Shown one piece after another: positions 1-35,964 of a stretch of DNA of 35,964 bases. Numbering within the stretch: position 1 is the stretch's first letter; every line of letters begins with the position of its first letter. A program made the translations under genes and the position numbers. The notes under the pieces are model-generated. The model did no database searches, was not told the origin of the DNA, and was given only the letters and a program-made list of their open reading frames with translations. The DNA lies in the IMG/VR virus record IMGVR_UViG_3300035216_000982, positions 1 to 35,964 of that record; one strand, written 5' to 3'. Source of the DNA: a virus.

Positions 1-1
1 G

Positions 2-415
2 ATTAAAGTCCCATGTACTAAAGAAGGTCTATTCGCCTGCAAGGTCCTTTCTGAGCAGGGGCACCGAGTCAATGTGACTCTTATCTTTAGTGCCGCTCAG
101 GCCATACTCTCAGCAAAAGCAGGAGCTACATACGTATCGCCGTTTATCGGCAGGTGCGATGATAACTCTGTTGCAGGCACTGAAGTCGTTAGGTCTATCT
201 CTGGTGTATATTGCCAACAAGGAGTTAGGACTAGAGTGTTAGCAGCATCTATTAGAGACGTGTATAAAGTAACTAGGGCTTTCTATAACGGAGCGCACAT
301 TGTTACTATGCCGCCAGGAGTATTTGAAAAGATGTATAACCACGTGCTGACAGACTCAGGACTTGCCCAGTTTGATAAAGACTGGGATGAAGTAAGAACT
401 CTTTTAAAGGCGTAG
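2..415 (+). CDS. talC: Transaldolase TalC (5'-truncated by window edge)
   Basis: This is the C-terminal part (137 residues) of a small transaldolase of the TalC/fructose-6-phosphate aldolase family; the gene enters open from the left edge. The first visible residues (IKVPC) contain the lysine that in this family forms the Schiff base with the substrate. They are followed by the transaldolase-type NVTLIFS strand and the AGATYVSPFIGR phosphate-binding segment. TalC transfers a dihydroxyacetone unit in the non-oxidative pentose phosphate pathway. It is a hallmark cyanophage auxiliary gene, thought to push host carbon towards NADPH and ribose for nucleotide synthesis. The cp12 and gnd-like genes nearby serve the same pathway. 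The family is about 215 residues, so roughly a third is missing to the left. The lack of a start reflects the window edge, not a mutation. Confidence 0.93.
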   Translation: MKVPCTKEGLFACKVLSEQGHRVNVTLIFSAAQAILSAKAGATYVSPFIGRCDDNSVAGTEVVRSISGVYCQQGVRTRVLAASIRDVYKVTRAFYNGAHIVTMPPGVFEKMYNHVLTDSGLAQFDKDWDEVRTLLKA

Positions 416-421
416 GCCTTA

Positions 422-493
422 GCTCGAATAGCTCAGCGGTAGAGCACCTCGTTTACACCGAGATTGTCGGGGGTTCGATCCCCTCTTCGAGCA
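422..493 (+). tRNA. tRNA-Val (anticodon UAC)
   Basis: The cloverleaf can be folded by eye. The acceptor stem is GCTCGAA/TTCGAGC with discriminator A at 493, the D stem GCTC/GAGC, and the anticodon loop TTTACAC at 452-458, giving anticodon TAC at 454-456. The T arm has loop TTCGATC and a five-pair stem with one G-U. The anticodon stem CCTCG/CGAGA has a C-A mismatch at its outer pair, where related tRNA-Val genes would have C-G. The 3' CCA is not encoded. It lies 6 bases after talC and was probably co-transcribed with it. Cyanophages often carry a few tRNAs to help decode codons that are rare in the host. Confidence 0.93.
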
Positions 494-495
494 CT

Positions 496-501
496 TATAA
501 T
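496..501 (+). promoter_or_regulatory. Possible -10 box (TATAAT) just after the tRNA
   Basis: TATAAT lies three bases after the tRNA and 10 bases before the ATG at 512. The -35 partner would fall in the T arm of the tRNA gene (TTCGAT, 474-479, 16-base spacer) and is weak. If used, the transcript would be almost leaderless. The other gene starts in this region that follow a TATAAT box support the idea, but on its own the site is weak. Confidence 0.3.
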
Positions 502-511
502 TTACAAAATT

Positions 512-763
512 ATGGACAACGATTGGAGATACTCTAAAGAACGGATGGACCTGAGGGCCCAGTCTCTGTTGCTCTTGGGTAAGATGTTTACGTTAAAGCG
601 CGAAGTCTACGAATTCTGTGACCTCTGGGTCTCTCAAGGGAACAAGAACGTAAACAATATCGCCAAGGAGTTTATAAGATATATAGAGGACGCTGAGGTA
701 CTAAGACAGGATGAGGCGAAAGCACGCGAGAAAAGCAGCAGAAAAGATACTAAAAAGAGCTAA
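512..763 (+). CDS. Hypothetical protein, 83 aa
   Basis: I do not recognise this protein. It is small, charged and probably helical, with a lysine/arginine-rich tail. I chose the ATG at 512 because the longer in-frame start (464) lies inside the tRNA. A central block (RAQSLLLLGKMFT, then EVYEFCDLWV, then AKEFIRYIED) resembles the block in the protein at 2773-3015 (AFAMSSFSRMFT, then EMRRLCQEW, then DVDRYFLEL). The two may be distant paralogues, although identity is low. Its 3' end overlaps the next small gene by 53 bases in another frame. Confidence 0.6.
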   Translation: MDNDWRYSKERMDLRAQSLLLLGKMFTLKREVYEFCDLWVSQGNKNVNNIAKEFIRYIEDAEVLRQDEAKAREKSSRKDTKKS

Positions 764-872
764 AAAACACTCTGACTATTATACGGATGGTGAGATAATG
801 TACGCTAGGCTACTCCTTTCTAGATTAAAGAAAGGAAAAACACAATGTACGAATACAGAATCAAAGAAGTAG
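711..872 (+). CDS. Small basic protein, 53 aa, overlapping both neighbours
   Basis: An ATG at 711 opens a 53-residue frame rich in lysine and arginine (MRRKHARKAAEKILKRAKKH at the N terminus), followed by a YYTDGEIMYARLLL segment. This layout (a basic helix, then Tyr-Thr/Ser-Asp/Glu-Glu and a second helix) looks like a short protein I recall as common in cyanomyoviruses, of unknown function. It overlaps the previous gene by 53 bases and the nuclease by 28. It also fills the otherwise unused space between them, which supports its reality. Function cannot be inferred. Confidence 0.6.
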   Translation: MRRKHARKAAEKILKRAKKHSDYYTDGEIMYARLLLSRLKKGKTQCTNTESKK

Positions 873-1273
873 CTAGAGTAGTTGACGGCGATACAGTAGA
901 CGTAATCCTTGATCTAGGCTTTGGCCTCTATAAAAAAGAACGTTGTAGGATCGCCGGGATTGATACTCCTGAAAAACGTACCAGAGATAAGGACGAGAAG
1001 CTCCTTGGGTTAGACGCGACTGAGTACGCAGAAAATTGGTTTGGTTGTGATCCTAAAGAGCTAGAAGTAAGGACCGAAAAAGACGGGAAGTACGGGCGTA
1101 TGCTGGGCTGGTTCTACAAAGGTGAGGAATGTTTTAACAAGAAGATTGTTGAAGATGGCTTCGCATGGTGTTATGATGGAGGGACTAAAATAGAAAAGGG
1201 TGATGAAGCCTATGATCAGCTAGTGAAACTAAGAGGATACACCTCTTTCTCTGAATACAAAGAGTCTAAGTAA
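845..1273 (+). CDS. Staphylococcal-type thermonuclease (SNase-like)
   Basis: This 142-residue protein covers a complete SNase OB-fold domain. It shows the VVDGDTVDV strand with the calcium-binding aspartates (residues 14-19), RIAGIDTPE with Arg35, Asp40, Thr41 and Glu43, and GKYGRMLG with Arg85 (the second catalytic arginine). All catalytic positions known for the family are therefore present. Such enzymes cut DNA or RNA to oligonucleotides and mononucleotides; in cyanophages they may help degrade the host chromosome. No signal peptide is visible, so it should act in the cytoplasm. The start overlaps the preceding small gene, and cp12 follows after only 2 bases, indicating an operon. Confidence 0.9.
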   Translation: MYEYRIKEVARVVDGDTVDVILDLGFGLYKKERCRIAGIDTPEKRTRDKDEKLLGLDATEYAENWFGCDPKELEVRTEKDGKYGRMLGWFYKGEECFNKKIVEDGFAWCYDGGTKIEKGDEAYDQLVKLRGYTSFSEYKESK

Positions 1274-1275
1274 AC

Positions 1276-1488
1276 ATGAAAAACATCGAAGAACACATCG
1301 CTAAAGATAAAGAGATCCTTGACAATCCTATGACTTCACCTAACCAACGTCGTCACGTTGAGGGAGAACTCGAAGAACTAGAATACTACCATAAGGAGCA
1401 TCCAGAGGACCATCATGATCCTTCTCCGTTGGAGTTATATTGTGAGATGAACCCAGAGACCGACGAGTGTCGGGTATACGAAGATTAA
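1276..1488 (+). CDS. cp12: CP12-like Calvin-cycle regulator
   Basis: This is a short, very acidic protein of 70 residues. Its C terminus, SPLELYCEMNPETDECRVYED, minus the first residue, matches the CP12 C-terminal domain: two cysteines (56 and 65) framing a Pro-Glu/Ala-x-x-Glu loop and the Tyr-Asp/Glu-Asp end. In cyanobacteria CP12 binds GAPDH and phosphoribulokinase in the dark and blocks the Calvin cycle. Phage copies are thought to keep carbon in the pentose phosphate pathway during infection. The N-terminal cysteine pair of plant CP12 is absent, so any regulation would go through the C-terminal (GAPDH-binding) loop. The context with talC and the gnd-like gene fits. A terminator follows the stop. 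Confidence 0.85.
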   Translation: MKNIEEHIAKDKEILDNPMTSPNQRRHVEGELEELEYYHKEHPEDHHDPSPLELYCEMNPETDECRVYED

Positions 1489-1503
1489 AGATTATTTATA
1501 TAG

Positions 1504-1527
1504 GGCTCTAATTTAAAGCCTTTTTTA
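1504..1527 (+). terminator. Rho-independent terminator after cp12
   Basis: GGCT (1504-1507) pairs with AGCC (1517-1520). There is a C-A mismatch and two further A-T pairs inside, and TTTTTT (1521-1526) follows. The stem is short and the strength moderate. It lies 15 bases after the cp12 stop and would separate the talC-cp12 unit from the membrane-protein gene. Confidence 0.55.
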
Positions 1528-1545
1528 TTATGTAGAGGAGACTAT

Positions 1546-2136
1546 ATGGTAGAAAGTAACGATAAAAATAAGACACCCTTGCTCAAATGGTTTGCCCTAG
1601 GGGTGGGAACATTGATTGGTGTGGCCCACATCGGCGCTTTAGGTTACTTACTAAAAACTGAGCCATCAATGCCAATAATCAATATCCCTAAAGGTGATTA
1701 TTCATCTTACAAAATTAAAGCAGGAAAGGATGGATATGAAATTGAGTATCGTGCAAATGATCCTGCCATCTTAGAATCACAAAGATCATTATCTTCTGAT
1801 AGTACTAAGAAAGGATTCTTTGGTGGTGGCAGTCAGAGTCGTCGTGAATGGAGAACTGATCAATTCACAATGGACGGCGCTAGGAATCTAGGAGGTGCCA
1901 TATTAGATGGCGAGGGAAAGTCGAATGCAAAAAGCGCAGAGTGTATAGCGGCGGACGCTGGAGCACGGTCACAAGGTGCGATGGCAGGTAGTGCTATTGC
2001 TGCTGGTGTCGTTGTTCCGGCAGTTGCTAGCATCCCATATGTGGGTTGGTTGGCAGGTGGATGGGCACTGCTCCTAGGACAGAAGGCAGGGTCAACGCTA
2101 GGTTCACAAGTTGGTAGTGTATTTAATGACTGTTGA
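1546..2136 (+). CDS. Conserved cyanophage membrane-associated protein, 196 aa
   Basis: The N terminus has one clear membrane segment (residues about 14-37, WFALGVGTLIGVAHIGALGY). Then comes a soluble part with a strand-rich KDGYEIEYRANDP region and a glycine/serine-rich stretch. A C-terminal alanine/glycine-rich hydrophobic region (about 142-182) could form a second hairpin in the membrane. It ends in cysteine. I recall similar proteins as widely conserved hypothetical genes in cyanomyoviruses; no function is known to me. A strong ribosome site (GAGGAG) precedes the ATG. Confidence 0.75.
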   Translation: MVESNDKNKTPLLKWFALGVGTLIGVAHIGALGYLLKTEPSMPIINIPKGDYSSYKIKAGKDGYEIEYRANDPAILESQRSLSSDSTKKGFFGGGSQSRREWRTDQFTMDGARNLGGAILDGEGKSNAKSAECIAADAGARSQGAMAGSAIAAGVVVPAVASIPYVGWLAGGWALLLGQKAGSTLGSQVGSVFNDC

Positions 2137-2190
2137 TTGTGATGATATAGAAAAATAACCTACCTTATTTCCCCAAAACTAGAGGAAAGT

Positions 2191-2199
2191 TGTTATAAT
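2191..2199 (+). promoter_or_regulatory. Extended -10 promoter (TGTTATAAT) before the gnd-like gene
   Basis: TG-T-TATAAT is a full extended -10 element for a sigma-70-type factor, and no good -35 is seen at the usual distance. The 12 bases after the box (GGTAAAAGTTAC) match, at 10 of 12 positions, those after the -10 box of the DNA polymerase promoter at 4753-4758. The start codon is 24 bases after the box, with GGAG in between as the ribosome site. Confidence 0.6.
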
Positions 2200-2223
2200 G
2201 GTAAAAGTTACGGAGTGTATCTA

Positions 2224-2694
2224 ATGAAAGTCGGCATTATTGGCCTTGGGAGAATAGGCGAGGGGATGAGCCGCCGCATGATAAAAGAAGGCATTGAAGT
2301 TTGGGGTTATAGTAGTACTAATTACGAGAGTGCATGTGGGCAATATGAAGCAGGATATATTAGCGGATGTGTAACTTCACTAGAGTATCTTGTTCAGGCA
2401 GTTAAATCTGATAGTAAAACGTTTACTAGTGCCGGAAGAGTTCCTGGTATATTTCAGATTACACTCCCAGAAGTAAAGGTAGAAGACACACTTGATGAGT
2501 TACTACCATTACTTGAGGAGAGTGATATAATTATTGATCACAGTACTACAGACATAGGAAAATGTCAGGAACTAGAACTGTACTGTTCTAAGTTAGGTAT
2601 CTTATATATTTTCTCTGGGGTATATGGAGCACATGTTGCTATTGATGCTTGTTCTAAAATTTTTCAATCATTATCACCTGGTAATATTAAATGA
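2224..2694 (+). CDS. Truncated 6-phosphogluconate dehydrogenase-like protein
   Basis: The protein (156 residues from the ATG at 2224, behind a GGAG ribosome site) is an NAD(P)-binding Rossmann domain starting KVGIIGLGRIGEGMSRRM. It follows cyanophage 6-phosphogluconate dehydrogenase (gnd) through the YISGCVTS, RVPGIFQ and LLPLLEESDIIIDHS regions. It then stops: the whole C-terminal catalytic domain with the Lys and Asn of the KMVHNGIEY-type motif is missing. The substrate-binding Gly-Asn-Ser is replaced by Ser-Thr-Thr. The end reads GVYG then directly to a region resembling the later ...CxxIFxxLSPG, suggesting an internal deletion. It is either a decayed gnd or a repurposed cofactor-binding domain. 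The IDHSTT motif also recalls beta-hydroxyacid dehydrogenases, an alternative origin. Confidence 0.72.
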   Translation: MKVGIIGLGRIGEGMSRRMIKEGIEVWGYSSTNYESACGQYEAGYISGCVTSLEYLVQAVKSDSKTFTSAGRVPGIFQITLPEVKVEDTLDELLPLLEESDIIIDHSTTDIGKCQELELYCSKLGILYIFSGVYGAHVAIDACSKIFQSLSPGNIK

Positions 2695-2822
2695 CTTTAG
2701 CGCATGTCCTACTTTTCGGATCACTACCGTTTCTATGTGCCACCATTTATTTCGGGTGCAGAAGAGGTGAGAATGTCTATTACGAAAGTGACAAATATGA
2801 CGGAAATGGAACAGCGCATTAA
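2691..2822 (+). CDS. Small membrane protein, 43 aa
   Basis: The ATG at 2691 overlaps the stop of the gnd-like gene (ATGA), a coupled start. The frame encodes a hydrophobic segment (VLLFGSLPFLCATIYFG), then a positive RR and a polar tail ending YYESDKYDGNGTAH. I recall this tail as typical of a short conserved cyanophage protein of unknown function. A single-pass inner-membrane protein with the tail in the cytoplasm is likely from the charge pattern. The 5' end of the next gene overlaps it in another frame. Confidence 0.6.
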   Translation: MTLAHVLLFGSLPFLCATIYFGCRRGENVYYESDKYDGNGTAH

Positions 2823-3015
2823 GATGAGACATGCTTTTGCTATGTCTTCATTCAGCCGGATGTTTACACCAAATAGGATAACACACGAGATGAGACGACT
2901 TTGCCAAGAATGGTCCAAAGTTGAAGAACAACCTCCTGCTAAAGACTTATATGATGTCGATCGTTACTTCTTAGAACTTTGGAAAAATAGAAATGAACCT
3001 AAAGAAAAAAATTAA
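2773..3015 (+). CDS. Hypothetical protein, 80 aa
   Basis: I do not recognise this family. I chose the ATG at 2773 because GAGGTGA, a full match to the end of 16S rRNA, lies just before it. A longer start at 2704 exists but has no ribosome site and would lie almost entirely over the 43-aa membrane gene. The helical block FSRMFT...EMRRLCQEW...YFLELWK resembles the 83-aa protein at 512-763, so the two may be paralogues. The end overlaps the next small gene by 23 bases. Confidence 0.55.
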   Translation: MSITKVTNMTEMEQRIKMRHAFAMSSFSRMFTPNRITHEMRRLCQEWSKVEEQPPAKDLYDVDRYFLELWKNRNEPKEKN

Positions 3016-3151
3016 AGCATTAGAAAGCGAGAACATTAGGCTAAAGCTAGAGATCCTAAAACTAAAATTAGACCTTAATAACTCATCCAGTGGCTGGAAA
3101 CATCCAAGATCCTGCCTTCATAACTCTGATCCATGGGAATATTTTAAGTAA
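2993..3151 (+). CDS. Small coiled-coil protein, 52 aa
   Basis: An ATG at 2993 opens a 52-residue frame. The first half is a strongly heptad-like lysine/leucine/isoleucine helix (KKIKALESENIRLKLEILKL), so a short coiled coil is expected. The second half is polar and ends DPWEYFK. It overlaps the previous gene by 23 bases, and the following tiny membrane gene starts at the base after its stop. Function unknown. Confidence 0.5.
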   Translation: MNLKKKIKALESENIRLKLEILKLKLDLNNSSSGWKHPRSCLHNSDPWEYFK

Positions 3152-3238
3152 ATGAATCACATCACTATCGCCTCTTTAGCAATATTCTGTTCTATTGGGA
3201 TATTTGTCTATTGGGGTATAACAAGTGCATTTTCCTGA
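3152..3238 (+). CDS. Tiny single-pass membrane peptide, 28 aa
   Basis: The ATG follows the previous stop directly. The peptide is nearly all membrane helix (ITIASLAIFCSIGIFVYWG) with short polar ends. Its size recalls small photosystem or cytochrome b6f subunits, but I see no diagnostic sequence and do not assign it. It is short, so chance cannot be excluded; the exact butt-joint with its neighbour and the hydrophobic design argue for a real gene. Confidence 0.4.
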   Translation: MNHITIASLAIFCSIGIFVYWGITSAFS

Positions 3239-3259
3239 ACTTGTATCAATCTTATCCTA

Positions 3260-3415
3260 ATGAGCTTAAATAAACGATATGGCCCCATGAACCAAGAAGA
3301 ACTTGCTGAGCATAGAGAGCTTAGGAAGCAGCTTAGAGAAAGAATAAAGCAGCTGCGCATGGTTGAGTATATCGACGACGACGAGGAAAATGAACCTATT
3401 ACTACAACCCCTTGA
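3260..3415 (+). CDS. Small charged helical protein, 51 aa
   Basis: The frame from the ATG at 3260 encodes an amphipathic, very charged helix (EELAEHRELRKQLRERIKQL) followed by an acidic stretch (IDDDEENE). An alternative start is the ATG at 3287. Its last 26 bases overlap the next gene. No function is recognised. Confidence 0.5.
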   Translation: MSLNKRYGPMNQEELAEHRELRKQLRERIKQLRMVEYIDDDEENEPITTTP

Positions 3416-3545
3416 GAACCCCAATGACCCCGTGTGGAGCGTTATCATAATGGTAGCAATGAGCGCTGTGGGCGCAACATACGTGATATATTACATACTA
3501 AGAATTGCAGGAAAAGAACTAGACGAGACCCTTGACAAAGATTAA
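3390..3545 (+). CDS. Small single-pass membrane protein, 51 aa
   Basis: I chose the ATG at 3390 because a GAGG ribosome site precedes it; a longer frame begins at 3363. The polar N terminus (LLQPLENPNDPVW) leads into a membrane helix (SVIIMVAMSAVGATYVIYYIL) of about 21 residues, listed here as its start and end (SVIIMVAM to YVIYYIL), and a charged tail. It is the third small membrane gene within 850 bases. Its 3' end carries the TTGACA of a possible promoter for the next gene. Confidence 0.55.
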   Translation: MNLLLQPLENPNDPVWSVIIMVAMSAVGATYVIYYILRIAGKELDETLDKD

Positions 3546-3560
3546 AATATAGATTAAGAT
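3532..3560 (+). promoter_or_regulatory. Possible sigma-70 promoter before the 170-aa gene
   Basis: TTGACA (3532-3537) is a perfect -35 box. Seventeen bases later TAAGAT (3555-3560) is a poor but possible -10. The region is very A/T rich and offers other -10 candidates (TATAGT, 3563-3568) at worse spacing. The start codon of the next gene is at 3584. Confidence 0.4.
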
Positions 3561-3583
3561 TATATAGTATATGTTGTAGTGCT

Positions 3584-4096
3584 ATGAATGTATTTGTACT
3601 AGACAAAGACCCCGTTAAGGCAGCAGAATATCACTGCGACAAGCATGTCAACAAGATGATTGTTGAGCATCTTCAGATGATGAGCATTGTTGCTGCGATT
3701 AATGACCTTGATCCTGCAAAACGAACTAACGGAGAGTTTTATAAGACCAAGGCGTTTCGCAAGCATCCTTGTACTATTTGGATGAGTCAGTCTTTTGGGA
3801 ATTGGGCTTTTGCTTACCATTTAACAGAAGCGCTATGCTCTGAATTTGAAAAACGATTTGGACATCCCCATGGAGGCAAAGACAGTCTCAAGTCTTTACT
3901 TAGGACACGTATTGCTTTGTCTAAGAAACTGCCCCATGATATGACAGAATTTGCTCAGGCTATGCCAGATGAGTGTAAGATGGAAGGCGATGCTGTAGCG
4001 GCCTATCGTAAATATTACTGTATGCACAAACATGATTTTGCCACTTGGAAAACCGAAGTCCCACATTGGTGGGCACCTATTATTACCGAGAAATAG
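3584..4096 (+). CDS. Conserved viral protein of unknown function, 170 aa
   Basis: The N terminus MNVFVLDKDPVKAAEYHCDK, then HVNKMIVEHLQMM, is the signature of a small protein family that I recall from many phages and large DNA viruses. It has conserved Asp, His, Cys and Lys residues near the start, and later Trp-Met and a C-terminal W-K-T-x-x-P-H-W-W segment. Family members are sometimes labelled pyrimidine-dimer glycosylase-like; I cannot confirm that and give no function. The conserved His/Cys/Lys cluster would fit a catalytic site. The next gene starts 65 bases before its stop. Confidence 0.75.
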   Translation: MNVFVLDKDPVKAAEYHCDKHVNKMIVEHLQMMSIVAAINDLDPAKRTNGEFYKTKAFRKHPCTIWMSQSFGNWAFAYHLTEALCSEFEKRFGHPHGGKDSLKSLLRTRIALSKKLPHDMTEFAQAMPDECKMEGDAVAAYRKYYCMHKHDFATWKTEVPHWWAPIITEK

Positions 4097-4733
4097 GCCT
4101 TACTGCATAATTGGCGATCTTCATGGACGAATTGAGACCTTAGAAAAGATAATTGAAAGGTCTCCTGGGTATCATTTTGTTTTAATAGGAGATAGTATCC
4201 ACCACAAACCTTTCTTTAAAAGGACTAGGAAGACTTCGCCAGTTCGTACGCTTCAGTATATAAAAAATAAAGTAGTTAGTAATCAGGCAACGCTAATATT
4301 AGGGAATAACGAGAACTATATACTAGAAAACCTGGTGTCTCCAGAAGAGCAGATACTGAAGAGAGAAGTCAAATATACCTTAAAGTGTCTTAGGGAACTA
4401 GATTTTGATGAGAGGCTAGATATTATCTCGTGGTTGGCTCGTTGTCCTCTCACTGTGACTATAGATTCAGATTCTAAGAGATTTAACTTAGGACACGGCC
4501 TGTTTTACAAGGAAGTAAATAAGCATAATAGAGAAAAGATACTATCTGGCCCCGGCTTCCCTTGGTGGAAAGACAGGCTTGAAGAGTATTGTCCCATAGA
4601 AGAAGATATGTATATCTTTGGCCACTACGGCTATCCGTACATGCGTAAGAACCTACTCATATTAGACGCAACTAACTTCGAAGGTGTTGGCGTCTACTAC
4701 ACAGACCGAGAGGAGTTCTTGATCCACTATTGA
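4032..4733 (+). CDS. Metallophosphoesterase (calcineurin-like, ApaH/PrpE type)
   Basis: The 233-residue protein has the metallophosphoesterase motifs in order: GDLHGR (residues 28-33), GDS (53-55, where a protein phosphatase would have GDxVDRG), GNNE (91-94, in place of the usual GNHE), then LGHG and FGHYG histidine motifs near the C terminus. These bind two metal ions and hydrolyse phosphate esters; ApaH-type relatives act on diadenosine polyphosphates or phosphoproteins. The His-to-Asn change in GNHE removes the usual proton-donor histidine, so activity may be altered. The only good start lies 65 bases inside the previous gene; initiation nearer the GDLHG would need a rare start codon. The stop codon lies inside the -35 box of the DNA polymerase promoter. 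Confidence 0.8.
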   Translation: MILPLGKPKSHIGGHLLLPRNRPYCIIGDLHGRIETLEKIIERSPGYHFVLIGDSIHHKPFFKRTRKTSPVRTLQYIKNKVVSNQATLILGNNENYILENLVSPEEQILKREVKYTLKCLRELDFDERLDIISWLARCPLTVTIDSDSKRFNLGHGLFYKEVNKHNREKILSGPGFPWWKDRLEEYCPIEEDMYIFGHYGYPYMRKNLLILDATNFEGVGVYYTDREEFLIHY

Positions 4734-4758
4734 CAGGAACGTCTTCTTGGTATATAAT
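4730..4758 (+). promoter_or_regulatory. Perfect sigma-70 promoter for the DNA polymerase gene
   Basis: TTGACA (4730-4735), a 17-base spacer and TATAAT (4753-4758) match the consensus at all 12 positions. Transcription should start near 4765, leaving a leader of about 14 bases before the ATG at 4779. There is no recognisable ribosome site in it, so translation would be near-leaderless. The host RNA polymerase with its main sigma factor should read it early in infection. Confidence 0.85.
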
Positions 4759-4778
4759 AGTAAAAGCTACTCTTGTCT

Positions 4779-7463
4779 ATGTCCAAACTTAATGTCCTGG
4801 GTTACGCCACTCTTTCAGATGGGATGAACCAACAGGTGTTCGGGGATTGCGAGACATCTCCTGTAAGACCTGAAACCATCAAAAGCATCAAGGCTACGAT
4901 GGAAAACTTCGGAGTTACGTTCCCTATCGAGAACCCTAAGGGTTTCTTTATGGATGACTTCAAACTACCGGAGCTGAAAGGAAAGAATATTAAAGAACAC
5001 TTCGAGAATATCTCTAAGTTGCTTGTATCGGACCAAATCAAGATCATGAAAGATTTTGCTTATTCCGAGCTACCTAGGAAGCCTAGTACAGAATATATCG
5101 TTAACACGCCGGGATGGACCAAATATACTCCAACTAAAACAGGATTTAAAACTACTCACCCAGAGGGGATTGAAGAAAGTATAGCCGTATTTGACTGTGA
5201 GACTTTTGTTAAAGGATCAGACTTCTCTCATCCAATCTTGGCCACAGCAGTTACTGATACTGCCTATTACATCTGGATGCATGAGTGTTATGTAGATCCT
5301 TCTATCGAGTATTACACCACCCTTGTTCCTGTAGGCGATGATAAGATTTTTATTGCTCATAACGTTGCTTATGATAGAGCTCGTTGTTCTGAGTCATACG
5401 ACATCACTAAGAGAAACTATTGGTTTGATACCATGTCCGCCCACATTAACGTGAGTGGACTAGCTTCTGGTCAGCGCTGGTGGTACGTACAGAAAGCTGC
5501 TAAGAAATCTAGTTATAAAGCTGACCCTATCTGGGCAGAGAAAGGATCTCTCAACGGACTAATAGATTGCTATAACTTCCACTGCCAACCTATGATCCCT
5601 CTGCAACCAGAGGATAAGAAGATCCGAGACGTATTTGTGGTCAGCGAGACTATGGAACAGATATGTGAACTCCGAGAGGACCTAACTCAATATGCACTGA
5701 AAGACGCTGAGATCACTCAAGAGCTCTTCTCAATTGTCATCCTTAAGTACCTTCAAAACAATCCGTCTCTGACTACTTTGCTTGGTCACTTCGGAATCTC
5801 CTCTGCATTCCTTCCAGTTGTAGATGATTGGGACAAGTGGTTTGAAGGCTGTGAGGAGATCTGGCGTAACTCTATCGCTAGACAAGAAGAGATCCTAGGA
5901 GAGATGGCCCAAGAGATCTATGATGCTTGGAATCAAGGAGATATTGATGTAGAGTCAGACCCTTGGTTGTCTCAGATGGACTGGGAATGTAATTTCAAAC
6001 TCACAAAAGCCGGGAAGCCTTCCTCTAAGTGGTATGGGGTCCCTAAGTGGTTGAGGAGTGTCTCTGAGATTGTGAAGACCGAAGAAGGTAGCAAACTAGT
6101 TATCGGAGGTATCTCCACTAAGAATCGTCTCTCTCACTTCCTTCTACGTCTAAAGTGGGATGATAAGCCTATGACGTATTTCACTGATCGTGGCTGGTGT
6201 TTCATAAACGAAGACCTCGGAGAGTATATTCGCGTCCCCCATCCCAAGGGCGAAGGAGAGAACGTTGGTGGTGTACTCTCTAAAGACTACAATGACGACT
6301 TTGAGTCTGGTATGCTTAGCTCAGATCTACCTCAAGCGAAAGAGCTTATTAAACTCGCTATCAACGTATCTTATTGGACCTCGGTCAGAAGCCGAGTCCG
6401 TGAACAAAATGTCGCTAAAGTCAAAAATCCTCTCGGTAAAGAATTCAATCTTATTGTTCCAGCAACAGTCCCTCACAATACTTCTACTAATCGGGCTGGA
6501 GAGAATCTCTGGCTCACGGTTCCTGATCCAAAGTATGATAAAATTGGATCCGAGATCAAGACCCGAGTACAGGCTCCTGACGGCTGGGTATTTGTTGAAT
6601 CAGATTTTGACGCCCAAGAAGCTGTTGTTGCTTCCATCTTTGCTGATTCCTATCACCAGGTGGCTGGGTCAACTCAGTTCTCTCATGCTATCCTCGCAGG
6701 ATCAAAAGACAACGGAACAGACATGCACTCGATGACAGCCAGGGCGATCGGTATCTCTAGAGCAGTCGCTAAAGGATGTAACTACGGGATGCTTTATGGC
6801 TGCGGAGCAAAGACCCTAGCCAATACAATTCGTAAGGGTAATAAGTCCATCTCTATGAAACAAGCGGTGGACATGGGTAAGAAACTTATTGAGATTAAGA
6901 AGGGTCGTAAAGCATACCGAGGAATGAGGGAACTCATCGGCGGATCTGACTCATATGCCTACAATGAGATGGCCCGGATTGCCTGTGAAAAGACGCCTAT
7001 TAACCCTCTAAGTGGCACAAAAATGTCAACTGCCTTCCGTCCATCATCAGTGGGCGATGACTTCTGGACAATGAGGAATAACTGGTGTATTCAGTCCACG
7101 GGAAGTGCGATGCTTCATGCATTTATGGCCGCCATGGAGTGGTTGATTAAGGACCACGGACTCAATGCTAAGTTTAATATGTCGGTACATGACAGTATTC
7201 TGTATATGTGTCCAAAGGAAGAAGCAGAGACTTTGGCAGCTTTATTCCAAGTCGCTCATGCTTGGTGCTGGGCCTGGATGCGATATAATTATGGGATCTA
7301 TGAGCTCCCCGTAGCTAACGCATGGCTCTCATCTATTGAGATCGACCATATCTTCCGCAAAGCCGCAGACGCTAATACTAATACAGTATCCCAACAGAAA
7401 AAAGAAAATGATGGAAACTCAGTTACAATTAAAGACCTCATCCCCGTCTTTAACAAGCTTTGA
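4779..7463 (+). CDS. Family A DNA polymerase, mitochondrial (gamma) type
   Basis: This 894-residue protein has an N-terminal 3'-5' exonuclease and a C-terminal polymerase. Exo I is FDCETF (Asp139, Glu141), Exo II is FIAHNVAYDRAR (about 191-202), and Exo III is YALKDAE (Tyr305, Asp309). Polymerase motif A is ESDFDAQE (Asp near 609), motif B is R661-x3-K665-x3-Y669 (RAVAKGCNYGMLYGCG), and motif C is SVHDS (Asp near 805). The wording around these motifs (SDxDAQE, GTDMHSxTA, GISRxxAKxxNYGxxYG) follows mitochondrial DNA polymerase gamma rather than E. coli Pol I or T7. It is probably the replicative polymerase of the phage. It is shorter than human POLG (about 1240). All catalytic residues are present. 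I start at ATG 4779; a TTG two codons upstream is less likely. Confidence 0.93.
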   Translation: MSKLNVLGYATLSDGMNQQVFGDCETSPVRPETIKSIKATMENFGVTFPIENPKGFFMDDFKLPELKGKNIKEHFENISKLLVSDQIKIMKDFAYSELPRKPSTEYIVNTPGWTKYTPTKTGFKTTHPEGIEESIAVFDCETFVKGSDFSHPILATAVTDTAYYIWMHECYVDPSIEYYTTLVPVGDDKIFIAHNVAYDRARCSESYDITKRNYWFDTMSAHINVSGLASGQRWWYVQKAAKKSSYKADPIWAEKGSLNGLIDCYNFHCQPMIPLQPEDKKIRDVFVVSETMEQICELREDLTQYALKDAEITQELFSIVILKYLQNNPSLTTLLGHFGISSAFLPVVDDWDKWFEGCEEIWRNSIARQEEILGEMAQEIYDAWNQGDIDVESDPWLSQMDWECNFKLTKAGKPSSKWYGVPKWLRSVSEIVKTEEGSKLVIGGISTKNRLSHFLLRLKWDDKPMTYFTDRGWCFINEDLGEYIRVPHPKGEGENVGGVLSKDYNDDFESGMLSSDLPQAKELIKLAINVSYWTSVRSRVREQNVAKVKNPLGKEFNLIVPATVPHNTSTNRAGENLWLTVPDPKYDKIGSEIKTRVQAPDGWVFVESDFDAQEAVVASIFADSYHQVAGSTQFSHAILAGSKDNGTDMHSMTARAIGISRAVAKGCNYGMLYGCGAKTLANTIRKGNKSISMKQAVDMGKKLIEIKKGRKAYRGMRELIGGSDSYAYNEMARIACEKTPINPLSGTKMSTAFRPSSVGDDFWTMRNNWCIQSTGSAMLHAFMAAMEWLIKDHGLNAKFNMSVHDSILYMCPKEEAETLAALFQVAHAWCWAWMRYNYGIYELPVANAWLSSIEIDHIFRKAADANTNTVSQQKKENDGNSVTIKDLIPVFNKL

Positions 7464-7725
7464 AGAGATAAATACATACTTCGAAGTGAAGTATGGGCTC
7501 TCTCTTTTCATGCAAGAAGAGCCTTATTTGATGGCAGGCAAGAAGCCTCAATATTGGGTGGGGCTCGTTAGCACAGAGTTTGCTTTATTAAAAGCGAATG
7601 GAGATCTCACTACAAAGTACCCTAAGAAAACAGGGATGACCCTTAACGCTGGTCATAGGTGTATAACTCTGAACACTTTAAAAAGAAACATCCAGAAAGA
7701 TAATATGTTGTTTATTAGGGCTTAG
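7408..7725 (+). CDS. Hypothetical protein, 105 aa, overlapping the polymerase end
   Basis: I start it at the ATG pair at 7408/7411, after a purine-rich AAAAAAGAAA stretch, because the longer frame lies deep in the polymerase gene. It overlaps the polymerase by 56 bases in another frame. The protein is mixed alpha/beta with no motif that I know (GKKPQYWVGLVSTEFALL, LNAGHRCITLNTLKR). It ends convergent with the first minus-strand structural gene, with a 4-base overlap of the two coding regions and no terminator between. Confidence 0.55.
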   Translation: MMETQLQLKTSSPSLTSFEEINTYFEVKYGLSLFMQEEPYLMAGKKPQYWVGLVSTEFALLKANGDLTTKYPKKTGMTLNAGHRCITLNTLKRNIQKDNMLFIRA

Positions 7726-8657
7726 CAGTCTAAGTCTAGTGCATCATCAGTCTTGAAATTAAGAACCTGACCAGAGTTCTCATCTTCGGACCCTAAACGC
7801 CCTACGTCATTTCTCCAAAGGGCAAAGTCTATATTAAGCTTGAACCACGGTGGATACTCGCCTTTGTTTGTTTTATCACATTTCCACACTCTTTGAAGAG
7901 TTCCTTGTACCACCTTAGAGTTATCTATAACAAAAGAGCCGTCTGCGGCGATCTTTCTAGCGTCACGAGGAGTGAACTTATAAGTTCCTGACCCATCCTT
8001 TGCATCACCACAAGTGAGTTCTAAGCTTGTTGATTTAGGACAATTACAGGCTTTTGCGTCTTCTACAATATAGCTCTCTGTTGTCTCTGGCCCAGTGATT
8101 CTAGACCATACTGCTAGACCTGTGGGTTCTCCAGTTTGTGTTTGTAAGCATTTCCTCGTGGGTAAGAAATCGACAATAGAGATAGGATCAAAAGCGGCAC
8201 AAGGTTGAGTATAAAATCTACCATCAGATATAGAGACAGTAACAGAATAATTTTGTTCATATATAAATTGAGAGGCTTCTGTGACTTGAACAAATCTCTC
8301 GCTATCTAGCTCAAATCCTGTAGCAAATTCTACTCCTGGTACTTCTGGTACCCATCCTGTCACGGCATCGGCGATTAGGTCTAAGATAGGCAGAGAGAAA
8401 CTATGCCCTTCTCTTTGAGTCTGCTTCTGAACAAGAGTGACACTATATGTCATCTTTCTCGTCCTGACCGTGGGTATATACGCTCCACCGCCCATCTCAT
8501 TAGTTGATGAACCGGAGACATAGCTAATAATAATCATGGCCTGCTCCGCGACACGACCAGATTGATCTAGCTCTTCGGCTAGTCTTAGGACCACTGCGCT
8601 CTGGCCTATGGTGCTATGCACTCTTGTATGTAGCTGGTTCTCAATTTCTAAAAGCAT
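7722..8657 (-). CDS. Mu gp37-like tail/neck protein (likely tail terminator)
   Basis: The 311-residue protein begins with a domain (about residues 1-150) like the Mu gp37 family: a helix LEIENQLHTRV, then strands around AVVLRLAEE, the QAMIIISYVSGSS strand, YSVTLVQKQ, and FIYEQNYSVTVSI. The second half is cysteine-containing and strand-rich, without a known match. In Mu the gene cluster runs protease, decoration, capsid, gp36, gp37, then sheath; here gp36- and gp37-like genes are adjacent in the same way. A role as the protein that ends the tail tube or joins it to the neck is therefore likely, but inferred. The ATG overlaps the preceding stop (TAATG), so translation is probably coupled. Confidence 0.6.
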   Translation of the reverse strand: MLLEIENQLHTRVHSTIGQSAVVLRLAEELDQSGRVAEQAMIIISYVSGSSTNEMGGGAYIPTVRTRKMTYSVTLVQKQTQREGHSFSLPILDLIADAVTGWVPEVPGVEFATGFELDSERFVQVTEASQFIYEQNYSVTVSISDGRFYTQPCAAFDPISIVDFLPTRKCLQTQTGEPTGLAVWSRITGPETTESYIVEDAKACNCPKSTSLELTCGDAKDGSGTYKFTPRDARKIAADGSFVIDNSKVVQGTLQRVWKCDKTNKGEYPPWFKLNIDFALWRNDVGRLGSEDENSGQVLNFKTDDALDLDC

Positions 8658-8983
8658 TAGAACTCGCCACCAGACAGATAATCAGTTAGAACCCATTTCC
8701 CACTAGTGTTATCGTATATGAGGAAGTCTCCCTTCTTCACGTTTCTAGAGAAATTAACGTCGGATAGATCTTGTAGCTTACGAGTAGATTCTAGGGAGAT
8801 GATATACTTACGAAGCGCTGCGGCGTCTTCCTTATGCTTGGTACCGTCAGGAAAAATACCTGTCTTATAGCCTGTTAAGTAGCCATAGCAGTTTCCTGAG
8901 TCGTTGTTTGTGAGATGCATTGCCCCACTACCTTCTCCTGTAGGGTAGTATGGGTTGTATCCTTTATAAGAGCTTGTAGACAT
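8657..8983 (-). CDS. Small neck/virion protein with fibre-like motif, 108 aa
   Basis: The N-terminal two thirds (tyrosine-, glycine- and proline-rich) are not recognised. The C terminus, LQDLSDVNFSRNVKKGDFLI then YDNTSGKWVL, is the short 'LxDLsDV...GdvLvYd..sgkWv' repeat found in many phage tail-fibre proteins. It lies between the gp36-like and gp37-like genes with TAATG overlaps on both sides, so it is translated with them. It may be a neck whisker or head-tail adaptor; this is inference from position and the motif. Confidence 0.55.
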   Translation of the reverse strand: MSTSSYKGYNPYYPTGEGSGAMHLTNNDSGNCYGYLTGYKTGIFPDGTKHKEDAAALRKYIISLESTRKLQDLSDVNFSRNVKKGDFLIYDNTSGKWVLTDYLSGGEF

Positions 8984-9780
8984 TAGAAAGTATCCTCAGT
9001 AGTTAGACCACCATAATTATCAAATTCTCCATCTGCAGACGGGGTGGTATTATCTGCAACGAGACCGTCGCCATCTTCAGGGCTGTCCGAATCTTCTGTA
9101 TTCACAAAGCTAGATAGAGATCTTGTAGTTTCAAGGGCGCCAAATAGTACATTAGAACGTTGATTACTATCAGATTGTACATCTTTAATACCAAGAGTCT
9201 CTGGCTCAAGAGATCTTTCACTATACCTATTAAGAACGGGAGACTCTCTATTAGCGTACGGGAATCCTCTATCATTACTTCCTTCACGGAGCACCCACTT
9301 ATTAAGTGAGGGTTCGGTAAAGCTTCTTCCTCTCTGATAAGAGCTCTTTGTCATCGAGCAACCAGATCTCCAGTAGCGATAGGCTTCTTGCCATTTAAGC
9401 CCCGCACTTGGGCTTCCCTTAGATCCCCAAGCCTCTAGTTGTTGTAGTGCCTTCTCCGCTGCTTCTTGGACTTGAGTCCTAGGGCGGAGGACATCTAAAT
9501 AGAATCTAGCGATAGTAGCCTGAGTTCTTCTAAATGAGCCGGCTATAAGTACTTTACCCTGAGGCGGAGCACTTTCAATGTAGTTGTTTACTAACTGAGC
9601 AGCGTCATTTAACGCGAGCTGGATTTTATCTGCGTCTATCCCGTTTCCGGTAGGATCTTCAATATTAGATAACTCTACGGCTTCTTGGAATCCAAAAATA
9701 GATACAAAGTAATCAACAGTCGCTAGGTTACAATTACTCGCTACCCCATATATATCTCTTGGAGGCTGAGGTCCTGACAT
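8983..9780 (-). CDS. Mu gp36-like head-completion protein (DUF1320-like)
   Basis: The N-terminal 120 residues look like the DUF1320/Mu gp36 helical connector: YFVSIFGFQEAVELSNIE, then a DADKIQLALNDAAQLVNNYI helix, LRRTQ-type ARFYLDVLRP and a final AAEKALQQLEAWGSG-like helix. The C-terminal half is low-complexity, serine- and arginine-rich and then acidic (residues about 215-265). It is longer than the usual 140-180 residues because of this tail. It is the first gene of a three-gene unit after the capsid terminator, and the GTTTAAAG motif lies 23 bases before its start codon. There is no ribosome site in the leader. Confidence 0.6.
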   Translation of the reverse strand: MSGPQPPRDIYGVASNCNLATVDYFVSIFGFQEAVELSNIEDPTGNGIDADKIQLALNDAAQLVNNYIESAPPQGKVLIAGSFRRTQATIARFYLDVLRPRTQVQEAAEKALQQLEAWGSKGSPSAGLKWQEAYRYWRSGCSMTKSSYQRGRSFTEPSLNKWVLREGSNDRGFPYANRESPVLNRYSERSLEPETLGIKDVQSDSNQRSNVLFGALETTRSLSSFVNTEDSDSPEDGDGLVADNTTPSADGEFDNYGGLTTEDTF

Positions 9781-9803
9781 AGCTTATATTATTCTTCTTT
9801 TTA

Positions 9804-9811
9804 CTTTAAAC
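9804..9811 (-). promoter_or_regulatory. GTTTAAAG motif (putative late promoter) for the gp36-like unit
   Basis: GTTTAAAG on the minus strand, 23 bases before the ATG at 9780. It directly abuts the T run of the capsid terminator, so a new transcript would start just where the capsid transcript ends. Confidence 0.6.
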
Positions 9812-9837
9812 AAAAAGGGCCGACCCGAAGGCCAGCC
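9812..9837 (-). terminator. Strong rho-independent terminator after the capsid gene
   Basis: On the minus strand GGCTGGCC, a TTCG loop and GGTCGGCC form an eight-pair stem (two of them G-U wobbles) followed by CTTTTTG. The tetraloop and the T run make this the clearest terminator in the window. It lies 25 bases after the capsid stop codon and should limit or taper read-through into the gp36-like unit. Confidence 0.88.
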
Positions 9838-9862
9838 AGTTTGTTAAGTTGTCGATTATAAA

Positions 9863-10843
9863 TCAGACGCAGTTGGTGAGGATTGCTCCAGCGCCAACTT
9901 TACCGTTTTCGCCCATGCCAACTAGCTCGAATGAACGCTCAACAAGGATGTCACCGGTGAATACACGGCGTTCGATGTTGAATCGCTCAGGAGTAGCGAT
10001 AGGATAACCAGCAAGAGTGTAGGTGTATCCAAAAGCAGGGTTACCGTAGTTTGCATCCAATGCAGGAGCGAAACCATCAGTAGCGCCAGAAGGCTGGTAG
10101 AAGAGGACCGCTACGTTGGTGTAGATGTTCTCAAGTGATCCAGTCGCCTGGTTAAGCTTAAGACGACGTGCAACACGAATCTCGTCAAGGCCAAAGATGT
10201 TGGCGAGAGTTTGTTCGTTGACGAGAACGCCACGTTGCATGAAGTCTCTGATTCTCTTGTTACGCTTGAGGGCGTTGAAGGCATCAGGTGAGATAACCAT
10301 CTTATTAGGATAGGTACCGATCTGAGAGCGAACAGCTTCCTTAGCTTCGTCGATTAGGACTTCGATATCAGAAGTAGCAGCGTTGAACTTGTCTGCGCCA
10401 GAAGCGCGAGTAGAAAGGTCAAATATGCAAGAGGTCTCATACGAAGCAGAAGCTGTAACAGCATCAGCAACGGTGATCTCCCATGACTGCATAAGACGGT
10501 TTGCAGCGTCCTTTGCAGCGTACTGACGAAGGTCAATTTGAGCAGCGCCGTTCTTGGCTTCTGCTGCGATTTCCTCAGCAATTTCCCAGCTAATCGCTTC
10601 CTGACGGAGAGCGAACGAGCGTGTTCCGAACTCATTCTGGATCTTTTGGATATTAGATCCGGGTGAGCGGAGGAAATTCTGAGCGGCAAAGGCTTCCTTG
10701 CCGAATACGAGTGTACGGCCGGCGCGTGTATTCATAGATACGGCGGGACCGAAGAATGTAGCAACGCCTTCGGCGTTCTTGTAGCCTTGGGCGAGTTGCG
10801 TAAGAATAGGATCGATTACGCGTACTTGATCTAGATTCATCAT
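9863..10843 (-). CDS. Major capsid protein
   Basis: This 326-residue protein has the build of an HK97-fold major capsid protein of the Mu/lambda-E-like type. It has an N-terminal arm (MNLDQVRVIDPILTQLA), then a long region with the KxAF and E-loop-like strands and a spine helix rich in alanine (QYAAKDAANRLMQSWEI). The P-domain segment PNKMVISPDAFNALKRNKRI is followed by IFGLDEIRVAR, a typical end-of-capsid arrangement. Its codon use is cleaner and more GC-rich than that of its neighbours, as expected of the most expressed gene. AGGAGA serves as ribosome site. The order protease-scaffold, decoration, capsid, followed by a strong terminator, supports the call. Confidence 0.85.
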   Translation of the reverse strand: MMNLDQVRVIDPILTQLAQGYKNAEGVATFFGPAVSMNTRAGRTLVFGKEAFAAQNFLRSPGSNIQKIQNEFGTRSFALRQEAISWEIAEEIAAEAKNGAAQIDLRQYAAKDAANRLMQSWEITVADAVTASASYETSCIFDLSTRASGADKFNAATSDIEVLIDEAKEAVRSQIGTYPNKMVISPDAFNALKRNKRIRDFMQRGVLVNEQTLANIFGLDEIRVARRLKLNQATGSLENIYTNVAVLFYQPSGATDGFAPALDANYGNPAFGYTYTLAGYPIATPERFNIERRVFTGDILVERSFELVGMGENGKVGAGAILTNCV

Positions 10844-10867
10844 GATTTTAAAATTCTCCTTATTTTA

Positions 10868-11368
10868 TCAAGAAGCGCCTTCAGAACCTAGCTTAACTCT
10901 GATATACTGACCGGCTGTGGTGCCAGCAGCAGTATCAAGAGCTCGACCAAGAATGAAGTTTGTACCACTACCACCAGAAGCAATAGCTTCTCCGGAGTCG
11001 GACGCGTATACGGCGGCATCAACAGCGATTGCACCAGAAGTGGCGTCAACCTCTACAATAACGATTCCTTCTGTTACTACAGAAAGGAGTCCTTGATATG
11101 GGAACACTCCAGGCTTAGAAGGAGTGGTGGATGGATTGAGTTGACCCTCGTAAACGAGAGTAGATCCATCATCGACTTGATAGCCCTTAGCGGTCAGTTG
11201 ACCTTGACCAGGAGCATCAAAAATAGTAACGCCAGAGGCGAAATCGCCATCAGCGGCGGGGTATGCACCAGCACGAGTTACGAAACGGTGAGCAGCAATT
11301 GTGGCGCTGGTCGATACAGTTTCGACATACTGGTGGTCAAAAGACATATAGCGGGGGTCTGTTGCCAT
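10868..11368 (-). CDS. Capsid decoration protein (DUF2190-like)
   Basis: The 166-residue protein is small, strand-rich and alanine/glycine/serine-rich. It has the DUF2190 pattern: an N-terminal VSTSATIAAHRFVTRAG strand, then IVEVDATSGAIAVDAAVY, an 'ASGGSGTNFILGRAL' turn, and the end AAGTTAGQYIRVKL. Family members sit on the capsid surface or at its threefold axes and stabilise the shell. The position between protease-scaffold and major capsid gene is the classical one. It belongs to the sheath-to-capsid operon. Confidence 0.75.
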   Translation of the reverse strand: MATDPRYMSFDHQYVETVSTSATIAAHRFVTRAGAYPAADGDFASGVTIFDAPGQGQLTAKGYQVDDGSTLVYEGQLNPSTTPSKPGVFPYQGLLSVVTEGIVIVEVDATSGAIAVDAAVYASDSGEAIASGGSGTNFILGRALDTAAGTTAGQYIRVKLGSEGAS

Positions 11369-11379
11369 TAGTATTTACC

Positions 11380-12747
11380 TTAGTTGTTGTTAATAACAAA
11401 CTTAACAGCTGTTAAGTAATCGCAGTCGTTCTCTTCAGCATAAGATAATGCCTCTGCATGAACGTTAGCGGTGTTTGGATCGTAAGCGTATCCAGAAGCG
11501 TTGGGCTCGACCGACTTCGACTTTTTGGGTGCAGAAGTTGGTGTTGCAAACTCTTCAAACGAGACCATAGATGGTAAGGAATCAAGAACTCCACGCATGA
11601 AGTCAAACTGTGATGCCTTTCCGGTCTCCGAGAAATTCACAGAGTTCTTATTGTTAAGAGTCTCCATGAAACGAACAAGATCTCCCTTAGGTACAACCTG
11701 TTCGGTAAGCTTACCAGACTCGTAGAGTCCTTCAGCGAACGAAGAAATTTCTTTCTCGCGAGCTAGCTTTCTTTGCTTATTAAGCTCTTCCTCGAGTTCG
11801 GCTACTCGAGCGTTAAGGTTATCAACGCTCTGATCTCCAATAGCGGATTCGCTATGATCTAGAGATTCGGTAGCCACAGGTGCAGCTTCTTCGGCGTGGT
11901 CAGCTTTCTCTTCTTTCTTTTCTTCTTTAACCTTTTCGGACATGTCAGATTTTTTCTCGTCTTCGTCCTCTTCCTTTTTCTTCTTCTCTTCTTCCATTTC
12001 GCCGCAGCCTTCGCCACTGTCAACTACTTCTTCAGCATGATCTGCTTCTTCCTTTTCTTTCTTTTCCTCTTCTTTTTCTTCGGCGTTATCAACTACTTCT
12101 TCAGCGTGATCGGCCTCTTCCTTTTTCTCTTCGTCGTCCTCTCCTTTTCCTTCCTTTTCTTCCATGTGCTTTTTGAGTCCTTCTGGCATTTCGCCATAGG
12201 AAGCGCCCTTCTCCATCATGGAGCCGGCCTGCTTCTTGAGAGCCAGTGCTTGGAAGAGCTCGTCTTCGTCGTACTCGGCAGCTAGAGAGGCAATTTTCTT
12301 GTCGTTATTCTCCATTTCACCAGAGATATCTTCTTCGCCGTCCTCTTTAGCAGGCTCATTGCCTTCTCCCTCTTCATCGCCCATACCTTCTTCGGTAGGA
12401 GCTTCTTCATCACCCATGCCTTCTTCAGCAGGAGCTTCTTCATCGCCCATACCTTCTTCGGTAGGAGCTTCATCTTCTAGACCCATGTCATCGCCTTCAC
12501 CTTCACCCTCGGGGGCTTCGGATTCAGCTTCAGGAGCCATTTCTTCATCTGTTTCTTCGTCAGCAGCATACTCCATTTTATAGTCGGCAGGAGCACCTGT
12601 TTCGCTGACTTCATTGCCTGAGTCGTCATAGACGGAGGGTTTGCCTCCGCCGATATTGATATTGACGGTCATTCCGCCCTCGGCATGATCAGCTGTTTGA
12701 TCGACCGAGACCTCCTTGACTACGTCATTGTTTTTCTTTTTAGTCAT
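11380..12747 (-). CDS. Predicted separately expressed scaffold protein (internal start)
   Basis: Met185 of the protease-scaffold (ATG at 12745-12747) lies 26 bases downstream of an internal GTTTAAAG motif (12774-12781), the same spacing as at the true gene starts. Protein starting there would be 455 residues, beginning MTKKKNNDVVKEVS, and would contain the whole acidic scaffold but none of the protease. Nested scaffold genes in the protease gene are known from lambda (C/Nu3) and Mu (I/Z). No ribosome site precedes the ATG, but the other motif-driven first genes also lack one. The nested gene is an inference; the spacing and frame are seen directly. Confidence 0.5.
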   Translation of the reverse strand: MTKKKNNDVVKEVSVDQTADHAEGGMTVNINIGGGKPSVYDDSGNEVSETGAPADYKMEYAADEETDEEMAPEAESEAPEGEGEGDDMGLEDEAPTEEGMGDEEAPAEEGMGDEEAPTEEGMGDEEGEGNEPAKEDGEEDISGEMENNDKKIASLAAEYDEDELFQALALKKQAGSMMEKGASYGEMPEGLKKHMEEKEGKGEDDEEKKEEADHAEEVVDNAEEKEEEKKEKEEADHAEEVVDSGEGCGEMEEEKKKKEEDEDEKKSDMSEKVKEEKKEEKADHAEEAAPVATESLDHSESAIGDQSVDNLNARVAELEEELNKQRKLAREKEISSFAEGLYESGKLTEQVVPKGDLVRFMETLNNKNSVNFSETGKASQFDFMRGVLDSLPSMVSFEEFATPTSAPKKSKSVEPNASGYAYDPNTANVHAEALSYAEENDCDYLTAVKFVINNN

Positions 12748-13299
12748 AGCAAAGTTGTTTGTTTCTAAGGCTTCTTTAAACGAAATAGTGATGTCCCCCT
12801 CTTCGGGAGTCAAGTTAATAATTTTTTCGTTATTAAGTTCACCTTCGGAAAAAGCGGTTAGGCCTTTAACGGCAGGAATTGATACTAGTCCAAGATGACG
12901 AAGTGCTAATTTTCCGGGATAAGGGTTTGTCTCAGCCTCGGGTAAGTAGAACGAGCTACTTACTTTCTTAAACACTCCGTCGCGAATTAGTTTTTCAGCT
13001 TTAGGAGTAAGTTCAACGTTACCCCATAAAGCCTTACCTTTTCTCCAAAGATTTTTTACCCAACCCAATGCTGGGGTTCCGTCTGTTTGATCATGCCCGA
13101 TAATAAGAGGGGCCTCGTGGTCACCAGGAACATAGGTCCCAATAACCTGATCCAGATCCTCCTCTGTGAACATTAATTTTTGCCCAGTAGAGCTGATTTG
13201 AGCACCAGCCCTGAACATTTCTATGTGCACAGATTTCTTCTTTTGTTGAGAAGATAGAGGTTCTTTTGAGTTTATAACCTGTTCTTGATTATCAGACAT
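11380..13299 (-). CDS. Head maturation protease fused to scaffold (Mu gpI-like)
   Basis: Residues 1-150 are a Mu I-type prohead protease: LMFTEEDLDQVIGTY, PLIIGHDQTDGTPALGWVKN (His69 is a candidate catalytic residue), LWGNVELTPKAEKLI, FKKVSSSFY (serines 114-116) and LRHLGLVSIPAVKGL. This follows the family pattern '..GHpktDgpAyGWV..FkkvSaSFY..LRHvgflg..PAvkGL'. The rest (about 185-639) is an extremely acidic, lysine-rich scaffold with tandem EEGMGDEEAPT units, DHAEE repeats, a coiled coil (about 500-530) and a structured C terminus, the usual site for binding the capsid protein. The protease cleaves scaffold and itself after assembly. An internal start at residue 185 may give the scaffold alone. 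ATG 13299 follows the sheath stop by 9 bases. Confidence 0.82.
   Translation of the reverse strand: MSDNQEQVINSKEPLSSQQKKKSVHIEMFRAGAQISSTGQKLMFTEEDLDQVIGTYVPGDHEAPLIIGHDQTDGTPALGWVKNLWRKGKALWGNVELTPKAEKLIRDGVFKKVSSSFYLPEAETNPYPGKLALRHLGLVSIPAVKGLTAFSEGELNNEKIINLTPEEGDITISFKEALETNNFAMTKKKNNDVVKEVSVDQTADHAEGGMTVNINIGGGKPSVYDDSGNEVSETGAPADYKMEYAADEETDEEMAPEAESEAPEGEGEGDDMGLEDEAPTEEGMGDEEAPAEEGMGDEEAPTEEGMGDEEGEGNEPAKEDGEEDISGEMENNDKKIASLAAEYDEDELFQALALKKQAGSMMEKGASYGEMPEGLKKHMEEKEGKGEDDEEKKEEADHAEEVVDNAEEKEEEKKEKEEADHAEEVVDSGEGCGEMEEEKKKKEEDEDEKKSDMSEKVKEEKKEEKADHAEEAAPVATESLDHSESAIGDQSVDNLNARVAELEEELNKQRKLAREKEISSFAEGLYESGKLTEQVVPKGDLVRFMETLNNKNSVNFSETGKASQFDFMRGVLDSLPSMVSFEEFATPTSAPKKSKSVEPNASGYAYDPNTANVHAEALSYAEENDCDYLTAVKFVINNN
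12375..12473 (-). repeat. Three tandem 33-bp units in the scaffold coding region
   Basis: Units starting at 12375, 12408 and 12441 (period 33 bases) encode 11-residue acidic repeats of the form EEGMGDEEAP(T/A); the last is slightly shorter. Copies differ by a few silent or conservative changes. They form part of the acidic scaffold domain and could expand or contract by replication slippage without breaking the frame. Confidence 0.85.
12774..12781 (-). promoter_or_regulatory. Internal GTTTAAAG motif inside the protease-scaffold gene
   Basis: GTTTAAAG on the coding (minus) strand, read as part of the codons for Ser-Phe-Lys, 26 bases before the in-frame ATG at 12747. See the scaffold entry. 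It could be chance, but the position matches that of the motif at true unit starts. Confidence 0.45.
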
Positions 13300-13308
13300 T
13301 TTTAATTA

Positions 13309-16300
13309 TCAAACGGTAGTTTGGTTAAGGAGATAGTCGAATCTATCTACGTTTCTAGAGAACGAATCCTGTACCTGAGCAACCTGACCAGCAGGTGTTC
13401 TAACCACAGTAACAACTAGACGCTCAAGCGTTGGCGATGTAGCCACGTAAGCATCGAGTCTTAATGTTCCATTTTCCAGATCAGCTAGGCTGTTGTTGGC
13501 ATCAGAGCAAACAACAAGATATGCTTGTTCTGGTCTTGCACCAAAAAGCGCACCCTGACGATAAAGTTGGCCCATAACCTGAGAGGCAATAGACTTGGCT
13601 CTAGAATAGAGTGTACCAGCAGAATCGATCTGTTCAAAGAGAACATCGTCGAAGCTCCTAGCCATAACATCAAGAAGGACGTTAAGGATCGCTCTCGTGT
13701 TAACAAACTTGAAGAGAGCATTTGGGCTCATTGTTCTAGCGCCCCAGGCAACAATTCCTCTATTGGGTAGGCTTCTAATTGGATTGAGGCCTAGAGGGTA
13801 TGTAACTTCTTGCTGTTGGGCAGTGATATCAAAGCGGAGGCCATTGGCTCCTCTTAGTGGGTATCTTGCACCAGCGGGGGATTGTTGGAATCCTTCGTTA
13901 ACGTATCTAGAGCAAGCAATACCTGCAATGTACGCACTAGGAGGAACAAATCTATCAGCAGCGTTCTTGATGTAAGGAGCATAGAAAGCACCGTGGCCAA
14001 AAGGAGCACCGGCTGTAGACTTAACATAAGCGAGTTCATCTTGTACTTCACTCAAGCTGAGTTCATCAGCTCCACAATCGATAAGTGCGATGTGCTGAGT
14101 ACCAGAGATACCCTCAACTTCACCAAGCTTACCTTCGGCAGCTCTTAGAAGCGCTTGAGAGACTTTTACTCTTTCTTCTCTTGCTTCTTTCTTAGTAAGA
14201 ACACCAGTTTCTTGCTTGAAACTCGTAAATGCTTCTGGGGCAAAAAGGAAGCCAGGGCGATATTCGCTGGCACCCATGCCTTGCTCGATAGCATAAACAA
14301 AGTCCTGAGCCCTTGCTTTAGAGGATAACTTGTAAGCAGAAAAATCAGCGGCTTCAGAGAGCGAGTTGATTCTAACTACGTTCGTATCTCTCTGTCCGTA
14401 TCTGTTAAGACCAGGAACAACAGGAGAAGGAATACCGTTCTTAGAAGTAATTTTTACTTTAAGAATATAGTCGTGACGATAGAACCCGTTAGCAATAGAG
14501 CTATCTAGGAACACCGTAGTAGAACTAGAGGTAAACGCAGGAGCAGAAGTTACAACGAAAGCAGAGTCATTAGTTACGCTTGCAACTTGGAATCTGTAGC
14601 CATTGATAACAACATAGGATCCGGTATAAAGACTCTCAGTAAACTTGGTTGTTACTGTGCTGTAGCTTGTGCTAGCTGCAACAGTGGCACCAGCCACGTT
14701 ACTTACGATAGCCTGGGTATTAGAGGAAACGGTAACAACTTCATATGTAGCGGATCCGATAAGGAGTCTGTATCCGGGGGCAATAGATGAAAGGAAATCT
14801 GTGCCTGAACCTAATAAAGCTCCACTTGCCAAGAGTTGAATTGTTCCACTCTGAGCTGAAGTCGATCCTTGGATAGTTGTGTTAGAAGCTGTTGTTGCAA
14901 TAGTTCCTGTAAGTGCTTTTCCGTCATTTGTAGGACGAAGAGCAGGCTTACCGGCGTTAGCAGTAGAAATAGAGATTGCAGTGCCATTGTTAGGTGCAAA
15001 ATTACCAGCTCCTAAACCAGAGTAGTCAACAGAAACTGCATCTACCTCATAGTAAGGATCGAGTTCTTTCTCTGCAATAACTTCTTTAAGTGACTTAACG
15101 ATGTCTGCTGTAATCTCGTCTGGAGTAGCGCCATTAGCAATAATGACTCTGTTTTCTCCTGCGATATTTACATAGAAGACTTGGACGCTGTCAGGAACAT
15201 ATCCGGTTCTTGTAACATTACCGCCTACAGAAGTGATCGTTCCATTAGGAACCTCGGTTAGGCCTCCTCCAGCTGCTCCTGCAGTAAAGGCGGTAGTGCC
15301 AGCATCCCACTGATAATAAGCGGCGAATCCATCGGACCATTTAATATGGTCGTCTTTTCCGACTCTTTCGTCAGTAGTAACGGCTACAATCTTGTTATCT
15401 GGGATGTTGCTGTCAGCTGCGTAGATCTCTTGATCAAGCAAGAAGTCTTCGATTGCTTTAAATACGTCTGCTTGAACAGCAGGGTCATAGGCAAGTCTAC
15501 GAACTCTTACTTCTAAAGCGTTATCAGACGTAAAAGTGAGAGCAGCACCTGAGCCATTATTGATAATGAAGGTATCGCCAGATACACTTAAGACAACGTA
15601 TGTAGTGCTATAGAAGATATTTCCGGTAGGAAGCTCACCAGCGGCGTTATAAGCAGCTTGGCCAGGGTTGATTCCTTCAAAAACAATTTTATCACCTGCA
15701 GCAAGAGCGTCGGCTCCAATGCTAAGCTTAGCGATCTCTCCTGAGCCCATTGTAACAACGCCGGTTGAGGCGGTGAAGGAGCCAGCAGAAGCCGTCTTTC
15801 CAGTTACGGATGTTTCTTCTAAGAAATTACCAATGGCCGAACCAGAGATAGGAAGAACAGGCTCTTGAGATGATACGTCTCTAGCAATGCATCTAAAATC
15901 AAGTTCTTTGATTGGAACGTAGCGACTAATCGTTCCTGCATCTGTCGGAGTCGCATATGCGGTATCAGAAATCTGATAACCTTTGAAGCTTTGGATGGTC
16001 GGGATTACGCGAACGTCTTTAGAGTAAATTCTGAAGGTAGCCTTTTTGGCTTCTTCATCTGTTTGCTCAATTCTATAGAACGTTTTGAAATCAGGATCAT
16101 CTTGTGAAAGATAACCTACGATATCAAACGCGTTGTCACTCGCATCAAGAGCAGTAGTTGTAATAACTCTGATCTCTACGCCGTCGGAATCATTGATACC
16201 CAGGGACTTATCCCCGAAGTAACGATCACCAACTTTTAATGAGAATAAGTTCCATCCAGCAGCCTTGGTCACGATGACCTTGGATTCTGGAGTAGGAGTT

Positions 16301-16641
16301 ACGCGAGTGTAGTATAGAATTCCGTTGACGCCAACATTCTCGAAGAATGCTTTCACGGAATCGTATGAAGCGATAGACTTGGGGTTATTAGCAGCGGTAG
16401 GGATACCGCCGGCTTTTTGAATCCAGTCTTGTAAAGAACCAACTTGTGTTGGTAGGTACGGGGGGAGAGATGAATACTCGTCCAGGGGATTTTCATCATA
16501 TGGATCTACAGGTGTAGAGCCAAAGATGTAGCCAATGGCATGAGATGCCAAAGGCTGGGGTAATCCACCAGTTGAGGACTGAGTAACAAACACTCCGGGG
16601 CGCTGTAGAGCGCCTACATTGATGTTTACAGGATTAGCCAT
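13309..16641 (-). CDS. Tail sheath protein, unusually large (1110 aa)
   Basis: The N terminus (residues 1-110: VNVGALQRPGVFVTQ-like start, HAIGYIFGSTP, SLQDWIQKAGGI, VGVNGILYYTRV) and the C terminus (about 840-1110: IALIDCGADE, FAPYI-like block, PPSAYIAGIACSRY, QEVTYPLGLNPIRSLPNRGI, VAWGARTM, FVNTRAILNVLLDVM) are those of a contractile tail sheath. It therefore establishes a myovirus. Between them are inserted beta modules. One at about 280-385 carries GDKIVFEG, then ELPTGNIFYSTTYVV, then GDTFIINN. Two tandem ones lie at about 598-715 (GSGTDFLSSIAPGYRLLIGS type). These probably decorate the outside of the tail and explain the length (usual range 380-700). It is the first gene of the capsid operon, with the GTTTAAAG motif 39 bases upstream. 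Confidence 0.92.
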   Translation of the reverse strand: MANPVNINVGALQRPGVFVTQSSTGGLPQPLASHAIGYIFGSTPVDPYDENPLDEYSSLPPYLPTQVGSLQDWIQKAGGIPTAANNPKSIASYDSVKAFFENVGVNGILYYTRVTPTPESKVIVTKAAGWNLFSLKVGDRYFGDKSLGINDSDGVEIRVITTTALDASDNAFDIVGYLSQDDPDFKTFYRIEQTDEEAKKATFRIYSKDVRVIPTIQSFKGYQISDTAYATPTDAGTISRYVPIKELDFRCIARDVSSQEPVLPISGSAIGNFLEETSVTGKTASAGSFTASTGVVTMGSGEIAKLSIGADALAAGDKIVFEGINPGQAAYNAAGELPTGNIFYSTTYVVLSVSGDTFIINNGSGAALTFTSDNALEVRVRRLAYDPAVQADVFKAIEDFLLDQEIYAADSNIPDNKIVAVTTDERVGKDDHIKWSDGFAAYYQWDAGTTAFTAGAAGGGLTEVPNGTITSVGGNVTRTGYVPDSVQVFYVNIAGENRVIIANGATPDEITADIVKSLKEVIAEKELDPYYEVDAVSVDYSGLGAGNFAPNNGTAISISTANAGKPALRPTNDGKALTGTIATTASNTTIQGSTSAQSGTIQLLASGALLGSGTDFLSSIAPGYRLLIGSATYEVVTVSSNTQAIVSNVAGATVAASTSYSTVTTKFTESLYTGSYVVINGYRFQVASVTNDSAFVVTSAPAFTSSSTTVFLDSSIANGFYRHDYILKVKITSKNGIPSPVVPGLNRYGQRDTNVVRINSLSEAADFSAYKLSSKARAQDFVYAIEQGMGASEYRPGFLFAPEAFTSFKQETGVLTKKEAREERVKVSQALLRAAEGKLGEVEGISGTQHIALIDCGADELSLSEVQDELAYVKSTAGAPFGHGAFYAPYIKNAADRFVPPSAYIAGIACSRYVNEGFQQSPAGARYPLRGANGLRFDITAQQQEVTYPLGLNPIRSLPNRGIVAWGARTMSPNALFKFVNTRAILNVLLDVMARSFDDVLFEQIDSAGTLYSRAKSIASQVMGQLYRQGALFGARPEQAYLVVCSDANNSLADLENGTLRLDAYVATSPTLERLVVTVVRTPAGQVAQVQDSFSRNVDRFDYLLNQTTV

Positions 16642-16680
16642 AAATTAAATCTTTGCAAAGTAAGAGGCCTTTCAGATAGC

Positions 16681-16688
16681 CTTTAAAC
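16681..16688 (-). promoter_or_regulatory. GTTTAAAG motif before the sheath-capsid operon
   Basis: GTTTAAAG on the minus strand, 39 bases before the sheath ATG at 16641. The leader is A/T rich without a clear ribosome site. It lies in the 66-base gap between the sheath and the small gene ending at 16708. Confidence 0.6.
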
Positions 16689-16707
16689 AAATAGCCATTT
16701 ATAAGCT

Positions 16708-16950
16708 TTAATCTTCTGGTTCGTTTTTGTACAAATCAAATAGGTTATTCATTAACCAATCTGGGCAGCTCTCGCTACCACATTTTTGGAGCTCTAAGAT
16801 CTTAAGAGACTTACGCATTATCTTATTGAAATCGGAGTCTGTAACGTGATGAGAGCATACTTTAACAAACCCTTTTAGCTCGGTATCATTCTTATGCACT
16901 ACAATCGAGCACAGGATTAATATGAGTTTCAGTCTTAGTTCGTCTGTCAT
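16708..16950 (-). CDS. Small hypothetical protein, 80 aa
   Basis: A helical protein with two cysteine/histidine-rich spots (LILCSIVVHK, VCSHHVTDSD) and a CGSESCPDWLM segment. No family is recognised. Its start overlaps the end of the previous gene by 4 bases (ATGA type), so it is coupled to it. As the third gene in a short unit just upstream of the sheath it may help tail assembly. Confidence 0.6.
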   Translation of the reverse strand: MTDELRLKLILILCSIVVHKNDTELKGFVKVCSHHVTDSDFNKIMRKSLKILELQKCGSESCPDWLMNNLFDLYKNEPED

Positions 16951-17375
16951 TTAGATTGCGATTTATTTAATTCGGATATTGCATCCTGATGGACTTGAAT
17001 CATTGCCATGATTTTAGTCATGGGCTGAGACTCAAAAAAATTCATCGCAACAAAAGAATTATTTTGTAAAGCGTAACATACCTCTAACCATTTGAGTTTC
17101 GGCATAAAATTGCAAAATATCTCTTTCACTACAATTTCAAAAACTTCCTTTATGACCTTTGGTGTTAATTGATTTATCCTTATAGACGATAGATTTATTT
17201 TCTCAAGTATATCCATGACGTCATTTATCGATAAATCCTTGCTCTCTTCAAAAAACCTTTCAAAAAATTCTAAGTCTTCACCCGTAATATCTCTAAAATG
17301 TAAGGCATTACTATTCTTGTCAACTATAGAGATAGTATAGTTATGCCTTCTTATTGTAGAGTACTTCTCACTCAT
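16947..17375 (-). CDS. Possible tail assembly protein, 142 aa
   Basis: This is a helical protein without a motif that I know (KNSNALHFRDITGEDLEFFE, MDILEKINLSSIRINQLTPK). The 'ITGEDLEFFERF' start resembles the N-terminal part of tail assembly chaperones, in which a domain for GxDLxxL-type helices follows a short beta hairpin. It overlaps the gene before it by 8 bases and has its own ATG. A stop codon (TAG) in its frame lies four codons before the ATG, so it is not reached by a frameshift. Confidence 0.55.
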   Translation of the reverse strand: MSEKYSTIRRHNYTISIVDKNSNALHFRDITGEDLEFFERFFEESKDLSINDVMDILEKINLSSIRINQLTPKVIKEVFEIVVKEIFCNFMPKLKWLEVCYALQNNSFVAMNFFESQPMTKIMAMIQVHQDAISELNKSQSK

Positions 17376-17712
17376 CAGATCCTAGTAAGCTACCAAGGGC
17401 TTCGCCAATCTTTTTTAATTGTCTTGCAGTTAATCTTTTAGCATCTCTCATGGACAATTTTTTGCCTCCAGCCTCAGGAGCATGAAGGATACAGATCGTT
17501 TGAAGTGTTGCTTCGATCTCTCCTAATTTCTTATCGTCGTTGATATTAGAGATATAGATTAGATCCTCTGCGCATGGTTCTTTAAGGTATAAGAACTTCC
17601 CTTCGCTGATTTCTACGGGAACGACTTCAGGTTCGCCAAAATCAAATGCACTTATGGTCTCTAAAGTGCCATTTTCTTCTGCCCCAGGCCGAGACATTTT
17701 GCTGGTAGCCAT
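17368..17712 (-). CDS. Possible tail assembly chaperone, 114 aa
   Basis: The protein has a strand-rich front (VVPVEISEGKFLYLKEPCAE), a middle IEATLQTICILHAPEAGG and the end LSMRDAKRLTARQLKKIGEAL. This is the design of the small tail chaperones of Mu-like and other long-tailed phages (a beta part followed by 'LT..eL.ki..AL'). It is first in a three-gene unit. The GTTTAAAG motif lies 27 bases before its start. An A-AAA-AAG slippery heptamer lies near its 3' end (17410-17416), but the -1 frame closes after six codons. Confidence 0.55.
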   Translation of the reverse strand: MATSKMSRPGAEENGTLETISAFDFGEPEVVPVEISEGKFLYLKEPCAEDLIYISNINDDKKLGEIEATLQTICILHAPEAGGKKLSMRDAKRLTARQLKKIGEALGSLLGSDE

Positions 17713-17739
17713 GATTTACATTGAGTTGTACGTTCTTTT

Positions 17740-17747
17740 CTTTAAAC
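17740..17747 (-). promoter_or_regulatory. GTTTAAAG motif for the minus-strand chaperone unit
   Basis: GTTTAAAG on the minus strand, 27 bases before the ATG at 17712. Together with the plus-strand copy at 17765-17772 it forms a divergent pair with 17 bases between them. Confidence 0.6.
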
Positions 17748-17764
17748 TCTAATTTTGATTTTTT

Positions 17765-17772
17765 GTTTAAAG
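17765..17772 (+). promoter_or_regulatory. GTTTAAAG motif for the plus-strand island
   Basis: GTTTAAAG, 21 bases before the ATG at 17794. Downstream, TCTTAGATAGA (17776-17786) is shared exactly with the bases following the motif at 33304-33311. Confidence 0.62.
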
Positions 17773-17793
17773 ACATCTTAGATAGAAATAAAA

Positions 17794-18192
17794 ATGGCTA
17801 TTAATTCTTCAAATGCGCCATATGAGTCTTGGAAAACCCTGAGACAAAACTCTGACTACAGGGCTAAAACAACTCAGAACATGGCGTATGTTAGAGAGGC
17901 CCTATCTCAGGACAAATATCTAAAGTCCTCTAATAGAGTTAATCCCGGACCTTCTAGAAATACCAGAGCTTCTATGGCTAATAATTCTGAACAAAATCCT
18001 CACGTCTACGGATCAGAAGACATGTGGGGTTGGCAAAATTGGGCTGATAAGAGAACCAAGAAAGCATCTACATTGGCCCCAGGCCTTATAGAAGTTAATT
18101 CTAGTGTAGACGCCCCAGGAACACAGTACCCAGGCCCCTCTAGAGTGAATGGCTGGGCAGGCTGTTCTACCTGCAGGAGACGAAGGATATGA
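17794..18192 (+). CDS. Hypothetical protein, 132 aa
   Basis: The protein is polar and asparagine/serine/proline-rich, without membrane segments. It has three tryptophans close together (MWGWQNWADKR) and ends GWAGCSTCRRRR, a basic cysteine pair that could bind metal or nucleic acid. I do not know the family. It is the first gene of a four-gene plus-strand unit and, like other motif-driven first genes, has no ribosome site. It could be a minor virion protein, given the late-type motif. The next gene starts inside its stop (ATGA). Confidence 0.65.
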   Translation: MAINSSNAPYESWKTLRQNSDYRAKTTQNMAYVREALSQDKYLKSSNRVNPGPSRNTRASMANNSEQNPHVYGSEDMWGWQNWADKRTKKASTLAPGLIEVNSSVDAPGTQYPGPSRVNGWAGCSTCRRRRI

Positions 18193-18458
18193 CAGTAAGA
18201 AAGCCTAGGAAGCCAGCGGCGGCTAAAGCTGTAGAACCTACTCGGGAAGATAAGTATAAGATCCCTCAAGAGGAGCTAGAAAACTTTTTTATGGACCCAG
18301 AACCATCTGAAAAACCTCTCGTACAAAAGAAAAAATCAAGACCTCCTAAAACGGGTAAGATCTTCTTAGGACAAGAGGACATACGCCACTTTGAAGCCTA
18401 TAAGAAGTTCTTAAAGGAAGAGCAAGGTATCACAGATGTTAGACATAAACGTATTTAA
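18189..18458 (+). CDS. Small basic hypothetical protein, 89 aa
   Basis: The front part is rich in lysine, arginine, proline and alanine (KPRKPAAAKAVEPTREDKY) and looks disordered; the rear has a charged helix (LGQEDIRHFEAYKKFLKEE). The family is unknown. The start is coupled to the previous gene (ATGA overlap). A basic disordered tail of this type would suit nucleic-acid or capsid binding, but this is only a guess. Confidence 0.6.
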   Translation: MTVRKPRKPAAAKAVEPTREDKYKIPQEELENFFMDPEPSEKPLVQKKKSRPPKTGKIFLGQEDIRHFEAYKKFLKEEQGITDVRHKRI

Positions 18459-18468
18459 ATGATATAAT
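18439..18468 (+). promoter_or_regulatory. Possible promoter before the dCMP deaminase gene
   Basis: TATAAT (18463-18468) is a perfect -10 box and TTAGAC (18439-18444) a weak -35 at 18-base spacing. The start codon is 19 bases after the box, close to the 20-24 bases seen at the polymerase and gnd-like genes. It would allow the deaminase to be made early, independent of the late motif upstream. Confidence 0.45.
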
Positions 18469-18487
18469 AGATAGAAGAATCTATTTT

Positions 18488-18895
18488 ATGAAGCCTAAAA
18501 TCAAAGAAGCTTACATGAAGACTGCTGAACTTTTTTCTGAAGTATCTGAGTGTGATCGAATGAAAGTAGGCGCGATTGTAGTCAAAAACGGGAGTATCTT
18601 AGCTCATGGCTGGAACGGGACTCCTTCAGGTTTTCATACTAACTGTTGTGAAAAAGAAAACGGCAGCACAAATCCTTTTGTTCTACATGCTGAACAAAAC
18701 GCATTGATTAAGATGGCAAAATCTTCCGAGTCTATCGACGGAGCTGAGCTATTCTGCACACACAGTCCATGTCCTGATTGCTCAAAAATGATTGCTCAAG
18801 CGGGTGTTAAAAAAGTCTATTATCGCCATGAATATAGAATCACTGACGGTATTGATGTTTTAAAGCAGCTTGGCGTAGAAATTGAAAAAATGTAA
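18488..18895 (+). CDS. dCMP deaminase
   Basis: The 135-residue protein is a zinc-dependent cytidine/deoxycytidylate deaminase. HAEQN (His67, Glu69) and CPDC (Cys95, Cys98) supply the zinc ligands and proton shuttle, and GWNGTPSG is the loop typical of dCMP deaminases. The enzyme turns dCMP into dUMP, the substrate for thymidylate synthesis, so it feeds dTTP for phage replication. The length is normal for the short bacterial/phage form. It sits oddly among structural operons rather than with the replication genes, and carries its own TATAAT box. The following gene starts on its stop codon (TAATG). Confidence 0.92.
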   Translation: MKPKIKEAYMKTAELFSEVSECDRMKVGAIVVKNGSILAHGWNGTPSGFHTNCCEKENGSTNPFVLHAEQNALIKMAKSSESIDGAELFCTHSPCPDCSKMIAQAGVKKVYYRHEYRITDGIDVLKQLGVEIEKM

Positions 18896-19242
18896 TGTTT
18901 GAACATCCAGAAGCCCGCGAAAGAATTAAAAAAATATTTAAGAACATATCTAATTTAGAGGGGGAACTAATTCCCGAGTTTAAAAAGACTCTAATAAAAA
19001 ATGAACCGCTTGGTCTGTACATAGCTACAGAGGACCAATCAGACATAATGTGGGTTTTTGGTAGGGAAGAAATTGCTAGAATGTTAGGTGGAGAAGAAGC
19101 ACTAGACGCTATAACCGAGGAGCTTTTACCGACTTCTTTAGATAAAGAAGAAGGCGTTGTATTTGCAGTATTAAAAAAAGTCGGGCCACTCTACGCGATC
19201 CGACTAGAAAAAGCTGTTCTTGAAGAAGTATTTTTAAGTTAG
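18895..19242 (+). CDS. Hypothetical protein, 115 aa
   Basis: An acidic, mixed alpha/beta protein (KKIFKNISNLEGELIPEFKK, then IATEDQSDIMWVFGREEIAR, then VVFAVLKKVGPLYAIRLEKA). No family is recognised. Start and stop of neighbours touch: TAATG with the deaminase, and a 4-base convergent overlap with the minus-strand virion gene at 19239. It may be functionally tied to the deaminase by coupling. Confidence 0.6.
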   Translation: MFEHPEARERIKKIFKNISNLEGELIPEFKKTLIKNEPLGLYIATEDQSDIMWVFGREEIARMLGGEEALDAITEELLPTSLDKEEGVVFAVLKKVGPLYAIRLEKAVLEEVFLS

Positions 19243-20300
19243 TCTACTAGAGCAAGCACTGCTGTTTTAAAGCTGGCGTAATCAGCACTGGCACTTAAAG
19301 CAGCTTTTAATTCTACAACTGTAATCGATGGGGTGAGCGATTTTATAATTTGACCAAAAGCGTTGATACTAACATTTGATCTGAGGTTAACGCCGGCTGT
19401 ACTCGTTGGAACAAAAGCAATTGTAATAGTTCGTGGCCCTATCTCGTCGTCTATATTAACTGGTTTACCAAAAGAGATCCATTCAGTAGTAGTTGTTGAA
19501 TTAGTTGTTTGATCTGTTCCTATCCAGTTAAACCCTATATATGTGCCTCTTTCTTCGCTATCCCAAGAGCTAGACGCTATTGCGCATATAGAAGACCCGA
19601 TAATCTTACCGCCTCCGTCGTTTCCGGCAAACTCGATCTTACCAATCTCATCCTGTCTACGGAGCGATCCATTGTTGTTGGATTTTTCCCCTCTTGTTTT
19701 ATAGAACTGAACGATAGAAGCACGAATAGTATTACCTGTTGAGGTATAAAACCTTGAAGTGTTAACAACTTCATCTTGAGTTATAAGGGAAGTTAAAGTA
19801 ATCTTTAGCGCCTCCTGCGTCTCTCCTATTCGAGACACCTCAGAAGATAGCGTACTTATCTCTTCTAGTTTCTCTAGCTGACTATCTACAATATCTTTCC
19901 TAGAGGAGAAAGTACTTTGTAGTGTGTCTTGTGCTGTTTCTAGAAGTTGAAAAGCGTTTTCTAAATTAGTTATTGAAGTAGCAGTTGCGTCTGATAAGGC
20001 CGCTTGTGACGATGCTAGAGCTGTAGAGAATATTTTTAAATCCCTGGTGCTAGCATATGTTCTATCAGCGTATCGAACACTAACAGCACCTTGTGGTGTT
20101 GTAGGGTCTACCACCTCACAGATAGAAACACCGAGCTTTAGCCCACTCTTTGATCCGGAGCCATCCTCCACAAATATGCTGCTATCAGATAGCAATCCAT
20201 CTTGAGAGAGCACTTCTCCAGTGCTTGAAAGTTCTTGTCTAGATACATTTAAGAGACCACCAGCGTAGTCTTCAATAAATTTAGATCTTAGGTCTGCCAT
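19239..20300 (-). CDS. Conserved cyanophage virion protein with coiled coil, 353 aa
   Basis: The N-terminal 60 residues (LRSKFIEDYAGGLLNVSRQE, then FVEDGSGSKSGLKLGV) look like a fibre- or virion-attachment domain that I recall from several cyanomyoviruses. There follows VRYADRTYAS, a central alanine/serine/leucine/glutamate coiled coil (about residues 85-165), and a C-terminal strand-rich head domain (about 180-330). A trimeric short fibre or baseplate spike is a reasonable reading. Its start lies 20 bases inside the LRR gene. It is last in the three-gene unit starting at 25070. Confidence 0.6.
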   Translation of the reverse strand: MADLRSKFIEDYAGGLLNVSRQELSSTGEVLSQDGLLSDSSIFVEDGSGSKSGLKLGVSICEVVDPTTPQGAVSVRYADRTYASTRDLKIFSTALASSQAALSDATATSITNLENAFQLLETAQDTLQSTFSSRKDIVDSQLEKLEEISTLSSEVSRIGETQEALKITLTSLITQDEVVNTSRFYTSTGNTIRASIVQFYKTRGEKSNNNGSLRRQDEIGKIEFAGNDGGGKIIGSSICAIASSSWDSEERGTYIGFNWIGTDQTTNSTTTTEWISFGKPVNIDDEIGPRTITIAFVPTSTAGVNLRSNVSINAFGQIIKSLTPSITVVELKAALSASADYASFKTAVLALVD

Positions 20301-21105
20301 AGTATTGGTCTATTTGGATATTACTTAGATTCTTAGGAAAGAAAGCATACATTTGAATCGGGATTACATTTGTTGGAGGGGCATTATCCCATAATACCAG
20401 CCAATTGTTTGTGACTAACAACCTAATCTTAGATGCAATTCTATTGTTACCCCAGTTAATGTCATTGCCTCTTAGGTCTAATAGAGTGCTATAAGACTTT
20501 CTGAAAGGAGGTAAAGAGCCCGGAAATATGTTAGCCGAAGAAGTTTTTGTGGGTCTAAAAGAACTCAATGTTTCTTCTAGTCCGTCTTCTGTTAACCTAC
20601 AGTTCTTTAAACTCAATACCTTGATATTTTTAGACAATCCTAATAAAACAGACTCTAAATTAATGCAGTTAGTAAGGTCAAGAAATTCTAGGGCTGATAA
20701 ATTAGACCCAGTAAAGGATCTGAGATTAATATTTCCTTCTAGATTTATTCTCCTAAGAGATGACCTCTTAAGATTCATATTAACATAAAGCAAAGAATTC
20801 CTTTGCAAGTTAATAGACTCTATGTGGGGATCTATGCTGTTACCGGTCTCTGCGTCTATCCACAAATCGTCCCAAGTGAGTATCTCTTGGTTTGTTAGTT
20901 TTAATTCTCCTAGCGGCGGTGGAGAGGTGACTATTATATCTAAAACACAAGAGTTTGATTTTTGTTTTGATAGATAGACATTGTCGTCTGAAACAATATT
21001 TTTATTTGGGAAATCTACATAATTAAAAGAACTATTTTGCTTCTTTGTTATAGGTAGTAGAACTGAGTCCTTATTGCTTAGAAGAAAGTGAGTAGATATT
21101 TTCAT
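20281..21105 (-). CDS. Leucine-rich-repeat protein, 274 aa
   Basis: The middle (about residues 88-215) has several leucine-rich repeats of the LxxLxLxxC/N type: IESINLQRNSLLYVNM, LRRINLEGNINLRSF, LEFLDLTNCINLESV, IKVLSLKNCRLTEDGLEETL and a last STLLDLRGNDINW. Repeats of 20-24 residues with Asn or Cys at the turn position indicate a curved solenoid. The N terminus is strand-rich and the C terminus (NWLVLWDNAPP...) is not recognised. LRR solenoids bind other proteins; in a virion operon a role in receptor binding or baseplate assembly is possible. The ATG overlaps the stop of the 1322-aa gene (ATGA). LRR proteins are uncommon among phage structural genes. Confidence 0.75.
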   Translation of the reverse strand: MKISTHFLLSNKDSVLLPITKKQNSSFNYVDFPNKNIVSDDNVYLSKQKSNSCVLDIIVTSPPPLGELKLTNQEILTWDDLWIDAETGNSIDPHIESINLQRNSLLYVNMNLKRSSLRRINLEGNINLRSFTGSNLSALEFLDLTNCINLESVLLGLSKNIKVLSLKNCRLTEDGLEETLSSFRPTKTSSANIFPGSLPPFRKSYSTLLDLRGNDINWGNNRIASKIRLLVTNNWLVLWDNAPPTNVIPIQMYAFFPKNLSNIQIDQYYGRPKI

Positions 21106-24100
21106 TTAGATAAACCTCCTGCTAGGGTTTTAGGACAGAATTTCAAGAACGCTACTTCGTCCTCTTTAATAAATCTCTTACATTTTAATAGGCTCATACA
21201 GGCTTGATAAGCGTAAGGGTCCTCTAATAGAGCACACTTAAATGGCCCATCTTTTTCCCACCTTGCTTTTATTGCCTCTATTAACGCAAATTCAGAGTTG
21301 TAGTACATAGAGTAATACTTCTCTTTAGGATCAACCACTTCTTGGGCAGAAGTAGTTAAGTTTATACCAGAATCATTTGAATCTAATGATGAGTCATTTG
21401 TTTTCTTTGTAAAGACAATCGGCTCTGATTTTAATTCAGACAAAATAGGCTCTCCGTTTAAGCCAATCCTTACTTCCTCGTCGTCAAACACATTAAAGAA
21501 TAGTGGTCTGTTATTTGGCATATTTGGCAAGAAAACATTACTCAACTTAATCTCTGAGTTTTTGCCGTAAGGGCGATCTATTAGTATACCACTATTAGAG
21601 ATCGGGGTAAACGGAGTATCATCTCTCTCAGAATATATTGCTTTATTAGTAGGCTCTCCGCAGGAGTTTATTATCCTCTCTATATTTTCTTCGCAATTTG
21701 TACCACCAAATTTTTTGCACGATTGTACAGCATCAAACTCTGTTATCAGCTTGTCTTTTACTAAATTTGCTACTACTGATGTTTCTACTTTGCTTTTAAA
21801 GTCGTTACTAATAAATAGCAAAGGGTCTACGGAGTCAAGATTTTTATTAACGACAAAGCCTGCTTCAGGTCCTACTCCAGATACCTGACCCTGTTTGTTA
21901 GAGGCTAGGTTTTGCTTACTGGGATTCGAGCTTAACTCACTTACACCGAACTTAGCTAATGCTACTGAGTTAACAGGGGAGATTCCTGTGATTAACCTAT
22001 TATCTTCTATTACTTTTGTAAACTTATCTAATACGTTACTTTCGGTAATATTATTACTAATCCTAGGTGCTAAGAAAGAGAAATTTGTAATAATCTGAGG
22101 AGAAAGTACATTAGCTTGCTCTGGAGTAATACTATTTTCTTTAGGTACAGACTCTGGAACCGGAGAGTTACCAATACCTGGAGAGCCCATTATTGTCTCA
22201 GTACCCCTCAAAGAAGGTTCTCCAAGAGTCCCAAGATCTCCGTTTATGGGAACAATCTCTCTAACAAGCCTTGACAGAGTATCAGTCTCTTTATTATAAG
22301 AGTTAATAATATTATTGAAGGAATAAAGATCTGGGACATCTTGAGAGAAATCGTCCTCTAGGGTGTTAATAAAATTAGTAATAGTTAAATCTAAAGAGAG
22401 TACTAAAGACTTGAGTATCTCTACAACAACAGTTAAATTGAAAGGACTACGAGGCATAACAAAGAAGTTAGGGGCCTGATACGAATTATTGTAATACCCT
22501 ATCTTATGTAGTACGCCACTTAAATAGGCATAGTTAAGGACCTTAGTTAGCCGCCCACCTTCGTATCCCTCAAGTAGTTGACCTAAATCTGTGTGAAAAG
22601 ACTCTGGATTTAAGGTTTTAATAAGTTCTTTTACAGTCAATCCCTGGCTCTTGTCATACAAGTTTTGCAGGAAGTTTGTAGACGCTTCTCCTAGATTTTT
22701 ATCAAGTATTTCTGTGTATTGTTTTAAAGCTAGCGGAGCGTGCTCATTAGCGGTTTGATAGTCGATAGAATAGGAATTAAGATCAAAAGCAGATTTTCCA
22801 AATATTAAAGATTTAGATACAGGGTTTAAAAGATTAACTTCTTCTTTATTTAGCAATATATTTCTTTCTTTATTTTTTAACAAAAAGGAAATTGATTCAA
22901 AGAATGTGAGCCTATTACCAGATAGATAAGACTTAAATAGCTCGAGCTGCTCTGGGTTTATTGCAAAAGTTAAACTTACCAGCAAACCCACTAATTTACC
23001 AAATCTGCTAGCATTATAAGTAGTTGCTTTTGATTGATCTTTTAACGCAATAGTAAGCAGATTAATTAGACCCTTATCGTCTGGGGAATAAAGATATCCT
23101 AGGTAGGCATCAATTGCGGACTCTCCTCCAAACTCGTATATTAATTGAGATAGCTCGTATCCTTTAAAAAACGAAGCCTGGTCTCTTGAATCAGACAAAG
23201 GAGCAAAATTTAATAGTAGCTCTTCAAGGGTCTCTGCAGAGATAAACTCATTAATTTCACTTTCCTGAAAATTTAATGACCTTAGGCTGTCTATTAGAGT
23301 CTCTTTATCTGGTAAGGAATTTTTAAAAGAGATGTTGGGTATAAAAGTTCCTGGCTGATATCCTATTGTCTCAATGTCGTCTATAATTCTTTCTAGATAT
23401 TTCTGCACTTTTCTGCTCCATAGGCTGAGTTTCCTTAGAGACTCTCCTGTAAAAGGTATATCTGGAACTACTGTAGTTAATTTCTGATAAGATTTTAGGA
23501 GATAGGTTGTTAATCCATTTAGCCCAGGAAGGACTTTTTCTCCTCTAGAAATCAACGCTTCAAGATCTGGCCTTGGAATAAACACGTTACTTAGTTCTTG
23601 CATTTGTAAGTAGATAGAGCCCAAGCCTTCGTATCCTGCAAGCTCGCCGTTTCTATCTAAAGACGTTGCAACAGCATTAACAGTGTCTCCTAGAGTACCA
23701 GAAATGTTAGTAATTGTTTCTAAGCCGAACAATATAACATCCACACTATACTGATAGTTGTCTGTGTAGGGGTTTCTAATGTTAAGAACAAAGCGATCTC
23801 TTATACCATTACTGTATTTTGAATATAGAGGGTTATGCATAATCTCTACTAGCTCGTTGACTTTACCCTTGTTTACTATTTTGGTTTCAACGTCTGGATT
23901 TAGAGTTAAATTTTGTTTAAAAGACTTAAGGTATTTAAATCCTTCAATAAATTTAAGTCCGGCTATTTTATTAGTCTCTCCTGTGTAATAATAAATTAGA
24001 TCAAAGTTACCAAATAAGTTTACTCCAGATACTGAAGAAAAGCCATCAGCTAAGTTTCTACCATAGCACCCAGAATAGAGATACTCACAAAAAGAAGCGA

Positions 24101-25070
24101 TGTAATCGATGTCTCCTACAGGAGAGGCCTGTTTATTTCCAAAGTACCTTATCACAGTTTTAAGGGAGACAATACTATCAACAATCCCCTTTCCCGACCC
24201 TCCAAAAGTCAAAGAAAGATCTTTCTCGTCATACACTAGCCCAGTATCAAGGCTCGTTTCTTTGCTATCAGAGATAATACCGTTGATATCGCTTGCCTCT
24301 TCTAAAGCGTTAACTACATACTTATTAACATTTTTCCTGAGTCTATTATTAAATGTTTTTTCTTTATTCAAATACTTTGAAGTATACTCGCTCCATTCCT
24401 CTCGATCAAACTCTGTGTTAGGTCTACTAATATCTCTATTTAGAACGTAAAGGACATCATTTAGAATCGTGTAGATCTTTCTGCCATAGAATGGGTTTTC
24501 TTTATATTTCTTAGATTGCACTTCCCAGTAGTTATCCTCTCCAAACAAAGAATAAATAGTATCGTTATTTATCTCTCTTGATGAGTAAGAGTCTTTAACA
24601 ACAGCCAGAGAAGGACCATAGTCAGAGATAAGCTGAACAATCTGCTCTGTTCTAAGCCCCTTTAAAAACAGATCTAAGTTTACTAGAGAACTAGCTATCT
24701 GCTCATAGTATTGATTAATATATAGCTCTATGGTTGTGTTCTTTCTATTAAATGCCTCTTTTAAGAACTCAATAACTGACTGATTTATTATAGAGTATAG
24801 CCCTAAGAATCTAGGGACGTTAAATTGCAATTGCACCAAAACGTAGGAAAGATCAGCGTACAAAGGTACAGTAGATAGAGGTTTGTCCTTCTCTATCCTT
24901 ATGAACAAAGTACTCATGAAGTCAAGCATTGTCTTTTTAAACTGCTTTTCTTCAGAAGAAACTTTTAGCTCTTCTACCTGGGTTTTATATATAGCAAAAG
25001 CAGTATCGACAATCGTAGGCAGGCTTCCCCTTATACCTTGTACCTGTATTCGAGTTAGATCCGAAACCAT
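21102..25070 (-). CDS. Very large protein of unknown function, probably virion/baseplate (1322 aa)
   Basis: I do not recognise a family. The first ~850 residues are mostly helical with frequent tyrosine, asparagine and leucine (for example LYINQYYEQIASSLVNLDLF, LLKSYQKLTTVV). Around 940-1090 it becomes low-complexity, rich in Pro/Ser/Asn (SPGIGNSPVPESVPKEN). The C terminus has strands and six cysteines, including a CALLEDPYAYQACMSLLKCK region. No signal peptide, membrane segment or enzyme motif is seen. Leading an operon with an LRR and a fibre-like gene, and driven by the GTTTAAAG motif, it is probably a structural protein such as a baseplate wedge component. Being injected into the host is another possibility. 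Confidence 0.7.
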   Translation of the reverse strand: MVSDLTRIQVQGIRGSLPTIVDTAFAIYKTQVEELKVSSEEKQFKKTMLDFMSTLFIRIEKDKPLSTVPLYADLSYVLVQLQFNVPRFLGLYSIINQSVIEFLKEAFNRKNTTIELYINQYYEQIASSLVNLDLFLKGLRTEQIVQLISDYGPSLAVVKDSYSSREINNDTIYSLFGEDNYWEVQSKKYKENPFYGRKIYTILNDVLYVLNRDISRPNTEFDREEWSEYTSKYLNKEKTFNNRLRKNVNKYVVNALEEASDINGIISDSKETSLDTGLVYDEKDLSLTFGGSGKGIVDSIVSLKTVIRYFGNKQASPVGDIDYIASFCEYLYSGCYGRNLADGFSSVSGVNLFGNFDLIYYYTGETNKIAGLKFIEGFKYLKSFKQNLTLNPDVETKIVNKGKVNELVEIMHNPLYSKYSNGIRDRFVLNIRNPYTDNYQYSVDVILFGLETITNISGTLGDTVNAVATSLDRNGELAGYEGLGSIYLQMQELSNVFIPRPDLEALISRGEKVLPGLNGLTTYLLKSYQKLTTVVPDIPFTGESLRKLSLWSRKVQKYLERIIDDIETIGYQPGTFIPNISFKNSLPDKETLIDSLRSLNFQESEINEFISAETLEELLLNFAPLSDSRDQASFFKGYELSQLIYEFGGESAIDAYLGYLYSPDDKGLINLLTIALKDQSKATTYNASRFGKLVGLLVSLTFAINPEQLELFKSYLSGNRLTFFESISFLLKNKERNILLNKEEVNLLNPVSKSLIFGKSAFDLNSYSIDYQTANEHAPLALKQYTEILDKNLGEASTNFLQNLYDKSQGLTVKELIKTLNPESFHTDLGQLLEGYEGGRLTKVLNYAYLSGVLHKIGYYNNSYQAPNFFVMPRSPFNLTVVVEILKSLVLSLDLTITNFINTLEDDFSQDVPDLYSFNNIINSYNKETDTLSRLVREIVPINGDLGTLGEPSLRGTETIMGSPGIGNSPVPESVPKENSITPEQANVLSPQIITNFSFLAPRISNNITESNVLDKFTKVIEDNRLITGISPVNSVALAKFGVSELSSNPSKQNLASNKQGQVSGVGPEAGFVVNKNLDSVDPLLFISNDFKSKVETSVVANLVKDKLITEFDAVQSCKKFGGTNCEENIERIINSCGEPTNKAIYSERDDTPFTPISNSGILIDRPYGKNSEIKLSNVFLPNMPNNRPLFFNVFDDEEVRIGLNGEPILSELKSEPIVFTKKTNDSSLDSNDSGINLTTSAQEVVDPKEKYYSMYYNSEFALIEAIKARWEKDGPFKCALLEDPYAYQACMSLLKCKRFIKEDEVAFLKFCPKTLAGGLSK

Positions 25071-25090
25071 GCTAAAACACTTTTTTTAAA

Positions 25091-25098
25091 CTTTAAAC
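25091..25098 (-). promoter_or_regulatory. GTTTAAAG motif, minus-strand half of the inverted repeat
   Basis: GTTTAAAG on the minus strand, 20 bases before the ATG at 25070. A related TTTTAAAC lies next to it (25084-25091). It is the left arm of an exact inverted repeat with the plus-strand copy at 25104-25111. Confidence 0.65.
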
Positions 25099-25103
25099 TT
25101 TAA

Positions 25104-25111
25104 GTTTAAAG
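25104..25111 (+). promoter_or_regulatory. GTTTAAAG motif, plus-strand half of the inverted repeat
   Basis: GTTTAAAG, 21 bases before the ATG at 25133. Only TTTAA separates it from the minus-strand copy, so the two divergent promoters would stand back to back in a 62-base intergenic region. Confidence 0.65.
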
Positions 25112-25132
25112 CTTTGTAGCTATGATCAAATT

Positions 25133-25600
25133 ATGCCCGCCAAAACTTCCGTAGTTATTATAAAGTCCAAATCTGTTGATAATGCATCTGACCTCAACAA
25201 GATGGTTGTCCATCTAGAGCAAATCTTAACAGAAAAGGAGGGCGTTGAAATAAAGGTAAGGCAATCAATTACCGAGGCTTTAGTTAAAGGCTCCGATTTT
25301 ATAGTCTTTGCAGGATGGGATAATTCTTTACTATCGTCATTCTTTAGCGCCTTGAGTACGATCGAGAAGATAGAACCTCCTGTAGATAAGAAGATCTTTT
25401 TATTCGATGAGCCAGGTAGTAATTGTTGGACGGACTTGAATAGGATCCTGACTTTTGGAATGGATCTAGGTAGAGTAGATCAAAACTTATTTGAAAAAAT
25501 TGTTGACTGTTGGAATTATCGTGATATAATGAGCTATATAGAGTTCAAACTACGTCAGTTAAACGAGAATGATAGCACAGGAAATACTGACACTAAGTAA
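25133..25600 (+). CDS. Hypothetical Rossmann-like protein, 155 aa
   Basis: No certain family. The pattern, a first strand (SVVIIKSKS), a helix, DFIVFAGWDNSLLSSFFSAL, then KKIFLFDEPGSNCWTDLNRI and a final helix after CWNYRDIMSYIE, resembles the second half of LOG/'lysine decarboxylase-like' proteins. Those have a strand and GG loop, a helix, then 'kPi.ll...g.w..l...l...g' and 'v.....d..eea..~i'. The nucleotide-binding GGxGT loop of that family is missing (GWDNSL instead), so it would not be an ordinary LOG enzyme. It heads a unit leading to the portal, and the next gene starts 32 bases before its stop. It may be a virion assembly factor; function open. Confidence 0.55.
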   Translation: MPAKTSVVIIKSKSVDNASDLNKMVVHLEQILTEKEGVEIKVRQSITEALVKGSDFIVFAGWDNSLLSSFFSALSTIEKIEPPVDKKIFLFDEPGSNCWTDLNRILTFGMDLGRVDQNLFEKIVDCWNYRDIMSYIEFKLRQLNENDSTGNTDTK

Positions 25601-26534
25601 CATACCAGAGGCTCTTTTAGATAAGATACTCGCTTACGATAAGTGGAAGTTTGAACAGCAACTAGCCCATGACAAGTGGGTTGTTGAGTTTACTACTAAT
25701 GCCAAAGGGCTTGGTAGGCCAAAAGTCATAACGTCAGAAAGCCTCTCAGAGGATGACGTGCTGGTTAACGACTTAACGGGCTATGGCGAATTAGACGAGA
25801 CTCATATCGGCAAACTCTCAAAGACTCCAGTTTGGCAAGCCGCAGAGAACAAAGCGATGGACATATTCTATGACTGGAAGAAAGCAATACACGACATCGA
25901 CGATCTACCTAACAAAGATATTTCTGACCCCCGGATTAAGAAGTTATTGACAACGTTCCTCTGGTCAAACTCTCTGGCTCAAAGATACGCTTTTTGGCCG
26001 GATGGGAAAGACATGCACTATATAGACGCAGCGAAAAGAGACATAAAGCAAAAAATGCAATCTTACGCAAACATTACGATCGTAAGAGGGTATGAGTCAT
26101 TTAAGAAATTCTGGGCCGATATCAACGATGGGGCAAACGTAGAATTTAACTCGACGTTTATTTCTGGGATTCTTGACAATGCTTACCAAGAGACAATTAA
26201 AAAAGAGAAAGAAAAGAAAAAATCAGACTTGTCTAAATCTCCTCTGTTTCACGAGGTATCTTTGAAATTCCCAGATGTAGATCTAAAAGAACTCAAAGAT
26301 CAGATGATTGCAAAAAGAGGAGACTTTATGAGCGCAATCATCGCAATGGAGCTTAAAAACTTTGCTCTAAATATGCCCGAGGAGTATAAAGAAGTATATG
26401 ACTCTGATACTTGGAAAGAAAACTATTTCAAGTATGTCAGGAAATACGACGAAGCCTGGCGCAAAACCTACTCAGAATTTTACCTAACTATTCGCAAGGA
26501 ATTTGAAAAATGGAAGAAGGAATCAACATTTTAA
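25569..26534 (+). CDS. Hypothetical protein, 321 aa, upstream of portal
   Basis: A mostly helical, aromatic and lysine-rich protein (YDKWKFEQQLAHDKWVVEF, TPVWQAAENKAMDIFYDWKK, YDEAWRKTYSEFYLTIRKEF). No Walker or nuclease motif is visible, so it is not the large terminase. In Mu-like clusters the genes just upstream of the portal encode terminase subunits or packaging factors; a small-terminase role is possible but unsupported by motif. The ATG at 25569 lies inside the previous gene, and its own end overlaps the next by 25 bases. Confidence 0.6.
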   Translation: MIAQEILTLSNIPEALLDKILAYDKWKFEQQLAHDKWVVEFTTNAKGLGRPKVITSESLSEDDVLVNDLTGYGELDETHIGKLSKTPVWQAAENKAMDIFYDWKKAIHDIDDLPNKDISDPRIKKLLTTFLWSNSLAQRYAFWPDGKDMHYIDAAKRDIKQKMQSYANITIVRGYESFKKFWADINDGANVEFNSTFISGILDNAYQETIKKEKEKKKSDLSKSPLFHEVSLKFPDVDLKELKDQMIAKRGDFMSAIIAMELKNFALNMPEEYKEVYDSDTWKENYFKYVRKYDEAWRKTYSEFYLTIRKEFEKWKKESTF

Positions 26535-26704
26535 CCCAAGGCCAAAACGTCCGAGTGGAGGGCGCAGAGGAATTAATTAAAGAATGGGAAGACGGAGAAA
26601 TCACTGTTGAGGAGCTTAGGACTAAGATTTTGGAGCTTGAAACTGTGTATGTTGACTTAACCAAGGTAGTTGAGCCAACTCAGTTTAAAGATAGCGAAGA
26701 ATAA
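26510..26704 (+). CDS. Small acidic protein, 64 aa
   Basis: An acidic helical protein (VEGAEELIKEWEDGEITVEE, then LRTKILELETVYVD). AAGGAA inside the end of the previous gene serves as ribosome site for ATG 26510. The last codons (Gln-Phe-Lys-Asp) contain a GTTTAAAG motif placed to serve the portal gene. Family unknown. Confidence 0.6.
   Translation: MEEGINILTQGQNVRVEGAEELIKEWEDGEITVEELRTKILELETVYVDLTKVVEPTQFKDSEE
26683..26690 (+). promoter_or_regulatory. GTTTAAAG motif directly before the portal gene
   Basis: GTTTAAAG in the last codons of the 64-aa gene, 24 bases before the portal ATG at 26715. Like the copy in the protease gene, this one sits in coding sequence yet keeps the distance seen at true unit starts. 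It could provide extra portal transcription independent of the upstream unit. Confidence 0.5.
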
Positions 26705-26714
26705 TGTGTTGTAA

Positions 26715-28583
26715 ATGACCTCTGAAAATCCTCAAAGGCATATCAAATCTGGGTTTTTTGATCGCTATTTTTCTTTGGGCACTCCTCAAGGAAATCTAGC
26801 AGGATACAAATCAGATCCGTATTCCTACTCAGGTGCTCCTTACCTTACGAGCGGAGTAATACTCCCTCGTAGAGACGATATCCTTTTAGAAGAAGGAGGC
26901 GGCGGCCCCCGCGCAATTGAAAAATATATGAGGCTGTTTAACGACAGCCAAATCCTTGCTGCTTGGGAAAAGCTAATAGGAGAGATTATTCAAAGGCCTT
27001 GGGAGGTTTACCCTTCTTCAGATAGACCAGAAGACGAAGAAATTGCAGAGTTCGTACGACAAGTCATTAATCGTATGGGCAGCAATACAAGACAATCTTA
27101 TGGAAAAGAATCTTTAGTATCCACGAGCTCAGGGTTTGATACCTTCATCCGTGGCATGTGTGAGTCTATTGTGCTCGGCATGTCAACTGGAGAGATCTGC
27201 TGGATGCGACAAGGTAAGTACATCGTGCCATCTGAGATAAAAATCAGGGACCCACGTAGGTTCTTATTTCGCTTGAATGAGGATGGGACAGTAAGTCCTA
27301 GGCTTATCACTATGTTCTCTCCTGTAGAGGGCATGGGTATACCTTTAAGGTCCATGATTATGCATAGGCACTGGTCCTATAGCAACTTCATGGACGTGCA
27401 TGGCTCAGGGCTAGGACGCCAGCTTTATCCTCTTGTTGAGTTTAGAAGGACTCTACTTAACTTCTGGCTTCAGTACGCAGATAAGCATACAACACCAACA
27501 GCCGTAGGTAAATTCAGTCTAGGCACACCTGAAGAAGAAGTTAATTCTTTATTTAGTGCATTACAACGTTTAGGGCAAGAGACTGCCGTTGTTATACCCG
27601 ACGAGATGGACATTCAATGGCTGGAGAGCAATGGTCGCCCAGAACTCTACAACCAGCTTATTACATATATTGATCAACAGATCAGTTTTGTGATTAATGG
27701 AGAGACAACCGTTGGTCAAGAGACCGGTAGTGTTGGCTCATTTGCGCGCGATCAAATCGCCGACTCTGTGAGGATGAGGAAGGCCAAGGCTTTCTCTGAA
27801 GAGCTTGATGAAACAATTAACTCTACTTTGGTCCGATGGATAGTAGAACTCAATTATCCTGGCAAGACTCCTCCTAGGTTGGTACGTAACTTCGAAGATC
27901 TCAAGCAGAGAGAGGATCCCGTGCGCATGGTGCAAGTACTCTCCCAGTTAGGAGCTTTAGGGTACCAAGTAGATGACGTAGACTGGCTAAGGGAAAAACT
28001 TAACATCCCTTCATTGACCAAGCAGGAAATGCCTGAAGGTGGAATGATGGGAGGTATGATGCCTCCTATGGAAGGTGGTCAAGAAGCCGAGGCTCCTATG
28101 GCCGAAGACATGGACTTTGGCACAGACCTCATGAAGCTATTCGATTTTGAAGAGCCTTCAGAGAAACAGAAGATGTCCCAAGAGATCGCTGCTAATTTCA
28201 AAGGAGATCTCGATGATGTTGGTTTCCAACGCATTGTAACTGACTCTACAGGTAATGAGATGCAGATCTCTAGGCTGAAGATAGATGAGTTTACCTCACC
28301 AGGGGAGATTATCTTTGTCATAGAGAGACTCCTAGAAGAGATAAGAAACGTACGAAAACAGCCTCCTGAGACTCTTGAGCTTAAGGCAAGGTGTGAGACA
28401 GAAGTACAAAGGATGAAGAGCCTTATAGAGCAAGAGGGTCTATCTGAAGGTGATTCTATGGATCTGATCTCTTTATACGAGGAGACATTTAGATTAAATA
28501 GATACGCCGTGCATAGAGAAGCCGTGACTCTAAATATAGAGAAGAAAGGATATTGGAGATGGTTTGATCCGTACTTCCAGTAA
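26715..28583 (+). CDS. Portal protein (DUF935/Mu gp29-like)
   Basis: The 622-residue protein follows the DUF935 portal pattern: AIEKYMRLFNDSQILAAWEK, IIQRPWEVYPS, VLGMSTGEICWM, IKIRDPRRFLFR, GSGLGRQLYPLVEFRRTLLN, TTPTAVGKFSLG, AVVIPDEMDIQWLES, ITYIDQQISFVINGETTVGQ and the RDQIADSVRMRKAKAFSEEL helix. It would form the dodecameric ring at the capsid vertex through which DNA is packaged. A methionine/glycine/proline-rich linker (about residues 437-460) joins a C-terminal helical domain (to 622) that is longer than in Mu. Packaging genes should lie nearby, but no large terminase is in the window. Confidence 0.88.
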   Translation: MTSENPQRHIKSGFFDRYFSLGTPQGNLAGYKSDPYSYSGAPYLTSGVILPRRDDILLEEGGGGPRAIEKYMRLFNDSQILAAWEKLIGEIIQRPWEVYPSSDRPEDEEIAEFVRQVINRMGSNTRQSYGKESLVSTSSGFDTFIRGMCESIVLGMSTGEICWMRQGKYIVPSEIKIRDPRRFLFRLNEDGTVSPRLITMFSPVEGMGIPLRSMIMHRHWSYSNFMDVHGSGLGRQLYPLVEFRRTLLNFWLQYADKHTTPTAVGKFSLGTPEEEVNSLFSALQRLGQETAVVIPDEMDIQWLESNGRPELYNQLITYIDQQISFVINGETTVGQETGSVGSFARDQIADSVRMRKAKAFSEELDETINSTLVRWIVELNYPGKTPPRLVRNFEDLKQREDPVRMVQVLSQLGALGYQVDDVDWLREKLNIPSLTKQEMPEGGMMGGMMPPMEGGQEAEAPMAEDMDFGTDLMKLFDFEEPSEKQKMSQEIAANFKGDLDDVGFQRIVTDSTGNEMQISRLKIDEFTSPGEIIFVIERLLEEIRNVRKQPPETLELKARCETEVQRMKSLIEQEGLSEGDSMDLISLYEETFRLNRYAVHREAVTLNIEKKGYWRWFDPYFQ

Positions 28584-28591
28584 TCCACCTA

Positions 28592-28599
28592 GTTTAAAT
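28592..28599 (+). promoter_or_regulatory. Variant motif GTTTAAAT before the tail tube gene
   Basis: One base differs from GTTTAAAG. It lies in the 51-base gap after the portal gene, 35 bases before the tube ATG. The leader is A/T rich without a ribosome site, as at the exact motifs. Confidence 0.45.
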
Positions 28600-28634
28600 A
28601 CTATTTAGAAATATTGCATATAACATAATTTACT

Positions 28635-29063
28635 ATGCTATCCTATAAGCCTATTACTCAAGCACAGTACTGGATCCAGGCCTCGCCTTTCCAGCACTAC
28701 TTCACTACTTTCTCAGGAATCAGAGATACATCTGGAACTACTCAGTACGCTGATGGTGTCAGAGGTCGTATCTTCCAGCTCAAGGGTCCTCGTACTCTTG
28801 CGGAAGTGACCGTATCTACTCCATTCGACCCTGAGAAGCACGCAGACATCGTCGACTTCTGGAAGACGTATGATTGTTCCTTTGTTACTTTGACCGTGAC
28901 TCCTGTTGAGTGCGGTGAAGACCCTAGCCCAGTTGGTAACAGAACCATCACTATCCCAGATGCTCAAATCACTTCTATTAATTTTGGCCAAGCCGACAGG
29001 GCTTCTACAAATGTATCTACCCTAGAGCTTACATTTGTAATGGACACGTTTACATATAACTGA
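28635..29063 (+). CDS. Tail tube protein
   Basis: The 142-residue protein is nearly all beta and has the design of a contractile-tail tube subunit: YWIQASPFQHYFTTFSG, a RGRIFQLKGPRTLAEVTVST strand pair, FDPEKHADIVDFWKTY helix, and a final ITSINFGQADRASTNVSTLE, then LTFVMDTF strand. The 'G....a.vTvs.p.d...h..i..~..' order and the final edge strand fit the tube fold. The length is normal for a tube (130-180). It is unlinked from the sheath gene, which lies 12 kb away on the other strand, unlike Mu or T4. The identification is from pattern and context. Confidence 0.7.
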   Translation: MLSYKPITQAQYWIQASPFQHYFTTFSGIRDTSGTTQYADGVRGRIFQLKGPRTLAEVTVSTPFDPEKHADIVDFWKTYDCSFVTLTVTPVECGEDPSPVGNRTITIPDAQITSINFGQADRASTNVSTLELTFVMDTFTYN

Positions 29064-29085
29064 TCTATTATAGGAGAGTTGAGGT

Positions 29086-30438
29086 ATGTCAACCTCCAAT
29101 TTATTTTTTAAAGGTTGCTTTTCTGAACTAACAGATGAGCAACTCCAGGCTATTGAGGCTATAGGCGCCGATGGAAATCTGGTAGATGAGTCTTGCGCAC
29201 GAGAGACAAATACGTGCGGAATGACTCTGACCCAGTTATTAAATATACACGAGTTATACGACTTTCAAAGAGGAGTACTCTACGAAAAGTGGGGAGAAGT
29301 CACTTTCCCTTGGGAGATAAAACCCACCACCACAAACCTAGACTATGAGAAGTCAAGGAAAGAATGGAGTGTTGCCAATTATATAGGGCTTACTTCGTAC
29401 TATACCGGAGATAGAGTATTATACATAGAGGACGACGGATACGCCATCTCTGTGTACGAAGCAAACCAAGATATATCAGCTCCTGCGGGCCCTTTAGATA
29501 GGACCAAGTGGGGCAAAGTTTGTACTATAGAGTTTTCTGACCCAGTCCAGCTTCCTTCTATAAAGAAGCTTATAGACACTTATGAGTTTTATTTCCTGAA
29601 GGAATTTCTTGAGGATTGGGGAGAAGTTAATGAGGGCTGGAAAGTAGATCTGCAGGGAAGAAGCAGCGATGAATGGGACGACTATAAGATAAGAAGAGAC
29701 TTCTTCTACAAAGTAGGAGATTTTGTCTTAGTGGAATCGCAATGTAGCGATGCCTTCTGTCTCTGGATTAATATAAAAGACATTCCGGTTACTGACCAGA
29801 ACCTAATAGACTTCGCAAAGTTTACCCCTGTGGTGAATGGTGAAGTATACTGGGAGAAGATATATTGTGTGAACTCTGGCATGAACCGATGTCTAGGCCC
29901 ACAATCAGATAGGAATTTGGATAATTACCAGTTTGTTGAGATAGGATCTAAAGGGCACTATGTTGAACAGCCCATCCCTTACTATGACCTAAAAGGTAAT
30001 TATATCTGTGATCAGTACAACCACAAGACTTTAGGTGAGGCTGCTGCACTAAGACCCAGCAGAGTGCTAACACAAAATGAAATTGACTATCTTGATGGCT
30101 TAGTGGATGAGATTACCGACGCTTCTACATTTGGTAACGAGGCAACTTCGACCCCTCAGTCTTCTACTTCATCGGTATCCCCGTGGCTGCGTCCACCTTC
30201 ACAGGCTCCTGTCGTAACTCAACCTGCCCCTACACCCGCACCTACGCCCTTTCCTAACTATTCTTCGCCGAGCCCAGCTCCAACCCCCACACCTACTCCT
30301 ACTCCCACACCTACTCCTACTCCTACACCGACGCCTACTCCCACACCTACTCCTACACCGACACCTACTTCTACTCCTACATCGACACCCACGCCTTCGC
30401 CCTCTCCTAGCTACGGTGGTGGCTACGGTGGCTACTGA
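29086..30438 (+). CDS. Virion protein with carbohydrate-binding-like modules and proline/threonine repeat, 450 aa
   Basis: Residues about 100-150 ([20 protein letters not shown], then [20 protein letters not shown], then W) match the layout of small sugar-binding modules (YxxGDxVxYxGxxYxA...P....W). A second, looser copy may start near residue 205 ([13 protein letters not shown]). From residue 399 a (Pro-Thr)n repeat of some 40 residues leads to a glycine/tyrosine tail (GGGYGGY). The repeat would form a stiff stalk or linker, as in secreted sugar-binding enzymes. It probably sits on the tail or capsid and binds host or surface glycans. AGGAGAG before the ATG gives an ordinary ribosome site, and it likely shares the tube transcript. 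Confidence 0.65.
30280..30396 (+). repeat. Degenerate CCNACN repeat encoding a Pro-Thr stalk
   Basis: A run of alternating Pro and Thr codons (six-base period, mostly CCTACT/CCCACA/CCGACG) within the 450-aa virion gene, with a few Ser interruptions near its end. Longer 18- to 24-base units (for example CCTACTCCTACACCGACG) recur, so length variation by slippage is likely. Confidence 0.9.
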
Positions 30439-30448
30439 TCACTCTGAG

Positions 30449-30456
30449 GTTTAAAG
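30449..30456 (+). promoter_or_regulatory. GTTTAAAG motif directly before the fibre gene at 30463
   Basis: GTTTAAAG only 6 bases before the ATG. If the motif acts like a -10 box, transcription would begin at about the start codon and give a leaderless message. The short distance makes this the exception in the set. The tract may instead only reflect an A/T-rich start region. Confidence 0.42.
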
Positions 30457-30462
30457 TAAAGT

Positions 30463-31296
30463 ATGGCAAATGTATTCGGAGGAGGATCCAGCTCTAGCGG
30501 ATCTTGCGGAAGCGATCAAGATATCATACAGGCACCTAGGCAGCAAGTAGTTCCCCCAAGGAACGTCTCTTCTAGTCTTAATGTTTTTAATGAAACAAAT
30601 CAGGGCTCAGGAAACCTTAGTCTTAGGGAGTTCTACACAAAAAGAGAGCTAGATAAATACTTAGATGCCAAAGCTGAAGTTGCAGATGTATATAACAAAA
30701 ACTCCCTCTACACTAAATCTGAAGTAGATTCCTTAATTAGTGGCCTAAGTCTATCTAATTATGCCACATCTAGCTACGTAAGCACGGAATTAGCGAGTCA
30801 ACTATCCACTATAAATAACAACTTTGCTCAAAATTACTACACCAAGAGTGTTTTATATACACAGACTCAAGTTGATAGTTTAATCTCTAGTCTTTCTATA
30901 ACTGGTGACTATATCTCAAAGACTCCCGCCACTATGGCAGAAGTAACTATAGTCCCAGAAGTTAACACCCTTACTGCTAGTTTTATTGTTCGTTCCTCAA
31001 ACAACACCGATTCTACAGAAGTTCAGAGATGGGAAAATTCTTCTACTGACTACTTAGGATCAGTGTACGCAGATGGCAAGGCAAAATTTGTAAACACTGT
31101 TATAGTAGGACAAAACGTCAATGTTAACGGAGTTGGTTTAGAATTAAGTGAGAAAAGGATATCTGATGTGGCTAATCCAATAGATGACTTTGACGCCGTT
31201 AATAAGCATTTTATGGAGGCGTTTATCACTACAACAATAGACCAAGCAACCCAAACAACGGACGAAAATTACCTAGTAGACGCTCTAGAATACTAA
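30463..31296 (+). CDS. Tail fibre/baseplate-attached protein with YTKxEVD repeats, 277 aa
   Basis: The N terminus is glycine/serine-rich. The middle has several copies of the fibre motif YTKxEVDSLISxL: FYTKRELDKYLD, LYTKSEVDSLISGLSL, and YYTKSVLYTQTQVDSLISSL, spaced by coiled-coil-like stretches (about residues 55-145). Such repeats form trimeric shafts. The end has an ADGKAKFVNTV strand and ISDVANPIDDFDAVNKHFM, the 'I.dva.P.~~~DavnK.y' segment found in fibres before a chaperone or tip. It joins the next gene after a single base. It is probably a fibre shaft or connector. Confidence 0.75.
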   Translation: MANVFGGGSSSSGSCGSDQDIIQAPRQQVVPPRNVSSSLNVFNETNQGSGNLSLREFYTKRELDKYLDAKAEVADVYNKNSLYTKSEVDSLISGLSLSNYATSSYVSTELASQLSTINNNFAQNYYTKSVLYTQTQVDSLISSLSITGDYISKTPATMAEVTIVPEVNTLTASFIVRSSNNTDSTEVQRWENSSTDYLGSVYADGKAKFVNTVIVGQNVNVNGVGLELSEKRISDVANPIDDFDAVNKHFMEAFITTTIDQATQTTDENYLVDALEY

Positions 31297-31297
31297 C

Positions 31298-33295
31298 ATG
31301 ACAAACTCCTCGCCAAGAGACGTAATCCTCCACAGAAGATCACGTGTAAAAAACAAAAGGCCCCTAACAACAGACATCCAATGGGGCGAGATTGCCGTTA
31401 ATTTTAACGACGAAGATCCTAGTGTATATATAAAAGACGAAAGTAACAAGATAAGGAAAGTTGGTGGTATATTCTATTCAGATGTGGCTCCTGATCCCTC
31501 AGTTGCTATCGATGGGTCTCTAGAGCTATCCCATGGCGAGTTATGGGTACAGAAGATCAGCCCTCCGGCGGCAATCTCTGATCAGGACGAGGATGCTCGT
31601 TTGTATGTCTATAATAAGTTTATAAATTCAGGTGCAGGTGGATGGCTAGAGATCGGTAAGTTCAGATTTGCTCTTATAGAAGAAAGTCTAGATCAGTTCA
31701 AAGACGGTACTGATGGAGAGGATATAGTTCACACAGCCGGTAACCAGATCCTTATTAATAACAAGAGCGTTATAAAGGGTGAGTCTACGGCCGGAGGAAA
31801 TAAGGTAATCATCAACGACGGAGCAAATTTTGCAACAGCAGTCATAAACGCTAGTAGCAATGTAATAATTAACTCTAGTGATATAGATGTAAATGCTGAT
31901 AACGTTGTCCTAAGCTCAGCGACTTCTTATATCTTTCAAACCGACAGCGTAACAGGCACAGGATCTTCTACTTTTACTTACAATGACCACGGGTTATTTA
32001 ATGGTGAGGAGATCTTTGTAGAAGAGTTTCTTAACGACAACTCGACTCCTGGAGGATTAACCTCAGGTAACTATAAGATCTCTAACACGACTTTAAATAC
32101 TTTCAAGCTTAATAACGGCTCTGCGGATGTGCTCGCATCAGGCAACGTAAGAATCAAGTACTCTCCGAAGCTGGTATTAGACCAAGATTACAACGTCTTG
32201 CAATCGGGTAATTTTGAGGTGAAGGGGTTGGGTGACTTCCCTGATACATCACAGATCACAGATGGCCGATGGGATATCTATCAAAACACTCAGAACGGAA
32301 ACGTAAGGATATACTCAAGGACCGGAACTAACATCTCAGAGATTGTAGGATCTTCCGTAACAATAGACGTTAAGAACTCCACAGGGTCTGTTATTAATGC
32401 ATGGACTCCTGTGTATTTTGTAGGGTTTGACCCAATCAATAATGTGATCACTATAGGCCCTGCAGATGCCTCTTCTTCTTTGGCAATGAAAGCTTTGGGA
32501 TTAGCAAGTGCAAATATACCCGCAAACGGGCTAGGAGTAGTGACTGTATACGGAGAACTAAAAGTCGGCGATAGCCTCATCATTGATTCTAATCCTCCCG
32601 GTAGCGACGAGTCAGGCAATGTTGTATACGTGAAATCTGGCGGAGGGCTTACATTTTTGCCCCCTACAAAGGCTCAAGGCCAACGGCAGCCAATAGGTTT
32701 ATTATTAAAAGAATCGGTAACGGACCCCAACGGAAGGATATTTGTTAACCACCCAGATATAGATAACCAAGTGCAACTAAAGCAGGGATATATCTTTGTA
32801 GGATCAACAGGTGACCACGCTACGGCCTATAGGCTAGATACTAATTTCTTCCAGACTTATGTCGCAGATGATAATGAGCTAGAGATCAGCGTGGCCGATG
32901 AGATCTCTTTTGGAGCCTACGAGTTCCTATGGGACGGGAACTCAGGGAGCAAGATCCAGAAGAAAGTATCTACTTCAGACGAGGGGATCGGTAACACTCA
33001 GCAAACTACAATTGATTCCTTCCCAGTCACGTATCGCTCTGCTAAATTCTTTGTTCAGATCGCTCTAGGAGGAGCGGGGATCCCGGCAAATTATCAGATC
33101 ACAGAGCTTCTTATAGTGCACAATGGCACAGACGTAAATCTTGTGGATTATGGCACAGCCTCTACTCTCAACCAGCGCCTTGGAGACTTCACCGCTAACA
33201 TCGTTGGAAATAACGTAGAGATATACTTCCAAAGATACGCCGCTACATTGGGACAAATCCAGATAAAAACTATACGCACGGCCGTTCTCTCTTAA
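31298..33295 (+). CDS. Large tail fibre protein, 665 aa
   Basis: The N terminus (about residues 1-60) has the conserved fibre start RGEIAVNFND-type motif, seen here as QWGEIAVNFNDEDPSVYIKD. It then has repeated strand modules, including VTGTGSSTFTYNDHGLFNGE then GNYKISNTTLNTFKLNNGSA (about 215-285), the same 'GexV.f...lp.GL..g.Y.v....TF.L..' module that is inserted in the sheath. The rest is beta-rich with a strand-ladder look (NVVYVKSGGGLTFLPP), ending in a compact tip domain. No enzymatic motif is recognised. It likely forms a long fibre that carries the receptor-binding tip. Confidence 0.75.
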   Translation: MTNSSPRDVILHRRSRVKNKRPLTTDIQWGEIAVNFNDEDPSVYIKDESNKIRKVGGIFYSDVAPDPSVAIDGSLELSHGELWVQKISPPAAISDQDEDARLYVYNKFINSGAGGWLEIGKFRFALIEESLDQFKDGTDGEDIVHTAGNQILINNKSVIKGESTAGGNKVIINDGANFATAVINASSNVIINSSDIDVNADNVVLSSATSYIFQTDSVTGTGSSTFTYNDHGLFNGEEIFVEEFLNDNSTPGGLTSGNYKISNTTLNTFKLNNGSADVLASGNVRIKYSPKLVLDQDYNVLQSGNFEVKGLGDFPDTSQITDGRWDIYQNTQNGNVRIYSRTGTNISEIVGSSVTIDVKNSTGSVINAWTPVYFVGFDPINNVITIGPADASSSLAMKALGLASANIPANGLGVVTVYGELKVGDSLIIDSNPPGSDESGNVVYVKSGGGLTFLPPTKAQGQRQPIGLLLKESVTDPNGRIFVNHPDIDNQVQLKQGYIFVGSTGDHATAYRLDTNFFQTYVADDNELEISVADEISFGAYEFLWDGNSGSKIQKKVSTSDEGIGNTQQTTIDSFPVTYRSAKFFVQIALGGAGIPANYQITELLIVHNGTDVNLVDYGTASTLNQRLGDFTANIVGNNVEIYFQRYAATLGQIQIKTIRTAVLS

Positions 33296-33303
33296 GGAAT
33301 ACT

Positions 33304-33311
33304 GTTTAAAG
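33304..33311 (+). promoter_or_regulatory. GTTTAAAG motif before the last fibre unit
   Basis: GTTTAAAG followed by TCTTAGATAGA (33312-33322), the same 11 bases that follow the motif at 17765-17772 after a 3-base insertion there. The next ATG is 44 bases downstream and, unusually for the set, is preceded by a ribosome site (AGGGGAAAG). Confidence 0.6.
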
Positions 33312-33355
33312 TCTTAGATAGATAATTATAACTTTGCACAGGGGAAAGTGAACCT

Positions 33356-33598
33356 ATGGCAACAAAGCATTTTCATGTCAGGCACGGACTGACAGCGGGA
33401 ACAGGCGTAGACAACAGCGGGACTCCTACTAGAGAAGTCATCACAAGTGCAGGACAGCTTGTTGATGTTGGCGCTCTCAGCTCATTAGCCACATCCAATA
33501 AATCAAGTATTGTTGCGGCAATTAATGAAGTAAATGGCTCTGCTGGTGGTGGTGCAACAATCGACGATATCATTGCTCTATCAATCGCTCTAGGGTAA
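33356..33598 (+). CDS. Short fibre-associated protein, 80 aa
   Basis: The sequence HFHVRHGLTAGTG, then LVDVGALSSLATSNKSSIVA, then AINEVNGS is the 'LssL.t.nKssiVaAiNEv' segment widely found in tail fibres and baseplate adaptors. The C terminus (GGGATIDDIIALSIALG) is glycine-rich then helical. It is likely a small joint or adaptor for the following fibre gene. The start has a ribosome site. Confidence 0.7.
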   Translation: MATKHFHVRHGLTAGTGVDNSGTPTREVITSAGQLVDVGALSSLATSNKSSIVAAINEVNGSAGGGATIDDIIALSIALG

Positions 33599-33607
33599 TA
33601 CATTATA

Positions 33608-33997
33608 ATGGCAAATACATTCAGATCTTTCTCAAAGGCCTCCATTGGCACATCGCCCACAACAGCTTATCAGTTAGAGTTAGACGGTAACTCTAGTAAA
33701 ACGGCTATTGTTATTGGTATAGCTCTTTCAAACAGGGCCTCGACCCCTATTAACGTTGATGTTCAGATAGACCGACCTGTGACAGGGGACGCTGAAGCCC
33801 CTACAGAGGACGTCTATTTAGCTAGAAATATACCGATCCCTTCTGGATCTACGCTGGAGATCATGGCGGGACAGAAGCAGATCATGCAGATATTTGACAC
33901 TGGCGGAAGTACGTTCGTCGGGGACAAGATCGTAGCGACATCAGACACAGCATCATCACTTGACGTAATTGTCAACTCTCTTGAAATAACTAGCTGA
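33608..33997 (+). CDS. Small beta-sandwich virion protein, 129 aa
   Basis: A strand-rich protein of about 129 residues (KTAIVIGIALSNRASTPINV, VYLARNIPIPSGSTLEIMAG, IVATSDTASSLDVIVNSLEI) with the pattern of the single-domain beta-sandwich protein that often accompanies tail-fibre genes in cyano- and pelagiphages. The role is probably structural (fibre joint or capsid head fibre). It follows the previous gene after 9 bases. Confidence 0.65.
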   Translation: MANTFRSFSKASIGTSPTTAYQLELDGNSSKTAIVIGIALSNRASTPINVDVQIDRPVTGDAEAPTEDVYLARNIPIPSGSTLEIMAGQKQIMQIFDTGGSTFVGDKIVATSDTASSLDVIVNSLEITS

Positions 33998-34008
33998 GGT
34001 AACACATA

Positions 34009-35964
34009 ATGCCATTCATTGGAAGAGACGGAAGAACTGCTTTCTTACCCACTAGCGTAAACACCTCTAGTTCGCTTAAGATATCGAACGAGGGAGATTT
34101 AATCGTTGACACTGACACCTTATTTGTAGACTCTAGTGCTAATAGAGTCGGTATAGGAACCGCCAGTCCGTCAAGTATGTTTGACGTTGAAGTTGGAGCC
34201 GGAGCCGGTATTAACTTTGGTAATAGTGGCGCTAATGCTCCTACCGTTAATTTTATGGCCGGAAGTAGCAGACTTGAATCTGCGGCCCAAATATTAGTTG
34301 GTGAAAACAACGGCGGTGGTGATCTTCTTATCGGCACAAAAAACACTAGTGGAACATTAACAACACGAGTCACCATTGATAACTCTGGTTTGGTTAAGCT
34401 CCCTGATAATGGTAAGTTCACTGCTGGTGCTGGTAATGACTTGCAGATTTACCACAACGCCACAAATTCCTACATTGAGAATAGTACTGGATCTTTCTTC
34501 ATTGACCAAACCGTTGCTGATAATGACCTTAATTTCCGATGCGATAACGGTTCTGGAGGACTTACTACTTACATTCAAGCCGATGGCAGTACTGGTAAGG
34601 TTAAACTTTTTGATTATGGTAGTTTAAAATTTGAAACTACTACAACTGGTGTTCAGGTAACTGGTACTGTTGTTGCTGATGGGGTATCTTTACCTAGTGA
34701 CTCTACTAAATTCTTTGCAGGTGCAGATAGTGAAATGCAGGTGTTCCATAACGGAACAGACAGTATAATTAAGGATACACGTAACTCTGGAAGTGTAAAA
34801 ATACAAGCAGATAGTTTTACTGTAATTGATAAAGATGCGGGTGAGACGATGCTTTCCGCTTCAGTTGGTGGGGCATCTGAACTCAGATATGCTGGAACTA
34901 CAAAGTTCCAAACTTCTAGTACTGGTGTTACTGTATCCGGAGCACTTGAGGTATCTGCTGCAACAAATATCACCGTTGGTGGGACAGCCCTTCCATCTCT
35001 AACAAACTTGCTTGGGGGATCGCTAAGCGGGACCCTGGGTGCAGTTACGATGCACATGACCTCCTCTGATCCTGGTTCTCCCGTTCAAGGTCAGTTTTAC
35101 TTTAACTCTCTTGATCAAAAGGCAAAGATCTACACAGGAAGCTCTTTTGTTGACCTAGTACCCTCTGGAGGAGGAGGAGGAGGTGGAGGGGGCAGCTCCT
35201 CTGATGCCAATGCTACTTTCCGTAAATACACATACGCTATCTCTTCCGCTACTAACTCTGTCTCTGGTTCATCGCAAGGCGAGACTAGTGCAGGAAGCTT
35301 TGTTATTGGGCTGAAGTATACGATCAAAACTCCGGGGAACACAGACTTCACGGCGATCGGAGCTGGTAATAACACGGCCGGGACGGCGTTTGTGGCCACT
35401 GGGGTCGGGTCAGGAACCGGGGTTGCTTATAACACCTTGATATACTCTACAGGTGGAGATCAAAACGTAGAGGTATATGTCAATGGCGTCAAGGCCGTAG
35501 AAGGTTCCACAAACGATTATATCGCAACAAACGGCAGCTCTGTTAACTTTGTTGCAAACTTAGGCTCTGGAGATGTGGTAGATATCCAGGTCTACGAATT
35601 GCTTACCAACGATGCTTTTGTCCTAGCTGCAGGGGGTACGTTCACTGGCAATGTTGGTATCAACACCACATCAATTAACAACCGGCTCCATATCCATTCT
35701 AGTGGCAACGATGAAGGGATCCTGCTCACCCAAACCGGTAGTAACTATAGTGGCATAATAGCAGATGCAAATAGGGACGCTGTAGATTACTATATACTTA
35801 ATCTGCAGGCTAATTGGAACGGGAGCGCCGTAGCTCGAATCTCTATGGAGAGCGGCGACGACATCACAAACAAAGACGACGGAAGGATTAAGTTCTCTAC
35901 TTCGTCTAGTGGTAATCCTATTGTCAGGATGAACATCACTCCATCAGGAAATGTAGGGATAGGA
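34009..35964 (+). CDS. Large tail fibre protein (3'-truncated by window edge)
   Basis: The frame is open from ATG 34009 to the window end (652 codons, no stop). It begins PFIGRDGRTAFLPTSVNTSS and soon has DTLFVDSSANRVGIGTASPS, the 'l.vd...nrVGIGT..P' motif typical of phage fibres. Later LQIYHNATNSYI and MQVFHNGTDSII are two copies of a fibre repeat. A run of nine glycines at codons about 387-395 (35167-35193) forms a flexible linker. Behind it is the FVIGLKYTIKTPGNTDFTAI, then GAGNNTAGTAFVATG module, common in marine phage fibres. The C terminus beyond the window should hold the tip. No chaperone domain is visible in this part. Confidence 0.88.
   Translation, partial: MPFIGRDGRTAFLPTSVNTSSSLKISNEGDLIVDTDTLFVDSSANRVGIGTASPSSMFDVEVGAGAGINFGNSGANAPTVNFMAGSSRLESAAQILVGENNGGGDLLIGTKNTSGTLTTRVTIDNSGLVKLPDNGKFTAGAGNDLQIYHNATNSYIENSTGSFFIDQTVADNDLNFRCDNGSGGLTTYIQADGSTGKVKLFDYGSLKFETTTTGVQVTGTVVADGVSLPSDSTKFFAGADSEMQVFHNGTDSIIKDTRNSGSVKIQADSFTVIDKDAGETMLSASVGGASELRYAGTTKFQTSSTGVTVSGALEVSAATNITVGGTALPSLTNLLGGSLSGTLGAVTMHMTSSDPGSPVQGQFYFNSLDQKAKIYTGSSFVDLVPSGGGGGGGGGSSSDANATFRKYTYAISSATNSVSGSSQGETSAGSFVIGLKYTIKTPGNTDFTAIGAGNNTAGTAFVATGVGSGTGVAYNTLIYSTGGDQNVEVYVNGVKAVEGSTNDYIATNGSSVNFVANLGSGDVVDIQVYELLTNDAFVLAAGGTFTGNVGINTTSINNRLHIHSSGNDEGILLTQTGSNYSGIIADANRDAVDYYILNLQANWNGSAVARISMESGDDITNKDDGRIKFSTSSSGNPIVRMNITPSGNVGIG

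Follow-up and report, generated by a model that had tools for sequence, protein, structure and literature searches.

Genomic context and distribution of the GTTTAAAG motif

The DNA analyzed here (35,964 nt, referred to as the window) represents part of the genome of a TIM5-like cyanophage. Among the myoviruses of marine cyanobacteria, TIM5-like phages constitute a lineage of their own that is reported to be widespread. The window does not include the region encoding the sigma factor SigF, and the evidence concerning this protein comes from relatives.

All 11 exact copies of the octamer GTTTAAAG listed by an earlier, sequence-only reading of the window were located at the predicted positions, none of them in the first 9.8 kb. 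That reading had expected one or two copies by chance, in agreement with the mean of 1.84 (largest value 5) found in 100 dinucleotide-preserving shuffles. Intergenic DNA is AT-rich, which might favor such a word, but the shuffle counts, the single copy of the motif read backwards and the first rank of GTTTAAAG among upstream 8-mers in two complete genomes (see below) make base composition or chance a practically negligible explanation.

On the minus strand, GTTTAAAG precedes the head-tail adaptor gene 8983-9780 (core 9804..9811, gap to the start codon 23 nt; phrog_195), the tail sheath gene 13309-16641 (core 16681..16688, gap 39 nt; phrog_17610), gene 17368-17712 (core 17740..17747, gap 27 nt) and gene 21102-25070 (core 25091..25098, gap 20 nt). 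Plus-strand cores precede gene 17794-18192 (core 17765..17772, gap 21 nt), gene 25133-25600 (core 25104..25111, gap 21 nt), the portal gene 26715-28583 (core 26683..26690, gap 24 nt; PF06074 Portal_Mu), gene 30463-31296 (core 30449..30456), whose ATG lies exactly 6 nt on, and gene 33356-33598 (core 33304..33311, gap 44 nt). The variant GTTTAAAT at 28592..28599 (+) is placed 35 nt before the tail tube gene 28635-29063 (phrog_5102). Two pairs of cores are divergent: 17740 (-) and 17765 (+) lie back to back with 17 bp between them, while 25091 (-) and 25104 (+) are 5 bp apart.

The remaining copies, 12774..12781 (-) and 20605..20612 (-), are intragenic. Recomputation reproduced every previously reported gap, including that of GTTTAAAT. 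The statement that ten copies precede a start codon held for the distances; no separate gene follows the 12774 copy, since the ATG found 26 nt after it is internal to gene 11380-13299 and in frame with it. The 20605 copy, correctly described as preceding no start codon, is located on the sense strand of gene 20281-21105, with TAGG 5 nt downstream. It might act as an internal promoter of 19239-20300, located 304 nt further along, although the case is weaker; the two relatives compared have such a copy as well, S-TIM5 at 52656 and S-TIM54 at 53290.

Conservation of the motif in related phages

The sequence-only reading had proposed looking for enrichment before genes genome-wide, for conservation in relatives and for a sigma-like gene elsewhere. 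The motif proved to be enriched in S-TIM5 and S-TIM54, it is kept in two clades, and both of these genomes encode a sigma-like protein.

Among words with at least four upstream copies, GTTTAAAG is the top upstream-enriched 8-mer of the complete genomes of S-TIM5 (25/36 copies at a gap of 10-50 nt, expected 0.91, P = 5e-32) and S-TIM54 (26/38, expected 0.91, P = 1e-33). It also ranks first in IMG/VR portal loci of clade A (54/88 copies at a gap of 5-60 nt, P = 7e-65) and of its sister clade B (45/73, P = 5e-54); the P values given here count related sequences as separate, near-copies alone having been removed. In 24 clade-A loci fetched by SigF, 7/16 copies are upstream and the motif is eleventh, after words of the SigF leader.

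Conservation is gene-specific. Allowing one mismatch within 90 nt upstream in nonredundant loci, the motif was found before 45/50 orthologs of the head-tail adaptor gene, 43/45 of the portal gene, 43/43 of the tail tube gene (38 with GTTTAAAT) and 28/38 of the tail sheath gene (15 with GTTTAAAG, 13 with GTTTAAGG), compared with 2/21 DNA polymerase and 1/54 major capsid protein (MCP) orthologs. The corresponding values are 31/34 for gene 17368-17712, 30/34 for 17794-18192, 26/30 for 21102-25070, 11/21 for 25133-25600 and 9/9 for 33356-33598. For gene 30463-31296, 24 orthologs were examined and 13 have the motif, 12 of them at a gap of 6 nt.

Virion genes are preceded by the motif more often than others in S-TIM5 (18/47 versus 10/165, Fisher 2e-7) and S-TIM54 (17/46 versus 14/163, Fisher 1e-5). 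Same-strand runs behind a motif include 43/47 and 42/46 of the virion genes, respectively, and 70/165 and 95/163 of the non-virion genes. Across these genomes a conserved element occupies a set place before groups of virion genes, as is characteristic of a phage late promoter. Outside the virion modules, a copy lies 201 nt before psbA in both genomes, and the one-mismatch form GATTAAAG was detected ahead of a nuclease gene in 6/6 orthologs. Several intragenic copies, found in one virion gene and in the genes for primase, grx and the tail fibre, do not have TAG at the right place; these may be coding coincidences.

Anatomy of the proposed promoter

The sequence-only reading had reported no partner box. 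This is true of the upstream side, where columns reach at most 0.32 bits over the 45 nt next to the core and 0.24 bits over the nearest 20 nt. Expectation maximization on upstream DNA returned CTTTAAAC (LLR 65 versus 12-20 in shuffles) at scattered distances; this word corresponds to the motif on the opposite strand (its reverse complement), which back-to-back promoters would be expected to produce. A partner does exist downstream: TAGATA was recovered with an LLR of 75 (13-15 in four shuffles), at exactly 5-6 nt from the core in 44/117 sites. Of 145 nonredundant sites, 56 have TAG at offset 5-6 (P = 6e-28 against a per-position background of 0.034), and TAG alone is sharply placed, TA being found at offset 1 in 46/145 sites and at offset 5 in 43. 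This element, the predicted leaderless class of genes described below and the intragenic position of the 12774 copy had been overlooked in the earlier reading.

In the window, TA at +4..7 follows 6/11 cores (4/9 of those upstream of genes; background 0.29). It is absent behind the cores at 9804, 16681, 17740, 25091 and 26683. TAGATA lies downstream of the 17765 core, with an RNA start predicted near 17780, and of the 33304 core; TAG at offset 5 from the 25104 core and downstream of the GTTTAAAT core places the predicted starts near 25118 and 28607, respectively. For the upstream cores of S-TIM5 and S-TIM54 the frequencies of TA at +4..7 are 20/28 and 21/31, and for other cores 4/8 and 3/7.

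Distances from the exact motif to the start codon are either 6 nt (five contexts) or 15-60 nt (210), which accounts for 215/216 contexts. At gene 30463-31296, of the former type, the predicted RNA start is 30463, i.e. the A of the ATG, so the putative mRNA would be leaderless. RNA is likewise predicted to begin on the A of the start codon at S-TIM54 68154 and S-TIM5 172120. An annotation error was considered for such starts and thought unlikely in the case of gene 30463-31296, because MANVFG-like N-termini begin at this ATG in many relatives. When IMG/VR contig ends were read as transcript ends, 256 could be aligned and 16 were near a motif, several being cut by the flank limit of the analysis, and this reading was abandoned.

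GTTTAA is the -35 sequence of SigB-type sigma factors, and GTTTAAAG equals it. The motif might thus be a -35 element, with an AT-rich stretch containing TAGATA or TATA further down serving as the -10. The region 8-22 nt from the motif start is indeed AT-rich, the nearest named families of SigF are SigF and SigB/SigF/SigG, and a sigma-4-like domain is seemingly present in this protein. However, TAGATA most often follows the core after only 5-6 nt, a spacing too short to accommodate sigma-2 and sigma-4 together. Moreover, a gap of 6 or 15-22 nt would put the start codon at or before the RNA start, and divergent cores are only 5, 11 or 17 bp apart, so we regard this arrangement as very improbable.

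A role at the RNA level, with the motif in the leaders of late mRNAs aiding their translation or processing, would suit the many copies at most 50 nt from start codons (25/36 in S-TIM5). It would also suit the rarity of Shine-Dalgarno-like words before motif genes (2/25 in S-TIM5 and 2/27 in S-TIM54, versus 35/187 and 39/182 elsewhere). A promoter explains better why gaps are 6 or at least 15 nt, why TAG has a fixed place, why copies stand back to back and why one lies as far as 201 nt from psbA; we consider the RNA element a very improbable alternative.

Putative internal promoter and predicted nested scaffold gene

Gene 11380-13299 (-) encodes a Mu-like protease (PF10123 Mu-like_Pro at residues 73-198, 37.2 bits, cut-off 25.2; phrog_976). 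The core at 12774..12781 within it is followed 6 nt downstream by TAGA, and an RNA start is predicted near 12766; the S-TIM5 counterpart of this site is at 44488. The exact core is kept in 29/33 nonredundant protease orthologs; the four lacking it include L121, a locus labelled with GTTGAAAG (see below). In all 33, an ATG in frame with the protease occurs at a distance of 21-33 nt from the Phe codon of the site, and the internal ATG (residue 185), 26 nt after the core, is the same codon in S-TIM5 and S-TIM54. Synonymous choice at the site is also constrained: TCG, used for 7% of Ser codons, is kept in 43/47 sequences, TTT in 46/47 and AAA in 43/43, compared with a mean commonest-codon share of 0.61.

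Since an intragenic core is kept codon for codon together with a following in-frame ATG, a nested gene is predicted at 11380..12747 (-), in frame with the protease gene and starting at Met185. Its shorter product of 455 aa is the predicted scaffold protein. In phage Mu, Z is an in-frame scaffold gene nested in protease gene I. The two arrangements share the Mu-like_Pro family, the in-frame internal start and the cement and capsid genes that follow, whereas the nested start of the TIM5-like phages appears to have its own phage-type promoter.

Putative sigma factor SigF

SigF is the sole sigma factor detected in complete S-TIM5 and S-TIM54, being the only match to PF04542 (25.7 bits when the genome frame is scored, against a cut-off of 24, and 23.7 bits, just below it, for the protein). 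Relatives of the window phage therefore possess the sigma factor gene that a late promoter read by a phage-encoded sigma would call for. SigF is present in two clades with the motif; in the sister clade it was found in 5/11 records examined, namely the five of at least 89 kb (L039, fetched by SigF, was left out). The AlphaFold models are of low confidence (pLDDT 60 and 64), and statements are therefore kept to domain level. A sigma-2 fold, covering region 2, was recognized with Z = 11.9 and rmsd 1.6 over 80 residues (model pLDDT 64), Z values in this range being such that helical proteins can match by arrangement alone. Helices 166-223 at the C-terminus are modelled (pLDDT ~72-83 at 171-220), and sigma chains aligned over 1-227 with rmsd ~23. 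A C-terminal domain resembling sigma-4 seems to be retained in SigF, so its anatomy does not force a -35-free promoter.

A conserved host-type TGGTATAAT is located ahead of the SigF gene pair in 11/11 aligned clade-A sequences. For a hairpin in the SigF leader, compensatory change was seen in 0/17 pairs.

It is conceivable, if unlikely, that GTTTAAAG is read by a host sigma factor, or with the help of another phage DNA-binding protein, and that SigF serves elsewhere. The protein owes its name to distant similarity alone (43 bits against the curated SigF family, cut-off 261, and no full-length match), and phages such as T4 need co-activators (PMC2988020). On the other hand, SigF is the one sigma factor of the complete genomes and occurs in two clades sharing the motif. 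Furthermore, T4-like cyanophage Syn9 (positions 60,001-110,000 examined) has two copies of GTTTAAAG, none upstream of a gene. The distant phage S-CBWM1, which has two other sigmas, has no copy in the 49 kb examined, and its top 8-mer is a different one, GGTAAAAT.

In another lineage, GTTGAAAG replaces GTTTAAAG as a whole (29/44 copies upstream, P = 4e-33). In the MCP tree, six of eight rows labelled GTTGAAAG fall in one clade (96/89) and 10/58 rows have no label; the remaining GTTGAAAG rows are L094 and the outgroup L194, each labelled from two copies. A search for SigF in 10 records (5-34 kb) from around this lineage detected it in none of them.

Proposed model and comparison with known late promoters

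Taken together, GTTTAAAG is most probably the -10 core of a -35-free virion (late) promoter of TIM5-like phages, with transcription starting at TA(G) and phage SigF as its likely reader; the late timing and the reading by SigF are what we infer from sequence. The analysis supports the earlier proposal that a single -10-like element, distinct from that of T4 and read by another phage sigma, makes up a late-type promoter. Host RNA polymerase carrying SigF would melt DNA at GTTTAAAG (about -15/-14 to -8/-7) in the absence of a -35 box, and the first RNA base would be the A of TA(G), located 7-8 nt downstream of the core. An ATG exactly at this position would yield a leaderless mRNA, other genes receiving a short leader. 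A host sigma would produce SigF from the conserved TGGTATAAT promoter, and SigF would then switch on the structural operons, with the promoter inside the protease gene allowing more scaffold, cement and major capsid protein than protease to be made.

A broader version, whose chances we put slightly below even, is that a SigB/SigF-like sigma reads an 8-bp, -10-only element, the TA(G) initiator fixing the start so precisely that in some late genes the ATG falls exactly on +1, while in the rest it stays clear of it. The same promoter within the protease gene would drive the nested scaffold, a sister lineage would have exchanged GTTTAAAG for GTTGAAAG throughout, its sigma changing in parallel, and the related though distinct GGTAAAAT of S-CBWM1 would suggest a compact late-promoter class (G-N-N-T-A-A-A-N) among cyanophages with such sigmas. 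No description of this promoter was found in the literature searched, including the accessible portions of PMC10452541 and PMC7156551; an earlier mention in the founding S-TIM5 paper (Sabehi 2012) is possible.

A readable late promoter would make transcription units, timing classes and the expression of psbA-type photosynthesis genes predictable from sequence, also in metagenomic contigs. If the model is true, a cellular-type sigma factor gains a defined job in the infection programme. Co-evolution of promoter and sigma becomes testable by comparing GTTTAAAG and GTTGAAAG lineages, and the predicted nested scaffold protein and leaderless late mRNAs are checkable by standard RNA and protein mapping.

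SigF resembles SigB/SigF/SigG/FliA sigmas in the sequence and fold of regions 2-3; it differs in scoring far under the family cut-offs, in its divergent C-terminus and in that no -35 box was found. The T4 late element is TATAAATA, without a -35 box; gp55 reads it together with gp33 and the gp45 clamp. It shares with the proposed promoter a single short -10 element preceding late genes, and in T4 a phage sigma acts on host RNA polymerase, as SigF would (PMC2988020). The element sequences differ, and SigF is phrog_351-like, not phrog_234, with no profile similarity to gp55. The T4 gp55 system was considered as reader and ruled out: at E <= 1 the gp55 family (phrog_234) matches neither S-TIM5 nor S-TIM54, while T4 and Syn9 match, and TATAAATA-type words are missing before late genes. 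In the window, exact TATAAATA occurs only at 30810 (+, intragenic) and 1493 (-), consistent with the claimed absence of the T4-type element ahead of these genes, and the 25 top-ranking upstream 8-mers of S-TIM5 and of S-TIM54 include no ATAAATA word; such exact words are a blunt test, as T4-like Syn9 itself has one in 50 kb. The gp45 clamp profile PF02916 has no match in S-TIM5 or S-TIM54; this is a weak test, the profile detecting T4 yet missing Syn9.

The late promoter of phage AR9, AACA-(6N)-TA/G with the last base at +1, requires the phage's own multisubunit RNA polymerase, and thirteen late promoters are intragenic (PMC5312081). By the leader range given there (26-491 nt) none is leaderless, unlike the class predicted here. 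The two systems nevertheless have in common a short core, followed after about 6 nt by TA/G, and promoters some of which lie within genes.

Source of the window and genomes analyzed

The window is a virus record of its own (35,964 bases). An 18-kb query taken from it (12,000-30,000) matched the TIM5-like cyanophages S-TIM5, S-TIM54, S-TIM61 and S-TIM66 with 75-77% nucleotide identity over 55% of the query length; the matched region of S-TIM5 is located at ~44-61 kb and, judging from gene order, the entire window should correspond to ~32-68 kb of that genome. Since the sigma factor gene of S-TIM5 lies at 110-111 kb, this region is absent from the window, and the analysis was therefore performed on the complete genomes of S-TIM5 (212 coding genes) and S-TIM54 (209) and on IMG/VR loci, with S-TIM61 and S-TIM66 left out. 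Gene prediction in the IMG/VR loci relied on a custom caller; after training on S-TIM5 and S-TIM54, it recovered 171 of the 212 annotated S-TIM5 starts.

Enrichment and conservation of the motif

The sequence-only reading reported 11 exact copies of the 8-letter motif GTTTAAAG (the core) in the window, with their gaps (nt from core to start codon), where one or two copies were expected by chance. Copies and gaps were reproduced on recounting, and shuffled sequences contained 1.84 copies on average and at most 5. For the copy at 12774, placed by that reading before a start codon, an ATG is indeed present 26 nt on, but this codon is internal and in frame within gene 11380-13299, and no separate gene begins there.

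Enrichment before genes across whole genomes and retention in relatives, which were expected of a late promoter, were both observed. Of the 36 copies in S-TIM5 and 38 in S-TIM54, 25 and 26, respectively, are located 10-50 nt ahead of an annotated same-strand start (expected 0.91 each), and among 8-mers with four or more upstream copies none surpasses GTTTAAAG (P = 5e-32 and 1e-33). It also ranks first in IMG/VR portal loci of the window's clade, clade A (n = 37; 54/88 copies 5-60 nt ahead of a called gene), and in 28 IMG/VR portal loci of a sister clade (45/73), whose portals show 58-64% identity. In 24 clade A loci around the sigma factor gene sigF it ranks eleventh (7/16 upstream), below words from the sigF leader. 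Another 8-mer, CCCCCCCC, was found upstream of called genes in 19/19 copies (clade A loci L123-L155, L182-L184 and L186).

Conservation in the IMG/VR loci of the two clades is gene-specific. With up to one mismatch allowed and a limit of 90 nt upstream, the motif precedes the genes encoding the portal (43/45), head-tail adaptor (S-TIM5 40787; 45/50) and sheath (28/38), and those at S-TIM5 positions 49167 (31/34), 49592 (30/34), 53150 (26/30), 57083 (11/21), 62510 (window 30463-31296; 13/24), 65538 (9/9) and 106128 (10/17). The corresponding counts are 2/21 for DNA polymerase, 0/13 for a DNA-binding protein, 1/54 for the major capsid protein (MCP), 0/8 for terminase and 0/15 for SigF. The tail tube gene carries it in 43/43 cases (window 28592 and orthologs), in 38 of them as GTTTAAAT and not GTTTAAAG, as though set to hold a fixed promoter strength.

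Exact motifs at gaps of 5-120 nt precede 18/47 virion genes versus 10/165 others in S-TIM5 (Fisher, 2e-7), and 17/46 versus 14/163 in S-TIM54 (1e-5). Same-strand runs behind a motif include 43/47 and 42/46 virion genes, respectively, versus 70/165 and 95/163 non-virion genes. One-mismatch forms also occur upstream of some non-virion genes, e.g. GATTAAAG before a nuclease gene (6/6); in the 8-mer count this form is upstream-enriched on its own (7/16 copies in S-TIM5 and 8/20 in S-TIM54). Within the structural cluster, a host-type extended -10 sequence, TGATATAAT, is located at window 18460 (+) directly before the gene at the place of the S-TIM5 deaminase, where S-TIM5 has TGGTATAAT at 50261; this is perhaps an early-type gene amid late ones.

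Layout of the putative promoter

As the sequence-only reading had noted, there is no conserved upstream box: every upstream column holds at most 0.32 bits. Expectation maximization on 117 nonredundant sites revealed a downstream element, TAGATA, most commonly 5-6 nt after the core (44/117), with a log-likelihood of 75 versus 13-15 in four letter shuffles, run with fewer restarts. Of 145 nonredundant leadered sites, 56 carry TAG with its first base at offset 5 or 6 (P = 6e-28 against a background of 0.034 per position), and 82 carry TA there (P = 5e-11). Offsets 1 (46) and 11 (38) are likewise rich in TA. In the window alone, TA at +4 to +7 follows 6/11 cores (chance 0.29).

Gaps of up to 60 nt were counted in distinct contexts from S-TIM5, S-TIM54 and the IMG/VR loci. 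For the exact motif (216 contexts) the gap is 1 nt in one, 6 nt in five and 15-60 nt in 210, with none at 7-14 nt; in the 115 contexts of three variants the gap is 3 nt in one, 6 nt in four, 9 nt in one and 17-51 nt in 109. Four different genes account for the 6-nt contexts: S-TIM54 68154 and relatives (MANVFG; window counterpart at 30463), S-TIM5 172120 with S-TIM54 174443 (core GTTGAAAG), a gene in L109 and one in L112 (core GTTGAAAG). S-TIM5 62510 has GTTTAAAA at this place instead. These sites read core-N5-(T or C)-ATG, so that the first base of the start codon coincides in position with the A in TA(G). The most economical interpretation of the gaps is that RNA would start at this A: an ATG there would give a leaderless mRNA, while any other start codon would have to sit far enough downstream for a leader. 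Shine-Dalgarno-like words are scarce behind motif leaders (2/25 and 2/27, versus 35/187 and 39/182 for other genes).

The gap classes and a start at this A count against GTTTAAAG being a -35 element. In divergent pairs, just 5 and 17 bp (window) or 5, 11 and 17 bp (S-TIM5) separate the cores, leaving -35 boxes little space. We favor GTTTAAAG as a putative -10 element. A copy with TA at the right offset is located 201 nt upstream of psbA in both phages (S-TIM5 8047, S-TIM54 7859), and psbA may be expressed late from this copy, behind a long leader. Further copies shared by the two phages, one within a virion gene and one within that for primase (S-TIM5 93152 and 144122; S-TIM54 98625 and 148079) lack TAG and are perhaps coding coincidences.

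The motif within the protease gene

In the window (12774), S-TIM5 (44488) and S-TIM54 (44625), the motif falls at codon 173 of one and the same gene. Its product matches PF10123 (Mu-like_Pro, residues 73-198) and phrog_976 (head maturation protease); the ATG 26 nt past the motif is codon 185. Exact GTTTAAAG is present here in 29/33 nonredundant orthologs, the others carrying ATTTCAAG (two), ATTCCAGG and ATTTGAGG, and an in-frame ATG is nearby in 33/33. In the listed orthologs that retain the motif, TAGA or TAGG follows 6-7 nt behind the core.

The codons of the motif are kept beyond need. Among 47 sequences, filtered differently from the 33 orthologs, the serine codon TCG (7% of Ser codons) is used in 43, TTT in 46, and AAA in all 43 with lysine. 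The share of the commonest codon averages 0.61 over 86 degenerate conserved residues; codons 174-176 hold three of the four top places and codon 173 is seventh, with I172, S114 and G153 equally high. In phage Mu, scaffold Z is nested within protease I. By analogy, we predict a nested 455-aa scaffold that would, in this case, be expressed from a separate promoter; the same promoter would also supply the next genes, encoding a cement protein (PF09956) and the MCP.

SigF, the proposed reader of the motif

The sigma-like gene sought elsewhere in the genome was identified in both complete relatives: S-TIM5 and S-TIM54 each have one sigma-70 region 2 match, the gene annotated SigF. Its 256-residue product matches phrog_351 and, weakly, a SigF-type family (43 bits, cut-off 261). 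The predicted structure, modeled with modest confidence, is similar to solved sigma-2 domains in region 2 (Z 11.9, rmsd 1.6, 80 residues) and to sigma-28 in residues 4-143 (Z 11.3, rmsd 7.0); its C-terminal helices have a sigma-4-like appearance. Conservation of SigF between clades amounts to 61-68%, and a large part of region 2 does not vary. It is present in 6/12 sister-clade records, i.e. five of at least 89 kb and L039, which was fetched by its SigF; none was found in the six of 27-74 kb.

The gene pair ending in sigF is not preceded by GTTTAAAG (0/18 and 0/15) but has a conserved TGGTATAAT (S-TIM5 111494; 11/11 aligned clade A relatives), which fits a cascade in which host sigma would switch on SigF, and SigF the virion genes. 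SigF is the likely reader of GTTTAAAG, and transcription from it would be late. The leader of this pair reads TGGTACAAT in S-TIM54. Beside TGGTATAAT it holds a strongly conserved ACGAGCGC(A/T)CGC (S-TIM5 111,421-111,506; L018 4570-4700 and relatives) and a possible hairpin, in which no compensatory changes were seen. Equivalence of SigF to T4 gp55 was rejected: phrog_234, found in T4 and Syn9, was not found in S-TIM5 or S-TIM54, and profile comparison with gp55 gave a probability of 0.2%.

Signals of other lineages and comparison with known systems

In eleven loci, chosen because GTTGAAAG outnumbers GTTTAAAG in them, GTTGAAAG is upstream in 29/44 copies (P = 4e-33) and GTTTAAAG in 1/5; raw totals for the remaining MCP and portal loci are 502 GTTTAAAG and 69 GTTGAAAG. 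Of the eight GTTGAAAG-labelled rows, six group in a single clade of the MCP tree, the other two being labelled on two copies each. The distant S-CBWM1 (MCP 38.5% identical) encodes its own pair of sigma factors, and the 49 kb of it that were examined contain no GTTTAAAG. The top 8-mer of this phage is GGTAAAAT (8/10 upstream, P = 7e-12), and of 14 listed GGTAAAA copies lying no more than 120 nt ahead of a gene, 9 sit at 23-29 nt. In Syn9 (50 kb examined) GTTTAAAG is upstream in 0/2 copies and the top upstream word is ATAAATAA (3/3). Each lineage thus has its own short signal. GGTAAAA(T), seen ahead of capsid, portal, sheath and other genes of S-CBWM1 (90,000-139,069), may serve as late promoter in a second lineage of cyanophages. 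The DNA polymerase of the window (4773-7463, +) includes an exonuclease domain of the mitochondrial (gamma) type (PF18136, E 8e-53); such polymerases have been described before in S-TIM5 and S-CBWM1 (PMC7156551).

The literature searched, to which the founding S-TIM5 paper did not belong, held no prior description of the GTTTAAAG sequence, its sigma link, the leaderless class or the nested-scaffold promoter. Late promoters that consist of one short element and depend on a phage factor are known from phages T4 (PMC2988020) and AR9. The late promoter of phage AR9, AACA-(6N)-TA/G with the start at its last base, is strikingly similar in layout to that proposed here, although its polymerase is different (PMC5312081).

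Follow-up and report, generated by a model that had tools for sequence, protein, structure and literature searches.

Back-to-back copies of a predicted late-promoter element in a 62-base gap between divergent virion operons of a TIM5-like cyanophage

The short gap separating two divergent operons in a TIM5-like cyanophage very probably holds two overlapping late promoters, each specified by a single −10-like element, GTTTAAAG, which has no −35 partner and would be read by the phage sigma factor SigF. The DNA studied (hereafter "the window") is one strand of 35,964 nt, positions 1 to 35,964 of record IMGVR_UViG_3300035216_000982. Protein matches identify it as a 36-kb virus fragment of a TIM5-like cyanomyovirus related to S-TIM5: gene order is the same as in the 36-66 kb segment of S-TIM5 and the 1110-aa tail sheath protein is 68% identical to its S-TIM5 counterpart. 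The window's DNA polymerase has a mitochondrial-type exonuclease domain (phrog_22619, PF18136), and a tRNA-Val (TAC) gene lies at positions 422-494. The operons on both sides of the gap encode virion proteins according to the S-TIM5 annotation. The rightward operon begins with genes for proteins of 155, 321 and 64 aa, followed by the portal and tail tube genes; the portal gene is preceded by a GTTTAAAG copy of its own at 26683-26690.

Features of the divergent junction and its flanking genes (window coordinates; strand "." denotes features not assigned to a strand)
Feature	Position	Strand	Basis or remark
1322-aa virion structural protein gene	21102..25070	-	43.6% identity to S-TIM5 'virion structural protein and packaging'
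Predicted start region of the 1322-aa gene, leader about 14-15 nt	25084..25085	-	same spacing rule as for the rightward operon
Conserved 27-bp block TAAACTTTAAACTTTRRGTTTAAAGCT, including the partial third copy	25087..25113	.	24 non-redundant relatives
Late-promoter element GTTTAAAG (−10-like) of the 1322-aa gene	25091..25098	-	exact match
Perfect 21-bp palindrome CTTTAAACTT-T-AAGTTTAAAG	25091..25111	.	sequence read directly
Spacer TTTAA, 5 bp (TTTRR in most relatives)	25099..25103	.	length compared across loci
Late-promoter element GTTTAAAG of the rightward operon	25104..25111	+	exact match, kept in relatives
TAG, predicted rightward operon start at A25118, leader about 15 nt	25117..25119	+	predicted from the TAG spacing of GTTGAAAG promoters
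Rightward operon gene 1, 155 aa	25133..25600	+	predicted Rossmann/flavodoxin-like fold, pLDDT 89
Portal gene of the rightward operon	26715..28583	+	Portal_Mu (Mu-type), E = 1.7e-73

Direct reading of the junction confirmed that CTTTAAAC (25091-25098) and GTTTAAAG (25104-25111) are exact inverted copies on either side of TTTAA (25099-25103), lying 20 and 21 bases from the start codons at 25070 (minus strand) and 25133 (plus strand), as a preliminary description of this DNA had stated. The further proposal that the 62 bases between the starts (25071-25132) amount to two promoters with short leaders and little else was supported by comparison with relatives. The palindrome turned out to be longer than first noted, with 10-bp arms around a central T (10+1+10), and a partial third copy of the motif, TAAAC (25087-25091; GTTTAAAA on the minus strand), abuts the left arm. 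AT-rich and palindromic DNA of this kind might reflect chance repeats or a structural element such as a cruciform or a terminator; we regard this as next to impossible. The window contains 11 copies of GTTTAAAG where 1.84 are expected, and none of 100 shuffles reached this number; among 2.9 million viral contigs, the composite TAAACTTTAAAC-N5-GTTTAAAG is present in just 37, with a single copy in each. Enrichment and rarity together indicate that the pair of arms did not arise by chance. All 37 contigs fall within an independently built list of portal-gene relatives, and conservation extends to distant ones; moreover, no terminator-like site was found at the junction, and transcription is predicted to start downstream of the palindrome in both directions.

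The properties of GTTTAAAG as a promoter class became apparent in the S-TIM5 genome, which contains 36 copies. In an unsupervised ranking of 8-mers upstream of S-TIM5 virion genes, GTTTAAAG ranked first, far ahead of all others (17 genes versus 0.26 expected). Twenty-seven of the 36 copies are in the sense orientation no more than 100 nt upstream of a gene, and none is found in the antisense orientation only. With two exceptions the distance from motif to gene is 18-49 nt, the minimum to an ATG being 18 nt. The motif precedes 18 of 45 virion genes as opposed to 9 of 140 others (p = 4e-7), and three of these nine (49167, 57083 and 122840) are paired divergently with a virion gene. When only genes with intergenic upstream DNA were counted, GTTTAAA[GT] preceded 16 of 22 virion genes versus 8 of 66 others. 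Upstream of the motif, no −35 consensus was found and columns −45 to −1 were without any clear consensus, while the seven bases downstream are 80% AT, compared with 59.5% for the genome. From these features we infer that GTTTAAAG is the late-promoter element of this phage group. The TIM5-like late promoter is defined in this analysis by a sense GTTTAAAG that precedes a virion gene or operon by about 18-50 nt. Both arms of the junction conform to this definition, and the left arm in particular has the motif, orientation and distance seen at other virion promoters. A −35 role for GTTTAAAG was discarded: with only 18-25 nt to the ATG, transcription would have to start inside the gene. Also dropped was an archaeal TATA box serving a leaderless mRNA, an idea prompted by the 20-21 nt distances, since the window is from a cyanophage.

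Within the arms, TTTAAA resembles a weak −10 box, so that they could be merely degenerate −10 boxes for host holoenzyme containing SigA. Other genes of this phage can indeed carry host-type promoters: the DNA polymerase gene is preceded by a consensus sigma-70 promoter (TTGACA-17-TATAAT, 12 of 12 positions) at 4730-4758. In contrast, a search of 24900-25300 for TTGACA-N16-18-TATAAT gave no match at the junction; the late-class motif lacks a −35 partner and occurs chiefly ahead of virion genes; and it gives way to another motif across a whole clade whose phage sigma is also divergent (see below). Host SigA promoters are thus a very unlikely account of this site.

Relatives gathered by portal protein showed the arrangement to be widely kept. 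In 44 loci, some redundant and the window included, the junction carries CTTTAAAC-N5-GTTTAAAG or a form with one mismatch, and the 5-bp spacer was present in all 28 of the GTTTAAAG loci examined in detail; one further locus (L220) has a 6-bp spacer. All 24 non-redundant relatives compared retain the left arm (with one mismatch in three), the right arm lies 20-22 nt from the ATG in 18 of 19 non-redundant relatives, and the pair persists even where the N-terminal part of the leftward protein is only about 25% identical. The corresponding junction of S-TIM5 (57022/57083; Aurunvirus, JQ245707) has the same genes, site (at 57041-57061) and orientation, with TTTGA as spacer; its leader sequences differ from those of the window and JQ245707 annotates no promoter there. 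A 27-bp block is nearly invariant, 23 of its columns being conserved at 0.9 or above in the 24 non-redundant relatives, whereas the leader sequences on both sides of TAAACTTTAAACTTTRRGTTTAAAGCT vary. A second divergent late-promoter pair of the window, at 17740-17772 (17740/17765), has a spacer of 17 where a second clade has 6. A divergent pair of S-TIM5 (122783/122802) has a spacer of 11.

The perfect 10-bp arms of the window, the 27-bp conservation and the constant 5-bp spacer in the GTTTAAAG clades are also what one might expect of an operator, that is, a symmetric 21-bp site at which a dimeric activator or repressor controls both operons. This reading appears improbable. Identical lone motifs precede most virion genes, and most GTTTAAAG promoters are single sites; spacers are 6, 11 and 17 at other divergent pairs and mostly 8-10 at this same junction in the clade using GTTGAAAG; many relatives deviate from perfect symmetry outside the 8-mers (spacers TTTGA and TTGAG); and no convergent pair was found within 40 bp. 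In addition, fold and domain comparison recognised no DNA-binding domain or fold in the neighbouring 155-aa protein, and the predicted fold of this protein led us to discard it as an autoregulator as well. The suggestion in the preliminary description that an activator might bind the palindrome as a dimer was therefore not supported, and such an activator is not needed to account for the site: single sites are the rule, and the spacing varies elsewhere and in the other clade.

Locus L067, whose portal protein is 58% identical to that of the window, led to a third clade (members L065-L067 and L188-L215). Loci of this clade contain at most two copies of GTTTAAAG but 3-13 copies each of GTTGAAAG, and their promoter consensus is GTTGAAAG-C-N4-TAG. 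At the junction, the left arm is kept in all 18 cases examined (16 exact, two with one mismatch). Twelve of the 18 also keep an inverted second arm, which in some is degenerate; the spacer measures 8-10 in 11 of these junctions and 23 in one. The other six have lost the second arm. The window site itself reads GTTTAAAGCTTTGTAG and so also fits the longer form of the GTTGAAAG clade. Retention of arms at the same junction indicates that the pair is old and that both arms changed together with the promoter set. Thus, on comparison of these genomes, the late-promoter set has switched clade-wide from GTTTAAAG to GTTGAAAG-C-N4-TAG, both arms following in most members, and the divergent arrangement appears to have been kept even where the signal changed.

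A sigma factor of the phage would be the natural reader of such a signal. S-TIM5 has one annotated sigma factor, "SigF" (110339-111109), which matches sigma-70 region 2 and phage sigma families and aligns with cyanobacterial SigA over domains 2-3 only. The gene is present in every searched TIM5-like record of at least about 70 kb and in one of 50 kb; it gave no match in three shorter records (39-54 kb) and is absent from the window's 36-kb fragment. Between clades, the segment KGANFSTWVNRCLQFHMLNYLRD of the GTTTAAAG clades becomes K-ANFSTWLNRSLTFQ(V/L)LNYLRD in the GTTGAAAG clade, where C73/Q75/H77 in region 2.3-2.4 are replaced by S/T/Q. The changed positions presumably lie in or next to the sigma-70 helix that reads the −10 element. 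A change in the recognition segment alongside a change of motif is suggestive, not proof, since the sigma proteins of the two clades are only about 39% identical overall and changes in the helix are thus not specific proof. Judging from its presence, its homology to sigma domains 2-3 and its co-variation with the motif, SigF is most likely the reader of GTTTAAAG. Its AlphaFold model was poor (pLDDT 58.7) and was left unused. A search for a single-subunit RNA polymerase (PF00940) gave no match, as did the control search.

We propose that host RNA polymerase carrying phage SigF would bind either arm, open the AT-rich DNA beyond it and start transcription about 7 bases past the arm, producing leaders of about 15 nt. 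The rightward transcript would cover the 155-aa/321-aa/64-aa/portal operon and the leftward one the 1322-aa virion gene; the palindrome would be a by-product of setting two promoters back to back. The predicted start positions derive from the third clade, where TAG lies 13 bases from the start of the motif in 50 of 100 non-redundant GTTGAAAG promoters and the next base is A in 89%, a fixed offset that probably marks the start. This signal is weaker in GTTTAAAG promoters and no TAG is found in the predicted start region on the minus side of the window. With elements 13 bp apart and predicted starts separated by about 34 bp, there would hardly be room for two polymerases at once, and they would presumably take turns. 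The geometry thus makes it plausible that polymerases choose a direction or compete at the junction, as had been suggested.

In the GTTTAAAG clades conservation reaches past the two 8-mers, so that selection may act on something in addition to a pair of independent promoters; such a pair does not explain the TTTRR spacer, the TAAAC third copy and the constant 5 bp. An extension compatible with the two-promoter reading is that the exact geometry couples the promoters, polymerase choice or competition setting the ratio of the operons. We hold this possible, if rather doubtful. The 5-bp spacer is constant across loci at about 25-50% protein identity, upstream columns are conserved at 14 of 20 positions compared with 0-5 of 20 at most other promoters, and overlapping divergent promoters of E. 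coli compete if strongly activated (PMC12825309). However, the same study saw no competition at basal activity, and members of the GTTGAAAG clade mostly have 8-10 bp between the arms or lack the second arm altogether, so the exact geometry is not generally required. Tolerance of other spacings in that clade also means that part of the extra conservation may reflect low indel rates and shared ancestry. Somewhat more speculative still is the idea that the 27-bp block is one composite element, proper to the GTTTAAAG-type phages and less strict in the sister clade. Its two phage-sigma promoters and the partial third copy would be coupled by their geometry; polymerase bound in one direction would then determine how much is made in the other, and with it the proportion of the two structural operons.

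The T4 late promoters, with an 8-bp element, no −35 and AT-rich downstream DNA (PMC2988020), offer a close parallel. As in T4, the element lacks −35 conservation and is followed by AT-rich DNA (both features found when tested here), presumed late genes are served on either strand and the phage encodes a sigma-family protein. The 8-mer was found de novo; its −10 position, about one helical turn upstream of the start as in T4, is a prediction that depends on a start deduced only from the TAG signal. The sequences differ, T4 using TATAAATA with gp55/gp33/gp45 (PMC2988020) and TIM5-like phages GTTTAAAG or GTTGAAAG; the TIM5-like sigma carries the annotation SigF, not gp55, and its matches are to domains 2-3 of bacterial sigma factors. 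The junction also recalls prokaryotic bidirectional promoters (Warman et al. 2026; PMC12825309) in its pseudo-symmetric DNA, close divergent starts and expected steric exclusion. In those promoters polymerases exclude each other, competition mattering only at high activity, and a −10 element is shared, with starts typically 10, 18 or 23 bp apart (PMC12825309); the junction, however, has no single shared −10 but two separate 8-mers 5 bp apart, with predicted starts about 34 bp apart. The late promoters of Ma-LMM01 likewise serve late genes of a cyanomyovirus, but they are SigA-like, with −35 and −10 boxes, in a phage without a gp55-type sigma (PMC5780444), and the TIM5-like class differs from them.

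The proposed mechanism belongs to a well-known kind; more is learned from the motif code and from its switch across a whole clade. For a widespread lineage of cyanophages these yield a simple, testable rule for late promoters (GTTTAAAG or GTTGAAAG-C-N4-TAG), probably tied to one phage sigma, and a natural pair of sigma and motif variants for −10 reading without a −35. The back-to-back pair offers a compact natural test of polymerase competition, in which one 62-base gap could switch on structural genes in both directions. The open-access papers searched contained no description of the TIM5-like transcription programme and none of the motif; that literature excluded the original S-TIM5 paper.

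Copies of GTTTAAAG are found inside genes as well. One, at 20605-20612 (minus strand), lies within a 274-aa gene; AGTTTAAAG occupies this site in all nine distinct near sequences (61-100% identical around it) and is absent in distant ones, a pattern that suggests an internal late promoter. Another, inside the head-maturation protease gene at 12774-12781 (minus strand), has the same 518-nt offset as in S-TIM5 and could drive an internal transcript. Finally, at 9804-9840 (minus strand) a G+C-rich hairpin followed by a T run, resembling a terminator, comes after the capsid gene and abuts the GTTTAAAG of the next gene, an arrangement that is the same in S-TIM5 at 41609.
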